DNA of 64,000 bases from Tribonema minus (taxonomy: Eukaryota; Sar; Xanthophyceae; Tribonematales; Tribonemataceae): assembly GCA_017506865.1 (NCBI GenBank), contig JAFCMP010000457.1:744001-808000 (forward strand). Reading direction: 5' to 3'. Position numbers and translations under genes: made by a program. Shown in pieces: positions 1-64,000 of the stretch (position 1 is the stretch's first letter; every line of letters starts with the position of its first letter). The notes beneath the pieces were generated by a model. It did not search any database. It had not been told where the DNA came from and saw only the letters and a program-made list of their open reading frames with translations.

Positions 1-587
1 GCTGACGCGGTGCGCGTGCCCCCCAACATTGCGTGTAGGTATGCTACTTGCGGTTATGAGTGGGGTCAGGGTCAGGGTTAAACTGAAGATTGGGGTCATG
101 TGCGCATGCGCGACGCATGTACAGGAGCGGAGGAGGCAAATCTTGCTCATTCTCTTCTCTCAGCAGCAGCAGCAGTGCATTTAATTTCCACTCACCTGTG
201 GCTCGCACAGGGGATTTCGTTGTTAGAAACATGCGTCCGCAGTCGATCAGCGCAGCGCGCACTGCTGCCGCTGCCATCGCCGCCGCAGGCGCTGCCGCCG
301 CCACCGCTGCTGGTGCACTGCTGGTGCGGCTCAGCGCACGCTCAGCCAGCCCTCCAGCGCTGTGCGCTGCCGCCGCCGCCGCCACCGCCGCCGCCGCTGC
401 CGCTGCCGCTGCCGCCGCTGCTGGTGCACTGCTGCTGCGGCTCAGCGGAAACTCAACCAGCCCTCCGGCGCCGCGCGCTGCCGCCACCGCTACCGCCGTC
501 GCCGCCGCTACCGCCGCCGCCGCTGTCGCTGCCGCTGCCGCCGTCATCATTGCTCAGCTGCTGCTCCCGCGTGTCCTGCCCGCGCAG
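1..587. other. Left-edge intronic sequence with GCC/CTG repeats
   Basis: This stretch precedes the first recognisable exon of the SBF-like carrier and is probably intron. From about 255 to 545 it holds two imperfect copies of a unit that starts with CTGCTGGTGCACTGCTG and ends in long GCC runs. Every frame through it gives alanine- or arginine-rich low-complexity peptide, so I do not read it as coding. The amino-terminal exons of the carrier must lie to the left of the window. Confidence 0.5.
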
Positions 588-3500
588 GTACTCATTGTGT
601 GGCAGACGATATCGCGGTCGGCGCACGAGATCACCTCCGTCAGCGGCGGCGCGCTGGCATCCGTCATTGCCGCCGGCACCGCGCTGCACGTCTCCTACCT
701 CGCTGTCAACTACACCCTCGCAGCGTGAGTGAGTGGCTCCCGGCCACGGCAGCAACGCTGCGTGGCGGCGTTGCTCCCCGCGCCCTGACGGCGCTTGCAT
801 TAATATGCGTTAACGGCCTGTCTGGGACGGTGATGGCCGCCTGCGAGCAGCAGGGTCCTAGGTTTGGATGGTCTTGACACATTTCGCATTTCGCGCATAC
901 CTCCCGATCAGTGCACGGTTTGCATGAGACATCTAGGGTTACGCTTAGGATCAGAATTGCGGTCAGGTCTAGGGTTAGTACTTGACCGTTTTGCAACATT
1001 TGCGTGCTTTCCGTTCAGCCCATGCGGCATGTGTGCCCCCTTGCTGCTGGTAGCACGGTACTCGGTCAAGCAAGGTTTCAGAAGGACAGCAACTGTGCAG
1101 TGTTCAGATACGACAACTGTAGCAACTGAACAGGTTCAGAGACTGCATGCCACAGCGTATACCACGATTCATGTAAGCCGATGTTCCGATATCTCTAACA
1201 CTTCATCTGGCAGGACTGAGAGGGACTAGCTGTTTCTGGAACCCCCTCCTCCCCCTGCCCCAATTCACACACACACAATGCTTTAGCACCCAAGTGCTGC
1301 ACAAGCCACTGCAACATGGCCCTGCTTTACTGTCGGCACCACAGTTGAGGGGGGTCAGTATACGAGAGTACCTACGACTCAGCTTGGGCATTCTGCAATG
1401 CACACATTCCCCCGCGCCATTCTGGCACATTCATAGGAGCTCTGCACTCCATTGCTACTGCTTCATGTTTTGTGACTGTACTGCCGCACAGACACGTGTT
1501 CAAGTTCAGGCGGCCCGAGATGAAGGCCGTGGTCATCATGGCCAGCGAGAAGACGCTGCCGGTCTCCATTGCGGTGAGTGCCGTGGCGACCGCTTTGTGG
1601 CATTGCTGAAGCGTGGTGCTCCGTTGTCGGCGGCTTGCGGCGGCTTGTGTCCGTGCAATGAGCATCTTCAGTGCCGCAGCAATCGCTTGGTGGCACTGTG
1701 TCAACGTCGGCTTGAGTCTGTGCAATGCGCGACTTCGGTGCCGCAGCGGTTGCCCTGTGGCACAGCTGAAGGGAGCTGCTGAGTTGATGGCAGCTCGTGG
1801 CCGTGCAAACCGCGACCTCAGTGCCGCAGCAATCACTTTGTTGCACTGCGTCAACGGCGGCTTGTGTCCGTGCAATGCGCGACTCCAGTGCCGCAGCAAT
1901 CGCCTTGTGGCAGCGCTGAAGTGTGCTGCTGGCTTGACTGACGGCGGCTCGTGTCCGTGCAAAGCGTGACTAGGGGTGCACTGCAGAATGAGCATCACCT
2001 TTGCGGTTGCAACGCATAACCCTAACCCCAACCCTAACTCTCAATGCGGCCAAGAGCGCGCCGCGTCACAGCAACAGTGCGTCAGTTGAGGGGGTAGGTT
2101 AGCACGGCGCGCGCTCGCCACCGAAGTGCCCAGTCATCGTGCAACGGCAGCATTGCGGGGTGAGCGACGCGTCTTTCACGCACACCGTCAGCTGAGTGCG
2201 TCGTCCTCGCCACGCACGCCGCAACCGTGATGTCTGGCTGCTGGGCGACTCTCCACGCGGAGCAGTTAGTGAAACCTTCAGTATCCGGGGCAAAGCCCGC
2301 GATCACTGTCAACAGCTCGACGCACCAGTGCTCAGATGGCCGGCGTCCTGAATATGCTCAGCGCGGACACAGGTTATCCATGCATGATGCTACAAATATA
2401 GCTGTTTGTCGTGAGAGTGCTTCGGTCTGCCGTAAGCTCCCCCCTCCCCCCTCCAACCCCCCCTGCTGAAGTCAGTACTGTTATGAATATCGTCAAACAT
2501 GCAGATCTCTCTAATATCATCAACTTCGAAAACGATACATACACCCAGTGCCCGTGCGGTTGGAAGCGTAGCCCCCTGCAGGAGCTGCGTACAGGTCACC
2601 AAACCAGCCAGCTCATGTCAACTTCAACTTCAACTCTTGCGATGCCGCCGCCGCGCGCAGGTGATCGGCTTCCTGACAACGCTCGGCGCGGAGGGGTTCC
2701 TGAGCATACCGGCCATCGTGTCGCAGCAGGTGCAGCTCTTCATGGACGCGTTCATTGCGGGGCGCTGGGGCGACGAGGCCGCCGCAGACACAGAGTAAGT
2801 GACTCGCATGAAGGCAGCGATCATATCATGACCTGGGCGTAGGGTTACATGCATCAGATGCATTTGTTGTGGGGTGTTGGGGCGATGAGGCCGCCGCTGA
2901 CACCGAGTGAGTCACGTGAACGTAGTCAGCGCTCAGGTTTAGGGTTGCGTTAATGAACATCACGTCTCGTCATAACCTAGGGTTGCACCACGAGCGCTTT
3001 TGCCGTGGGGCGCTGGGGCGACGAGGCCGCCGCAGACACAGAGTGAGTGGCTCAAACGCAGTCAGTGCTCAGATCGTGGCCTAGATTTAGGAGCGCGCTC
3101 AGGTCATGACCTCGGTTTAGGATTGCGCACAGAGCATGACCTTATCTCAGGGCACATGCATCAAACGCATCTGTCGTGGGGCGCTGGGGCGATGAGGCCG
3201 CCGCGGACACCGAGTGAGTGGTGCGACTGTAGTGAGTAGTGCGACTGAAGTCAGCGCTCAGATCATTATCTAGGTTAAGGGTTATGTTCTTCAACCTGAA
3301 ATGCGTCTGTCGTGGGGCGCTGGGGCGACGGGACCGCCGCAGACACAGAGTGAGTAGCGCGAGCAAAGTCAGCGCTCAGCTCATGACCTAGGTTAAGGGT
3401 GATGTTAATCAACATGAAATGCGTGTGTTGTGGGGCGCTGGAGCGACGAGGCCGCCGCGGACACCGAGCGAGTGACGTGAATGCAGTCAACGCTTAGGTT

Positions 3501-4442
3501 TAGGGTTACGATCATCAACATCAGGTCCACCGTGGGCGCCGAGTGAGTGACGCGAACGACGTCAGTCCGCAGACCCATGACCTAAGTGTAGGCTTGCAAT
3601 ATGATGCACTTGTTGTGGGGCACTGGGGCGACGAGGCCGCCGCACGCAGAGAGCGAGTGGCACAACTGTAGTCAGCGCTCAGATCATTACCTAAATTCAG
3701 GGCTGATCAGGTGAACGCTCAGATCATGACCTAGAATCAGGGTTACGATCATCAACATGAAATGTGTCAGCACCACCTGGGCACTGTTGTGTTGGCTGTT
3801 AAGGTTTCACACTCGAGCACGTATTACTTTTGTGAGGTATCGCAGTACCGCCAAGTACAATGTTTTTGTCGTCATAACAATGACCATGCCCCCCACTGAG
3901 ATGGCCGGTGCGGAGCACTGACACCAGTACCCCTGCCCTTCCACGCCCACGCCCTCTGCCAGACAAGGCGCAGTAGACCCGGAGTCGGAGGCAGAGCGCC
4001 TGCCGTTGCTGTCCGAAGAAGAGGACGAAGGCTGCACCGGCGCGATTGAGCTTGGCACTGTAAGTGCACCGCGTTTAGTGCTGTCCATAGAGGGTTCTGT
4101 AATTTGCTGTATCGGATCATCAGCAGCAACCTCGTATGCCGTGGACACATGTATACACGTATGAACTTGCACATCCCAGTTGCTTGTGAACACAGATCCA
4201 TGCAGCACACATACGTAATGGGGGGGGGGGGGGGTGAAGGTCTGCAAGCCTTCCATAATGCGGCTGAGCACTGCAGTTTGCTGCAGGCACGCGCGGCAGC
4301 AGCCCCTCTGTGCGCCGCGCTGAGCATCGCTGCCAGTGCGACCACGGGCACTGCTGTGCTCACGTCGGGCGCTGCTGTTTTGCGCATGTGCGAATGCACC
4401 GTGACATGCGATACACGCGCGCAGGGGACGGACGTGCTGTGA
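588..4442 (+). CDS. SBF-like (BASS4/SLC10A7 family) transporter, 3' part
   Basis: Multi-pass carrier of the bile acid:sodium symporter superfamily, SBF-like branch (plant BASS4, animal SLC10A7). The substrate cannot be told from sequence. Exons read as 588-724, 1492-1573, 2661-2794, 3963-4059 and 4287-4442, with codon phase kept at every junction. The first carries hydrophobic segments around LIVWQTISRSAHEI and ALHVSYLAVNY. The second has the family signature KAVVIMASEKTLPVSIA. The third gives IPAIVSQQVQLFMDAFIAGRW, matching the usual conserved end (IPC..GH..QL.IDS....W). The fourth encodes an acidic tail with a dileucine-like motif (ERLPLLSEEEDE), a possible sorting signal by inference. The fifth, ending at 4442, is the least certain. 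The first five or so membrane segments lie left of the window. The intron after 2794 contains many copies of the end of the preceding exon. Confidence 0.88.
1610..1975. repeat. Tandem repeat in the carrier's second intron
   Basis: Four or five imperfect copies of a unit of about 85 bases, recognisable by AGTGCCGCAGCAATCGC followed by a GTGTCCGTGCAATG block. It lies entirely between two carrier exons and shows no match to the flanking exons. Confidence 0.75.
2755..3700 (+). repeat. Array of copies of a carrier exon end plus splice donor
   Basis: The last 40 or so bases of exon 2661-2794 (encoding GRWGDEAAADTE) with their GTAAGT donor recur at about 2870-2912, 3003-3048, 3173-3219, 3309-3355, 3428-3474 and 3614-3658, with a stub at 3528-3546. 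Spacing is about 100-170 bases. Most copies keep an open frame and a GTGAGT or CGAGTG at the donor position. Segments between copies contain degenerate TTAGGG-like strings. Confidence 0.92.
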
Positions 4443-6858
4443 ACAGATACCGCTGCGTGTGTGCGCTCCACATTCATCGGCTGCGTTGCGTGCGCCGCGC
4501 GCGCGTAGCGGCTGCAGCGGAGTATGCCAACCGTGGTGGCATTGGTGATTACTGACGCTACCAGCTAAACAGGACAAATCTGTTGCGTGAACGAGGGTGG
4601 CCATGCTTCAAAACAGTCAGGCCATCACTACCGACAACAGTGTTGAGGATTGTGACTGTTGCATGTAGAGTGAGCGTGAGACCCTTGCAGTGACGTCTCC
4701 AACAGGCTTCATAGTTTACGCCAAGTTTCCCGCGGGGGGGGGCGGTGGAAACGATGATAGCAGACGTAAGCTCATGCGTCACGAGTATGCGCACGCTGCA
4801 CACTGCCTCCGCCCATTCACATGGGGAACACGAGAGCTACAACAACTATCTCCGCTGCGCGTTGCGCTTTGCAGGTCGCCTCATGAAGCCAGCATCGCGC
4901 TTCTGTCGCCTACGGAGAGCCCCGCAAGCACGCGCGCTGCGGCCCACGGCGCCGCACTTCAAGAACTGCCCACTTCAAGTACAATGCGGGCGCCTCTCAG
5001 CGGGGAAGCGCAAGTCTGATGCCGCGAGGAATTGCGCCACGCGCACGTTGTGTGTTGTGCGCAGCGTCTCCGCTGTGCGCTGTGCACTGCAGAGCCATCC
5101 TGGGCGCGAAGGTGCAGCCTGGAGGCGAACGGTTGTCGCAACCTCATCACTCTGACCCATGTTCACACAAGGGAGGGCGGTTGAAGTGCGGCACCCATGG
5201 GGCAGTGCTCCCCCATGGAGTCCCCGTAGGGGGCAGCAACGTTTCAAGTGGCCGCAGCGTGCCTGCTCCCTGGCACCTTCCCTGGCGCAGTGCGGGGGAC
5301 AGCTGGGCTGGAAACACGCTCAGCGCGGGTCTGCAGCTATCTGCAGCGGAAGCAGAGGAGAGGGCCGAGCACAACTGCACACAACGTAAAGTCCTTCTGA
5401 CCAGAGCAATGTTTTATGCTGAGCCCGCCTGCGAGGTTGCAGGTTTCATTCGAATAGGCAGAGCGCATCACACCGTTCGGGATCGAGACATTTAGTGAAG
5501 GGGAGAGGGGGACCTGTGCATGCTGCTTTTCAGGTGGACATGGTCGCCAGCATACATATAGTATGAGGTGTGGCCGTTGGACAATGCAGCAAGGCGCAGA
5601 CGGGCGCTTTTGCGGCAATTCTGTCCGCCAATTTTGGAGTCAATAATTACACTCATGACATTGACGCAAGGAACACAATGGATTGCGGTGTCTGCACCTT
5701 GCTCGCTCTACTTTCTGTGCATGTTTGCCATTGCATGGAGTCATGGAAGCTGCCCCTGACGCGTGGCTGTTTGCGATTATGCATATTCCTGCAAACACCC
5801 TTATAAAGCATCTTAACTGGTGGCACAGGCCCCGATATTGTGCTCAGCCCAGAGTCGACATATGCATACCTACATTTCTGTGTAATTGCTTGTAGTGAAG
5901 CGCCCTCCCGCCCTCATCAGATGTGGTCAGCGTTATGGCCAGGCATCGTCAGGATCTGGCAGTGCGGAATGCATGCTCGCCTTCTTGTGCAAACCAGATG
6001 TGTTTCTGCATTGTGCACGCACAGCATGGTCATGGCCCACTTTGTCCTGACGCATTGACAATCATGCGATCACTCTAGGAGACATTGCACATGTCGTCTG
6101 CCTCTCCACACATACAGCTCGTAGATTGGCGTGCTCCCTTGACACTTCGCCAAGACTGTTCATCTTACTGATTCTCGCTTGCGGTGCGAAACACCCAGAT
6201 GATCAATGTCAAAGTTGCTACAAATCATCCCATGTCAGTGCACTCACGTCGCGCCCAGCGTGGGCATGGCATGATGCAATACTTGAGAGTACAAAGTCTT
6301 AAGGCGAGATTTATCAACAAGTACAAGTCAGTTCGCTGCCGTATTCCATGTATGCAGCAGCTGACAAGTCTTATCTGTCATCCATGCTGTACGCAGCAGC
6401 AATTCAAGTCTTCGCCTACTGATGTTTTACTTCGACGAAGTATGTAGTATACAGCAGCAGGTGATGATGCCAGGAACTCCAGCGCTGCAGCTGCACGGCG
6501 AGGGCTCAATCAACATGACGATGTGACCATGAAACACGCAACACAAAACCGCTGTCAACGCAACGCACCTTGAGGCAAGCATGCAAGTGTAGCGAAGGGA
6601 ACGCACAGAAGGCAGCAAGGCAGCACAGGCCCTGCACGCTTCCTCGGCTGGTCAACTCAGAGAGAGAGAGCCAACGCACGCGGCCATAACCATCGCAGGC
6701 AGCAGCACTCAAACAAACCCGAAGGAAACCGTCACGAGAATTCGTTGCGGGGGTGTGCATTGAGAGGCCAGGGGGGCTGCGAACCCCCCCCGGCCAAGGG
6801 CGCGCCTACGACAGAGCAGGTGGGGGCATGGTGCGAGCAGTTACGCCAGTTACGGCAG
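4443..6858. other. Intergenic region, no recognised gene
   Basis: About 2.4 kb between the carrier and the RPL5 stop codon. Short open frames exist (for example 4745-5155 and 5019-5495 on +), but none shows a domain, repeat or splice structure I can name. The part just left of 6859 should hold the RPL5 3' UTR on the minus strand. A run of 12 or more G sits near 4218-4234. Confidence 0.5.
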
Positions 6859-8392
6859 TTACTCCTCGTCCTCGTCCTCCTCCTCCTCCTCGTCGTCGTC
6901 GTCATCGCCGTCGTCCTCGCCACCGGCCATGGCCGCCTGACAGCGCCAGCGTTGCGGGCGAACAAGACAATGTTAGCAGTTTGCTGAGCGCTGATAGTGG
7001 CTAGAGGCAGATAGATAGGCATCAGCGCTGGCGCGCCGTCGTTTGCGTTCGTGCTACAAGGAAGTACACGGCACTTGCCATACTGCATTGCAGTAGCGCA
7101 GGAACCTCAAAGGATCTGTGTTTATGCAGGTCTGATGAGCACGTCTGCATGTTTGCAGCACATGGTGCGCGACGAAGTGGGCAGCTCACAGTACCAGCGA
7201 TTGCGCCACCATACACCTTTGGGATGCTCAGGTTGCCAGCAGAGCTCATGCACCGTCGCCAGTCGCTTGATCCAAAGGCACCGACGTTTAGTTACAGTTG
7301 AATTGACCTGAGTCATTCGTCGCAAGGCTCTCCATGACAACCGGCTGACCCCCCCAACCCCCCCGCCCCCCTGTCGGCCTGGGTGACAACAAGATTACCC
7401 TGCACACACTGCACAACACCCAGTCGCGCCCCGCGACACACCCGTACAGCAGCCCTGCTTGACAGCAGCAGCGCTCCACAATGGCAGCTGCGCTCCGCAA
7501 CAGCAGCAGCGCAGCACAACAGCAACAGCGCTCCACGACAGCAGCAGCGCTCTGCGACAGCAGCAGCGCTCCGTGACAGAAACAGCGCTCCGCGACGCGG
7601 CAGCAGCAGCGCTCCACAACGGCAGCAGCCCTCAGACGGCACCCCTCCCTCACCTTCTTAGCCGCCACCTTGGCCTTGCGCTCCTCGTACGTCGCCTTCG
7701 CCGCGCGCTTGTACTTCTTGTTGGGCTTGAAGTCCGCCTTGGGCGCGGCGGACGGGTCCTCGCGGATCGCCTTGTGCACCTCCGTGAGCGTGTCCTCCAT
7801 GTTCTCGGGGCCGAGGCCGAGCTCAATGTACGTGGCAAAGTGCTCCTTGTACAGTGCCTCGTCCTCCTCCATGAGGTACTCCATGTACTCGCTCACGTGC
7901 GCGCCGTAGATGTGGTCGTGGTGCACCTTGGGGGGGGACGGGGGGGTTGAGGGAAGTAAGGGGGGGGGGTTAGAGGGCGCAGGGGTGCGGGAGGGGTGGG
8001 GCAAATGGTGTATGTGTGTGGGGGGGGGTCGCACACTCGACGCAGCAATGCAATAGGTGGCATGCGGAGCTAGCGAAAGCAGGGGACGAGGGGGCCAGGT
8101 GAATGGCGTGGACGCGTGTGGGACACGGGTGTGACGTGCCAGTAACCTCACCTCGGCGTCGAACTCCTTGGAGTCGCGGTCGTACCCCGGGAAGCGCTTC
8201 TCGGAGTGGGGGATGTCGAGGCCGCCGTCGGCGGCGCCCTTCATCGCGCCGAAGACGCGTGCGCCGGTGGACGTGGCGACGATGCCGACATCGAGCAGCG
8301 CGCGGAAGGGGCGCTTGTCCTCGTCCACCTCCTCCACAAAGTACGTCTTCTTGCCCATCTCGGTCTTGACGACGGTGCCCTCGGCCTGAGGT

Positions 8393-8428
<36 letters not shown>

Positions 8429-10058
8429 TTGGCAGGGATGGGGGGCTGCGCTCTGGAAGAGAGGCGAGTGCTGTGCGGAGGGCATCGGTGCTAGGGTTGA
8501 AGTAGATATACGGCGCACGCAGCAGAGGCTCCTGAAATCCCATGCGTCGCCCCATAACGGCCTGCTGCTGCATGAAGTGCTAGCAGTGCAGCCCACCCAT
8601 TGCATGCATCGCAGTGCCGCCGATTGTGCCAGCATGCCGCACGCGTGGCGATGGCGCTCGTTCGACATCGCTCCTGAGAATTGCTCCTGGATGCGCTAGC
8701 GATTGCACTGCACGGCAATACCATCGCGCTCCTGGCTCCCAATTCCGCCGTGCTCCTTGCCCGCATATGGTGCGCCTCAGTGATCCCAGCGTCTGCTGCG
8801 TGCTATCGGGGTTAGTGACAACATGCCCTTGGCAGGCACAGCAGCACTGAGCACGGCCATTTCACTAGCAGCGGCAATTTGATTGGGTAGTGTTGGCAAG
8901 CGCACCATGATGCCACTGACCACAGAATAGTTGCTACTGAAACATGGTAAACTGCAGCAGGCACCACACGCAGCAAGTGCCGCCAATAGCTCTCTCCGCA
9001 GCAGCTCCACGACGCATGCACAGCACACAGACGCGCTCCGCACGCCGCACAACCGGCATCCACAGCAACACAGGGCTGCTGCCTTCCTCACACACAGGAG
9101 TGTCACTGCTTGAAGTACATGCCAGCCCGCAAGCCAGGCGCATCAGCGCTCCGCGACGCACCTCCTCCTGGCCCTCGTACAGCTCAGCCAGGCCCAGCTG
9201 CTTGAGCAGGCGGCGCGCGCACAGCAGGCCGGTGCAGTACGCGGCGGCGTAGTTCTTGAGGCCCGTCTTGAGGCCGTACCGCTCCAGCTCGCGGGAGTTG
9301 GCCTGGCACAGGATCTTGTCGCCCTCCACGGTCGCGTACGCGATCTGGCAGTTCACGTAGCGGTTGGAAAAGCGCACCACGAGGCGGTACTTGGGCGCAT
9401 TGTACTTGTTCTTGTCCTGGCAGATGAGGCGCTTGCGGGCGCGGTAGTCGGTCTTGCCCTCCCTGCGGCGGCGGTACTTGACCTGGTACCTCTTGAAGTA
9501 GGCCTTGTTCTTCAGGACCTTGACGAACGGCTGTGGGTGGCGGACAAGACGTGCAGCAGCAGCAGGAGCACGTGCATACAGGGTGTCAATAGCTGCCCTG
9601 CAGAAGGCACGTCACATGGGCGAACTACTGAGAATTACTAGACTGTGGCTAGGACGACACAACAGTGCACGACATGGAACGTTGCAGCTGCAACAACTGC
9701 TGCTGATGCTTCACTGAAGAGCAGTGCGCAGCTTCACTGGCTGCTTACAGCACACAGCGTGTGGATCAGCATCGACTTTCGAGTTTGGAGCTCCGCGACC
9801 CAGATCACTTGGCTTTGATCCCACACGCCGCTCTGCGTATTACACACAGCAACTGCACCATATTTGTGCAGCAACACCACCACAATCACCAACGCCAGCG
9901 CGGCGCATCCTCCTCCGGCTATCGCTCTGCAAACCCAAATCATTCCCACCACCTTCACCGCACACACGCAATCCGCGCTCCACACACGCTTTCCGCCTGC
10001 GCCATCCAGCAGCAACTGCGACCGGTGTCTCAGCGGCTCCGCCAGAGCCACTCACCAT
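6859..10058 (-). CDS. RPL5: 60S ribosomal protein L5 (uL18)
   Basis: Structural protein of the large subunit that binds 5S rRNA and, with L11, delivers it to the pre-60S particle. Five coding exons on the minus strand: 10058-10056, 9530-9162, 8385-8152, 7926-7654 and 6936-6859, all joined in phase 0, giving 318 residues (family about 295-305). Exon 1 codes only the start ATG, which is followed at once by GTGAGT. Exon 2 starts [16 protein letters not shown] and contains RVVRFSNR-type conserved text ([18 protein letters not shown]). Exon 3 has [19 protein letters not shown] and KRFPGYD. Exon 4 has [10 protein letters not shown] and a lysine-rich stretch. Exon 5 is an acidic tail of D and E, as in plant RPL5. 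It is divergent from the Josephin gene at 10298. Introns hold CAG repeats and a 33-base G run. Confidence 0.97.
7455..7630. repeat. CAGCAGCGCTCC-type minisatellite in an RPL5 intron
   Basis: Around ten imperfect copies of a unit near 16 bases, built on CAGCAGCAGCGCTCCRYGA. It is in the last RPL5 intron. It creates long but meaningless open frames rich in alanine, cysteine or arginine. Confidence 0.85.
8394..8426. repeat. 33-base G homopolymer (C-tract of an RPL5 intron)
   Basis: An uninterrupted run of 33 G on the plus strand. On the sense strand of RPL5 it is a C-only pyrimidine tract directly upstream of the GACCTCAG acceptor of the exon that starts at 8385. Its exact length may be unreliable in the assembly. 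Confidence 0.95.
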
Positions 10059-10297
10059 GGTTAAGCCCCCCTTCCGCAACGAAGATGGCCTGTGAAGCCA
10101 CGAACCATGAACCTCACTTTTGCACTCATACCCTACCTACCCCTTGCGTGAAACGAGAAAATGGAGAGAAAAGCTAGGTTGTGTGGTGGTGTGTGTTGCT
10201 GGCTTAAGGGTGTTGCTACAGAGGTCATAGCCTGGCTGCTGTTGTACTTTGCAGCTCGGATAATCGACCGATCCTCAGAACGGCTGCCAAGCATCAC
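10059..10297. promoter_or_regulatory. Shared divergent promoter, RPL5 / Josephin gene
   Basis: Only 239 bases separate the RPL5 start codon (minus) from the Josephin start codon (plus), so both 5' UTRs and promoters must lie in or near this stretch. I see no clear TATA box. It is less GC-rich than the exons. The functional claim is inference from gene layout. Confidence 0.55.
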
Positions 10298-11535
10298 ATG
10301 TTGCAGAAGTGCAGATCCCGCCAGCAGAGCCCGAGAGCATCGCCACAGCCTGCAAAGCTCTATCACGAAAGACAAAAGTCTCTCATCTGCGCTGTACACG
10401 CCTTGAACGCTTTGCTGCAGGAGCACTGGGCAACGCGAAAGCTGCTCGATAACATCGCAGCAGAATTGTAAGTGCCCAGTTTCTGCGCTGTGTTCCACTG
10501 AGTTGCGTGTCATGCTCGCAGTGATCATGTCAGACACCACGCCTACAATAGAGAGACCCCTGACAATGCGATACTGTGTTGCCTGTTATGCTCTAAGTGA
10601 TATTAAAATTACATCTTTCAATGGCAAGAAATCCAATGAAAAATCAAATCATTGAGAGTTGAAGTTACATTTTGTTTGCATGTGTGATCTGAACATGTCT
10701 AAAATGCATGACAATCGCCTCACCTAAACTGTGCTGCAGGTTCGCGAAAGAGAGTGCCCTTCGGAAGGCCAGTGGCCTCTCTACACTCTGGGTTAACCCC
10801 TTCAAGTCTGCTGTGCCCTTTCTGGGGTACTACGATCTGAGCGTCTTGGTGGAAGCGTTACAGACCAGGTAATTACTGCGGCTGGTATCACAGGTAGCAT
10901 AAACAAAGAGCACGCATCTGCCGCAATCAGTACCCGCAGCGCCAGCTTTCTTCGCTGGCAGCACCCAATAACATCCAAATCTGCGTAATCATCATTGTAT
11001 CGCTACATGCATACTGCAAGACGGTGAGAAAGCACTGGCCAGTACCTGCAGTGACGGCGGCGCACAAAGCTCATATGCCATGCGGCGGGCGTGTGCTGCC
11101 TCACACAATACAGTATAGTGCAGATGGCCACAACGCATGCCCCCCCCCTGACCTCACCGCGTCACCTCACACATCTCCTGCCGCCTCTGGCTTTGTTTGC
11201 TGCGCAGGGGCGTGAGAGTGAGTGCGCACGTAGCCTGGAACCCCGCACACCCCGACCTCTGCGCGCAAGAGCTCACAGAGGTGGACCTGGAGCACTGCGT
11301 AGGCCTCATCATCAACTGCCGCGACCCTAGCATGGTGTGGCGGCCGCGGCACTGGCTGGCGGTGGCCCGGATCGCCGATGGCACGTTTGTCAACTGCGAC
11401 TCCAAGCTGCTGGAGCCGCAGCGTGTGGGCGGGGGGGCGCAGCTGCTACCGTGGCTGCTGGAGGACCTGCGGAGCCGCGATGGGCAGGCGTTCTTCATGA
11501 GCGGCGCGGCGGACGAGGAGGGGGGGCAGAGATAG
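10298..11535 (+). CDS. Josephin-domain deubiquitinase (JOSD1/2-like)
   Basis: Cysteine protease that cleaves ubiquitin conjugates. Exons 10298-10467, 10740-10868 and 11208-11535 join in phase (2, 2) to give 208 residues, close to human JOSD1 (202) and JOSD2 (188). Almost the whole protein is the catalytic domain. The oxyanion glutamine and nucleophile sit in YHERQKSLICAVHALN (Gln26, Cys31). GYYDLSVLVEALQTRG matches the family's N-Y-D-V-N-V-L block. The catalytic histidine is in RHWLAVARI (His148), and the third residue is the Asp in VNCDSKLLEP (Asp164), the JOSD pattern rather than ataxin-3's Asn. There is no UIM or polyQ tail. The ATG at 10298 is preceded by an in-frame stop. It shares its upstream region with RPL5. 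Confidence 0.95.
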
Positions 11536-12650
11536 TACACTTGATGTGGTGTATATTACGTGAAGCTCTACACCGATGTAAGCCGCAGCCGTTGGCTGCT
11601 GAAACGTCGTTCATTCACCCTCAAGAGACCACGAGGAGGCTGCGCCAGGCTGCGCCAGGCGCATCTTCATGCGCCGACGCAACGTCACTAGGGCACATAC
11701 ATGCGCCTTAAAAGGCCTGCTCTCGGGCAGCGCGCACAACGCGCGCCAGAGTACACATGCACCCAATTGTGCGCACATGCTGGGCGTGTGAACAGTGTGT
11801 AATCAGTGGTCACCTGCAGCGCCAGCATGCTCTCGCTTGCAAAGGTGCAACTGATGGCAGGACCTCTAGGACGATGCTGCGAATTTCACCCATGTCTGGA
11901 TACGGGGGGCGGGAAGGGGAGCACAGAGGGATTCCCGCGATACATAACTATGGCGGACCCCGGTTGCTGCACCAGGGTATCCTGCCCTTGGCATGCAATG
12001 TCTGCTGCACACAAAGAGCTTTGAGCCAAGCCAGCAGGCGGTGAAGCTGATGCATGGCAAGCTGATGCGCCAGGCACCAGATCGTTGTTCCGTGTGCATC
12101 CTCTGTGTGCTGAGTGATGCCTAGCCTTGTGCACATCACACCTGCAAGTTGCCACATTGGCAGTGAATGTACATTTGCCAGGGCCTGCCAAGCAGGCGAC
12201 CTCTCCTGGCGCCTTGATAAATTATCAGTGTACAAGCCTCAGCCGGTGTGTCTGTTCTCCCATTGTGCAGTTTGCGGTCCCCAACCAATTTGGCGCCTTG
12301 CATGCTGTCGATATATGGCGCCATGTCAGTTCATGAATGTGTTTGCAAACTTGCCATCCGTGTATGTAGCTGCAAACGCTGACCTACCCAAATGCTGCAG
12401 CAGAAACAGCTACATAGGTACTGGAGGGTGCATCAAATTAGAGCTGGTGCGGTCATGAGGCACGCATACAACAAGTGGTGCCACTTCCCCGTGAATTGTG
12501 TCTTTGTAGCATGACGCGACCAGTAATATACCTGTGACATGATGATATCGATTTGTCACAATGCTGCACGACTGAGGCTGATGACAGCATGAAAGTCGCG
12601 AGGCGCCAAATTCAGCCGATAAAAGTCGAGAGGCGCCGATTTCAGGCGCG
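11536..12650. other. Intergenic region between Josephin and kinesin genes
   Basis: About 1.1 kb with no gene I can support. Short open frames on both strands lack any recognisable motif. Its right end should contain the kinesin promoter and includes the GGCGCCAAA-type sites listed separately. Confidence 0.5.
12289..12640. promoter_or_regulatory. E2F-like sites upstream of the kinesin gene
   Basis: TTTGGCGCC at 12289-12297, GGCGCCAAA at 12602-12610 and GGCGCCGAT at 12632-12640 match or nearly match the E2F/DP consensus TTTSSCGC in either orientation. The nearest site is about 11 bases before the kinesin ATG. Known plant and animal E2F targets include cell-cycle genes; regulation here is inference. 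Confidence 0.4.
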
Positions 12651-13289
12651 ATGCAGAATTTGACAGTTGGTAAATATTTCAAAAAACAGGCTCTTGTTGC
12701 GCTCGCACAGGCAGGTGCTGCAGCAGAGGCACCAAGAGAACAACTCCTTATGGGAGACTCTTTCATCAGGTCGCTCAGGGAGAGCAACAGGGTGTACCTG
12801 CCACCCACTACCCCAGCTCTGTCGCAGACAGCGGCAGCAGGCAAGAAGCGCAAATGCGTGCGCTTCAGCGAGGACGATGCAGAGAACGCGCCGCCGCAGC
12901 AACAGATGTCGAGCCGCAATGGTTCAAATGGCGATGGTGGCCGCTTTCAATGGGGGAGCGGCAACAGTCAACAGGGCACTACCGCTGCGGCAGCGAAGAG
13001 AGTCATCATTGAGAGCGCGCCGAGCAATGGACACGGAGGAGCTGCAGGCACAGGCGTTGGACAATTCTCTGTGGGAGTGAAGGAGGCGTCCTCTGCTGCA
13101 GTGCGCAGGACGTCCAGACCGGCCACGGGTGGAATTCCATCTGCCCCTGTGCGAGTTCGAACGCCTTGCAGAAGCAACAAACGACCACGGCAGGAGGAGC
13201 CCCCTCAGGTGCCTTTCCACCTGCATCCTCAGGCTCAGCAGCAGCACCGCCAGCACCAACAGCCGCTGCCACCGGTGCCGCCGCCGCCG

Positions 13290-13322
<33 letters not shown>

Positions 13323-16300
13323 GCGTTCAGGCACGCCCCCGCTCCATCAGCCGCCGCCGCGGTGCCGCTGCCGCCGCCGCAGCAACAGCTGCTGCCTGCA
13401 GCTACACCAGCCGACCACGGCATCGCGCTGCCGCCCGCAACGCGCACCTTGGTGCGCGCCACCGCCACCCCTCAGCGCCAGGCTGCTGCGCCGGCGTTAA
13501 CGGCGGCAACAGCAACCCCTATTGTGGGCGCGCGACTGGGGTTTGGCAGCGTGTTCGCCGCGTCGCCGCATATGCTCGGAGCGGCGCCGCCGCCGCCGAG
13601 GACGCCACCGTTGGCGTTCGCAAGCAGGGCGCTTGTTACTCTGCCGGAGGCGGCGGCGGCGGCGGCGTCAGAGCTGGAGGCGAGCAGGACAAACCCCTTT
13701 GCCAGCGCGAGGAAGGAGGAGAGGCAGGGCCCCGGCGCGAGCAGGCTCGCAATCAGGTGCGCATGAAGTTGGGTGCGTAAGGTGACTGCCAGGCTGCAAT
13801 ATGTGCGCATACATCGGTGTGTGAAACTGATTCTGGTACTTTTTGGGACTCTGATGTGTTGTTTCATGGGCAGTGGCGGGTGAAACTGTCGACTCCGAGC
13901 GACTATGGTGTCAGCTTGCATGCTGCACAGACAACGTGGGCACCGAAGGCAAGAGGTGCAGGATCACCACCACGTCCACTAATGTGTGTAAATGTACATC
14001 CTGCTTACATGGCATGATTTTGCTCTGACTCATTAGACGTGGTGGGCACTGACCGACGAATATAAATGCGCTCTTCCCATTGCCGCAGTGGCACCTCCGA
14101 TGGCGCCAGGGACAACCCGCAAGACGACGCGCTGTCACCCGCCGCGGCCACGTTCGCCGCCACCGCCGCGCCAGCCCCGCTGACTGCTGCAACCTCCAGC
14201 CAGCGAGAGCAGGCGCTGCTGCCGCTGCCGCCGCCGCCGCTGCTGCACGACCCCGCGACGGCCGCGCAGCTGCGCGCCGCGCTCGCCGCCTTGGCCGACC
14301 AGCGCCGCACCATCACCACGATGGTCGCCATGGCATCGCGTCTGGAGGCGGCGCCGGTGGAAGCGCAGTTAACATGCAGCGGCAGCGGTGATACGATTGG
14401 TGGCGGCGGCGGCGGCAGTGGCGGCGACGGCGACCAGAACGCGCTGCGGCAGCGCCTCGAGGAGGTGCAGGCTAAGGTAGGGAGCTTTCCGTCGGACAAC
14501 ACACGACCGCAGGCGTGCGAGATGACCACGTATGGCGATTGAGATATGCGCATGCGCGCAAGGCGCTGCCCGGCGCGCACAGCCCCAGTTGTGCAGGCCT
14601 GCCACACCCAGGCCACCCAGCTGCACAAATGACCCCCCCCCCCCCTCGCTCCCCCAGGTTACCTCACTCGAGGCAGAGAAAGTGGGGCTGAGCGTCAAGC
14701 TAGCGCCCCTGGAGGACCAGCTGCGCGAGCGCAGCGCCGCGTGGCGCGAGGAGCGCGCGCAGCTGGCGGCGCGCATGGCGGCGGCGGAGGCGGCGGCGGC
14801 CGCGGCCGCAGCGCGCGCGGACGCAAGCGAGCGCGGCCGCGCGGCGCTGGACGCGGAGCGCGGCGAGCTGAACGGCGAGCTGCGGCGGCTGCGGCGCGAG
14901 GCGGAGGAGCGCGACACGCGCACGTCGGAGGCGCTGTGGCAGCGCTCGATCGCGGCGATGCGCGTGACGGAGGCGCAGGGCAAGGTGAGGGGGGGGGGGG
15001 GAGGGGGGTGCACGTAAGGGGGGCGAGGGGCAGGCGTTGAGGTTGCGCCGCTGTGAGCGCGCTGCGGCGTCGCTCCGTTGCGTGGCTGGCCGCGGTCGAC
15101 AATGAGCGGCATGCGCTGCTGCATGAGCGGGCACCAGCCCGTCGACACTGTCACCTCGTGCAGGTGAAGCACACACAGACATGCCAGGCAGGACTCGTGA
15201 CTTGCGGTGGCTACTTGTCCGGAGCACCATGGCGCCGCTCAGTGCTGCGGTGATGCTCAACTGAAGCTCAGCAGTGTTGCTTGCCCACGCGACTGACGCA
15301 TGAGCGCGTGATCGCACAGCGTGGCCTCAGATGTCTGTTGATGTGCGCAGCGCCACGAGACATGCAGTGCTCGCCGAACCCCAACCCTGACCCCAGGGCA
15401 CGTGGTGCCGCCACCGTTGAAGCCCCTGTGAGGCCAGTCAGCGCAGCGCGGCGCCGCCCCATGCGGCTCTGGCGCGCAGCTCGAGTCGCGGTTAGGGAAC
15501 CAATCTAGCATAAAAGAGCCACGACACGTCACACAAGGACGCACGCAGGCACCGCCCACACGCTCCCGCGCCGCCGCCGCCGTCGCCGCAGGAGCTGGAC
15601 GAGGCGCGCGCCGCAGCGGAGCGTCACCGCAGGGCGGCGATCCATGCCGCTCTGACGCGCAGCGTGTATCGCGGCTATGGATCAAATCTAGCATGTGGAC
15701 CAGCCTATGGTTTATTTCAATAACTCACTCGAATCGCGCGCGCTGTCGCTTGCAGGAGCTGGACGAGGCGCGCGCCGCCGCGGAGCGTCACCGCAGGGCG
15801 GCGGAGGCGCTGGCGGCGGAGCTGGCGCCGCTGCGCGAGGAGGCGCCCGCGCTGCGCGCGCGGCTGGCGGAGGCGGAGCGGCGCGCACTGCGCGCGCAGG
15901 CGGCGGAGGGGGAAGCGAGGTGATTGGGGTTTTGCAGTGTACGCCGTGCGAAGTTGTAGTGGCGGGTCGCGGAGCTTCGCAGGGTGAGGGAGGGGCTGTG
16001 TGGCGGAGGCGGCGGCGCACGGGTAGGTGTGCTGCGCAGCCTGCGCAGGCCGGGAGGCGTGAGGTCGCCCGCACAGCAGAGGGGCAGCGAGGTCTTGTAC
16101 GTCTGCACGTAAACAGTCGCATGCAGTGGCCGCCGCAACAGTCATCTGCACAAAGGGAGCTGAAGGCTGCGTGCACAGGGGGGTGTAGGACAAGCGTGCG
16201 CGCGGGCACCGCTTGTAATTATTACGGTTGGCCGTGGCATGAGCACCCAGCGGAGCGGCGCACGCGGCCACGAGTGCAGGCGCCGTGGCACTCACCGCGC

Positions 16301-19300
16301 TGCTCCAGACTTCTTTTTCCCATCTTCGCTGCCCCTGAAAATTCTGGGGGCATTATGCATGCGCTGCGTGGGGCGCGCCTGCCCGCATTCAACTCTTCAC
16401 ACCCTGCAATCAGTCAGAGATTTCTTTTGCGTCGGGCACTTCCGGCGACCTCCCCAAGAATCACATGATTATCATAATATGTTTACTCATGTGTACACGC
16501 AGGCGCCGCGCCCCCAACGCGCCGCCGCCCTGCGCGCCCGCTAACTGCCGCACGCGGATCACCGCTCACCCCCCCCCCCCCCCCCTCTTGCGCGCTATAC
16601 TGCCCCCCCCCTCCGCAGGGACGCGTGCACGCGCCTGGACGTCCTCATGCACGAGTTCGAGGCGACCAACGCCTCCATGCAGGCCGTGCGGACGGAGGCA
16701 GCGGAGGCGCGCAGCGCGGCGCGCGCCGCCGCCGCGCGCTGCGCGCAGCTCGAGGCGCAGCTGCAGTCTGCGGTGGCGGCGGGCGTGCGCGCCGGCGAGC
16801 GGCCGGATGGTGGTGGTGATGACGATGATGCTCAGCAGCTGTGGCGCGAGCAGCAGCAGCGCGCGGAGGCGCTGGTGCAGCTGGTGGAGGCGGGGAGGGT
16901 GAGTTGGGGTTTGGTGAAGTTCAAGTTATTGTGAGGGTAAGAATTGACAGGATTGACATAGGCTGCATGTTGATGATATTGCACCGTGAAGGGCGGCTTT
17001 GGGCGGTTGTTGCTGCTTGAGGTAGGAGCGGGAGGGCTGTGCCGCGTCTCCGCTTTTGGGAATGCTCTCAGGGGAAGATGCGTTCGTGAGGATGGCTTGA
17101 CCTGAATTCCTGCGGCAGTGACGTGTGCAAAACGTAGCGAGGTACGCATAAGCTACGCCTTGCTGAGCACTTGCGCCCCGTAATTCGTCGCCCGCACGGT
17201 CAGGCCGTGCAGGCCCTCTCACCCCCCTCTGCCCGCGCGCTGCCCCCCCCCCCCCCCCCCCCTGCCCTCCCCTCCCCTCCCTTCCCGCCAACCCCCCCCG
17301 CAACAGTCATCTGACCGCGTCCGCTGTGCCCCCCCCCTCCCCCCCCTTCAACCCCACCCACGCCTCTCCCGCAGGCGCGCATCGAGGAGCTGGAGGCAGC
17401 GCTGGCCGCCGCCGACGCGCGCCGCCGCGCCATGCACAACCAGCTGCAAGACCTGCGCGGCAGCGTCCGCGTCTTTGTGCGCACGCGCCCATTCCTGCCA
17501 GGCGATAACGAAACGCCGCCGCCGCCGGGTGCGCACGCGGCGGTGCGCTGCAGCAGCGACGCCGTGACGGTCGTGGCCCCTGGCGGCAGCAGCAGCAGCG
17601 GCGGCGGCGGCGCGGCGCAGAGCTTTGTGTTCGACCGGGTGTTTGCGCCGTCCGCCGGGCAGGAGGACGTGTTCCGGTACGTGCTCGGCTGCGCGTGCTC
17701 GTTCATGTCTGCGGCGGTCACTCGCTCCTTGCGCGCAACATAGGATGACGCCGTCCGTGCCGCTGCACACTTTGCGTATCATCGCTCGCTCCGAGACAGT
17801 CAATTCAAGTGCGTGCTTGTTGCCGCTCTTTGTGCGTTGTGTGAGAGTGCGCAGGGAGGTGAGCGAGTTTGTGCAGAGCGCGCTGGACGGCTACAAGGTC
17901 TGCCTCTTCAGCTACGGGCAGACGGGCAGCGGCAAGACGTGGACACTGCAGGTGACCTAGTAGTAGCCCAGCATTAACCCTAGCAGGGGAAGCGTAATTC
18001 ACGGCAAGTGACCTAGTAATGCAGCACTGACCGTAGCAGGGGCATGTGTATTTCATGGCAAGTGACCTAGTAACCCAGCACTGACCCTAGCAGGGGGATG
18101 CGTAGTTCATGGCAAGTGACCTAGTAAACCAGCACTGCCCTAGCACGGGATGCGTAGTTCATGGCAAGACGTGGACGCTGCCGGTGACCTAGCAGTAACG
18201 CGGCACTAACCGTAGCAGAGGACTTGTAGCTCGTGCCACGTTGCAACCTATATCATGCTATGCGCACTTGCAGGTGCTCATGACGCATCGGCTGCCCTGG
18301 CGGAGCGCTGCGCACACCCCCTGAGCTGAGCACTGTGCACGTGCCCCGTCCGCACCAAACGCTTCGCAGTTGCCCCCTTAGCTGAGCACCCTGCATCTGC
18401 ACCCCCTCCTCGTCTGAGCACTGGGCATCCACCCTATTGACTGAGTGCTGGGCATCTTGGCTGAGCGCTGTGCATGGGCCCTCTAGGCTGAGCGCTGGGC
18501 ATCCGCCCTCTCGGCTGAGCGCTGCGCATGGGCCCTCTAGGCTGAGCGCTGCGCATCCGCCCTCCCGGCTGAGCGCTGGGCATCTGCCCTGTGTCAGCTG
18601 AGCGCTGTGCATCCGCCCTCTTGACTGAGCGCTGCGCGTGTGGTTTTCTCAGTTTCTCATCAAAACTCTGCGCATCCGTTTCTCCTCGCGCCCGCCGCGC
18701 AGGGGTCCGGGCGCGGCAGCCTGCGCGGCATCACGCCGCGCGCGGTGGAGCAGATCCTGCTGAGCGTGCGCGCGCTGCGGGAGCGCCACTGGCACTACGA
18801 CCTCGAGGTCTCCTTCATGGAGATCTACAATGAGCAGGTGAGGGGCGGCGGGCACCGACCATCTGCAGCAGCTCCGCTGCCGCGAGCGCGCGCGGGTGCT
18901 GGTGCGACGCTGATGCCATGTCAGTCAGGCTGCTACTAAAAGCAATTATTTTAATCAAGTAATAAGCTCGTACTTGTGCCATCCATTGCCCCCTGACTGA
19001 CCCCACCTCCCCCATCAGCTCTGCCAAGTGAGCCATGCGCCGCCGCAACTGCGCCTGCAGCGGCGCCGCGCACTCGCATCTCACGCACGCGCCGCTGCTC
19101 TTCCGCAACCAACACAGCTGTCAAACTCTCACAGCCGCATCTCCCGATCGCGCCGTCCGCAGCTGCGCGACCTTCTGTGCGCCTCCTCCGAGCCCGCCGC
19201 GCGCGCCGCACAGCAGCAGCAGCAGGGCTCGTGGGGCGGCGGCGGCAGGAGCGGCGGCGGCGGCGGCGGCGCTGCAGCACCAGCCAAGCTGTCCATCAAG

Positions 19301-21803
19301 CGCGGCGCCGACGGCGGCATGGAGGTGGCAGGGCTCAGCAGACACGCCGTCGACATGGAGGATCAGGAGCGTGGGCTGCGCCAGCTGGAGGTGCTCATGG
19401 GTGAGTCTGAGCGCTGCTGTGGGGGCCTGACAGCAGCGGCAGCGGCAGGAAGTGAGGGGATGAGCAGGCGCGTGCTGCCATCCGTGAAGCAGAAGTGTAT
19501 GGATGTATGAAACGCAATGCATTTGTGCACAGCGCGGCGTTTTGCCTGGCGTCGTGACTGTGTGGTCTCGCGACGGCGCGAGGAGCGAGCGGACGCGCGG
19601 CGCGAGATGTGTGTTTGCGCTGAGCGTTGTCATGGGCGTTCTGTCCCTCGTCGCTTGTCTGCCGTGTAGCTGTGAGCACGCTGTGTTTGCCGGTGATGAG
19701 CGCCGTGCTGGTGGAGAGTCACCCCCATATCACACGTGTGCGCCGCCACTGTGCGTTGCTTGCCTTGCTGATGCTTCACCACTGCCTCTCATGTCTATCC
19801 TCCATTGCTGACGCTGCATCATTGGCTCGTGTGTTTCCTCGCTCGCTGATGCTGCGATGACACCAGCTCATTCCTTCGTGATCACTGGCTCGTATCTTTC
19901 CTCCGTTGCTGACACTGGTCTTCCCCCGCTGTCTCCGTCTCCCGCGCAGCGATGGCGCAGCGCACGCGGAGCACTGCGCGGACGGAGATGAACGCGCAGT
20001 CGTCACGCAGCCACAGCATTTTCACCCTATGGCTCAAGGGCACCAGCCAGGTATGGGCACACTGCGAGGCTCAGTGGAGCGCGTTGAGAACTTGCTGCGC
20101 TTTTTGAGGCCTTTGAGCTTGCCGCACAGGACTTGTACGTAAGCTGTGCGCGGCTTTGAGGTGACAAGTTGTCAGTCACCAGCTGCATCAAATAATTCAT
20201 GGTGCAGTGTTGAGAACGAGAGGTATGAGGGTGCACGAGCCTCATGATCCATGAAGCTTTCACATGGTCGCACACACACTTGTGCTGTGCTCTGTATGCA
20301 CTTCTCAGACATGGTCATCTCTGACATGGTGGCACACACAGTTGTGCTGTGCTCTGTATGCATTTATCAGGTATGGTCATGTCTGACATTGTCGCCACGT
20401 ACACTTAGAGCCTGTGCTCTTCGAGATTCTGTTTCAAAGTCTGGTGTCTGCTTGCGCGCTGCATAAGACACAAGCACCCGCAGCCCCTGCAAACCCTGCT
20501 CCAATCTCTGAAGCCAGCCGCCCGTGCCTCAACCTCAACTTGAACTTCACCCCCCCTCCCCCCGCGCAGGAGACGCGCACGACGCTGCGGGGTGTCCTGC
20601 ACCTGGTCGACCTCGCAGGCAGCGAGCGCCTCGACCGCTCCGGCGCGGCGCGCGACGCGCAGCAGCTGCGCGAGACGCAGGCCATTAACAAGTCGCTCAG
20701 CTGCCTCGCGGACGTCTTTGCGGCGCTCGGCAGCAAGGCGTCGCACACGCCGTTCCGCAACAGCAAGCTCACGTACCTGCTGCAGGTGCGTGCGCGCGCG
20801 ATGCTGCGCGGCCGCGCCGGTAGCGCTTCCGCAGCCGTTCGCGTGATGCGTCGGCGGCTGTGAGCGCGTCTGCGTTATGCGACAGGCTTCTGCAGCCGTT
20901 CACCCGATGCGTCAGCGGTTGTGAGCGCATTTGCGTTTTGTGACGGGCGCGGGCATCAGCAAGGCACTGCTCAGAAACATGCGCACACGCGCTGTCCGGC
21001 ATTGGCGAGCTTTTCTTGACTGCAAGCTGAGGCACGCTGCGGCTGATGAGTCGTGGCTCAACCATTGTTCCAGCCCGACAGCTATTTATAATGGTTCGTG
21101 TTTTGCGCCATGCAGTGCAGGCGCTGTTCTGCAGCAAGGAGCTGCCACCTGCTGGCCGCGCAGAATGAGTCAGGCTGCTGTCAAGTTGCAGTGCACGTAT
21201 AGGTTCACATTTCTCCGTGTATCGTCTGCATGCGCTGGCAGTACAGACCATGACGCAACAAACACTGAACCAATCACATCAGTGATTGTCGCAGCTCATG
21301 TATGTGCCGTTGCCGCCGCTGCTGCTGTCGCTGCCGCCCCTTGATATGCTGGCGCGCTGTTGCAGGACTGCCTGAGCGGTGAGGGCAAGGCGCTCATGAT
21401 GGTCAACTTGAGCCCCACGGCTGCGTCCGTGCCCGAAACATTGTGCAGCCTCAGGTAAGGCTGGCCGCTTCTTCTTTCTTGCACGTGACACACTGTCATA
21501 CATGGAATGACACATGGCATGCATTTCGCATACTTGGCATATCGATATGCGTGCACCAAGTGCTTGCCGCTGGCCCCTTGCCCACATTTTTGCCTGGCCG
21601 GCAGCGCGCCTCAAGCATGCCCCTGCACAGTGTCTGTGAGGTTGTGACGTGTGTTTCATGTACGATCTGTGCGTCTGTTGTGGTCATGCCTCACTCCAAG
21701 CACACTCATCTGTGTGTGCAGGTTTGCGGGGCAGGTGAGCCAGGTGGAGCTGGGGAAGGCCACCCGTCAAGTCAGTTTCAGGGCGCAGAGCTCAACCAAA
21801 TGA
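12651..21803 (+). CDS. Kinesin-14 family motor (C-terminal motor domain)
   Basis: Microtubule motor, probably minus-end directed, acting in the spindle or on cargo. Thirteen exons: 12651-13756, 14089-14476, 14658-14984, 15756-15919, 16619-16898, 17375-17676, 17855-17951, 18703-18837, 19163-19400, 19950-20050, 20570-20785, 21366-21454, 21722-21803. Phases agree throughout, giving 1,174 residues. The first 500 or so are low-complexity tail with a basic KKRKCVRF patch and polyQ/polyP. About 520-780 is alanine/arginine/glutamate-rich coiled coil. The neck [16 protein letters not shown] (from about 779) is typical of kinesin-14. P-loop GQTGSGKT 877-884, switch I NAQSSRSH 1027-1034, switch II DLAGSE 1060-1065. 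It ends [13 protein letters not shown] plus a short tail. Glycine-rich insert in exon 9. The donor after 15919 (GTGATT) is weak. The tail exon is the least certain part. Confidence 0.93.
15450..15803 (+). repeat. Duplicated intron tail plus head of kinesin exon 4
   Basis: The first 48 bases of exon 4 (encoding [16 protein letters not shown]) and their CAG acceptor occur twice, at 15592-15639 and 15756-15803, with one mismatch seen in the exon part. The intron sequence before each copy is also shared (ATGCGGCTCTGGCGCGCAG and ATGCCGCTCTGACGCGCAG; both units contain AATCTAGCA). The left copy has no donor and lies 164 bases away, so reading through would break the frame. I regard it as a non-coding duplicate. 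Confidence 0.85.
17941..18245 (+). repeat. Tandem copies of kinesin exon 7 end and donor
   Basis: The exon end GGCAAGACGTGGACACTGCAG and the intron start GTGACCTAG recur. A near-complete copy (GGCAAGACGTGGACGCTGCCGGTGACCTAG) is at about 18160-18190. Shorter ones that keep GGCAAGTGACCTAGTAA plus CAGCACTGACCCTAGCAGGGG recur near 18002, 18057 and 18112. Period is about 54 bases. Confidence 0.85.
18297..18655. repeat. CTGAGCGCTG minisatellite in kinesin intron 7
   Basis: About ten imperfect copies of a unit of 27-30 bases, with core GGCTGAGCGCTGSGCATCCGCCCTC. It sits between the P-loop exon and the next motor exon. No relation to the flanking exons is visible. Confidence 0.85.
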
Positions 21804-23195
21804 GACTGGCATCCTTGCGGGTTATCATGGTGTATGTCAATGTAACTTAAAATACACTGTTGTGTTCACCACCACTTGGAGCCTTGTTTCTTTTCCAGTG
21901 TCGTTGCATGCCCTGATTCTGGCTGCATCTGTACGGGTCTGAGACGTGCACGCCTTCAATGTACTTCTAGTAGTTTTCCACTTCACAGCATGTCACATAC
22001 TGCGCTGTGCGACCCGAGCTCACTGAGGCTCAAGGGGTCAGTGCCTTTCTTGCAGAAACGTGGCGATTTGCCGCATGTCATTTTTGGGCGTACTGTAGGT
22101 AGGGTAAATGAGCGTAATGACAAAGTGGCTTCATAAACTGGCATCTGAAGATGTGGGTGTGATGAAAGTTATGTGTGGGTGGTGGGCGAGGTGTGTGGTG
22201 GGAAGGGGAGTGGGGGGGGGGAGTGGAGTATTGGTGCGAAGCAAAGCGTGCAGAGAGGTGAAAATTTCTATCCTATTGCGGTACTACTCTAAAGCGCACT
22301 ACGCTCTATGTATGCTGGTGTCACGAGGGCCGCCCGCAACAGATTGCCGAAACTCGTCTTCAATGAGGGTCACTCATCTCAAGTGAGGATCACCACTCCA
22401 ATCGTCCGAGGACGTGGAGTGGGTCACCGCACTGTCGAAGGACCGGCACAAGAGCTGTCCGGGGGTGGTACCCTCATCAAATATGTACATTCGATGTACA
22501 TGAGATAGATGCACTTCATTGATATGAGTGCTTCAGCTTTTTTCACCCTCTGCACGTTCTACCACGATTTCTATGTGCCGCTGCATTAAGCAAGCCGTGT
22601 GAAAGAGCAAACCACTCACAAATCATGATCATCCCTCTGGGACGTAACCGCTTATGACCAGCCCGCAATTTCTATCTGTGGTACGTAGAAGCCTTCGTGC
22701 TCGGCCACTGGCACGATGCGTTGACACAAGATTAAGCTCTGCGGTGATCAACGCGACTGAAGGTCCACTCGGCGATTCGTCAGAAAAAGTTTGTCATACA
22801 TGCGGTGACTTATAGATCGATCTGGTCGCTGCACCCGGCCCCCAGGCGCCACGATGTCAATCGATGCAGCGCCCAGGTGTCGTCGATATGTCGTACAGTA
22901 CATGTATTGACTCATTTGTCGTTGATGCAACGCCACGCCCCTGTCATTTGGCAGGTACCGAGATGCCGCACCGACAACACCTAGGCGCACAGCACCACGC
23001 GGTGGGCTCTGGAAGTTGTCTCAAGCAGGCGGCCGAGCTACTGGTGACATCAGATGTAAATATGAGCGCTTGCGCAAGACGCAGCTCACCCTACCCCAAT
23101 TGGCAAGGCCGTCTCATAGAGAAACCGTTACTTTCCGTGGAGTTGAAGTTGGAATGAAAACTTGAAGATCTGGATGAAGAGAGAAGGTGTGCGAC
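21804..23195. other. Intergenic region, kinesin to ankyrin gene
   Basis: About 1.4 kb, more AT-rich than the genes around it. No open frame here has a recognisable domain. The left end should hold the kinesin 3' UTR and the right end the promoter of the ankyrin gene. Confidence 0.5.
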
Positions 23196-26100
23196 ATGGC
23201 TCCTTCCAGCAGGCGAAAACGGCCAGCTGCTGGTAGTCTGCAAGATGCGCGACGCATGCAGGGTGAGCCAACATCTGATGCGATGGCTGTTTGGCCGCGA
23301 GCAAAATTGAAAACTACTCGCGTTGATGCAGCTTGCATTCAGGCAGCTGCGATTCGCCACAACGATAACGAACAAGCCAATCTTTTCTCGCGCTGTACGA
23401 CACATCGTCCATTCATGGTGGCTCACCACAGAGTTGCTCGAAGGGGTGGCAACTGTGTGCCACAACAGTCACGGCACGGCACGCGTTCTTTGCCTTGAAT
23501 CGGCTTTTGAATGACTCTTCTCCCCTCTCTGCTCATGTATCACGTCGCCACCCTCGCCCAGCACCATCGCCACCTTCTTTTCCAGCCCCCGCCGGCGGCG
23601 CTGCCGAGATCTGGATCGCCATCTTCCGGACCCTGGGGCCCGGCCGCTACGTCCAGATCGCCTCGGTGAGCCGCGAGTGGAAGGCGCACTACACGACGAC
23701 ATTCGCGGGGCGCAACGGCCGCAGAACCTCCCGCGCGTCGCCGCTGGTCCACGCCACCGCCATGGAGGCCATGTGCGACACGCTGCCGCTGCTGCAGTGG
23801 GCGCTCGACGGCGGCGGCCCGCAAGCCGCAGCGCTGCTGACGTGGTCGGCAGAGGCGGGGTGCCTGCCCGCTGTGGAGTACCTGGCGGGCGAGGGGTGGG
23901 AGTTCGACGGGTGGACCGCCGCCGCCGCTGCCGCGCGTGGGCGGCTGCACGTCCTGCAGTGGCTGCGCGCCAGGTGCGTGTGCGCGCTGCACGAGTCAAG
24001 TCGCTTGGACAACGAGTCGCGCGCGGTGGTGCAGCGTTAGATTGCAGGATTTTGCCGCGTTGATCATGGTTGGGTGTGAGCGCAGGTGGCAGCGCGCAGC
24101 CGTGGCAGGCAGCAGTGTACAGCACTGAAGCAACGCGCTACGAAGCAGCTCACGCCGGCAATGCACATGCTCAGTGTGGCATCAGAGCTCATTCTTGTGG
24201 TTTCTTGGGTCTTTCGAAAGGTCTGGCTTGGGGCTTCATAGCTCATTCGTACGGTTTGTTGGGTTGTTCAAATGGTCTTGCTTGGGACTTCAGAGCTCAC
24301 TCTCGTGGTTAGTTGAGTCCTTCAAATCGTCTGGCTTGGAGTTGTCAGTAATGCGGGCTGGCAAGGCCCTTCAACCCGCGGCATGGGGTCTCGGAGGGGG
24401 CTGCGGTACACATCACTGGCATAGGGGCACAGGGGCACTTGTCATGCAGGCATGCAGGCTTGTGGCTGCTCAAGCTTGTACCAGACAAGCCGACCATGTA
24501 ACTACAAGCCCTCAATGCCGACAGCATTTGTTATCACGGCATGGTGCACACCAGGCGGTGTGCCAGCCATGGTTGAGCACGCGGCCGTCGTGAGTGTTTG
24601 TGTAGGCGGGGGGGCTACCCCCCGCTCCACCCGACAGTCACCCCCCTGCCCCCCTAATCACCCCTCCGACACACACACACACCCGTCTCACAGGAACTGT
24701 CCCTGGGCAGAGAACACCTGCACGAGCGCGGCCAAGGGCAACCACCTCACGACGCTGCAGTGGGCGCGCGCGAACGGCTGCCCGTGGGACGAGAACACCC
24801 TGAGCGCTGCCGCACGCGGCGGCCACCTGGCGCTGATGAAGTGGGCGCACGCCGCAGGCTGCCCCCTGGACAGCGACACGTACGTGCAGGCGGGGGTGAT
24901 GGGACACGTGCACGTGCTCGAGTGGGCGCTCGCGAATGGCTGCCCGTGGGAGACGCGCGTGTGCAGGTGCGTGCGTGCAGCAGCGCTCGCACGTGGTGAC
25001 GGTGAGCAGACGCACGTGCGCAGGTGCACCCATCAGCGCCCGGCCTGGTCTCCTTTGAATGTGGCTAGTGTAGAGCGCTGTCAGCGTTATGACCAGTCCC
25101 GTCTTATACGTTCACCCCCCCCATTTTTTCACTTTCGCCACCCAGATGCAGCGTTCAGATGTAGCGTTAGCGCGATGCTTCTTTGCTGCTGCTAGCAGCA
25201 ATGTTGGAGCCTCAGAAACGCTGATCACGAACAGCAACAAGCAGCAATAACTCCATAGCAGCTATCTGCTCGGGCGGTGGTTACACTTACCGATCGCCAA
25301 CTTCAAGCGTGACCCTGAAAAAGTCGGCGACGAACAAACTTTTTAAAAAGTGCACGGCAAAGCACTCTAATGCTGGATGTTAAAAGCGTCCACCTTTTCA
25401 ACTCGCACCATATAATCCAGGCCCGCCCCCCCTCTACAAAAGGTCCAGTGGCCTCCGGGGTTCACGTTCTGTGCTGGCTGAGCCTGGCCAGTGCGTGTGA
25501 TGGCCAAGCGCCACTAGGGGGCTTGCGAGGCTACAGTGAGGCTCAGGGCTGGCCCTTGCCCTGCTCAGCAGCGGAGCGTGCGGACCTCGAGCGCAAGGGC
25601 TCGCATGTCTCCGTCCCGCAACGCGCACCTCACCACCTTACTTCAATTTCACCACAACGTGCTGCGCAGGTACTTTGCGGAGCACGGCCTGCTCTCCACG
25701 CTCCAGTGGGCCCGCGCAAACGGCTGCCCGTGGGGCGCGGATGCCGCCCGCGCGGCGGCGCAGCACGGCCACCTTGCCGTCCTGCAGTACGCACACGCGC
25801 ACGGCTGCCGCTGCAACGCGCGCACGTGCTACGCGGCGGCGCACGCGCACCAGCTTGCGTGCCTGCAGTGGCTGCACAGCGGGGCGGGGGCGGCCATCCC
25901 CCTGGACGAGCTGGTGTTCATCGGGGCGGTGGTGGGCGCGAAAGAGCGCGGTCTGCCGAACCCCTGCGTGCGCTGGCTGCACGACATCGGCTGCCCAGGT
26001 GTAGAGTTCATGGACGCCGCCGCACTCGGCGACAGCGGCGGCGACGGCGACGGCGACGACTCGTACGACAGCGCCGCCTCGGATGGGGACGGCGGCGGTG

Positions 26101-26216
26101 AGTCTAGCGGCGGCGACGGTGGCGGCGACGGCGGCAGCGGAGGCGGCGGCGATGGCGACGATGGCGACAGCGTCTCCGACTCCGATGCAGATGAATCTGA
26201 TGTTGAGAGTGAATAG
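23196..26216 (+). CDS. F-box-like protein with ankyrin-type repeats
   Basis: Exons 23196-23262, 23586-23973, 24694-24966 and 25670-26216, phases 1, 2, 2, total 424 residues. Exon 1 codes MAPSSRRKRPAAGS, a basic start. Exon 2 begins with a segment (EIWIAIFRTLGPGRYVQIAS then VSREWKAHY) that looks like a degenerate F-box. The rest is a run of about 28-residue units of the form L-x-WARANGCPWDENTLSAAA, a divergent ankyrin type abundant in stramenopile algae and in some giant viruses. Units include LQWALDGG, LQWARANGCPW (twice), MKWAHAAGCPL, LEWALANGCPW, LQYAHAHGCRC and LQWLHSG. The last 75 residues are glycine/aspartate/serine-rich and acidic. A role as a substrate adaptor of an SCF ubiquitin ligase is inference. 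Exon 1 is supported by phase only. Confidence 0.85.
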
Positions 26217-27165
26217 GGCACGCCGCGCGCGGTGCCGTTCCTTAGACAGGCAGCATTGGCGGACCGTGATCGGCAGGAGCAACGCCGGCGCCGACGCCAA
26301 CAGCTAGGGGGGGTGAGGTTTACCGCACGCGGTGATGCGAACGCGCATGCTTTCGTACACAGTAGGATTGGCTGCTGCAGGGTAGACAAAGCGCGGCAGT
26401 TTGCTGCGCCGCTGCGGCGCCGCTGCGGCGTTGCGGCGGCAGCAGCAGCAGCAGTGGGTGGGCGGGCTGGAGGGCGGGGTGGCGGGCGGAGCTGCCCATT
26501 GGTGTTGTGTTTCAGTTGCGCAGGTTAACATTAGAGCATGGCGGTTTTGCGGCACTGGTGGGCAGATTTTACTGTCTGCCAGGGAGCAGGCGGCGTTGTT
26601 GAGTGGTGGCATCTGCAGCAAGACTTCGGGGGCAGGTGCCAGCACTGCGACGAGAGCTGCTGCTTGTGATTGCCGACTTTGCCCCGTTTTTATAGTTGTC
26701 GGGTCGATTCTGGCGGCCATGGACACAGGCTGTACTGTTGACAGAGTCTGTCCATCGCCGCTGCAGGGGGGACTTCCACAAAGAGCAGCTTGAGATCGGG
26801 AGGCGGGCAACTCACATTCCTTGGAGTCATTGGCTCATGTACTTTTGCAGCAGCATGTGCTCTTTGCTGGGTCGATCCTGTGTCGATCCTGTACTGAGCA
26901 GCAGTGATCGTCGCGGCTGTAGTGAACAATTCACTGGGACTGAACGTTTACGCCCCCCTGTACCGCTCTGTGCGAATGCAAGTACTGATCTGTGGTTCGC
27001 TACACTTGACTTGATTATTTTGCCTGATGCCAGCCAAATGTCTGTGATTGTTCACATTCAACCAGGTTCTCTTTAATGCTACGTGCAAGGCTACACCCTG
27101 ACGCTGCCATCATGACCTCCCCCAACCCTGCTGCATATTTGCTGCATGCATGATCCTGTCAGCCC
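26217..27165. other. Intergenic region before the repeat island
   Basis: About 950 bases with no gene I can support. A GCCGCTGCGGC run is present around 26405-26450. No clear boundary of the following repeat island can be placed within it. Confidence 0.45.
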
Positions 27166-27725
27166 AACGCGGCAAGGGACACATCCTCGCAACTACTGTA
27201 CCAGTACTTTCACACCCCTTTCGAGGGGAGCCCCTAGCTATAGACCCATCCATCGTTTGGGTGATTGGACCTGAGGATCGACCAAGCTTTCTCAACCCAC
27301 CGTGCTATCTCCATCAGCGGGACTCTCTCTTTCTCGTCGAAGCATTCTACGATCCGACAGCCACCTTCAGCGGATCACTCTGGCCCTGGCTACGTGCCAA
27401 CAGCAGGGAGCTACGTCGCGCTCGCGACAACATTGACCACCAGACGGAGAACCACCGCAACACCCTGTACTTCGACTACGAGTACAACGTCGTCATCCTC
27501 ACCCCCTCGTGAAAACGAAATGCACATCATAGGCACAACCCAGAACGTCACGAGGATCCTCCAATACGCCGCTGATGGAGATGGCACGGTGGGTTGAGAA
27601 AAGCTTGGTCGGTCCTCAGGTCCAATCACCCAAACGATGCATGGGTCTATAGCTAGGGGCTCCCCTTGAAAGGGGTGTGAAAGTACTGCTACAGTAGTTG
27701 CGAGGAATGTGTCCCTTGCCGCGTT
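27166..27725. repeat. Inverted repeat pair, about 155 bases per arm
   Basis: 27166-27320 on the plus strand and 27569-27725 on the minus strand are nearly identical, with only scattered mismatches. Both begin AACGCGGCAAGGGACACAT and end CCATCAGCGG. The 248-base spacer is unique. The right arm lies just past the end of the copia pol fragment, where a 3' LTR would be expected, so the arms may be LTR fragments in opposite orientation. That identity is inference. Confidence 0.85.
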
Positions 27726-27792
27726 ACGCTTAGCCGCCTCAGTTGACATGTGCTGCTCTGTAGTGAGTGAGGGGGCCGCCGCAAAAGAAGGT

Positions 27793-29650
27793 TTACCGTA
27801 CGGATGTTGCCGTTTCATTCGGCGAAACGACAAGGTGCCAGAGACCCTGTCTGCGAAGGTGAGTCCGCGCAGCGGTGCCGCCCACTCCTTTGGTGAAACT
27901 GTCGGCGAGCTGCTCGGTCGTCCTGATGTACTGTAGGACAATGGTGCCCTCGCTCACGTGGTGGCGTATGTGATGGTACTTCATATCGATGTGCTTGGTG
28001 GGGCGATGGTGCATGGTGTTGTTCGCCAGGATGATGGCGCCTTGGTTGTCTTCGTGGATGGTGGTCGCTGTGAGCTGCAGTAGGCGGATGTCATTCAGCA
28101 GTGCACGCAGGTAGATGGCCTCGTTGGCGGCCTCTGTCAGCGCCATGTACTCGGCTTCTGTGGAAGATTGAGCCACAGTTGTCTGCAGGCGCGAGCACCA
28201 TGAGATGGCTGCGCTCCCGAGCTTGCAGATGTACCCTGTTGCGGAACGGCGCGTGACGATGTTGCTGGCGTGGTCCGTGTCGCAGTAGCCAGTGAGATGA
28301 AGGGTCTTTGTAGCCGAGAAACCATAGCTGAGGGCGAAATTGCCGTTGAGGTACCGGAAAATGCGGGAGCATGCGTCCCAGTGGCTCCGGCTTGGGTTGT
28401 GCATGAATCAGGATGTCTCTCGCACAGCGTTGCTGATGTCGGGCCGCGTGGTATCAGCCAGGTAGAGGAGTGATCCAACAGCGCTGCGGTAGGGAACAGA
28501 TGCCATGAAGCTGGCGTCTGTTGATGAGGCGGAGTCCAGCGTCTTTGTGAGGGGAGCGTCAGTTGAGGGAGATGCAACCGGCTTGCTGGCGGCAAAGTTG
28601 AACTTGTCGAGCATGGTTGTGATGTAATGCTGCTGATCCATGCTGAGCTGCCTGTTTGCGCGGTCGCGGCGCACGTGGATGCCGAGGAAATACTCGAGGT
28701 GACCGAGGTCCTTGGCGTTGAAGGCGGCGCGAATGCTGCAGCCATGGCTTTGCACGCTGTGACGAGCTTCGTTGAGTTGGAAACGGCCAGCAGGTCATCC
28801 ACATAGATGACAACGGCGATGAAGCTGGCGTCAGAGTTGATGTTGACGTATAGGCATGTGTCGACCATGGAGCGCGTGAAGCCAGTGTGCTCGAGCCACG
28901 TGTTGAGGTGGGAGTTCCAGTTTCATGGTGCCTGTTTGAGGCCATAGAGGCTTCGGCGGATCTTGTACACTAGTTGCCTCCCGGTCGTCGAAGGTTCCTG
29001 ATAGCCTGGCGGAATGACAGCGTAGACTTCTTCGTCCACTAGTGCGTTGAGAAATGCTGTGTCGACGTCAAGCTGTTCCAACTCCCAGTCGTTGTATGCT
29101 GCAGCAGCCACCAGGGTGCGAACGGTCGTCATGGTGGCGACTGGCGCATAGGTGTCAAAGTAGTCGACCCCCCCGGCTGAGTAAAGCCCTGGACGACGAG
29201 GCATGCCTTGTACCGGGTGATGTCACCGGCGGCGTTGAGCTTGGTCTTGAAGAGCCACTTGGTGCCGATGGCTTTGCGGTCAGGTGGTAGCTCAACGATG
29301 TCCCAGGTGTTGTTGTTGACAAGGGCAGCCATCTCCTCGTGGACTGCCTGTTTCCACTGCTCGCTGTGGGGTGAGTCGAGCGCCTCATAGTAAGAGGTTG
29401 GATCGCCAATCTGGGCGCCCAGGTAAGCTGCCTCCAGTGGATTGCCCAAGTACAAATCGGGGCCATGCACTGCCAGGTTTGCCCCCTGTAATGGTCGGCA
29501 TGGCACGTCGTCCTGAGGCAGCTCCCGCGACGTAGAGGTCAGGCTGCTGTCTCGTGCAGGTAGGGTAGCGCCCAGGAGGGGCCATGTCCGCCGTTTCAGG
29601 TGCAGGTGTTGCTGGCACGGGGGCGGCTGGTGTCAATGGAACAGTAGCCG
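27793..29650 (-). mobile_element. Decayed Ty1/copia retrotransposon pol fragment
   Basis: The 3' half of a copia-type Pol on the minus strand: linker, reverse transcriptase (RVT_2) and RNase H. Landmarks are EALDSPHSEQWKQAVHEEM near 29380, DYFDTYAPVATMTTVRTL near 29150, the catalytic YVDD in VVIYVDDLLAVSN near 28800, DLGHLEYFLGIHV near 28700, GSLLYLADTTRPDI near 28450, and the RNase H stretch with SSTEAEYMALTEA and TKHIDMKYHHIRHHV to about 27850. It is broken. There is a frameshift in the C/G run near 29175, an in-frame stop at 28923-28925, a frameshift near 28745 and an in-frame stop near 28405. Gag, protease and integrase are absent. No clean LTR pair or target-site duplication was found, so it is a truncated, inactive copy. 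Confidence 0.94.
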
Positions 29651-30516
29651 GTGTGCAGTCAAGCGGGTCTACCCACTGCTGCTCAGGGTCTGCGTGCTGA
29701 GGGACCCGGGGCTGTCCTCCGCGTTCTCATTCCGGTTACCAGCATACATCATGTCGTGCACCCCATGATCCTCGCCACAATCATCTCATCCCGGGACTGC
29801 CGCGCGTCCTTGATCCGGGCCTCTGCCACCGCAGCCGCTGCGACCGGTCCGTACCCAAGTCTTCCAGCCTCCTTCGGCCACTGCCCGTCCGCTTGCTGCA
29901 GCGGCACCCTTCTGTGTCATTGCTAAGCAGCATGGCAGCGCCCGCTGGCTGCAGCATCGCCGCTGCTGCGCCTCAGCCTGCTGCGCCTTGGGCTCTTGCA
30001 GCGATGGACGGGTGCCAGACTCACTGCAGTTCGCCGGCGTGGCACGCGGCACGGCACGCAGGCACCAGAAAATGTTTTGTGCTTGTAAACGCGACCGCCA
30101 AATGCTTTTGCAATGAACCTGGTTATCATGGGGAATACGTACATGCTGCGGGGCGTGAACTCCTCGCCGCTCAATGCTGCTCCCCCACCGTCAGAGACGT
30201 TGCACTTTAAGTTACGCGGCACAACTTGAAGAAGAAGATCGCAGCGCAGGCGTGAGACAGTGCAGTATACGTGCCTAGCCCCACGACGCTGCATGCGGTC
30301 AGCGCTTCTTGTGCAGCAACACCACACGCGCAGCGCCAGAATGAGCTCGCAGCTTCCTTTGAACACTACTTGGCAGCAAACAGCGCGGACCAGCAACTAG
30401 GTAGAGCAGCGCTGAGTGAACAGGTTTATTGAAACGCATGTACGCATCAATACACCCGAGATGCCTCGCACCTGGGGGTCCCTCGCCTATGATTCGTGAA
30501 TTATCTGAGAATCCGC

Positions 30517-31275
30517 AACTGCATGCTTCCTTCCGTGCAGGTACAGAACCCCACCGCCTCTCCAATGCTGCAGATGCCAGGCTGGGCAAACCGGCCCGGC
30601 GTTGCCGGCATTCACCAGGCCTCGGAAGACGCTCTTGCCAACATCGAAGGCAAACTGTCGGACGCCATCGCATCATTAACTGCGTTCAGGCAGGCGGTGG
30701 CGACCAGTAGAGCCAGCGGCATCACTGCTGGGGACACGAGGCTGGCGCTGTGCATATCCATTCAGGAGGTGCAGCGGGCATCAGGCGTGGAGGACGCTGC
30801 GCAGCATGCTCTCGCTGCCGCCAACACCCGGGCCAGCCAGTCGCAGACCTTCGCCGTCAACCGACCTTCCTGTACGGCAGGCTGGCGGCGGAGATTAAGC
30901 GTTTCGGCGGTGCAGTGATGGCGGCGGCAAGGTTCTGCGACTGGCTGGCCCGGGTGTTGGCGGCGGCGAGAACGTGCTCCGCAGCGTTCTGCACGCCTGA
31001 TGCCCGCTGCACCTCCTGAATGGATATGCACAGCGCCAGCCTCGTGTCCCCAACAGTGTTGCCGCTGGCTCTGCTTGTCGCCACCACCTGCCTGAACGCA
31101 GTTAACGTTGTGATGGCGTGCGACAGACTGCCTTCGAGGTTGGCAAGAGCGTCGTTCGCGGCTTGGTGAATGCCGGCGACGCCGGGCCGGTTTGCCCAGT
31201 CTGGCATCTGCAGCATTGGAGAGGCGGTGGGGTTCTGTACCTGCACGGAAGGGAAGGAAGCACGCAGTTGCATAT
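30517..31275. repeat. Large palindrome with coding-like arms
   Basis: Arms at about 30517-30850 (+) and 30931-31275 (-) face each other around an 80-base spacer. Each arm has an open frame in the inward direction encoding about 108 related residues, including QVQNPTASPMLQMP, WANRPGVAGIHQA, DTRLALCISIQEVQRASGV and LAAANTRASQSQ. Both frames stay open although many differences are amino-acid-changing (for example SEDALANIEGKLSD against ANDALANLEGSLSH). In both arms the frame follows TTCCGTGCAG, which could be a splice acceptor. I do not recognise the protein. It could be an exon of a mobile-element gene. Confidence 0.8.
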
Positions 31276-31879
31276 GTTCAGAGAGGTCACCAGATGAGGC
31301 ACCCATGCGCCTTCACCTCTTGAACGAGCAAACATGGTATTTGACATGCGTCGGAAGATTCAGTGCTGCCTGATACTTCTATGCTGGCACACCCCAAAGA
31401 CCAGCATTGCTTGCCATGCAGCGTGCAGTCACTCCCCGCTGCCACGCCTACATTGCTGTTGGGTTCTTTCGAGTGACTTGGCATGCTGAGTGTGCAATGC
31501 GAGTTGGCGACGAAGATGTGCTGTTGTTTGATTGAGTGAGCATTGTCAAGCCAGCCTCTCAAGAAGCAAACACACCTAGAACTCAAGCCCCTGCTGCCTC
31601 ACTAGGCCTTGCAGTTCATCAGTGCCCCTGTTTCACATTGCTGCTTGATCACTTGCTCACTGCAGTCCAAGTTCCCCAACTTGCAGGAAATTTAGGCCGG
31701 GTCGCTCAATGGGGCCTTGGCTGCAACAAATGCAAATGCATCCAGGAGCTCATTCGCTGCGACTTTGCGGTCCTGAAGCGCCTGCTGCGCCTGTGTTGCT
31801 TCAGCGCAAGCTGCCTTGTGCGCAGGGGCAGCGATGCCGGCATTGCGCTGCGCGTCCGCATTGCACCGCCGCCGTAGCC

Positions 31880-32330
31880 GCCGCAGCGTGTTGCGCAGTC
31901 TCTTGCGCCGCGGCAGCTGCCTTCTCGTCGCTCGTCGTCAGCGATGCGGCTCTCAACAAGGTGGCGAGAGCGCGCCTGCCGGTTCTGCCGCTGCTTTGCC
32001 GCAATGAGCGCTTCCATCTGCTGCTGTGCTTGCTTTTCGCACGGCTCGCGGTGCGTGCGAGCGGCACCAAGGGGGCGGTCGCGGCATACGTCCATTGGTT
32101 CAGGAGCAGCAGCAGCAGCAGCAGCAGCAGCGATGCCACCGCCAGCGGGTGCAGTTGTAAGCGATGCAGCTCTCAACAAGTTGGCGGGAGCGCGCCTGCC
32201 GGTTCTGCTGCTTACTTGTGGCGATGCAAGCTGCGGCCTTCTGCTTGCACAGCTTTTTGCATGGCTTGCCGTGCAAGCGGTGCCGGCGCGACAGTTGTAG
32301 CCGCCCAGTCCGTGAGTGCAGCGGCCAGAA
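31880..32330 (-). repeat. Tandem duplication, about 220-base unit
   Basis: Two copies share CAGAACCGGCAGGCGCGCTC followed by CGCCA(A/C)CTTGTTGAGAGC on the minus strand, near 31980 and 32190. A CAG/CTG run at about 32104-32134 separates them. One reading frame gives a charged, possibly helical peptide (QQQMEALIAAKQRQNRQARS), but the frame is not kept in both copies, so I do not call a gene. Confidence 0.65.
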
Positions 32331-32415
32331 GGCGCAGCAGCCTGAGGCGCGGCAGCGGCGACGCTGCCGCCATTGCGCACTGCCATGCTGCTCAGCAATG
32401 TCGTAGGCAATGAGA

Positions 32416-33997
32416 AAGGTCAACTTTAGGTTGCCGCCGCTAAGGGCGGGGGGTGCAGGTCTGGCAAGGCCGGAAGGCGTGAGCAAGGTGAACATTGCGG
32501 CGGTGGCAGCGGGCTGATGAAGAAGGGGTGCGGACAATCCTGGGATGATGCGTTCTTTGTGTGCATTGTCTTCGGCCGGGCGGCGGGGGGGGGGGGAGGG
32601 GTGGATGACATGGACTTGAATGGCCGCAGGCTGGCGAGTGATGCACGGCTGCCAGTCCTCGTTCTGTGGCATTGCTCTACACGAAACTCAAAGACATGCT
32701 GCTTGCCACAGTGTGCATGTGCCCCTTGGCGCGGCTAGCACGTAAGCCCAGTGTACTGAAGGGGGGTTCAGGTCCCTTGGTGTGCAAGGGCCTAGGGGTA
32801 CTTTGTCAAGAAGCTATTCAGCTGAAACATGCGTCGGGTCTGGGGGCTCAGCCAAAGATGCATCGCTGCAAGTCCGCTCACTTGCGCGGCTGCTGGTCAC
32901 GATAAAAGCAGGCTAGGCTAGAGAAATCTCAACCCATCCTTCCCCGTCATCAAAAGGGGGGAGAACTGCCGGTTGGGCATGAGCCCTGAGAATCTTTTCA
33001 GGGCACAGATGGGAATCGATTTGAGTCCCTCACTCAGCGCTCACAAGTATACATACATGAATTCTTGTTCACATGTTTTCTGATTGTCTGTTATGCTCAC
33101 CTGCACCAAGAACAAAAAATGTGAGCATACAACACAGGCGCGCCTGTGCCAAGCTTTGTTGTGATCGACGCGCATGCAGCTCAGCGACGGGGTGCTGCAA
33201 ACAAGGAAAGCATTCAAAGCGCACACAGCGCAAGAGGCACAAGCACCGCGTCACAACATGCTAATCTTGCTAGCTCCTCCATTCATGCACATGCGCGCAG
33301 ACACCGAGCTGCGCACACCCCACACAGTCAATCCGTGAACCGACCGACACCTGAATGCCCCCCCCCCCTTTTCCCTCCCTTTTCCCCATCATACACCCTA
33401 CTTCACTCGCACAACTCACATAAACCGCACGCGGGCATTCACGGCCTGCCCATCGTGCTCACGGCACGGGCATCTGACATCAAGCAACGGCAAACTTCCA
33501 GATGCGGGCACGGCAACGGCGCGCGACCCGCACAGAAAGCGATGGGGAACAACTTCAAGTGCACCGCCACTGCTGCTGCTGCTGCTGCGGTGCACGGTGA
33601 ACCGCACCGCACCACATTGCTCAACTCAGGACAGCAGCAGCAGCAGCAGCGCTCAGCACGTTCACGCAAAAACCTGCCATAGCGTTCCCCGCCCAAAACC
33701 TCCTCAAGTCGTTTCAAGCTCCAGTCGTTTCAAGTTCCCTCCCCCCCCCTTTGTTGAGGTTCTGCCGTCTAGCTGCGTCCAGCGGCTGGCACCCCCGGGG
33801 CACACCGCTGCCGCCGTCAGCACACAGGCACACTCGGAGCACCACCTGCTGACCAAAACTCCGGGGCATTGGTCAGTCTACGGAACAGCGGAGGCAGCTG
33901 GGCGCTGACAACGCACAGAGCAGCTCCTGCTGAACGAGACTCCGGGGCATTGGTCGGTCTACGGACAGTGGAGCGCTGACAACGGCTGTGACAGCGC
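32416..33997. other. Intergenic region downstream of the myosin gene
   Basis: About 1.6 kb between the repeat island and the myosin stop codon. It has GCAGCAGCAG runs near 33565 and 33630. A short direct repeat (CTCCGGGGCATTGGTCRGTCTACGGA) occurs at about 33860 and 33940. The right end should hold the myosin 3' UTR. No gene is supported. Confidence 0.5.
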
Positions 33998-36202
33998 TCA
34001 ATCCAGCAGGCCGCTGCCGGTGGTCAGCATGATCTCGCCCGACATGAAGAGCTCCGCGGGCTTGAGCGTGCGCAGCGTCAGGTCCACGGGCGAGGCGTAC
34101 ATCTCTAGGCTGACCTCGTGGCTGCAGAAGGGGGGGGGGGGAGAACAGCAGAAGAGAAATGGAGGCAGGGGCAGCAATCAGCACATGCATTCACAGTTAT
34201 TAGTGAGCGTGGTGATTTGGCAGGCAATATCCTCAAGCGGTCCGAAACGCAAGCGCCTTGCGCCTGGCCTCGAGGCGCAATGCAGTGGTGGAGCAGTAAG
34301 AGGTGCCTACATCTACTCAAACTACTTGTGATGCTGCGAGTATGCCGTGAGCAGGCGACACACAGCGGTGCAGGTGCGCAGGCCCTTCCTACTAGTGGTG
34401 CTCCGCACTGTGCCAGTCTTCACGTTGTGGCGACGCACTGGTGTAGGAGCGACCTCTGCACTCGGTTTGCTGCTGCGCTATGGTGTCCTGGTCGCGTGCC
34501 GCTCGCGCATTTGCGGCAGAAACGTCTCAACACGCAGAGTTGATGAATTTGGCATGCGCTAAAGGCGAATACAACTGAGCACCCAAGTTGTGGTCGTGTT
34601 GTCCGTGCGGGCTGCAGCGAGCACACCGAGTTATGCAGCAGTGCTTGCGGGCAGACGCGCGTTAAAACGGGCAGCATGCGAACCGTGCAGGCTTTGTTAG
34701 GTTTATGGTGAGGGCCAGGCTTGAGCAGCCGCACTGACCTCGTGGCGCTGTTGGTGTTGATGTGGTAAGCCGCCCAGCCGAGGTTCTTCACCTCCCCGGT
34801 CACGGTGCTCTGGTCCTGTACAGCGGCGCGGCAAACGGGAAACGGCAATCGGCGACCATTACGCACTGCAATGGAGACGCGTAGTAACGCACGGCGGCAT
34901 GCTGAGGGATGCACGCATTGGACTGTGGCGGCGTGAGACGGGGTCGCAGCAGCACACAATGGCCACACACGCTGCAGCTGAAGTGTGCAGCAGCAGAGCT
35001 CATGAATGTGCACATCAAACCATATGTGCGCGCGAGAACAGCAGGCGCTGCCGACGCTGATTTCGCGCTGCAGAGAGGGGCCGCGACGGCACGATGAACA
35101 TTGAGACACGGCGAAAGCGCCGCAACAGGGCATTTGGAGCACCAGGCAACCTGGGCTGCCGTGGCTTCTGCACATGGCAGTGTGCGCCATGCCAGAGGGC
35201 CGCAGGGTGCGACACGCAGCCAACAATGACATATTTGACAGCAACGCACAAGTGCCGCCAATACTGGCATTTTCAACAGCGACGCACGAGCATCACATCT
35301 ATATGACCCCCTCACCCGTCCCTTACTCTACTTGAAGAGGCGCCGCGGCGCCGCCTCTCACCTTGAGCTTTGAAAAAGACAACCATGCAGTTAAGTATGA
35401 CCCCCCTCACCCAACTCTAACCTAAGCCTACTTGAAGAGGGGCCGCGGCGGTGCCTCTCACCTTGAGCTCAAAGACGACCATGCAGTTATGTATGACCCC
35501 CTCCAGCCCCCAACCCTAACCCCCCTAGTTGAGGGCCCAGCCTCTCACCTTGAGCTCGAAGACGACCATGCAGCCCTGTCCGAGGTTCTCCATGGGGTTC
35601 TGCATGTGCCAGTTGGCGCCCCACCAGAGGTACGTAGGGCGCGACACGACGGGCGCGTTGACGTCCTGCGGCTTCTCGAGGCGCTTGCCGGCGGCGTCGT
35701 GCACGCTGACCGTGAGGAACGGCGCCGACAGGCGCTCCGTGCTCTGCATGTTGAGCTTCTCCACGTGGAACGTCAGGTACGTCAGGCCCTTGAGCTACGG
35801 GGGGGGGGGGCGGGGGGAAGGGGGGGGGGGGGGATGAACGCTGCTCTGGGGGGTGGTGAAGTGGTGTCCCTGAATGGGTGCCCTTGAAGGGCCTTGTGCG
35901 TTTTGGGCTGCTCTGGTGCCTGCGATTCGTGTAGGTGCGCAAGCGCCACCGCAGGGCGAATGCCACGTGACCGCAGGCGGCGAGGTTTGGCGTGTGCGCG
36001 CACCGCTGCGGCGCACTCCATGAATCTCAGCCTTGTATCACAAAACCACGGATTGCGACAGCACTCATCACGAGCAAACTATCAAGCGAGCACGGGTGCA
36101 CATGGCTCGAGTGGCAGGTGTTGCGTCATGCACTGAACTTACCCTCGACGGCGGCGGCAGCAGGGGGTTGAGGTCCGCCGCCTTGTAGAACCCAACGGCC
36201 AC
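33998..36202 (-). other. Myosin C-terminal C2-like domain (exons 26-29)
   Basis: About 165 residues ending at the stop at 33998-34000. [57 protein letters not shown] and LGWAAYHI then [17 protein letters not shown] resemble the C2-type domain of AIDA and related ciliary or membrane proteins (PFLTVSV, then ...L..L..GA.IFFEFKH, then W..M). The match is by eye and the family name is tentative. In other C2 domains this fold binds phospholipid. Confidence 0.55.
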
Positions 36203-39200
36203 CTGCAAACAAGAGCAGCAACAGCAGAAGCAGGGACTTCAAACATCAATATCGACATCAGTACCCTGTGCTCTTTCACAGGGCACACCGGGTGAGCACG
36301 CGGCAACAGACAGCGCATGCGACGGCAGCAGAGTCTGAGGCTGAGAGTGGGGCGGAGCTGCCGTGGCCGGGTCATATGAGCACTGCGGCGCGTCACTGCG
36401 CAGCAGCGCGCCCCTGCGCGCCTGTCGCGCGTCGCAGGCGGCCGACTGCGCGCAGCGGCATGACAATGTGATGACGCTCTCGTCGCCGGCGCTGAAGCAG
36501 CAGCGACAAAGGCAGCGAAGCGAGTGCGCAACAGTCGACAGCGCCCCCTTCGCTGGCTTTCGCCTGCCACCACATGTGCGCCATGACTTGTCCTGTCCCA
36601 AAATGGCGACCTCAAGGTTAGGCCACAACAGCAAGCTATACGCTTGCGTGGTTTAAACAGGCTTCACGCAACACCTCCTTCCATCAACTTCCAATCACTC
36701 CGCCACTAACGCCCTTGACTCATGCACATGTTCTTCTCAGCTCAACGTGTTGCCTTTGCTTCCTTTGACTCCAAAACGAAATACAGCCGACTACTCTTCT
36801 TCCTTAATTCCGCAATCGAATCTCAAGCAGCGGCTCTACGTGGTGTACGCACGTGCTCCAGGTCCTCCGGCCTCTGCAGCAGGTCCAGGCAGCTCGTGCC
36901 GGCCCTGGTCTTCAGGCTCAGGTCGCCGCCGCGGCGGGCGAGCGCTGCCGCGAGCGCCAGGTGCCCGTGCGCGATGGCCGCGTGCAGCGGCGTCTCTCCG
37001 CTGACGGACGCGGCGTTGATCTCGGCGCCGTTCTCCACGAGCCAGGAGCCGATCTGGACGCGGGCGACGGCCTGCGACTCGGCGCTGCGAGGGTGGGGGA
37101 CGATGGTGTGCAACGGAGGGGGGGGGGCGGGGGGTGGTGAGGGAGGGTAGGCAGGTATAGACTGGGTGGGGGTGGGGGCGGGGCGGGGAGGGGACCACAG
37201 CAGCATGGTGAAGGCGCCACGACATCGGACTGCTGCTGCTGCTGCCGAATGCCTCTTTGCCGCCTTTGCAGCTGGGCAGCTTTGTGTTGAGGCCCATTGT
37301 GCCACACGGGCGCGCGATGACACGATGCGCCTGCGCCGCAAAATACTGATGACGAACGCGCCGCTGCGCGCCGCATGATTCGCTTGGCGTGCGCGACAAT
37401 CGGGTGGCAGACTGAAGCGGCGCCGTTGTCACACCGATCATGACTTGACCTCGCAAACCGACCCGCCACGGCACGCATGTATGTGTTTACTGACTATGCT
37501 ATGCCCAGGTTCACGTGTCTGCGTCTCCAGCGCCCTTCAGTGGCCGACTCTTGTCTCATGGGATGTCTCATGAGCGCGGTAACGCCGCGCCGCGCCTTAG
37601 GGTCAAGGTTAGCCTAAATCTAACCCTCTGACCCTGGTCAGAGCATCGGGCGGCCGACCCAGCCAGCGTGGTGACATGCAAGGCTTCATCTGCTGGGATT
37701 GAACTGCAAGCAGGAAATGTAGGCGTGCGCCTGTCGCGGCACGCCCGCACTGCCTATGACACGCCAATGTCCCTGACCCTGACCCTAATTATACCCTAGT
37801 CCACGTCCCTAGCCCGAACCTCCACCCTAACCCAAATGCTAACCCCGACCCTACCCTGTTCCGAATCCAACCTACGCCCTGCCGCGCGCACTCACCCCGT
37901 GTCGCTGAAGCGGGCGGCAGAGAGCAGCGGCGTCTCGTTTTACACTACTGTTTTGAGCGCACGCACAAGTCTAACCCTAGCCCTACCCTCGTCCATGTCC
38001 CTAACCGTAACCCTAATCCCACCCCTAATCCTACCGTAGTTTGATTTCCAATGTACAGTACATATTGTGCGTGCACTCACCCCGTGTCGCTGGAGCGCGC
38101 GGCAAAGTGCAGCGGCGTCTCGTGATACTTGTTGAACGCGCGCACCAACTCGCCACGCTGTGTCCCCTACCTCTCACCCTACCTCTACCCTTCATCGTAA
38201 CCCTACCCTGTTCTTCATTCGATCTACACCTTATGCGCACTCACCCTGTATCGCTCGAGCGGGCAGCGAAGTGCAGCGGCGTCTCGTGGTACTTGTTGAG
38301 CGCGCGCACCAACTCGCGGCGGCGCTCTGGGTCCACGTAGCGCGTGATGCCCTGCGCCTGCAGTTAATCGCGGCCGGGGAGCGCGAGGGGGGGGGGGAGG
38401 GTGTGTGTGTGGGTATGTGAGCTGAGCGTTGAGGCAGTGTGAAGTGCCTGAGTAAGCAGAGGGGGGCATTTGGACATGAAAGGAGGGCTGCAGCAGCGCT
38501 GACTGTGTGCCGCACCACGCTTGTGAATGCAGCGGAGCGGGCTGAGGTTTGGGGGCGGGGGTCAAAGGTGGGGCTTGGAGCAAGGGTTGCGGGTGCGGAG
38601 CGTGGTCAGCTCTGCGTGAGTCTAAGGGTATAACCCTGATCCTAACCCCAATTTGCGCCTCAGCCGCACCCAAAACTGCACGAAGCTTGACATCCAGTTG
38701 TACAGCCATCCGCTGATTCATGCAGAGCTGCAAAGGCTTGGTTGTGAATTACCATGTTGCGTGACCCCAATGAATGGCACCTGATAGTCCCTCAACTCGC
38801 CTGGCCCTACGATAACCCTGGGTTGGCAGCGCTCACCTGCGAGACGCCCAGGTTGTGGTCCTTGCAGAGCACGCGCAGCGGCACCAGCCACGCGTACGCG
38901 TCCTCCTCTGCGCAGGGGAGCAGCGCAGCACACAAGGTAGCTGTAGGTAAGGCGCCTCCTTCGTGAGCGCAGGCAGAGAGTTACAAGAGCGCAAGCTTCT
39001 GGCTAGAGACAGGGCTGGTTTCAAATCTGACCACTAGGACGCACGCCACACTGGCATGTGGCGAGAAACTGCATGGCGTCCTGAGCCCTTGTGACGCCAT
39101 TGTTGTGATGTCCACGAACACAGCGCAAACTATGATTTGAATTTGGATTAGTTCCTAACCCTAAGGCACCGACGCACGACCCCGAGCGAAGCTGCGGCAG

Positions 39201-42200
39201 CTGCCACATTACGCAGCAGCACCACCACACACCACATGCACGCGGCATACGGTACGTATCATGAGCTGAGCACTGAGGACTCAAAAAACTTGCCTGAGGT
39301 CGCCTTGAAATACAGGCGCCCCTCCTTGTTGCGCTTCGAGCGCAGCAGCTCCTGGCTGTAGATGGCGAAGCACGCGCTGCGCGGGTCGTTGGGGACCTCC
39401 GGGTCGGCGCACTTGTGCAGCATGGCGCGCTCTAGGTGAAGGCGGTTCGCAGGCGGACGCTCCGCCATGTGGTCCTGCACACAATGAGAGAGAGGTTGAG
39501 CACTGCTGTGAGGTGCCGGTGGTGAAGCACGTGCGCGCATGGACCTGGTGGCTACAGTAACATGTCAGTTGAAGTGTCATCTACGTACAAATTCACTTGA
39601 AGTGTGATAGGCGCGCTGCAGGTGGAGACGGTTTGCGGGCACATGCTCCGCCATGTGGTCCTGCACGCCACGAGAGCGATTTGAGCGCTGCGGTCGGGCA
39701 CCGGTGGCAAGCAGTTCGCACCACGACGGCGTTGTCGCTTGTCGCAGTGGGGCGCGTGCGCGCATGGACCGGTGGCTACAGTAGCATGTCAGTTAATAGT
39801 ATCGTTGAAGTACAAGTCGCGTGAAGTAAGGTAAGCGCGCTGGAGGTGGAGGCGGTTTGCGGGCGGACGCTCCGCCATGTGGTCATGTGCGCAATAAGAG
39901 AGGTTGAGCGCTGCTGTCAGCTGCTGGCGGTGAAGCACGTGCGCGCATGGACCGGTGGCTACAGTAGCATTTCAGTTGGTGTACAAACCGCTTGAAGTGG
40001 GGGAGGCATGCTGCAGGTGGAGGCGGTTCGCAGGCAGTCATTGGCAGCGCCATGCGGTCCTGTGTGACAAGAGAGCCGAACGCTGCTGTCAGCTACCGGT
40101 GGCTTGCACTGCGGCACACGGCAAGTCGCGTGCCGCCCGAAGTACATACAACTCAAACTACACGTTATGTGGAGTACATGCAACTCCAAGTACATCACAC
40201 GACCACGACACGCGTGTGTGCGCATCGGCGCCGGTCCCCAAATCCGCACGCACAGCTCGTGCCAATGCGGCAATTACCCACGCTACAATACCAGTGCGCG
40301 ATGAAAACATACGCCGTCGCGTGCAGCGCCCACCCCACCCACCTTCTGTGAGTGGTAGTAGTTGAGAGACCCGTCCGCAAACGCGACGCACCACCGCCGC
40401 TGCCAGCGCCCCGTCTCGCGCCGCTTGTCGAGCCAGCCCGCGTGCACGATGGCGGCGCCGGTGATGGCGCCACTGCCGGTGCGCACGTGCGCGCCGCCGC
40501 CGACAGATGCCAGGTTGCTGCCGGCGCTGGTCGGCGTGGGCGCGGCGGTGGGAGTCGCGGGTATGATGACGCTGCCGCGGCGGCACGCGGGCTGCGTGAG
40601 CGCCTGCGCCTGCAGCATGGCCTCGCGCGCCTCGCTTGCAAAGCGCAGCGAGATGCGCGTGGTCGCGCTGAGCTCGGCCGCGTCCATGGTGCCCTGCGAT
40701 GTGAGCGAGAAAGGGGGGGGGGGGGGAAGGGGGGGGGGTGCCGCTGCTGAGCAGTGCAGCAAGGGGGTATGCTGGCGCACACGCATCGTTTGTTGGCCGA
40801 AACTTGCTGACATGACACACCTACATAGCGTGGCGCCGCAGCGACTCCAAAACTTACGCAACAACGTCACAGTTGAAGTTCACTGCCTTCGCGGTCGCTC
40901 ACCTTGCCCGCGAGCGCAGGGCCCACGTGCACCTGCGTGTTGGCGCGCGCCGCGAGGAACTTGACGAGGTCGTACTTGGCGGACGCACACGCGTGGTGCA
41001 GCGGCGTGTTGCCGTCCGCGTCGCGCAGCAGCACGTCCTCGGGCAGCGGGTCGAGCAGCGAGACGAGGGACGTGCTGCCGCCCTGCGCCGCGGCGTGCAG
41101 CAGCGTCTTGAAGCGGTCGCGGCGGTGGCGCAGGCACAGGAGCTCCGGGAACTGCGCGGTGGGCAGAGGTGAGGGGGGGGGAGGGGTGAGCTGCGAGCGA
41201 TGCTTGAAGTTCGTGCAGAGACCGCCCGCTGCCACTTGAAGCGGTTGCGGCGGTGGCGCAGGCACAAGCGCTCCGGGAACTGCGCGGTGGGCAGGGGGGT
41301 TGGGGGGGGGGGGTTCAAGCTGCTGGCGATGTTCGAGGGTCGGGAAGGGGGCGCTTGGTGTCGCTCGAAACGGGCGCAGGGGGGAGGCAGGGGGTGCGGC
41401 AGCGGCGCAGCAAATTGGCTGCACCAGGAGCTAGCAGGCAGAAGCTGTGAACCAGTGTGATGAAGGCTACTACAGAAATGTAACCAGGCTTTTGGCAACA
41501 AGCTACAGCCGCTTGTGTCACTCCCCCCCAAAAGAAACCGGCAAAGCACGTTCGACCACCGCACTGCGCTGCAGCTTGCGAGGCGATCGCAGCAGCAGCG
41601 GCACGAGACGCTAAATATATGCAGTGCGCGCACCTGCTTGATGATGGCCGCGACGGCGTTGACGTGCCCCTCCTTGGCGCTGCGGAACGCCGAGTCCACG
41701 CGCTTAGCGAGGCGGCGGTTGCGCAGGAACGCGCGCACGGCGCGCTGGATGCGCGCGGCGGCACGGCAGCGCTCGGCGCGCATGCGCTCGCGGCGCGACT
41801 TGCGCCACGCGCACTGCACAAGGCAGCGGACGACGACGCACAGACGAGGAAAGAGAGGTGGTCAGAGCGGATCGAGCGCACCACTTGCCCTACCCATAAC
41901 CCTGACTTGGCACGGCGTCGCACGGCGCGCAGGTGTGACAGCGTCACAAGCGCCGTGGCGGTGATGCCGATGTGCGCCACGCGTGCGCGTCCGCAGCGCA
42001 GCGCAGCGCAGCGACGACGCGCAGCACAGACAGGGAAAGAGAAGCGGTGAGAGTGCGTCGAACAGAGCAGCTGCGGGTTGAGCCGCAGTGGCGAGCGTAG
42101 GGTTAGGGCTAGCGCGAGGGGCGCGTGCGATGCGCAGCGGCGGAAAGGGAGACGGTCAGGGCGTATCGAACGCGGCGCCCGCGCCTGGCGCAGCGCTGCG

Positions 42201-45200
42201 CGGCGCTTCACGAGAGAGGAGCGCAGCGGCGGCGGCGGGCATTGTGGCAGCAGTGATCCTTGGGAGTAGCAGTGATGCCGCAGGCAGTCGAGCGCTGCGG
42301 CGGCGGCGTCACGACCGCTGCCATAGCTGCCACCGCGTGCGCGCCGCCGCAGGACTGCCGCCAGGGGCGCGCGCACAGGCCGTGCAGAGCGCTGAAGCGT
42401 ACAAGGCATAACAAAAAAACATGCGGCGGCGCATGCACACAGCGCCGAGCGCGTTGAGCAGGACGGCGTAGCACTCAACTCTCAACCATTCACAACTGTG
42501 GCTGACAAAAACACAACGCGTGAAACACGTAGGTAGTGTACACCTGTATGTTCTCAACGCTCAACTGCTTGTTGAAGTATGATCATACCTCACCACAAGA
42601 GAACATGTCAAGAAAACAAATGCGTAGTGCACACCTGTATGATCTCCGCGGCCCTGTACTCCTTGGATGCGCGCAGCTTGCGCAGCTGGATGCGCGCGAG
42701 GACGGTGCGGCTCGTGCGCTGCAGCACGGCGACGGCGGCGGTGCGGCGCCGGTACTCGCGGCGCTCGCGCGCGCCGCGCAGCACCGCCTGCAGCTTGATG
42801 GCGCTGCTGCGGTGGTCCTGGTATTGGCGGCGGACGTACGCGCCGCGCACCATGCGCTGCGGCGCACGCGATACAAGACGTTGTTTCAGAAGATGCGGTC
42901 AGTCTGGAGGTACAATCGGTGACCAGATGCTGATCGTGCAATACAAGACTTGTCTTTAGAGAGACGTGGTCACCCCGAAGCAGCACTCGGTGCAGTCTCT
43001 CACCTGTAGTATCTGCACCTTGCGCACCGTCTTCTGGAAGCGGTTGCGCGCCTGCGCCATGCGCACCACCTGCAGCGCACAGCCAGCGACACGCGCAGCA
43101 GCAGGGCATCGTGTCATCAGCATTCATCGAGACGGCAGCGCGCAGCATGCGGAGCGGTGCTGCCGTCCCCCGGGCACGCATCGGCATGCATCTCGCACAT
43201 TCGATCAATCAGTACATGAGGCGTTTCTACAGGCAACGGCCATGACACTGCATTGACGTGCGGCACTCGTGATCAGCGGTATGCGCGGCCTAACCCTAAC
43301 CCTAAGCACCGAGATTGCGGAGGAGTAGTTTGCCTTGTTACAGCGGCACGCGACTGCTGCGCCATCACAATCATCGAGAAAGCTGCGCACGCCGCGCACA
43401 CCGCGGCAAGTGACTACACCTCGCACTGAACACCGACATCTAAACCACGCGTCGCGCACGCCGTACCTTTTGTCAATTAGGGTTAGGGCTTGCACAGGCG
43501 CAGTTCACCTCGTCCAGCGGCACGCGACTGTTGCCCCATCATCACCAAGAAATTCGCATGCGGCGCACGCGCACCGTACCTTCTGTATGGTGATGGCGGC
43601 GGTGCGGCCTTGCCTTTCTCCAGCGGCATGTGACTGTTGCACCGTCACCATTGAGCAATCTGCACACGTCACGCATCCTGCGGCAAGTGAACATTTGAAT
43701 CATCTGCGCCACGTGCCACACGTACCTTCTGTATGGTGATGGCGGCGGTGCGGCGCCGCGCGACCAGCTTCTGCGTGGCGCGGCGCCGCACGAGCGCCGT
43801 CACGACGCACGCGTAGTGGTTGTACTCGAGGCGCACGGCGCGCCGCAGCGCCTCCAGGCCCTCCTCCTTGAGGAAGATTTGGGTGTGGCCGACCTGGGAG
43901 GGGAGGAGGGGGGGGAGAGGGGGGGGGGGGGCATTAGACTGCATGTCGTGCTTCGAACTTGATTGCCATCACACATGTTTGCCATTGTTGGACGTGGGGG
44001 GGGCGGAACAGGAAGGGGGATAGAAGCACGGGCTTTCGCGTCCCAAAGCGAGAACCCACGAGCAGCACAAAGGTCACAGCGGTGCAAGCGTGAGCAGCCC
44101 TAACCCTGCACCCAAGCCTGAAACACGTCCACGACGCCTCTATACGTACCTGGAAGTACTCAGCACTGCCCTGACCTTACCCTACACCCGACGCTGATAC
44201 ACGCTCGTGACGCATCTCATGTACCTAGCAGTTATCGTCGTTGCCCTGACCTTACCCTACACCATCAGCTAATACGTGTTTACAACGCTTCCACTATACC
44301 TGGAAGTACTCGGCGTTGCCCATGACGCGCGTGAGCACGGCGCGCGCCGCCACCTTCGCCTCCGCGTCGCTGGCCACGCCGGCCGCCGGCAGCACCGCCC
44401 ACTCGGGCGGCGCGGCGGCGGCAGCGGCGGCGCGCGCAGCGGCGACGCGCGCGGCGCGCGCGTGCAGCAGCTCGAAGCGGTCGTAGAACTCTGCAAAGGA
44501 GACGCGCACGGGGTACGCCTCGCGGCGGATGCGCACCACCTCCAGCACGCCGCTGCGGGAAGGGGGGAAGGGGGAGGGGGGGGGGGGGGGGTGATGATTG
44601 AATAGGCAGGCGTTGGGCAAGCGCAGATGCGGGGAGATGCGCGATACAGGCGCGCTCTCGTGTGCTGCATGCGTGCGCGCATGGGCACTTGAAGTGCTGC
44701 AACAGCATTGCTGCGGATGCAAGTTCGGCGATGGCGTCGGCGATGCGCGCGCTATGTATCTGAAACGGCCGACGAAAATGCTGATGGCAAGACCGCGTCT
44801 TCGGGGAACTGCGTGCGTCCACCCGAGAAGCACCGCCGTGCCTCACGGACACTCTCGCCCCGAGTGCGTAGACACACTACGCGACGCGACAACGCAGCGT
44901 CCTTGGCAAAAGGGCAGCGTCCCGCGAGGCGCTCACCTGTAGTGCACCTGTAGTTGAGCTGCTCGCGTACGAGGTGCAACAGCACAAACACGTGTCTGGG
45001 GACTCCCAACATACTTGAAGTATGCCAAGAGTCCCCCCCGCAGACACGTCTGCGTCCACAAAATGTGCATCAGCCGCCGCTTGCCAGCGACGACATCCTC
45101 GCTCACATTGCAATGAAAGAGTGAGTAGCCGAGGCGGTGAGGAACGAGTAGAGCGCGCAAGCGCAGCGCAGCGTCTCTGGAGGCGCTCACCTGTAGTTGA

Positions 45201-48200
45201 GCTGCAGCGCTTATGAGGACATGCTTCCATCCGAGGAGCACCGCCGTGTCTTATGGCCACTCTCGCCGAGTGCGCAGACATACTCTAAGCGACGACGCAG
45301 CGCGTCCCGCGAGGCGCTCACCTGTAGTTGAGCTGCTCGCGCACGAGGTGCGGGCTGAAGCCGCCGGGCGCCTTGACCGTGTTGGGCTTGATGCACTTGA
45401 TGTAGTGCGGCTCCGTGTTGCGCAGCGTGTGCATGAGGCTCAGCAGCTGCCCGCGGAACGTGCGCGAGACCGTGGACGTGGTGGCCAGCTGAGCCGTGGG
45501 GGGCGCGAGGGGGAGGGAGCGAGGGGGGGCGGGGGGAGGGGGGGGCAGGGGGGTTACGCGGTGAGGACCGAGGGGAGAGTGGAGAGAATGTGGATGGCAA
45601 GGACAGGATGCCGCTGAGCATGGCTATGCTGTCAAGCACCAGCGTCGCCGCGCTGCGGAGCAACGGCGGCGGCGTGCCGCGGAGCATCGTTACCGTCATG
45701 CCGCCGAGCAGCGAGACGGTGCATGCTGACCTGTCATCACAAGCCTCCGCAGGGTCAGGGTTTGATGTTAGGGTTTGACGTTGGGGCTAACCCTAAGACT
45801 ACGCACTCCCCGCTGCGCTGCTCCGCCGAGCACCCGCCGAGACGCACCCGCACACGTCTGAAGCAGCTCTCTTGAGATCACGAGCCACCGCTTCATCTCA
45901 TCGACTTCGCCGCCATCATCCTCACTTTCAACTCACCAGGTGAGCGCGCCCCGACGCCGGCTTGCGGTCCGCTGAGACGCACCTGATCATTCTCAACTTC
46001 AGCTAGAAAAAAAACTTCAACTCACCAGGTGGACGCGCCCCGACGCCGTGCGCCGGTGCTCCTCGCGGCTGGTTGCGCGCTTGTGGTCGCCGCCGAACGT
46101 GCGCGGCGGCGCCGCCGGCGGCGACACGGGCGTGAGCCCTCCGAAGCTGCCGTTGGTGGCGAACGGCGAGGAGGACATGCTGCTGTCCGGGGTAGCCAGC
46201 ACGTCCTGCGAAGCGGCGGCGGCGGCGGAGCATGGAGGTTGAGCCAGAGAGCGACCTGTCTACTGTGAGGACGTGTGATGGTACTGTTGCAAGGGCGTGT
46301 TGAAAAGTTGAAGGGTTGGCGTGCAAACCGGGCTGAAGCGAGCGCAGCAGACCGAGCTGGAGAAGGCAAGCAGTGGCGCGGCGTGCGATGCTGCAGTTGC
46401 CCTTGCGGTGGCACATCTAGCAGCGCCTGCGCACGCCGATGAAACACTTTGCCAAGACCACAGCTCAGTGTCTCATGGCGCTACTGTGAGGAATAAGTAC
46501 GAGGTACTACTTTAGTGTCGGCGGTGCTACTGGTGTCTGTCAACCAACGGTAGCTCATTCAACACTTTATTATACATTGATCTCAACAATCAGCAACGAC
46601 AAGTGCTGTGATGTCTCATGTAATTTGGCCCACGAGTCATCGAAGGTGACCCTGTGTCTGATACCACACCAACAGTAGATGGGTGGGTAGGTAGGTAGGG
46701 TATTCATGCCATCAGTGCTCAGCGGCGCACCACTCTACATCCTCAGCGTGGTGCACGACGGCCGACAAAAAGCGCCAGTGCTCAACAAGTGAGTGGGTAG
46801 GTAAGTAGGGCATGCATCAGTGCTCAGCAGTACACTCACATCCTCGTGGTGCATGATGGTGGACAGGAAGGCGTAATGATAGGTGGGTACGTGAGAACTT
46901 CTTGAAGTATAGGCCATCAGTGCTCAGCAGTACACTCACATCCTCGGCGTGGTGCATGATGGTGGACAGGAACGCGTTGGTGGACGTGTCTAGGAGCTCC
47001 AGCAGCGAGTCCTGCAGCGAGTCGTTGTTCTTCTCCAGGAAGCCGCCGACCTCGTACTGCCATGCGGCGATGGGGGAACGGGCGTTGCGCAGTAGAATGT
47101 AAGGTCTTGGCAATGGGACTTGAGATCAGCAGTACGTGCGCACATCACGTGTTCAGTGGCACAGGTGACGGCCGCTGGGCGCACAGCTGCAGAGGCGCCC
47201 TAGCCAGCAGGCAAGGCATCAAGGACGCCCGCCAACGCGGCAACAGCAAGGCACAAACAGGCGTTCACGACTGACTCACGTGCCCCCCAACTCGCTACAT
47301 AACTCATCATAAGCCCTGTCACTCGCCACAAAGCAGCGGCGCGCGACAGCGGGCGCACTTCGCACAATGCACATCTCCAGAGCAAAAACATACCCGTAGC
47401 ATGCCATCGCTTCTCAACCAGTGACGGGGCTCAGCTGCAAGCGACAACGCAGTGACGCTCGAGGAGCGCAGCGTCGTTGCGCAAAGCCAAAGTTGTGCCA
47501 GTGGTGATGCTCAACCGGCTGCAGTGCTCACCGTCACGGCGCCGGCAAAGTGCTTGACGATGAACTCCTGGCCCTCAAAGCGCGGCTTGGAGTAGTGCTC
47601 GTTGCTGCAGCGGCAGTGGCGGCAGCAGCAACGAGCAGCACAAAGCGTGAGCACAGCTTAGGTCAACACATGTTGGCAGATGTGGCTGCCGTGTGTGCTC
47701 CAACGTGCAGGGGTGCATGACTTGTTGTGGCCGCGGCAGCGCCTTTGGCAGATTCCTAACAAGGAGAGGGATATTAGGGGAGATGTACTTCAACTTCAAG
47801 TGTATCTTGATGAACACTTCAACTTGATACTACGGCAGGCGCACCTGCCCAGCGATGCAGAACCTCAGCATCATCCAACAAGCATGCTGCAGCGTGAGTC
47901 TCATGAACTCTGCTGCTTCACACACCACCACGGGCATAGCTGCAGCGGCTGCGCTCACCTGCCGAGGTGCGTGTTGTGGTACAGCTGCAGCAGCGCGCGG
48001 TTGTCGGCGCGGCGCCCCAGCGCGCCCAGCTCCTCGAGCTGGATGAGCAGGCCCGTGGGCTTGCGCGCGATGAGGTCAATAACAGGCTGGTTGTCGCGGA
48101 AAGAGATGGCCTTCCAGTCCAGGCCCTCGCGCTGGTACGTGTCTTGTTCCAGTACGAAGACCTGGTGGTTGAACTGCTGCTGGAGGACCTCGTTGGCAAA

Positions 48201-51200
48201 GTTGATGCACAGCTGCTCGAAGCTGCATGCGGGGGGGGGGGGAGGGGGGGGGGGGAAAGGGGGTAGGTGGGTTGTCGACGTAAATTTGATGCACAGCTGC
48301 TCAAAGCTGCGCGCGGGGGAGGGAGGGGGGGGAAGGGTTAGCTGAGTTGTTCACGTGAAGTTGATGCACAGCTGCTCAAAGCTGCGCGCAGGGGGGTACG
48401 GGGGGCAGGGGATAGGTGGGTTGTTCACGTAAAGTTGATGCGCAGCTGCTCAAAGCTGCGCGCGCGGGGGAGGGGGGGGGGGGCAGGGCGTAGGTGGGTC
48501 ATTCACGTGCAGGGAATCTGGGGCTGCCACGGACACAATATCGCTCTTAGAAGTATCAGCTGCTGTCTTACTTGGAAACAATGGCATTGACGAGATCAAG
48601 TGGCGAGTGGTGCGCTGAGCGGCGCCAGCTGTACCGGCTCAGCCGCTGCCGACGTGTCGCAGGCGCATTTCACCCTGCAGCCTGTAGCGCACACGCGCTC
48701 GGAGGCTCTCAGCCTCGTGCGCCATTGAGCTATGCCGCGACCTGTCAAGTGCATGCATTGCACGTCGCGCGTGTCCTGCGCAGCGGCAGGTCGACTCCCC
48801 GACGCACACGCCCCTGACACTACACGTTCATATCACTCTCAGCGTCCCTGGCACTTCTGCGTCATCTCAGTGCGAGGGCCGCGAGCGGAAGCGGGGGACG
48901 GCGCGGCCCTCGCGACCCACGATGTCAAACCCTACCCCCCTCCTCCTGGCCCTTACCCTAACCCCCCACCCGCTGTGCGCATGATCTCAAAGCCTAACCT
49001 CATCGTAACCCTCATGATCTCAAAACCTTACCCTAATCCCACCCCTAAACTACCCCCCCCCAACCCTACTTCTACATCTAAACCCCCACCTGTTGCGCGT
49101 CATGATCTCAAAGCCAAAGATGTCGAGGATGCCGATGAAGGCCTGGCTGCGCGCCTTGCGCGACGCCAGCGGCTGCCCGCCCTGGTGGCTCTCGTTGATG
49201 CGGCTCACCAGCCAGCCGAACGTCTGCGCGTGGGGGCGACGCGCGCGCAGGCGGAGGGGGCAGCGCTCAGCAAAGCAAGTTATGCATGTATATACGCCTG
49301 CTGACATGGCGTGGACCGGCCAGCCGAACGTCTGCGCGTGGGGGCAGCGCGCGCACAGGCAGAGGGGGCAGCGCTCAGCCAAGCAAGGTATGCACGTATG
49401 TACGCCTGCTGACATGGCGTCGACAGGCCAGCAGAACGGCTGCAAGCCGCTGCCGCGGCCCGTTCCCGCGTGATGATCATCGAGCGCTCCGACAATCACC
49501 GCTGCCGAGGGCGCGTGCGGACTTCAGCGCCTCAGCTGCAGCTGCCGGGGGAGCAAATCGCCCCACACTCATTGAGAGCTTCAACGGCGGCTGCCACGGA
49601 CGGGGCGCATGCGCACTTCAACAGCGCAAGTTCAACATGTGACGCAGGCTCACCTGGCCATATACGTGCTTGATGAGGCCGTCAAGGTTGGCCTTGGCCT
49701 GCGTGGCGTCCAGCGGGATGGAGATGTAGCTGCGGCGGCGAGCGCGGTAGGCGGATGGCAGTGACGATGAGAAGCGGAGCGCGCGCCCCTCAACTTCACC
49801 TGTGAACTTCACATCATGTGACGCGCCATGGTCACTGGCGTCTCTGGCGCCGGCACAGAGCTTGCTTGCTTCACGAGCACGGCGGCGAAGGGCAGCAACG
49901 ATGAGAAGCGGAGCGGAGCGCGCGAACCCTAACCCTAACCCTAACCCTAAATTTCACCCCTGAACTCCACACCATGCGCCGCGCCATGGTTCACTGAGGT
50001 CGCACGAAACTTGTTTGTGTTACCCCAATGGGACCGCCGCCGGCCGAAGCACGCGCAGTGACAGCCAGCGCCGCGGGCGCGCACGCGCTGCGCAGTGACA
50101 CACAATGGAGTTTGCTGCAAGCGGCACGTCTCACCCGCTGGCCGCACGAGCATGCAAGCAGCCGCACCTAGGGCTAGGTTAGGGTTAGCCGCAGGCGGCT
50201 CCGAGGCGCTGCCGCCCATCGCAAGTGGTATGATGACACATGCACTACCACTAAAATCCGCGTGTGCTCCACAGTGCTGCGAGTCGGTTGCATCCCGCAC
50301 AGCGCAGGCCATCCGCACCGCACCTCCGCCGCATCAGTATGCATCAGGTGCCCATCGCCGCTGTTGAAGCGCGTCGTGTTCCACCCGAAGCCAGGGCGCC
50401 GACGCAGGGCGGCGCGCACACATGTGTCGGTCATGCTAACCCTAGCCCTAGTCCTGACCCAGCGCACTGCGCGCGGCCGCGCTCATTCATTCCTTCATTT
50501 CCTCAAACATCCGTTCACGTGTTCCGCAAGCGTCGCGCCGCGTGCGCATGCACGACGTTTGCAGTGCTGCGTTCAGGTGGGCCACGGACGGGCAGCGGCG
50601 CGGTGTTCGGAACATTCCGTGCTCGCCTGTCTGTTTATGTATATACGTACATGAGACACTTTCGAGGAGATCACAAAGACACATGTAGATTCTGGTCGCA
50701 AGCGGGACATCCACCATCTGCGCCTTTTCACGCCCGGAGCGACAATCTTAATTTGTTCTTAAAAACAAAAAGTGCATACTTACATACATACCTGCCCGCC
50801 GTCTGCGTGCGGCGCGTGCGGATGTTCTCCGTGAGCTCGCCCAGCCGCAGCCCGAGGTCCGCCGCCAGCTCCGAGAGGGGTTGGATCCCAGCCTGCAGCT
50901 CCACCTGCGCGCCGCAGACGCGTGGCAACGGCTTGGTATGCATGTAGAGCATCTATTTTAGGCACACGATCAGCATGCCCATGACAAGTAGCTGGATACT
51001 TCAATATGTGTTCCGTGGAGCTTCGGGCTCGCGCGAGAGGGATTGGACGCCAGCCTGCAGCTCGACCTGTACGCGCGGACGCACCCAGTGGCAGCAGTTG
51101 CTTGAAACGCATATGCAGCACATGTATGTACACCTGTAACACGACACTCAGTGCAGCCAGCAATTCAAGGGGTCGCCGTGTGGGGCGGCCTCAACGGTGA

Positions 51201-54200
51201 CGTTCCCCAGGTGCAGCAGCGCTCTGCATCGTGGCTCAACAGTGTCCTCTGCAGCGACTCTGCAGCAATCAGCACACACATTACTTGGCCCACCCCATTT
51301 CCTGTCGATGACTCTCAGCAGCGCAGCGAAGCACTCAACGAGTCACTCACGGGCTCGCCCTCCGCCGCCGTCTTGAAGGTGACGTTCCCCATGTACAGCT
51401 CCGCATCACGGCTCACCAGTGCCGAGGCGACACCACAGCAATTGACACACACACACCACTACATCAGCACACATTGCTTGACCAAAACGCGCAGCAATGC
51501 GGCGAGTCACTCACGGGCTTGCCCTCCTGCGCGGTCCACAAGGTGACGTTCCCCATGAGCAGCGCTTTCGCAGCAGCAATCCGCAGCAGCGCTCTATGGA
51601 GCAACAACAGTGCTCTACGAGGCGACACCACAGCACACACGCTACCGTACTTGGCCAACACTGTTTCCTCACAATGACTCTCAGCAGCGCAGCGAGCCAC
51701 TCAGCGAGTCACAGACGGGCTCGCCCTCCGGCGCGGTCTTGAAGGTGACGTTCCCCATGTGCAGCGCTCCGCATCACGGCTCAACAGCCTAGGCGACACC
51801 ACAGCAATCAACACTACTTCAGCACACATAGCTTGACGAAAAAAACCGCGTAGCAAAGCGGCGAGTCACTCACGGGCTCGCCCTCTGGCGCGGTCTTGAA
51901 GGTGACGTTCCCCATGTGCAGCAGCGCTCCGAGCAGGCGCCACATCTCTCCCCTGTCCGCGGCGCCCACGCCCAGCGTCTCCAGCGCCTCGCACAGCTTT
52001 GCAAACTCCGCCAGGTCATCCACATCCTGCGCGGAGCGATCCCGCGCGTCAGCAACGTGGACGCGTCAGCATCTACGTTGCTGTTGATGATGTACATGTG
52101 CACAGGGGGTGCGTATATACACATGTATGTCTAAGGCTTGATGTTGTGATGGGCCTTGCGTCTTCAGACCGTCGCACAGCTTCGCAAACTCCGCCGGGTG
52201 GTTGACGTCCTGCGACGAGCGATGCTGCACACGTCAGCTATGTACATACATGTGTGTATTTTTAAATGAACATGTATTTATATTATAAGGCTCAACATCG
52301 TGATGAGCTCAGCGTCTCCAGCGCCCCGCAAGCTTTGCAAACTCCGCCAGGTCATCTACGTCCTGCGCGGAGCGATGCTGCGCGCGTCACCTACAGTATG
52401 TACATACATGTGGGTACTAACATATGGATGTAGTACTTGTATATGGATGTAGTGTGACAGATGTACAAGCCTCGATGTTGTGATAAGCACAGCGCCTCCA
52501 GCGCCTCGCGCAGCTTCGCAGACGCCGCCGGCGCGCCAATGCCCCAACCCTCACCCTCCCTGCCTCACATTGCAGCACATGAATGGCAACTTGCCCTTCT
52601 TATTGCCATCAATTTACATTACATGACATACTTCGAAGTATAGTGTATGTGTCATCATGCATGGCAATGAGTAAGTCAAGGGTGTAGCCATAGCATTGGC
52701 AAAAAGCGCAGCCTGTTTGCTTCCGCGCGACGCGTCAACTGCAGCATGCCGTTGCGCGTCGCGTTGCCGCGCAGCAGTGCTCAGCAGCTGCACCCGCATG
52801 CTTCAACACACCGTCCAGACGCACAGTCGGCATGCACGCTCACCCCATGCCTTGATCCAATGCCTACACATAACACACATACCCTGTCCCTGACCGTGGC
52901 AGCGCTCATTCGCAACGATCGAGCACGCACCGCAGCCCCGTCAACCAGTGCTCGCGCTGAAGCTTTGCCCAAGCCTAACCCTAGCTAGCGCCGCTCACAA
53001 CTACCCGCACGCTGCGCGCCTCAGACTGCGCGCACACCGCGCCTTGATCGAGCATCGCGCACTCGTCTGCGTAACCCCCACCGGCCCCCACCGTAACCCC
53101 GACCTTGTTGCAGCACCTCGAACTGCATGCGCTCCGTGCCCTGGCCGAGCATCGCGCACTCCGCCGCGCACCCCTGACCCTCGCCCCGGCCTCACTGCGC
53201 ACCTCGCCACACCCCGCCACAGAACATCGCGTTACGCTCCTCTGCGTAACCCTGCCTTCACCCCTGACTGCTGGCCCCAGCATCGCCGCATAACCCTAAC
53301 TCAACCCCTAGCCCTGACCCTAACCCCGACCTCCATGCACACCTCGGACTGCGTGTACACCCCGCCCTGGTTGAGCATCGCGTACGCCACCATGTGACCT
53401 CAACTCTTCCCCTACTCCACACCCTCAAGCCCGGGCCCGCTCAAACCATGCGCTGCGCATCGCGGACTGCCGCATAACCCTAGCTCTGCCCCTGACTCTA
53501 CCCCTAGCCCTACCCCCCTAACTCCGCGCACCTCTGACTGCGTGTACACCCCGCCCTGGTTGAGCATGGCGTACTCCGCCGCGGGGCGCATCGCCGGCCG
53601 CCTCCGCGCGCCCCCCCACCGCCACGCCCCCCCCCCCCTCCGCGGCCGCGCGGCACAGCTGGTAGAAGACGTGGTAGTTGCGCTCCGCCGCGTCCTGGTG
53701 CACGAGGCGCGACTTCTCCAGCAGGAAGTGCAGCGTGCGCGCGCCCACGATGCGCCAGTCCGCGCCGTACTGCAGCTTGATGTACTTGCCGAAGCGCGAC
53801 GAGTTGTCGTTGCGGACCTGCACGCGGCAGCGCTCGGCACAGGAGGGAGGGGGGGTCAGCGGATGTGTGCGGCGGCGGTCGGAGGGCGCGTGCTGCGCAG
53901 CGGTGATCGTGCTGCGCTGAATACTTAGGATATCCGGTTCGCTTGGCGCTCGTAGGTGCACATGTGCCCGCTGCTGAGGGCGGTGCTGACAGCAGCGCGG
54001 TGTTGAATAAGAGCGTGCCAGTGCGTGTGCCCCCGCGGCGCAGTGCAGCCCTGGCGGAAGTTGAATCTGCCAAGCGCCGCCGCAAGCGCCTCACATGCAA
54101 CACCAAGAAATTGCAGACACGCAGCAGGCGACGCCCGAACGCCAGGCACGCTGACCCTACCTACCTACGCCTAACCCTAGCTAGGACACGCACCGTCTTG

Positions 54201-56554
54201 GCGTTGCCAAAGGCCTCCAGGACGGTCGTGCTCTGCAGCAGCGAGGACTCGACGCGCTGGCCGGGCGTGAGCGCTGCCGCGGCAGCAGCGGCAGCAGATG
54301 CGGGGTCCGCAACGGCGCCGCCGCTGGCGTGGATCAGGTAGCGCATGACGTACTTGGCCGCCTCGGTCTTGCCCTGCGTGGCGGGGAGGGGAGGGGGTTG
54401 AGGGGGGTGGCTCAGTGAGCAGCAGTCAAGCAGGAGGCATGCAGTGTGGCGCTTGAACTTTGCATGCCCGCCTCAGTGACCGCAAGTGCAGTCCCCTGAT
54501 ACGCGCCCATCCGCATCAGTGCAGTGCAGGTGCGCACGCACACGCGGCATGCCTGCGGCATGGCAGGCCCCGCAAGCGCCCCCCGCATCAGCCTCGCTGC
54601 GCCGCCGCCGCCGCCGCCACCGCCGCCGCCGCCGCCACCGCCGCCGCCGCCGCCACCAACAGCGCCGCCGCCGCCAGGCGCAGCGCAGCGGCCATTGCGG
54701 CGGCACCGCAGCGGCAGCAGCGTCCCCTACAAGAGCCAGCGACTCACCGCGCCGCTCTCGCCCGTGATGATGATGGACTGATTGGGGATGCGCGCGCCGC
54801 CGACGCTGCGCGCGCACGCCGCCGGGTCCTTCATGTAACGGTACGCCTTGTCCGCGACGGCGTACACGTGGGGGTGGTCCAGGACGCTATCCGCGGCGCC
54901 GGCGTGCGCCTTGCGCCGCGCCGCCGCCGTCGCCGGCGGCCGCGCAAACATGCCGCCGCCGCCGCCGTCGTCGTCGCTGCTGTCGCTGGCGTTGCCGTTC
55001 AGGATGCCGCGGATGCGCGAGGCCTTGCGGCGCCGCGCCGCCGCCGCGGGCTGCGCGCCGTCGCGGCCGGCGCGGTGCTGCGCGGCGCCGCTGCGCGCGG
55101 GGGAGAGCGCGGCGCCGGCGGCGGCGGCAACGCCCGGCGCGGCGTCCGCGGGCAGCGGCATGCGGTACAGCAGCGGTATGTCCTTGTAGGGGTTGACGGA
55201 GATGAGGACGTCGCCCGTGTACGTGTAGATGTCGTCCGCCTCGAAGCGCATGCGCAGGAGGTTGAGCAGCGCTGCCTCGTGGAGGTTGTTGAGGCGAGCC
55301 GCGTCCTCCAGGTAGAGGCTGGCGCGGTTTGTGGGGGGGTGGGGGGTGGGGGGGGGGTGCGTGAGATGGGAGTGCTTGCAGTGGCTTGCAAGGTCAGTCC
55401 TCTGCGGTGCTGGCGGAATAGTACGAGGGGTATCACCCATTGTGGGCATCTACTGTCAATTTCCCTCAGCAACGTAAGAGGGAGGGGTGGTGGGAGGGGG
55501 GGAGCGGGTGTGAGATGGCACCGCGTGGGGTCGCTTGCAGCGCCAGCCATTCGCGGTGCGGGCAGAATGGTACGAGGGGTATCACCCATTGTGAGCATCA
55601 ACCTTTCTCATGCGATGCTTCGTGCTCCTTGTCGCCCGCGCCTATACATGCACTGCATGCGCTATAATTATGTATTTACATCAGAACTTCAAGCCAAGCG
55701 TTACCATGGCGGGGATCGATGAATGATGAAGCGATAAGGCTGGCTCACTGAAGTGCTGTTCTCCGTGGTAACAAGGAACTATTGGAGTTCTTACAGCAGG
55801 GGATCCAAAGTGAGAATCAGGCCAGAGGCAGTCAAGGGCAACACATAGCCGGCACAGTCGAATCAACACTCGTGGCGACCCTGCAAACACACAAGCTGAT
55901 GTCAGCAGTTGGCATACAGTTGGCATGCAGTTGGCGACGGTCTGCTCCCTGCAACGGGCCATTAGCTATGTCCGATATTCGCTGGTAAATATCGCAGTTC
56001 TCACAATGCACCAATAGTGAAAGGCAGCACTTACGCATGGCTGGGATCCCAGACCCTGATGTCTGTTTTCTTCACGTCAAATGGCACGCCGCCCTGCTGT
56101 TTTTGCAGGGTAACCGTCACATGCTTTTCATCCTCCCCCAGCCGCTCTATCCTCGCCACGCTCCAGGCCTCCTGAGGGCTGCGTGGGGAACGTTTGCAAG
56201 CAGAAATGCTGTCTCATTAGGCGGTGGCACTGGCGGCGCACCCAGTGGGCCAGGCTTGAGCGCAGATGATCCGGCAAAATGCACAGCGACTCCCAGCCTG
56301 CCCAGCAACTTCCACACTTTTGTGCACACTCACTCTGGCACCCAGACGTGGGAAATGGAGTCGGGCCCTGCCTCTGAGCTGCCAGTTATTCCAGCAATCT
56401 CGGCCTGCCTAGTTGGCGAGCCTCGCCCTGGGGAGCCTCCTGCTTTGGGTGACCGAGACCTTGAGGGAGTCCCCGCCCCAGCTGTTTTACTTGTTTTGAC
56501 GGCAGCGGGTGGGATCCGCTTGCCCGTCTGGAAGTTTCGCATGCCCGTAAGCAT
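33998..56554 (-). CDS. Myosin with IQ, ankyrin, PH and C2-like tail
   Basis: Actin-based motor of about 1,756 residues in 29 exons (minus): 56554-56334, 56178-56035, 55318-54748, 54373-54194, 53817-53532, 52026-51874, 50904-50792, 49729-49654, 49223-49090, 48222-47959, 47604-47532, 47056-46940, 46205-46026, 45488-45322, 44552-44300, 43893-43726, 43069-43004, 42856-42635, 41813-41634, 41151-40903, 40693-40343, 39474-39294, 38907-38837, 38357-38245, 37084-36853, 36202-36143, 35794-35549, 34815-34739, 34121-33998. Codon phase fits at all 28 junctions. Exon 5 is one base too long: a G-run frameshift near 53625 separates QLCRAAAE from [10 protein letters not shown]. One intron (after 39294) appears to be GC-AG. 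The start ATG at 56554 has an in-frame stop upstream. The class is not assigned. A membrane- or phosphoinositide-linked transport role is inferred from the PH and C2-like domains. Confidence 0.93.
35340..35575 (-). repeat. Copies of the C2 exon end plus donor
   Basis: The end of exon 35794-35549 with its donor (minus strand TGCATGGTCGTC, GAGCTCAAG, GTGAGAGG) recurs at about 35453-35490 and 35359-35395. The copies keep GTGAGAGG. They are separated by degenerate CCCTAACC strings and a shared TATGACCCCC. Confidence 0.88.
37880..38335 (-). repeat. Copies of ankyrin exon end plus donor
   Basis: The end of exon 38357-38245 (coding [19 protein letters not shown]) with GTGAGTGC recurs at about 38072-38150 and 37888-37965. 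The right copy is nearly complete. The segments between contain CCCTAACC-type strings. Confidence 0.9.
39470..40062 (-). repeat. Copies of PH exon head plus acceptor
   Basis: The start of exon 39474-39294 ([14 protein letters not shown]) with its upstream CAG recurs at about 39620-39670, 39838-39885 and 40008-40062. Shared flanks include GAGCGCTG-type text and GCGCGCATGGACCGGTGGCTACAGTA. The period is about 200 bases. Confidence 0.88.
41150..41290 (-). repeat. Copy of ankyrin exon head plus acceptor
   Basis: The start of exon 41151-40903 ([15 protein letters not shown]) with its GCGCAG acceptor has a close duplicate at about 41220-41276 ([15 protein letters not shown] on the minus strand), about 120 bases upstream in the intron. 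Confidence 0.88.
41634..43893 (-). other. Myosin neck with IQ motifs (exons 16-19)
   Basis: Exon 16 completes the converter ([17 protein letters not shown]). It is followed by several light-chain-binding motifs of the IQxxxRGxxxR type, mostly degenerate: [78 protein letters not shown]. About six motifs imply a calmodulin-bound lever arm of ordinary length. The last exon runs straight into the first ankyrin repeat ([19 protein letters not shown]). Confidence 0.85.
43460..43770 (-). repeat. Copies of IQ exon end plus donor
   Basis: The end of exon 43893-43726 (coding RTAAITIQK) with GTACGT is repeated almost exactly at about 43573-43608 and weakly at about 43460-43480. GCGGCACGCGACTG-type text and CCCTAACC strings lie between. 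Confidence 0.85.
44140..44330 (-). repeat. Copies of motor exon 15 end plus donor
   Basis: The end of exon 44552-44300 (AEYFQ, then GTATAG) recurs at about 44141-44175 as GAGTACTTCCAG followed by GTACGTATAG, and more weakly at about 44215-44240. CTGACCTTACCCTACAC strings lie between them. Confidence 0.8.
44810..45345 (-). repeat. Copies of motor exon 14 end, donor and intron start
   Basis: The end of exon 45488-45322 (REQLNYR) with GTGAGCGCC recurs at about 45185-45210 and 44935-44990. The copies also share downstream intron sequence, including GAGCACCGCCGTG and CACTCTCGCC, so units of 130 bases or more were duplicated. Confidence 0.85.
45930..46050 (-). repeat. Copy of motor exon 13 end plus donor
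   Basis: The end of exon 46205-46026 (GGCGTCGGGGCGCGTCCACCTG then GTGAGTTGAA) has a near copy about 80 bases further into the intron, at 45935-45960. Confidence 0.75.
46725..46985 (-). repeat. Copies of motor exon 12 end plus donor
   Basis: The end of exon 47056-46940 ([12 protein letters not shown], then GTGAGT) recurs at about 46846-46885 and 46731-46774. CATCAGTGCTCAGCAGTACACTC-type text is shared between the units. Confidence 0.88.
48200..48500 (-). repeat. Copies of motor exon 10 head plus acceptor
   Basis: The start of exon 48222-47959 (FEQLCIN) with its CAG acceptor recurs at about 48283-48315, 48356-48390 and 48430-48465. Each copy is followed on the plus strand by a G run. The period is about 73 bases. 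Confidence 0.88.
49195..49445 (-). repeat. Copies of motor exon 9 head plus acceptor
   Basis: The start of exon 49223-49090 (TFGWLV) with CACGCGCAG recurs at about 49315-49345 and 49425-49442. The intron text between copies (AGGGGGCAGCGCTCAGC, GTATGCA, GCCTGCTGACATGGCGT) is also repeated. Confidence 0.82.
49925..49951. repeat. Interstitial telomere-like (CCCTAA)4
   Basis: Four perfect CCCTAA units in a myosin intron. Shorter or degenerate runs occur at 43289-43305, 2018-2035, 37765-38035, 48950-49075, 53285-53335 and 61780-61915, all in introns. The unit suggests a TTAGGG-type telomere. The runs are too short and scattered to mark a chromosome end. Confidence 0.85.
51030..51075 (-). repeat. 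Degenerate copy of motor exon 7 head
   Basis: Minus-strand text resembling the start of exon 50904-50792 (VELQAG, then PLSE) with an acceptor-like segment appears once, about 150 bases upstream in the intron. It is less well conserved than the other cases. Confidence 0.6.
51175..51945 (-). repeat. Copies of motor exon 6 end plus donor
   Basis: The end of exon 52026-51874 ([15 protein letters not shown], then GTGAGT) recurs at about 51709-51765, 51512-51565, 51345-51405 and, most degraded, 51180-51235. The period is about 165-190 bases. Most copies keep GTGAGT or a near match and the surrounding intron text (CAGCACACA, TTGGCCAACAC). Confidence 0.92.
51990..52530 (-). repeat. Copies of motor exon 6 head plus acceptor
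   Basis: The start of the same exon ([16 protein letters not shown]) with GCGCAG recurs upstream at about 52160-52225, 52315-52390 and 52480-52525. Together with the array on its other side, this exon is flanked by copies of both its own ends. Confidence 0.9.
53010..53590 (-). repeat. Copies of motor exon 5 end plus donor
   Basis: The end of exon 53817-53532 ([15 protein letters not shown], then GTGCGC) recurs at about 53338-53395 and, more degraded, at 53105-53165 and 53015-53065. Strings such as CCCTAACTCAACCCCTAGCCCTGACCC fill the gaps. Confidence 0.88.
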
Positions 56555-56984
56555 GGTGCCCGTATGGTAGCTCCACTACCGCAGCCAGCTCTCTTCTTTC
56601 GCGAAGTGTGTGAACTAGTCACCCTCGCGCCATTTGGCTCACCAGCACTCAGGGGTCATGAAACCGCCTCTGCGAGTAGTTCGACGACAAAGATCAAGTA
56701 AGTCTACACAGTGTGAAGCATCCGTGCGTGGAGCGTGTCAGTGATAGGCCGATGCAGCTGCTTTGCATTGCTGGCCAGGCCGCATGCACCTTTGAGATAA
56801 CATCACGAGGTTCTGCACCTCTGAAACACGAGACATCAGTGCTGCCGAGAACACGCCGTGTGATCAATGTGCATGCTGCGCACACCCGCAGCAGAATCTG
56901 CTCGTCAGCAGCAGCAGGACCAGCACAACCAACGCTCCAAGCATAGCCAGATACCATGTAAAATCGATCTTGATTGTGCAGCGG
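56555..56984. other. Intergenic region, rsmE to myosin
   Basis: 430 bases between two minus-strand genes. It should hold the rsmE 3' UTR and the myosin promoter. No motif stands out. Confidence 0.5.
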
Positions 56985-59900
56985 TCAAGGTTGATCCGCC
57001 GCCGCCGCTGGGCTCTTTTCTGCGAGGCTGTCGACCCAGTCGTGTGCAAGCGCGAGCAGCGCGTTGACAGCCACGTCTGAGCGCAGCACCCGCGTGCCCA
57101 GCGTCACCGGCACAAACCCGTGCGCCTCGAACATCTCGAGCTCGAAAGGCTCGTCCCACCCTCCCTCCGGCCCCACAGCGATCACCACGCGCGCAGTGTG
57201 CGCGGTCGCTTTCTCGGGTGGCGGCAGGGTGCTGAGCCTCGGTGCAGGCGTAGTGTTGTCGGCGCGCGTCGGGTGCGCGATGACGCGCAGGCAGGTGTCA
57301 CGCGGATATAGAGATTCCAGCTCGTCCTCGAGGAAGATCTTGAGGCGCCGCTTTATGGTGGTGCGCGGCAGCACCGTGCTGCCGCTCTGCGGTGCGCGGA
57401 GGCAGGGGGGGGGGGACGTTGAGGGCGCGCACACATGCAAAAGATGGACAAGTTGCGTCAAGTTGTGAAACTTCGAGGAAAACGATGCGCTCGTACGATG
57501 ACATTACAACAGTGTGCACCAGCTCATGACGGGTGAGGGCACCCACCGTTGACCAAGGAAGTGTTGCATTGCAGCGCAATGCGGCCCTGCAAGGGCGACG
57601 GCCGGCCGTCGCATTGGACTGCTTGCAGTGAAAGCACCCCCACCGCAAGCTTGCACGGAGACATGATTCTGAATCAGCAATGCGGCGCATTCCAGCGCGC
57701 GTCGATCGCTCATGTGCGCCGCGTGGCGCATGCGTGTGCGCGCTCATGAACATGGGCCACAACGCACCGTATCGGACCATCACCGTCGGTGATTATATGC
57801 CCATACATAAGCCATGTGACACTCCTGCTGACGACAAGCAGCACCACATGGCCGGCCGCGCTCGCACTCACATACGCAGAGCATGATGCCACTGCCACTT
57901 TCCCAGAATGCCACCGACTGCGACCTTATGGATAGGTATACATATAGAAGTATGTACACACATACATACTCTTTCATGCATAGATACCTGAGTGCACCCC
58001 TCTACCAGCTTGGCCCTGAGCGCCTCCGGTTTGCGCATCAGGTGGCTGCCAAAGTATGACTTCTCGACCTTAGCGGCGTTGATCAGCACCAGCGAGTCCA
58101 CACCTGGGGGAGGGGAGGGTAGAGGGACAGCGGAAGGGGCATGCGGCGCTGAGCTGTGAGGGCGGTCCAAGGCAGTCAGCAGATGTTGACTAGGCCCTGT
58201 CAGCATAGAGTTTTTCTGGAGACACTGAGCACCGGTGCTTGCGGCACCAGCTCCGTGCACTGACTGCCCTGTACTGAGTTCTTGGAGCCTGAATGCGTCC
58301 GCGTCGACTCAGACACTGTGGTGGAAGTTGGTGCGGTGATCAAGCTGGCGCTCCGGTCTTAGCATGCCATCGACATCGTGATGATGCTGATCACAGAGGA
58401 AATTGTGACAATGCTCACCACAAGATCATCGGTCTTCAAGCTGAAAGAGACGCAGCGGATGTGTGCGGCATGCGCTTGCAAGCCCTGGCTAACCGGGGGA
58501 CACGAGGCATCCTTCACGGGCACGCAGCCCTGCCGTCTGACCCATTTCATCAAGCACAACACGCAGTTGGTGCCGCCTGATCTGACACGCGTTGACGCGC
58601 ACCGTGCCAGCGGGCACCGCCCGCTCCACAAGCGCAGGGGCGACGCAGCACTGCCCACCACTAGCTGCCATGAAAAAGCGACTTCAATCGCGCCGCAGCC
58701 GCAGCACGGCACAGCACAGCATGGGCTCGCTGAGCAGTGCTGTGTCCTGGCAGCAGCGCTCAGAGCTCGCTGCGCCGCGCGCGCCGCTCCTCACCCAGGC
58801 TGCTGATCATGGGCAGCATGCGCTCCAGCTGCAGCGGCCGCGGCGCCGCCAGCAGCAGGTCCACGCGCGGCCGGTTGCGCGGCGGCAGCGGCGCCAGTAT
58901 CGCCGGCGCGCCGAGGTCCAGCCGCAGCGGCGCCGCGCTGCGTTCCGCCGCCGCGGAGTCTAGCCACGTGACGGCCGACGCGTCGCAGCTGCGCGCAGCG
59001 TGGGCATGAGTTGGCGGTTGCGGATGAGCGTGCCTGTGGGCGACGGCGTGCGCGGAGCGAGGCACGGCTGCTGTAGGTGTGCACAGCGCTGAGGCGTGAA
59101 CCATGGTGTCTGCGCATGCCGCCCCCCCCCCGTGGGCTTGCGGGTGCGGCGATGACGCGTGCTTGCCGGTGGCATGGCATTCACCTGAGCCAAGTATATG
59201 GGCACTGAGCTATAGCAGCGATGCTTCGGGCTTCTGGCCGCTGCCGTTCATTCTGAAGCTGGAATATCCGGAGATGGGTACTTTTGATGCGGAGTGGTGG
59301 GGCATCAGCAACTGACCCGACCTGCGTGAGCTCATGGGGCCCTGCCACGACATGAAATGTGCAGCATACGTTGTAGCGTTTAGCCTCTTCACGGCAGAGA
59401 CTCCAGCGAGTTCTCAACATGGGCTCTGCAATCGCCTCTGAGCCTTGCATCATTGCGGGCGGTAACATAAGGCATGTGCTGTACAAGTGTTGGCGCCGTA
59501 ACCCCAGAGCCGTGCAGTGAAGCCACTGGTGTGCTGCACTGCCAAGCGCACTTTAAGATCATCGCAATGCTGCGGCCTCGCTTCTACTGCTTGAAGGCCT
59601 GGTGAAAAGGAGCAGCTTGGATACAAGATGAGCACACTACTTACAACAGGATGAGCCTCACCTACCGGCATCCACAACTCCCGTCCGGACAGTCCCCGCG
59701 TCCTCCACCTTGAGAATGCTCCTCAAGTGCTCTGTCCTGGTATCATTGTGAGCCAGCACACAGAAGCAGCTCTCTCCACCGTCCGCCAATTGCACCTCCT
59801 CTGGTTCGATCATGACTCGGTTCAGGTGTCGCACCGTCAGCTGCCACAGCCTGCGAGGCGGAGTCCACGTTTTGTGGTAGTGCAAGAAGCCAGTTCCACT

Positions 59901-59999
59901 TTTGGTGGCAGTTTGCAGCAGACCCGTAGATAGTTTCGCAATCATGATCAGCAGCAGACTGACTGCAGCTGGCGAGAACAGCACTTGCTGCTGTGTCAT
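56985..59999 (-). CDS. rsmE: RsmE-type rRNA methyltransferase (16S m3U1498)
   Basis: SPOUT-fold enzyme that methylates N3 of U1498 in small-subunit rRNA using SAM. Exons (minus): 59999-59662, 58988-58795, 58103-57988 and 57386-56985, phases 2, 1, 0, total 349 residues. RVMIEPEEVQ, then HLRSILKVEDAG and RTGVVDAG form the N-terminal PUA-like part. PRVDLLLAAPRPLQLERMLP, then LGVDSLVLINAAKVEKSYF, then RTTIKRRLKIFLEDEL, follow the family order. The SAM-binding knot reads VVIAVGPEGGWDEPFE (283-298), followed by GTRVLRSDVAVNALLA. The first 70 residues are not part of the enzyme and include a hydrophobic stretch (VSLLLIMIAKL), consistent with signal or organelle targeting; a plastid or mitochondrial site is inference. 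Divergent from the gene at 60447. Confidence 0.93.
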
Positions 60000-60446
60000 C
60001 GCCGATGATCGCCAGAGTCCGATCTCACGCAGCGCCACTGGCTGCGTCAGCGCCCATGTCGAGATCAGATCCGTTTGCTGGGCCAGACCGCCGTCGAATC
60101 ACCAGAAGCAATCGCGCTCGCGCTTCGCACAAAGTAGGTGTACTCGCAGCCATGCGCCAACGAAAAAAAAAGTGTAACTGTCTAAACTCCAACTGCCACT
60201 TTTGTGGCAGCGAATTCGAAGCACAGAGCGAGCCTTGCATCACAGTGAGTCGCAACAGTGAAGTGGAGGGTCATTCAGCGGCCTTGGTGACGGCAGGATT
60301 GCAGCCATCATGGCTGCTGATGCTGGCTGTGGAAGGGAGGGCCCAAGCCAGCGATAAGGCAGCAAGACAACGCCGCTAGGGAACGTGTAGGCGCACCCTG
60401 ATATACTCGCGTACACTGGCAGCGGCGTTCTACAGCAACTACCACA
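60000..60446. promoter_or_regulatory. Shared divergent promoter, rsmE / SANBR-like
   Basis: 447 bases lie between the two start codons. No TATA box is evident. A motif TTTTGTGGCAG near 60199 and a similar CCACTTTTGGTGGCAG near 59893 may be coincidence. The shared promoter role is inferred from layout. Confidence 0.45.
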
Positions 60447-60939
60447 ATGGGAAGACCCCCTGGAACTTTGTTGCTGGACAGCTTTGGGCGACCGAGAAGC
60501 AGGCAACGAGGTCCCTGGCCGTCTCTGGAGCCAGGCCAGGTGCGCTCTGCATCGTTCTCAGCCGCACCAGCCTTCCTGGCAGTTCGCGGAACGAGCAGCG
60601 CTGAGATGCCGCGCAAATTTGCAGGGGGCCCTCCGCGGACGGCGCCGGCCGGCAAAGTCAGGTATCGCAACCTCGTGCAGAGCGAGCTGCAGCCACAGCA
60701 GCAGCCTCTCCTGCAGCAGCAGCAGCAGCAGCAGCGCTCAGCACCGCCGCCACTGGCGAGCAGCGGCGCATTCGGCGGAGGCGCGGCGTGCGCGGCGTCA
60801 GCGGGACAGGCGCCGGCGCGAGCGGGCGAACGCGGCGGCAGCGACGAAAATGTGCGGCCGCGCACCGCGGCTCTCGCGCCGCAATCGCAGCAGCCTTCGG
60901 CATCGGAACAAGCGATCGATGGCAGCAGCAGCAGCAGCA

Positions 60940-60970
<31 letters not shown>

Positions 60971-61480
60971 TGCTGTCGCGACGGGACACCTCCTGCCCGC
61001 CATCTGCAGGCCGGCGGCGGAGGACGCGGTGACGATACACGTGTGCGACGACGGCCGCAGCGTCACGCGCGACTTCCAGTGCAACAGGGCGCTGCTGCTG
61101 CAGGAGATGCAGTACTTCCAGGGGTATCTCTCAGCGTCCGCGGGGCCCTTTGACGAGGTATGCAGGTATTGCGTTTGCAGATGTTTGTATCCTTGCGTGC
61201 ACGCGTACGCGCCACCGCTGCCGCCGCCACTAATCGCCTTCACGCGCCGCTGCCCTCGCTATGCGCGTCCGCTCCGCGCGCGCGCGCCAGGTGGACATCC
61301 TCGTGCACTGCGACGTGCGCATCTTCGAGTGGCTCTTCCGCTACATCCACGCGCCGCGGCAGACCGCCGACGCGACGCCGCGCTCTGCAGCGTCAGCGAC
61401 AGCACGCGCGGAGGACTCCGCCACTTGCAGCGCGGCGGCGCCCTACCAGGCCGGCGGCGGCGGCGGCAGCGGCGTGCGCC

Positions 61481-61514
<34 letters not shown>

Positions 61515-62116
61515 GCCGCAGCTGGAGGTCGCCAACGTCGTGAGCGTGCTCATCAGCAGCGACTTCTTGAAGATGGCGGCGCTCGTGGCGGAGTGCCTCG
61601 CGTTCGTCGCGCGCAACTTCAGCGAGGTCGTGCGCCTGCCCATCGACCTGGCGTGCCTGACGGACGCGATGGTCGGCGCCGTCGCGCGCCTCATGACGCT
61701 GCGCGAGCTCGCCGCCGCGCGCGACCGCCGCGACAAGCTGCTGAGCCGCGTCTTCAAGAAGGTGCGCACGCTGGCCTTAACCCTACCGCATGTTGGGCTT
61801 CAACGCTGCCTCACACTAAGGCTGGCCCGACCTGGCCCTAACCCTACCCAAAGCCGCCTCTGACCCTACCTCACACCGAGTCTGGCACGACATGATGCTA
61901 CAGTAAGTCCAACCCTACCGCGCCATTGCAGCAGCGCAGCGCGACTCACACGCTGCAAACGCCGCGGCAGTCCGCTGGGCGCTGACGCATTCCGCCCCCG
62001 CCGCGCCGCCGCGCAGCGCCTGGAGGTCGAGTACCGCGACCGCAGCGGCGACCGCGCGGTGCGCTGCTGCCGCCACTGCGCCGCTCTGTACACGGAGCGC
62101 CCGCACGGCAGCGGCA

Positions 62117-62147
<31 letters not shown>

Positions 62148-62158
62148 GAGCGGCGGCA

Positions 62159-62189
<31 letters not shown>

Positions 62190-63376
62190 AGGCGGCGCGC
62201 TGACGTGCGCACGCGCGCCGCCGCTGGTGGACGCGCGCGGGCGGCTGGTGCGGCGGCATGCGCCGGCGCGGCCGTGGAGCCTGACGGCGCTGGTGGCGGC
62301 GCTGCACGCGCGCGGCATGACGTGGACGGAGGTGTACTGGCTGCTGTGGGGCGCGACGCGCACGCTGCGCTGCCGCCGCTGCGGCGAGGCGTTCACGGCG
62401 TCGGAGGTGCGCCGCCGCCGCCGCCGCTGCTGCCGCTGCTGACTGCGTATGCGCGTCGTGCGCGCTGCGTTATTGTGTGTGTGTGAGAGAGAGATGCTGG
62501 GGTTGTTGGTGTTATGGGGGAGGCGATTGCGTGCGGGCCCCGCGCGCTTATTAAGTGTGGGCACCCGTGCCAGAGGTGTGCACTGCAGCGCGGCGCTGCC
62601 GGCAGGTTGTGGGTGTTCCAGTGCAATTCTAATGTGTGAAGGCTCGGTGCAGTCGGGCGTTGTTGCACGCATAGCTGAGAGTGCCTGCTGTTGCTGTCAT
62701 TGCGGGCAGCGCGATAGGCTTGGATTGCTTTGGCGTATTGAGGTGCGCAGTGCATGGCGTAGAACAAGCCTAGAGTTAGGGTTAGCTCCGAGACTCCTGC
62801 CAGCTGGCTACTCCCCCCCTCACTGCACGCGGCGCGACACAAATGAGCGGCGCTGCGGCACACCTCCTCACCCAGCGCAAAAGCAATGCCGAAAGCCGCC
62901 TCCGACCGCATGCCTTCACCCCTGAGTCATCGTACGCGGTCTTCGAGACTGCGGCGTCGTGTCGTCTAGCAAGCCCTTCAATCGCCTCGCTAACGCGCGC
63001 ACGTGCGCTGCCAATCGCGCCCCGCCAGATCGGGGGCTGCCGCCACCACCCCGGCCGCGCCGCGTACGCCGCCGGCGCGTGCGAGGGGCGCTGGTCGTGC
63101 TGCCGCGCCGCCGCGGCGCGCTTCAGCCTCGACACCGCCGCGCCCGGCTGCGCCGTGACGGACCACGTCCCCGAGGAGGACGCGCCCGAGAGCGCCGAGG
63201 CGCTCGCGCTGCTGCCGCTGCAGCGCCGCAGCATCACGGCGGAGGGCTGGCGGGAGGCCATCGCCGAGGAGGCGGTGCGCGCGGGCTGCGCCGCCGCTGC
63301 CGTGGCGGCACCACCAGCGCCAGCAGCGGCAGCAGCAGCAGGGGATGACTCCAGCTGCGCCGGTACTGTTGACAGG

Positions 63377-63414
<38 letters not shown>

Positions 63415-63745
63415 GGTGGATGCGCGGCGCGTGCCGCCGCTGCGGCCCGGCACGCGCAAGGGCGCGCGGCGCCCGCGCACCCACTGCGGCTCATCCGCCT
63501 CTGCGGATAGTACGAGCGCAGTGGCTGGCGTGGAAGCAGCGGTGCCGCAGCCACCTGCAGCTGGCGGCGGCGGCGGTGCGTGCAGCAGCAGCAGCGGCAG
63601 CAGCAGCAGCGCGTCGGCGTCAGCCGCCGCGACGCCACGCGGCGGGCACTCGCTGCAGCACATTGCGGCGGCGGCGGCGGCGGCGGTGGCGGCGGACCTG
63701 GAGGCGGCGCAGCGGTGGGCGGCGGTGGAGCCTGACGCCGTACAG
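60447..63745 (+). CDS. SANBR: SANBR (KIAA1841)-like BTB protein, 3' end beyond window
   Basis: Exons 60447-61157, 61291-61761, 62017-62406 and 63029-63745, all phase 0, 763 residues so far. The donor at 63746 (GTGCGC) implies further exons to the right. The first 190 residues are low-complexity (polyQ, polyS, polyG). Then comes the signature of the KIAA1841/SANBR family: IHVCDDGRSVTRDFQCNRAL, LLLQEMQYFQGYL, VDILVHCDVRIFEWLFRYI and VVSVLISSDFLKMAALVAEC, the BTB-like domain. Cysteine pairs follow (RCCRHCAALY, then MTWTEVYWLLWGATRTLRCR and CRRCGEAF, then SCC, then PGCAVTDHVPEE), as in human SANBR. Human SANBR regulates class-switch recombination through HDAC/SMRT, a role that cannot apply here, so the ancestral function is unknown. 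Glycine and alanine runs interrupt the conserved blocks. Confidence 0.88.
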
Positions 63746-64000
63746 GTGCGCCATGTCGCTGCTGCCTGGGTGCTCGCTCAAGTCTGTCTGGTGCAATTGA
63801 GTCATATGCGCATGCGTGTGTGCAGCGGTCGGTAGTGTGCTCGCGCCGCCGTCGTGCGCTGCGCCTGTGCCGTCGGCTCGACGGCGCCGCATTGCTGACT
63901 GCGCAACTCTGGTTGTGCTGCTGCTCGGCTGCGCGTGGTGCATGCAGAGATCGCAGGTGCGTCGCCGTACCGCCATGTCAGGAGTATGAATGTCAGTGAT
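63746..64000. other. Right-edge intronic sequence
   Basis: Follows the donor after 63745. The reading frame could stay open to a stop at 63833-63835, but the added residues look unlike the family. I read this as intron of the SANBR-like gene, with the last exons outside the window. Confidence 0.5.

Follow-up and report, generated by a model that had tools for sequence, protein, structure and literature searches.

This locus raises the question of why the ends of exons, together with their splice sites, are repeated in the introns that adjoin them. An earlier note on the window, a stretch of 64,000 nucleotides from Tribonema minus, had described one to seven such copies at each of more than a dozen borders, and had suggested tandem duplication at the DNA level, with intron growth, alternative exons or the birth of new introns among its possible consequences.

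Copied exon borders in the window

Exon models covered an SBF-like carrier (+ strand; Pfam PF13593, E 1.5e-7), which we take to be of the SLC10A7 type, the motor part of a kinesin-14 (+ strand; 8 exons, with a stop codon at the end), the motor part of a myosin (- strand; 14 exons) and RPL5 (- strand), giving 26 introns and 52 borders. The position of the carrier exon that follows 3963 was judged by eye. In the myosin model, the reading frame is open across 10 junctions, from 52026 to 43726, when exon-contiguous copies are used; the junctions at residues 51 and 88 of the spliced piece lie opposite gaps in 4/6 and 6/6 aligned homologues, respectively, and call for caution.

A border was counted as copied if at least one copy covered at least 8 bp on each side of it. 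Straddling copies were found in the neighbouring intron at 13 of the 52 borders (best scores, 24 to 48), whereas a cross-intron null gave 0/92 donors and 0/92 acceptors at scores of at least 22, and 1/92 of each at 18 or above. This confirmed that borders are copied with their splice sites, and the figure of more than a dozen was right, but the weight lies in myosin, with 11 copied borders against one in the carrier, one in kinesin and none in RPL5. A 14th candidate, the carrier acceptor at 2660/2661 (score, 19), was left out of the count. Masking of low-complexity sequence hid border 48222, which was recovered unmasked. Shuffled controls, proposed earlier as a check, were run as 4-mer-block shuffles of three loci and yielded no local duplication, which together with the cross-intron null rules out a chance origin of the copies.

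The carrier and kinesin arrays are as follows.

2661..2794, + strand: SBF-like carrier exon whose 3' end is the array source
2795..3768, + strand: carrier donor-side array, with copies of the exon end and donor at 2878-2935, 3013-3071, 3320-3378, 3438-3492 and 3623-3681
17855..17951, + strand: P-loop exon of kinesin-14, from which a donor array derives; its junction is the same as in database protein P0121
17952..18211, + strand: kinesin donor-side array, with copies at 17983-18032, 18036-18088 and 18163-18211
18284..18637, + strand: tandem array inside kinesin intron 17952-18702, including no border

The five aligned carrier copies carry GT three times and GC twice. Two further copies seen by eye bring this array to seven, the upper figure of the earlier note; strict alignment gives one to five copies per border in the window. 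Like the array at 18284-18637, those at 20262-20420 and 20825-20948 in kinesin are intron-internal and cross no border. Head-to-tail arrays of diverging units, as in intronic minisatellites, are also present, for example at 7461-7633.

The myosin features, all on the - strand, are as follows.

53532..53817: exon with donor border 53532/53531; donor copies at 53306-53372 and 53001-53046, and another near 53113-53180 by eye
51874..52026: exon with both borders copied; acceptor copies at 52333-52394 and 52180-52238, donor copies at 51692-51746, 51485-51544 and 51326-51380
50792..50904: exon; acceptor copy at 51037-51082
49090..49223: exon; acceptor copy at 49315-49360, donor copy at 48958-48997
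47959..48222: exon; acceptor copies at 48282-48332, 48358-48411 and 48431-48483, alongside poly-C and missed by the masked scan
46940..47056: exon; donor copies at 46815-46866 and 46708-46767
46026..46205: exon; donor copy at 45927-45959
45322..45488: exon; donor copies at 45162-45218 and 44917-44977
44300..44552: exon; donor copy at 44131-44175 and a weak one (score, 20) at 44210-44250
34816..43725: probable myosin tail region with an ankyrin exon at 36850-37110, from ab initio models only

In the tail region, the ab initio models alone place donor copies in introns 43725-43070, 42634-41814, 38244-37085 and 35548-34816, and an acceptor copy in intron 40342-39475. Copies of donors are found on the downstream side of their exons and those of acceptors on the upstream side, as had been stated, but this is true by definition, since any copy attached to the exon is counted as the exon itself.

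Local duplication across sampled introns

The sample outside the window consisted of 20 kinesin stretches and seven further kinesin loci (L035-L041), and is thus kinesin-centred, non-random and from one genome. In profile-based counts, from which introns shorter than 100 bp or with a flanking exon shorter than 60 bp were dropped, copies were found at 12/66 donors and 17/66 acceptors. A separate ab initio annotation that included the window gave copies in 55/176 introns (29 donors and 33 acceptors); this set excluded exons below 60 bp or a score of 6, introns below 100 or above 2500 bp, non-GT-AG introns and introns overlapping an opposite-strand exon. About one sampled intron in three therefore contains extra, decaying versions of the adjoining exon edge with its splice site, as would follow from small local duplications falling almost anywhere in introns. 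Identity of copy to border was 0.74-0.90 in 42/43 copies and 1.00 in the remaining one, indicating a range of ages; the identical copy is a 177-bp border unit in locus L034 (54 bp of exon and 123 bp of intron; period, 177 bp). The proposal of tandem duplication at the DNA level, with intron text included in the copies, is thus supported, and the duplications are local to each border and recur across the genome. Base composition did not set duplicated intron sequence apart (GC, 0.581 versus 0.573 in other intron sequence), and telomere-like motifs beside duplications showed no clear link (28/60 versus 24.1 expected).

The explanation that we consider likely is that frequent small tandem duplications arise locally in introns, while selection keeps the exon-contiguous copy and leaves the spares to decay. 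Introns would undergo events of roughly 25-400 bp, probably through end-joining or fill-in of staggered DNA breaks, spread along the whole intron. When an event spans a border, the function of exon end and splice site would stay solely with the copy still attached to the exon, since use of any other would add intron text to the mRNA; the extra copy would therefore turn into intron sequence and decay. Repeated events, some acting on a unit already used, would build arrays and lengthen introns, and arrays would appear to grow away from the exon because selection acts on coding sequence. Among nine young tandem duplications anywhere in the sampled DNA, six had the 0-3 bp of microhomology beyond the unit that such a repair route would leave; the other three extended 16, 21 and 48 bp beyond it, as multi-unit arrays would, and most remaining duplications were too diverged to read.

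The distribution of duplicated positions was even between borders (0.218) and the interiors of the same introns (0.208; 101 introns), and separate ab initio models gave 0.176 and 0.162 (n = 176 introns). In absolute terms, therefore, borders are not the special targets that the earlier note had made of them. At a cut-off of 22, coverage was no lower deep in the intron (0.216) than near the border (0.198). Copies reaching more than about 60 bp into exons were rare: on the donor side, coverage dropped to 0.03 by 60 bp and to 0.01 by 80 bp, and on the acceptor side it was 0.02 at both distances. The duplicated share rose from 5.5% in introns below 500 bp to 26% in those above 800 bp, which supports the suggested contribution to intron growth.

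Forward simulations of position-blind duplication, with constraint of 0.1-1.0, nevertheless expect borders to be duplicated about half as often as interiors, and the equal rates thus amount to an excess. The simulated border/interior ratio was 0.46-0.72 in a set with added small indels and rate variation and 0.21-0.67 in the other set, against an observed 1.18-1.78 at cut-offs 22-46 under the simulation settings (92 introns; 0.60 at cut-off 50, where only one border is left). With interiors also allowed an exon partner, the ratio was 1.05-1.41 at cut-offs 22-34 and 1.13 at 38 (101 introns). Bootstraps ranged over 0.72-1.32 at cut-off 22 (101 introns), and ratios below 0.65 occurred in 0.15-0.9% of them at cut-offs 22-34 and in 4.7% at 38. 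Detection bias from the conserved exon is built into the simulations and is insufficient to account for the difference. Local duplication followed by selection thus leaves over a roughly two-fold border excess.

This excess, which persists at higher cut-offs up to 46, could reflect breaks or template switches that favour some 60 bp around exon-intron junctions, for example in connection with transcription or splicing, although we regard such a bias as doubtful. It would accord with the short exon part of the copies (medians, 36 and 51 bp, for unit offsets of 180 and 169 bp), which is shorter than random breakpoints give, and with the best match being the nearest copy in 18/31 multi-copy arrays. 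Duplications are also denser in introns, at 0.286 for the window and 0.179 for the stretches, than in the remaining sampled DNA (0.061 and 0.064) or a small intergenic set (0.051); the process therefore differs between genome compartments. Whole exons with their edges show some duplication as well (0.095 and 0.080). Against a border bias stand the equal absolute rates and the flat coverage. Moreover, neither homologous unequal exchange nor selection against collapse onto a degenerate copy of the exon enters the simulations, and each of the two could prolong border arrays. A version in which breaks or copying errors in this lineage concentrate within some tens of bases of the junctions of transcribed genes, and in which near-identical, competing donors are tolerated because the spliceosome always selects the exon-contiguous one, seems to us similarly unlikely.

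Fate and possible roles of the copies

The copies mostly decay as intron DNA. Identity between original and copy was higher in the exon part (0.885/0.855) than in the intron part (0.806/0.798), the pattern expected when constraint acts on the original exon alone, and between copies (donor/acceptor) it was 0.824/0.829 for exon-derived and 0.845/0.774 for intron-derived sequence. A point against the reading of tandem duplication and decay is that a full-unit match persists in only 11 of the 41 best border copies. Net frameshifts were present in 16/39 copies with at least 15 exon bases, a figure that, like the smaller set of retention counts below, comes from a first copy list that missed some copies.

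It is improbable that selection maintains the copies to act as splice-site decoys or reserves, or to provide alternative exon ends. The donor GT was kept in 48/52 copies, compared with 303/397 exon dinucleotides and 87/127 GTs in interior duplications, a weak hint of constraint given that copies within an array are not independent. The acceptor AG was kept at the neutral rate (47/61 versus 366/470), however, and in the smaller first set 19/23 GTs (expected, 16.2) and 13/20 AGs (expected, 14.6) were retained. Together with the frameshifts, this leaves the suggested retention as alternative exons unsupported, and database protein P0121 contains no array copy from kinesin intron 17952-18702. Under the likely explanation given above, the spare splice sites would go unused.

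It is very improbable that these duplications gave rise to the introns themselves by doubling an AGGT-containing exon segment, the route to which the earlier note had pointed. The mutation is of like kind and duplications are frequent, but donor and acceptor borders matched in register in only 2/92 introns (null, 0.03) and scored at least 18 in 1/92 (null, 0.018), so that no intron among the 92 seems to have been born in this way. Old births could have decayed past detection.

A dispersed intronic element (introner or transposon) or an assembly artefact is just as hard to credit: repeats may mislead assemblers, and the identical L034 unit could be a false doubling, but the divergence of the other 42 copies is beyond what assemblers invent, and three arrays matched elsewhere only in their exon parts in searches that skip very common words. 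The first 265 bases of the carrier array gave five genome matches, all at its own locus; the kinesin array gave three elsewhere, inside exons of other kinesins; and the myosin array at 51874..52026 gave only two short ones, on C1, each aligned with exon sequence. In these three arrays, the copies are local and no dispersed family was seen.

Relation to known systems and significance

Gao and Lynch reportedly described internal gene duplication with intron creation, and Zhuo et al. are said to have derived introns from tandem arrays. The Tribonema duplications are likewise sub-gene tandem events touching intron-exon structure, but most are intron-internal and leave the coding structure unchanged. 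As outlined in a review (PMC3443670), the model of intron gain by tandem genomic duplication (Rogers; Hellsten et al.) also invokes local duplication of sequence bearing splice signals; unlike there, we see no sign that Tribonema introns arose so. In the potato RdRp gene, according to Ma et al. (2016; PMC4974935), a tandem duplication that takes in an intron-exon boundary with its splice signals created a new, expressed intron with RNA-seq support, and an additional 83-bp tandem duplication lies within the first intron. A duplicated segment that spans and adjoins the border occurs likewise at the 13 window borders and in L034, but in Tribonema the copies occur in many genes rather than one and apparently stay inside the old intron. 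Introners (PMC9860276) share the genome-wide tie of repeated sequence to introns, whereas the three Tribonema arrays tested are private to their own loci. Intronic minisatellites share the head-to-tail arrays of diverging units, but in Tribonema exon ends and splice sites form part of the units, of which 1-5 copies were detected at each border.

To our knowledge, border-crossing duplications have so far been known one gene at a time. Here, they affect some third of the sampled introns, at ages from identical to barely visible. For annotators they carry a warning, as at least four of the myosin copies were called as small false exons by the ab initio model. The age series offers a natural test bed for intron growth and for the rate at which spare splice sites originate, and L034 provides a case in which the spliceosome must choose between donors with identical surroundings.

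Border copies in the window genes

Comparison of the window with itself, as proposed in the earlier note, revealed abundant direct local repeats. A border was scored as copied if a match in the adjoining intron spanned at least 8 bp either side of it. Straddling copies were present at 13 of the 52 borders in the exon models of the carrier, kinesin, myosin and RPL5, which bears out the claim that exon borders in the carrier, kinesin and myosin genes recur in neighbouring introns. Eleven of these lay in myosin and one among the 14 kinesin borders, while the same test found no copy at the eight RPL5 borders. Ab initio annotation of the window placed more copied borders in the probable myosin tail.

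Copied borders outside myosin
2794, + strand, carrier donor, copy in adjoining intron
17951, + strand, kinesin donor, copy in adjoining intron

The myosin exon models kept the reading frame across 10 junctions. In alignment with six homologues, most myosin junctions were gap-free; a gap coincided with the junction at residue 88 in all six and with that at residue 51 in four. Because an ankyrin exon (36850-37110, - strand) lies downstream of the motor, and several related myosins among the matches listed carry ankyrin and PH domains, the gene probably extends to about 34 kb. A poly-G run in the 286-bp myosin exon at 53532-53817 shifts the frame by one base, probably through an assembly slip or polymorphism. 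The hand-spliced kinesin-14 motor shared 365 of 400 identities with a "kinesin family-like protein [Tribonema minus]", the two being equal over the 400 aligned columns bar one stretch of differing gene models. At 18838-19270, the database protein runs into the intron past the exon end at 18837 and rejoins later than the hand model, and its gene model there is probably wrong. Named RPL5 relatives among the matches listed were mostly stramenopiles, with one Brassica entry third. The DNA thus comes from Tribonema minus or a very close strain. By eye, an RPL5 intron appears to lie immediately past the ATG codon (10056-10058, - strand), and an RPL5 intron carries, at 7461-7633, a 19-bp minisatellite that includes no exon border. 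Retroelement remains occupy 27874-29437 (- strand), where two of three scanned open pieces matched RVT_2 reverse transcriptase, one above and one below the cut-off.

Spread across the genome

The genome searched comprised 158.18 Mb in 554 contigs. Outside the window, 27 stretches around other kinesin genes were sampled and modelled by spliced alignment to a kinesin profile with a home-made program; the sampled genes are kinesin-centred, not random. Among the first 92 introns (26 from the window, 66 from elsewhere), copies were found at 21 donors and 20 acceptors; when the same border windows were compared with other introns, 0 donors and 0 acceptors matched. Beyond the window, 12 of 66 donors and 17 of 66 acceptors had copies. 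A second, ab initio gene model based on codon use and splice signals and trained on kinesin exons yielded 176 introns, with copies at 29 donors and 33 acceptors. These affected 55 of the 176 introns (41 of 127 beyond the window), spread over 18 of 26 loci. Within this kinesin-centred set of genes, at any rate, border copying is a trait of the whole genome. Two LHC loci elsewhere in the genome, L013 (C296:14307) and L014 (C490:834530), were 100% identical across 3411 bp on different contigs, a pattern that an uncollapsed haplotype or a doubling in the assembly would give.

Borders, intron interiors and the origin of the duplications

Across 101 introns, the duplicated share was 0.218 at borders and 0.208 at interior positions (0.176 and 0.162 in the ab initio set). 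On the donor side, duplication coverage was level across the border and almost nil 60-80 bp into the exon. Since interiors are duplicated as often and this coverage is level, border copies stem mainly from duplication of intron DNA in general. That arrays grow away from their exon, as described in the earlier note, is no evidence of mechanism, because the copy remaining joined to the exon is the one named exon.

Position-blind duplication was simulated. A border-straddling duplication has a partner on one side only, and simulations therefore put borders about half as often hit as interiors, at border/interior ratios of 0.46-0.72; in another run the range was 0.38-0.67 when border events were neutral, and the ratio fell to 0.21 when half of these events were rejected. 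At the simulation's settings, the observed ratio was 1.18-1.78 for cut-offs (alignment scores for calling a position duplicated) of 22-46, and 0.60 at 50, with one of 184 borders left. When interiors were also allowed an exon partner, it was 1.05-1.41 (cut-offs 22-34), with 0.15-0.9% of gene-wise bootstraps below 0.65 at these cut-offs and 4.7% at 38. The exon parts of copies had medians of 36 and 51 bp, below the random-breakpoint expectation. A roughly two-fold border excess over simulation is thus unexplained by position-blind duplication. It could stem from breakage biased towards borders, from unequal exchange supplied by the non-drifting exon copy, or from selection opposing the collapse of arrays onto an exon copy that has decayed.

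When three arrays were searched genome-wide, matches at other loci were confined to exon parts. At L034, a locus elsewhere in the genome, a unit of 54 bp of exon and 123 bp of intron is repeated identically at +177 and with 87% identity at +354, and was therefore duplicated at least twice. Six of nine young full tandem duplications (sampled DNA, compartments not separated) have a match of 0-3 bp past the unit, the trace expected of end-joining or of staggered breaks that are filled in. In the window genes, 0.286 of intronic positions were locally duplicated, and within the kinesin motors 0.179 of non-coding positions; the values were 0.061 and 0.064 for the remaining DNA and 0.095 and 0.080 for whole exons, edges included (window and kinesin stretches, respectively); intergenic coverage in a small ab initio set was 0.051. 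The duplicated share was 0.055 in introns below 500 bp, 0.164 in those of 500-800 bp and 0.260 in longer ones, a rise consistent with introns growing by duplication.

The window contained 19 matches to the telomere-type motif (TTAGGG)2, some overlapping, against 0.03 expected.

TTAGGG repeats in the window
2020-2037
3494-3505
35508-39164
42097-43488
48950
49927-49950
53312
61836

A long array of the TTAGGG unit opens contig C2, and the unit is therefore probably the telomere repeat. The (TTAGGG)2 motif occurred 98 times in 133 kb of introns (0.4 expected), 0 times in 67 kb of exons and seven times in 29 kb of intergenic DNA. The enrichment may bear on the duplication mechanism, as repaired breaks can be marked by short interstitial telomere repeats. 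With the motif masked beforehand, duplications were found in 32 of 46 introns with it and 43 of 130 without. By length class, this association was confined to introns above 800 bp (P values, 0.017 and 0.048; below, 1 and 0.37), and motif-to-duplication distances were hardly less than expected.

Fate of the copies

Between original and copy, identity was 0.885 and 0.855 in exon-derived parts and 0.806 and 0.798 in intron-derived parts, as expected if constraint acts on the original exon only. Between copies, the two differed little (donors, 0.824 exon-derived and 0.845 intron-derived; acceptors, 0.829 and 0.774; smaller earlier set, 0.855 versus 0.796 and 0.747 versus 0.729). Among 39 copies that include 15 or more bases of exon, 16 had a net frameshift. 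Acceptor copies retained AG in 47 of 61 cases, similar to neighbouring exon dinucleotides (366 of 470). Donor copies retained GT in 48 of 52 cases, compared with 303 of 397 exon dinucleotides, nominally exceeding neutral retention, though the copies of one array are not independent of each other; in a first, smaller set GT was kept in 19 of 23 copies, where 16.2 were expected, and no centre bias was found in interior windows. GT retention in the 52 donor copies gave no sign of purging of decoy donors, which is of note in its own right.

Tandem genomic duplication is described in PMC4974935, including one crossing an intron-exon border, and is treated in PMC3443670. Among titles and abstract openings in the partly covered open-licence literature, no genome was found with a third of its introns bearing copies of their own borders. 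The border copies of T. minus are best read as a long-known type of mutation that is unusually intense here.
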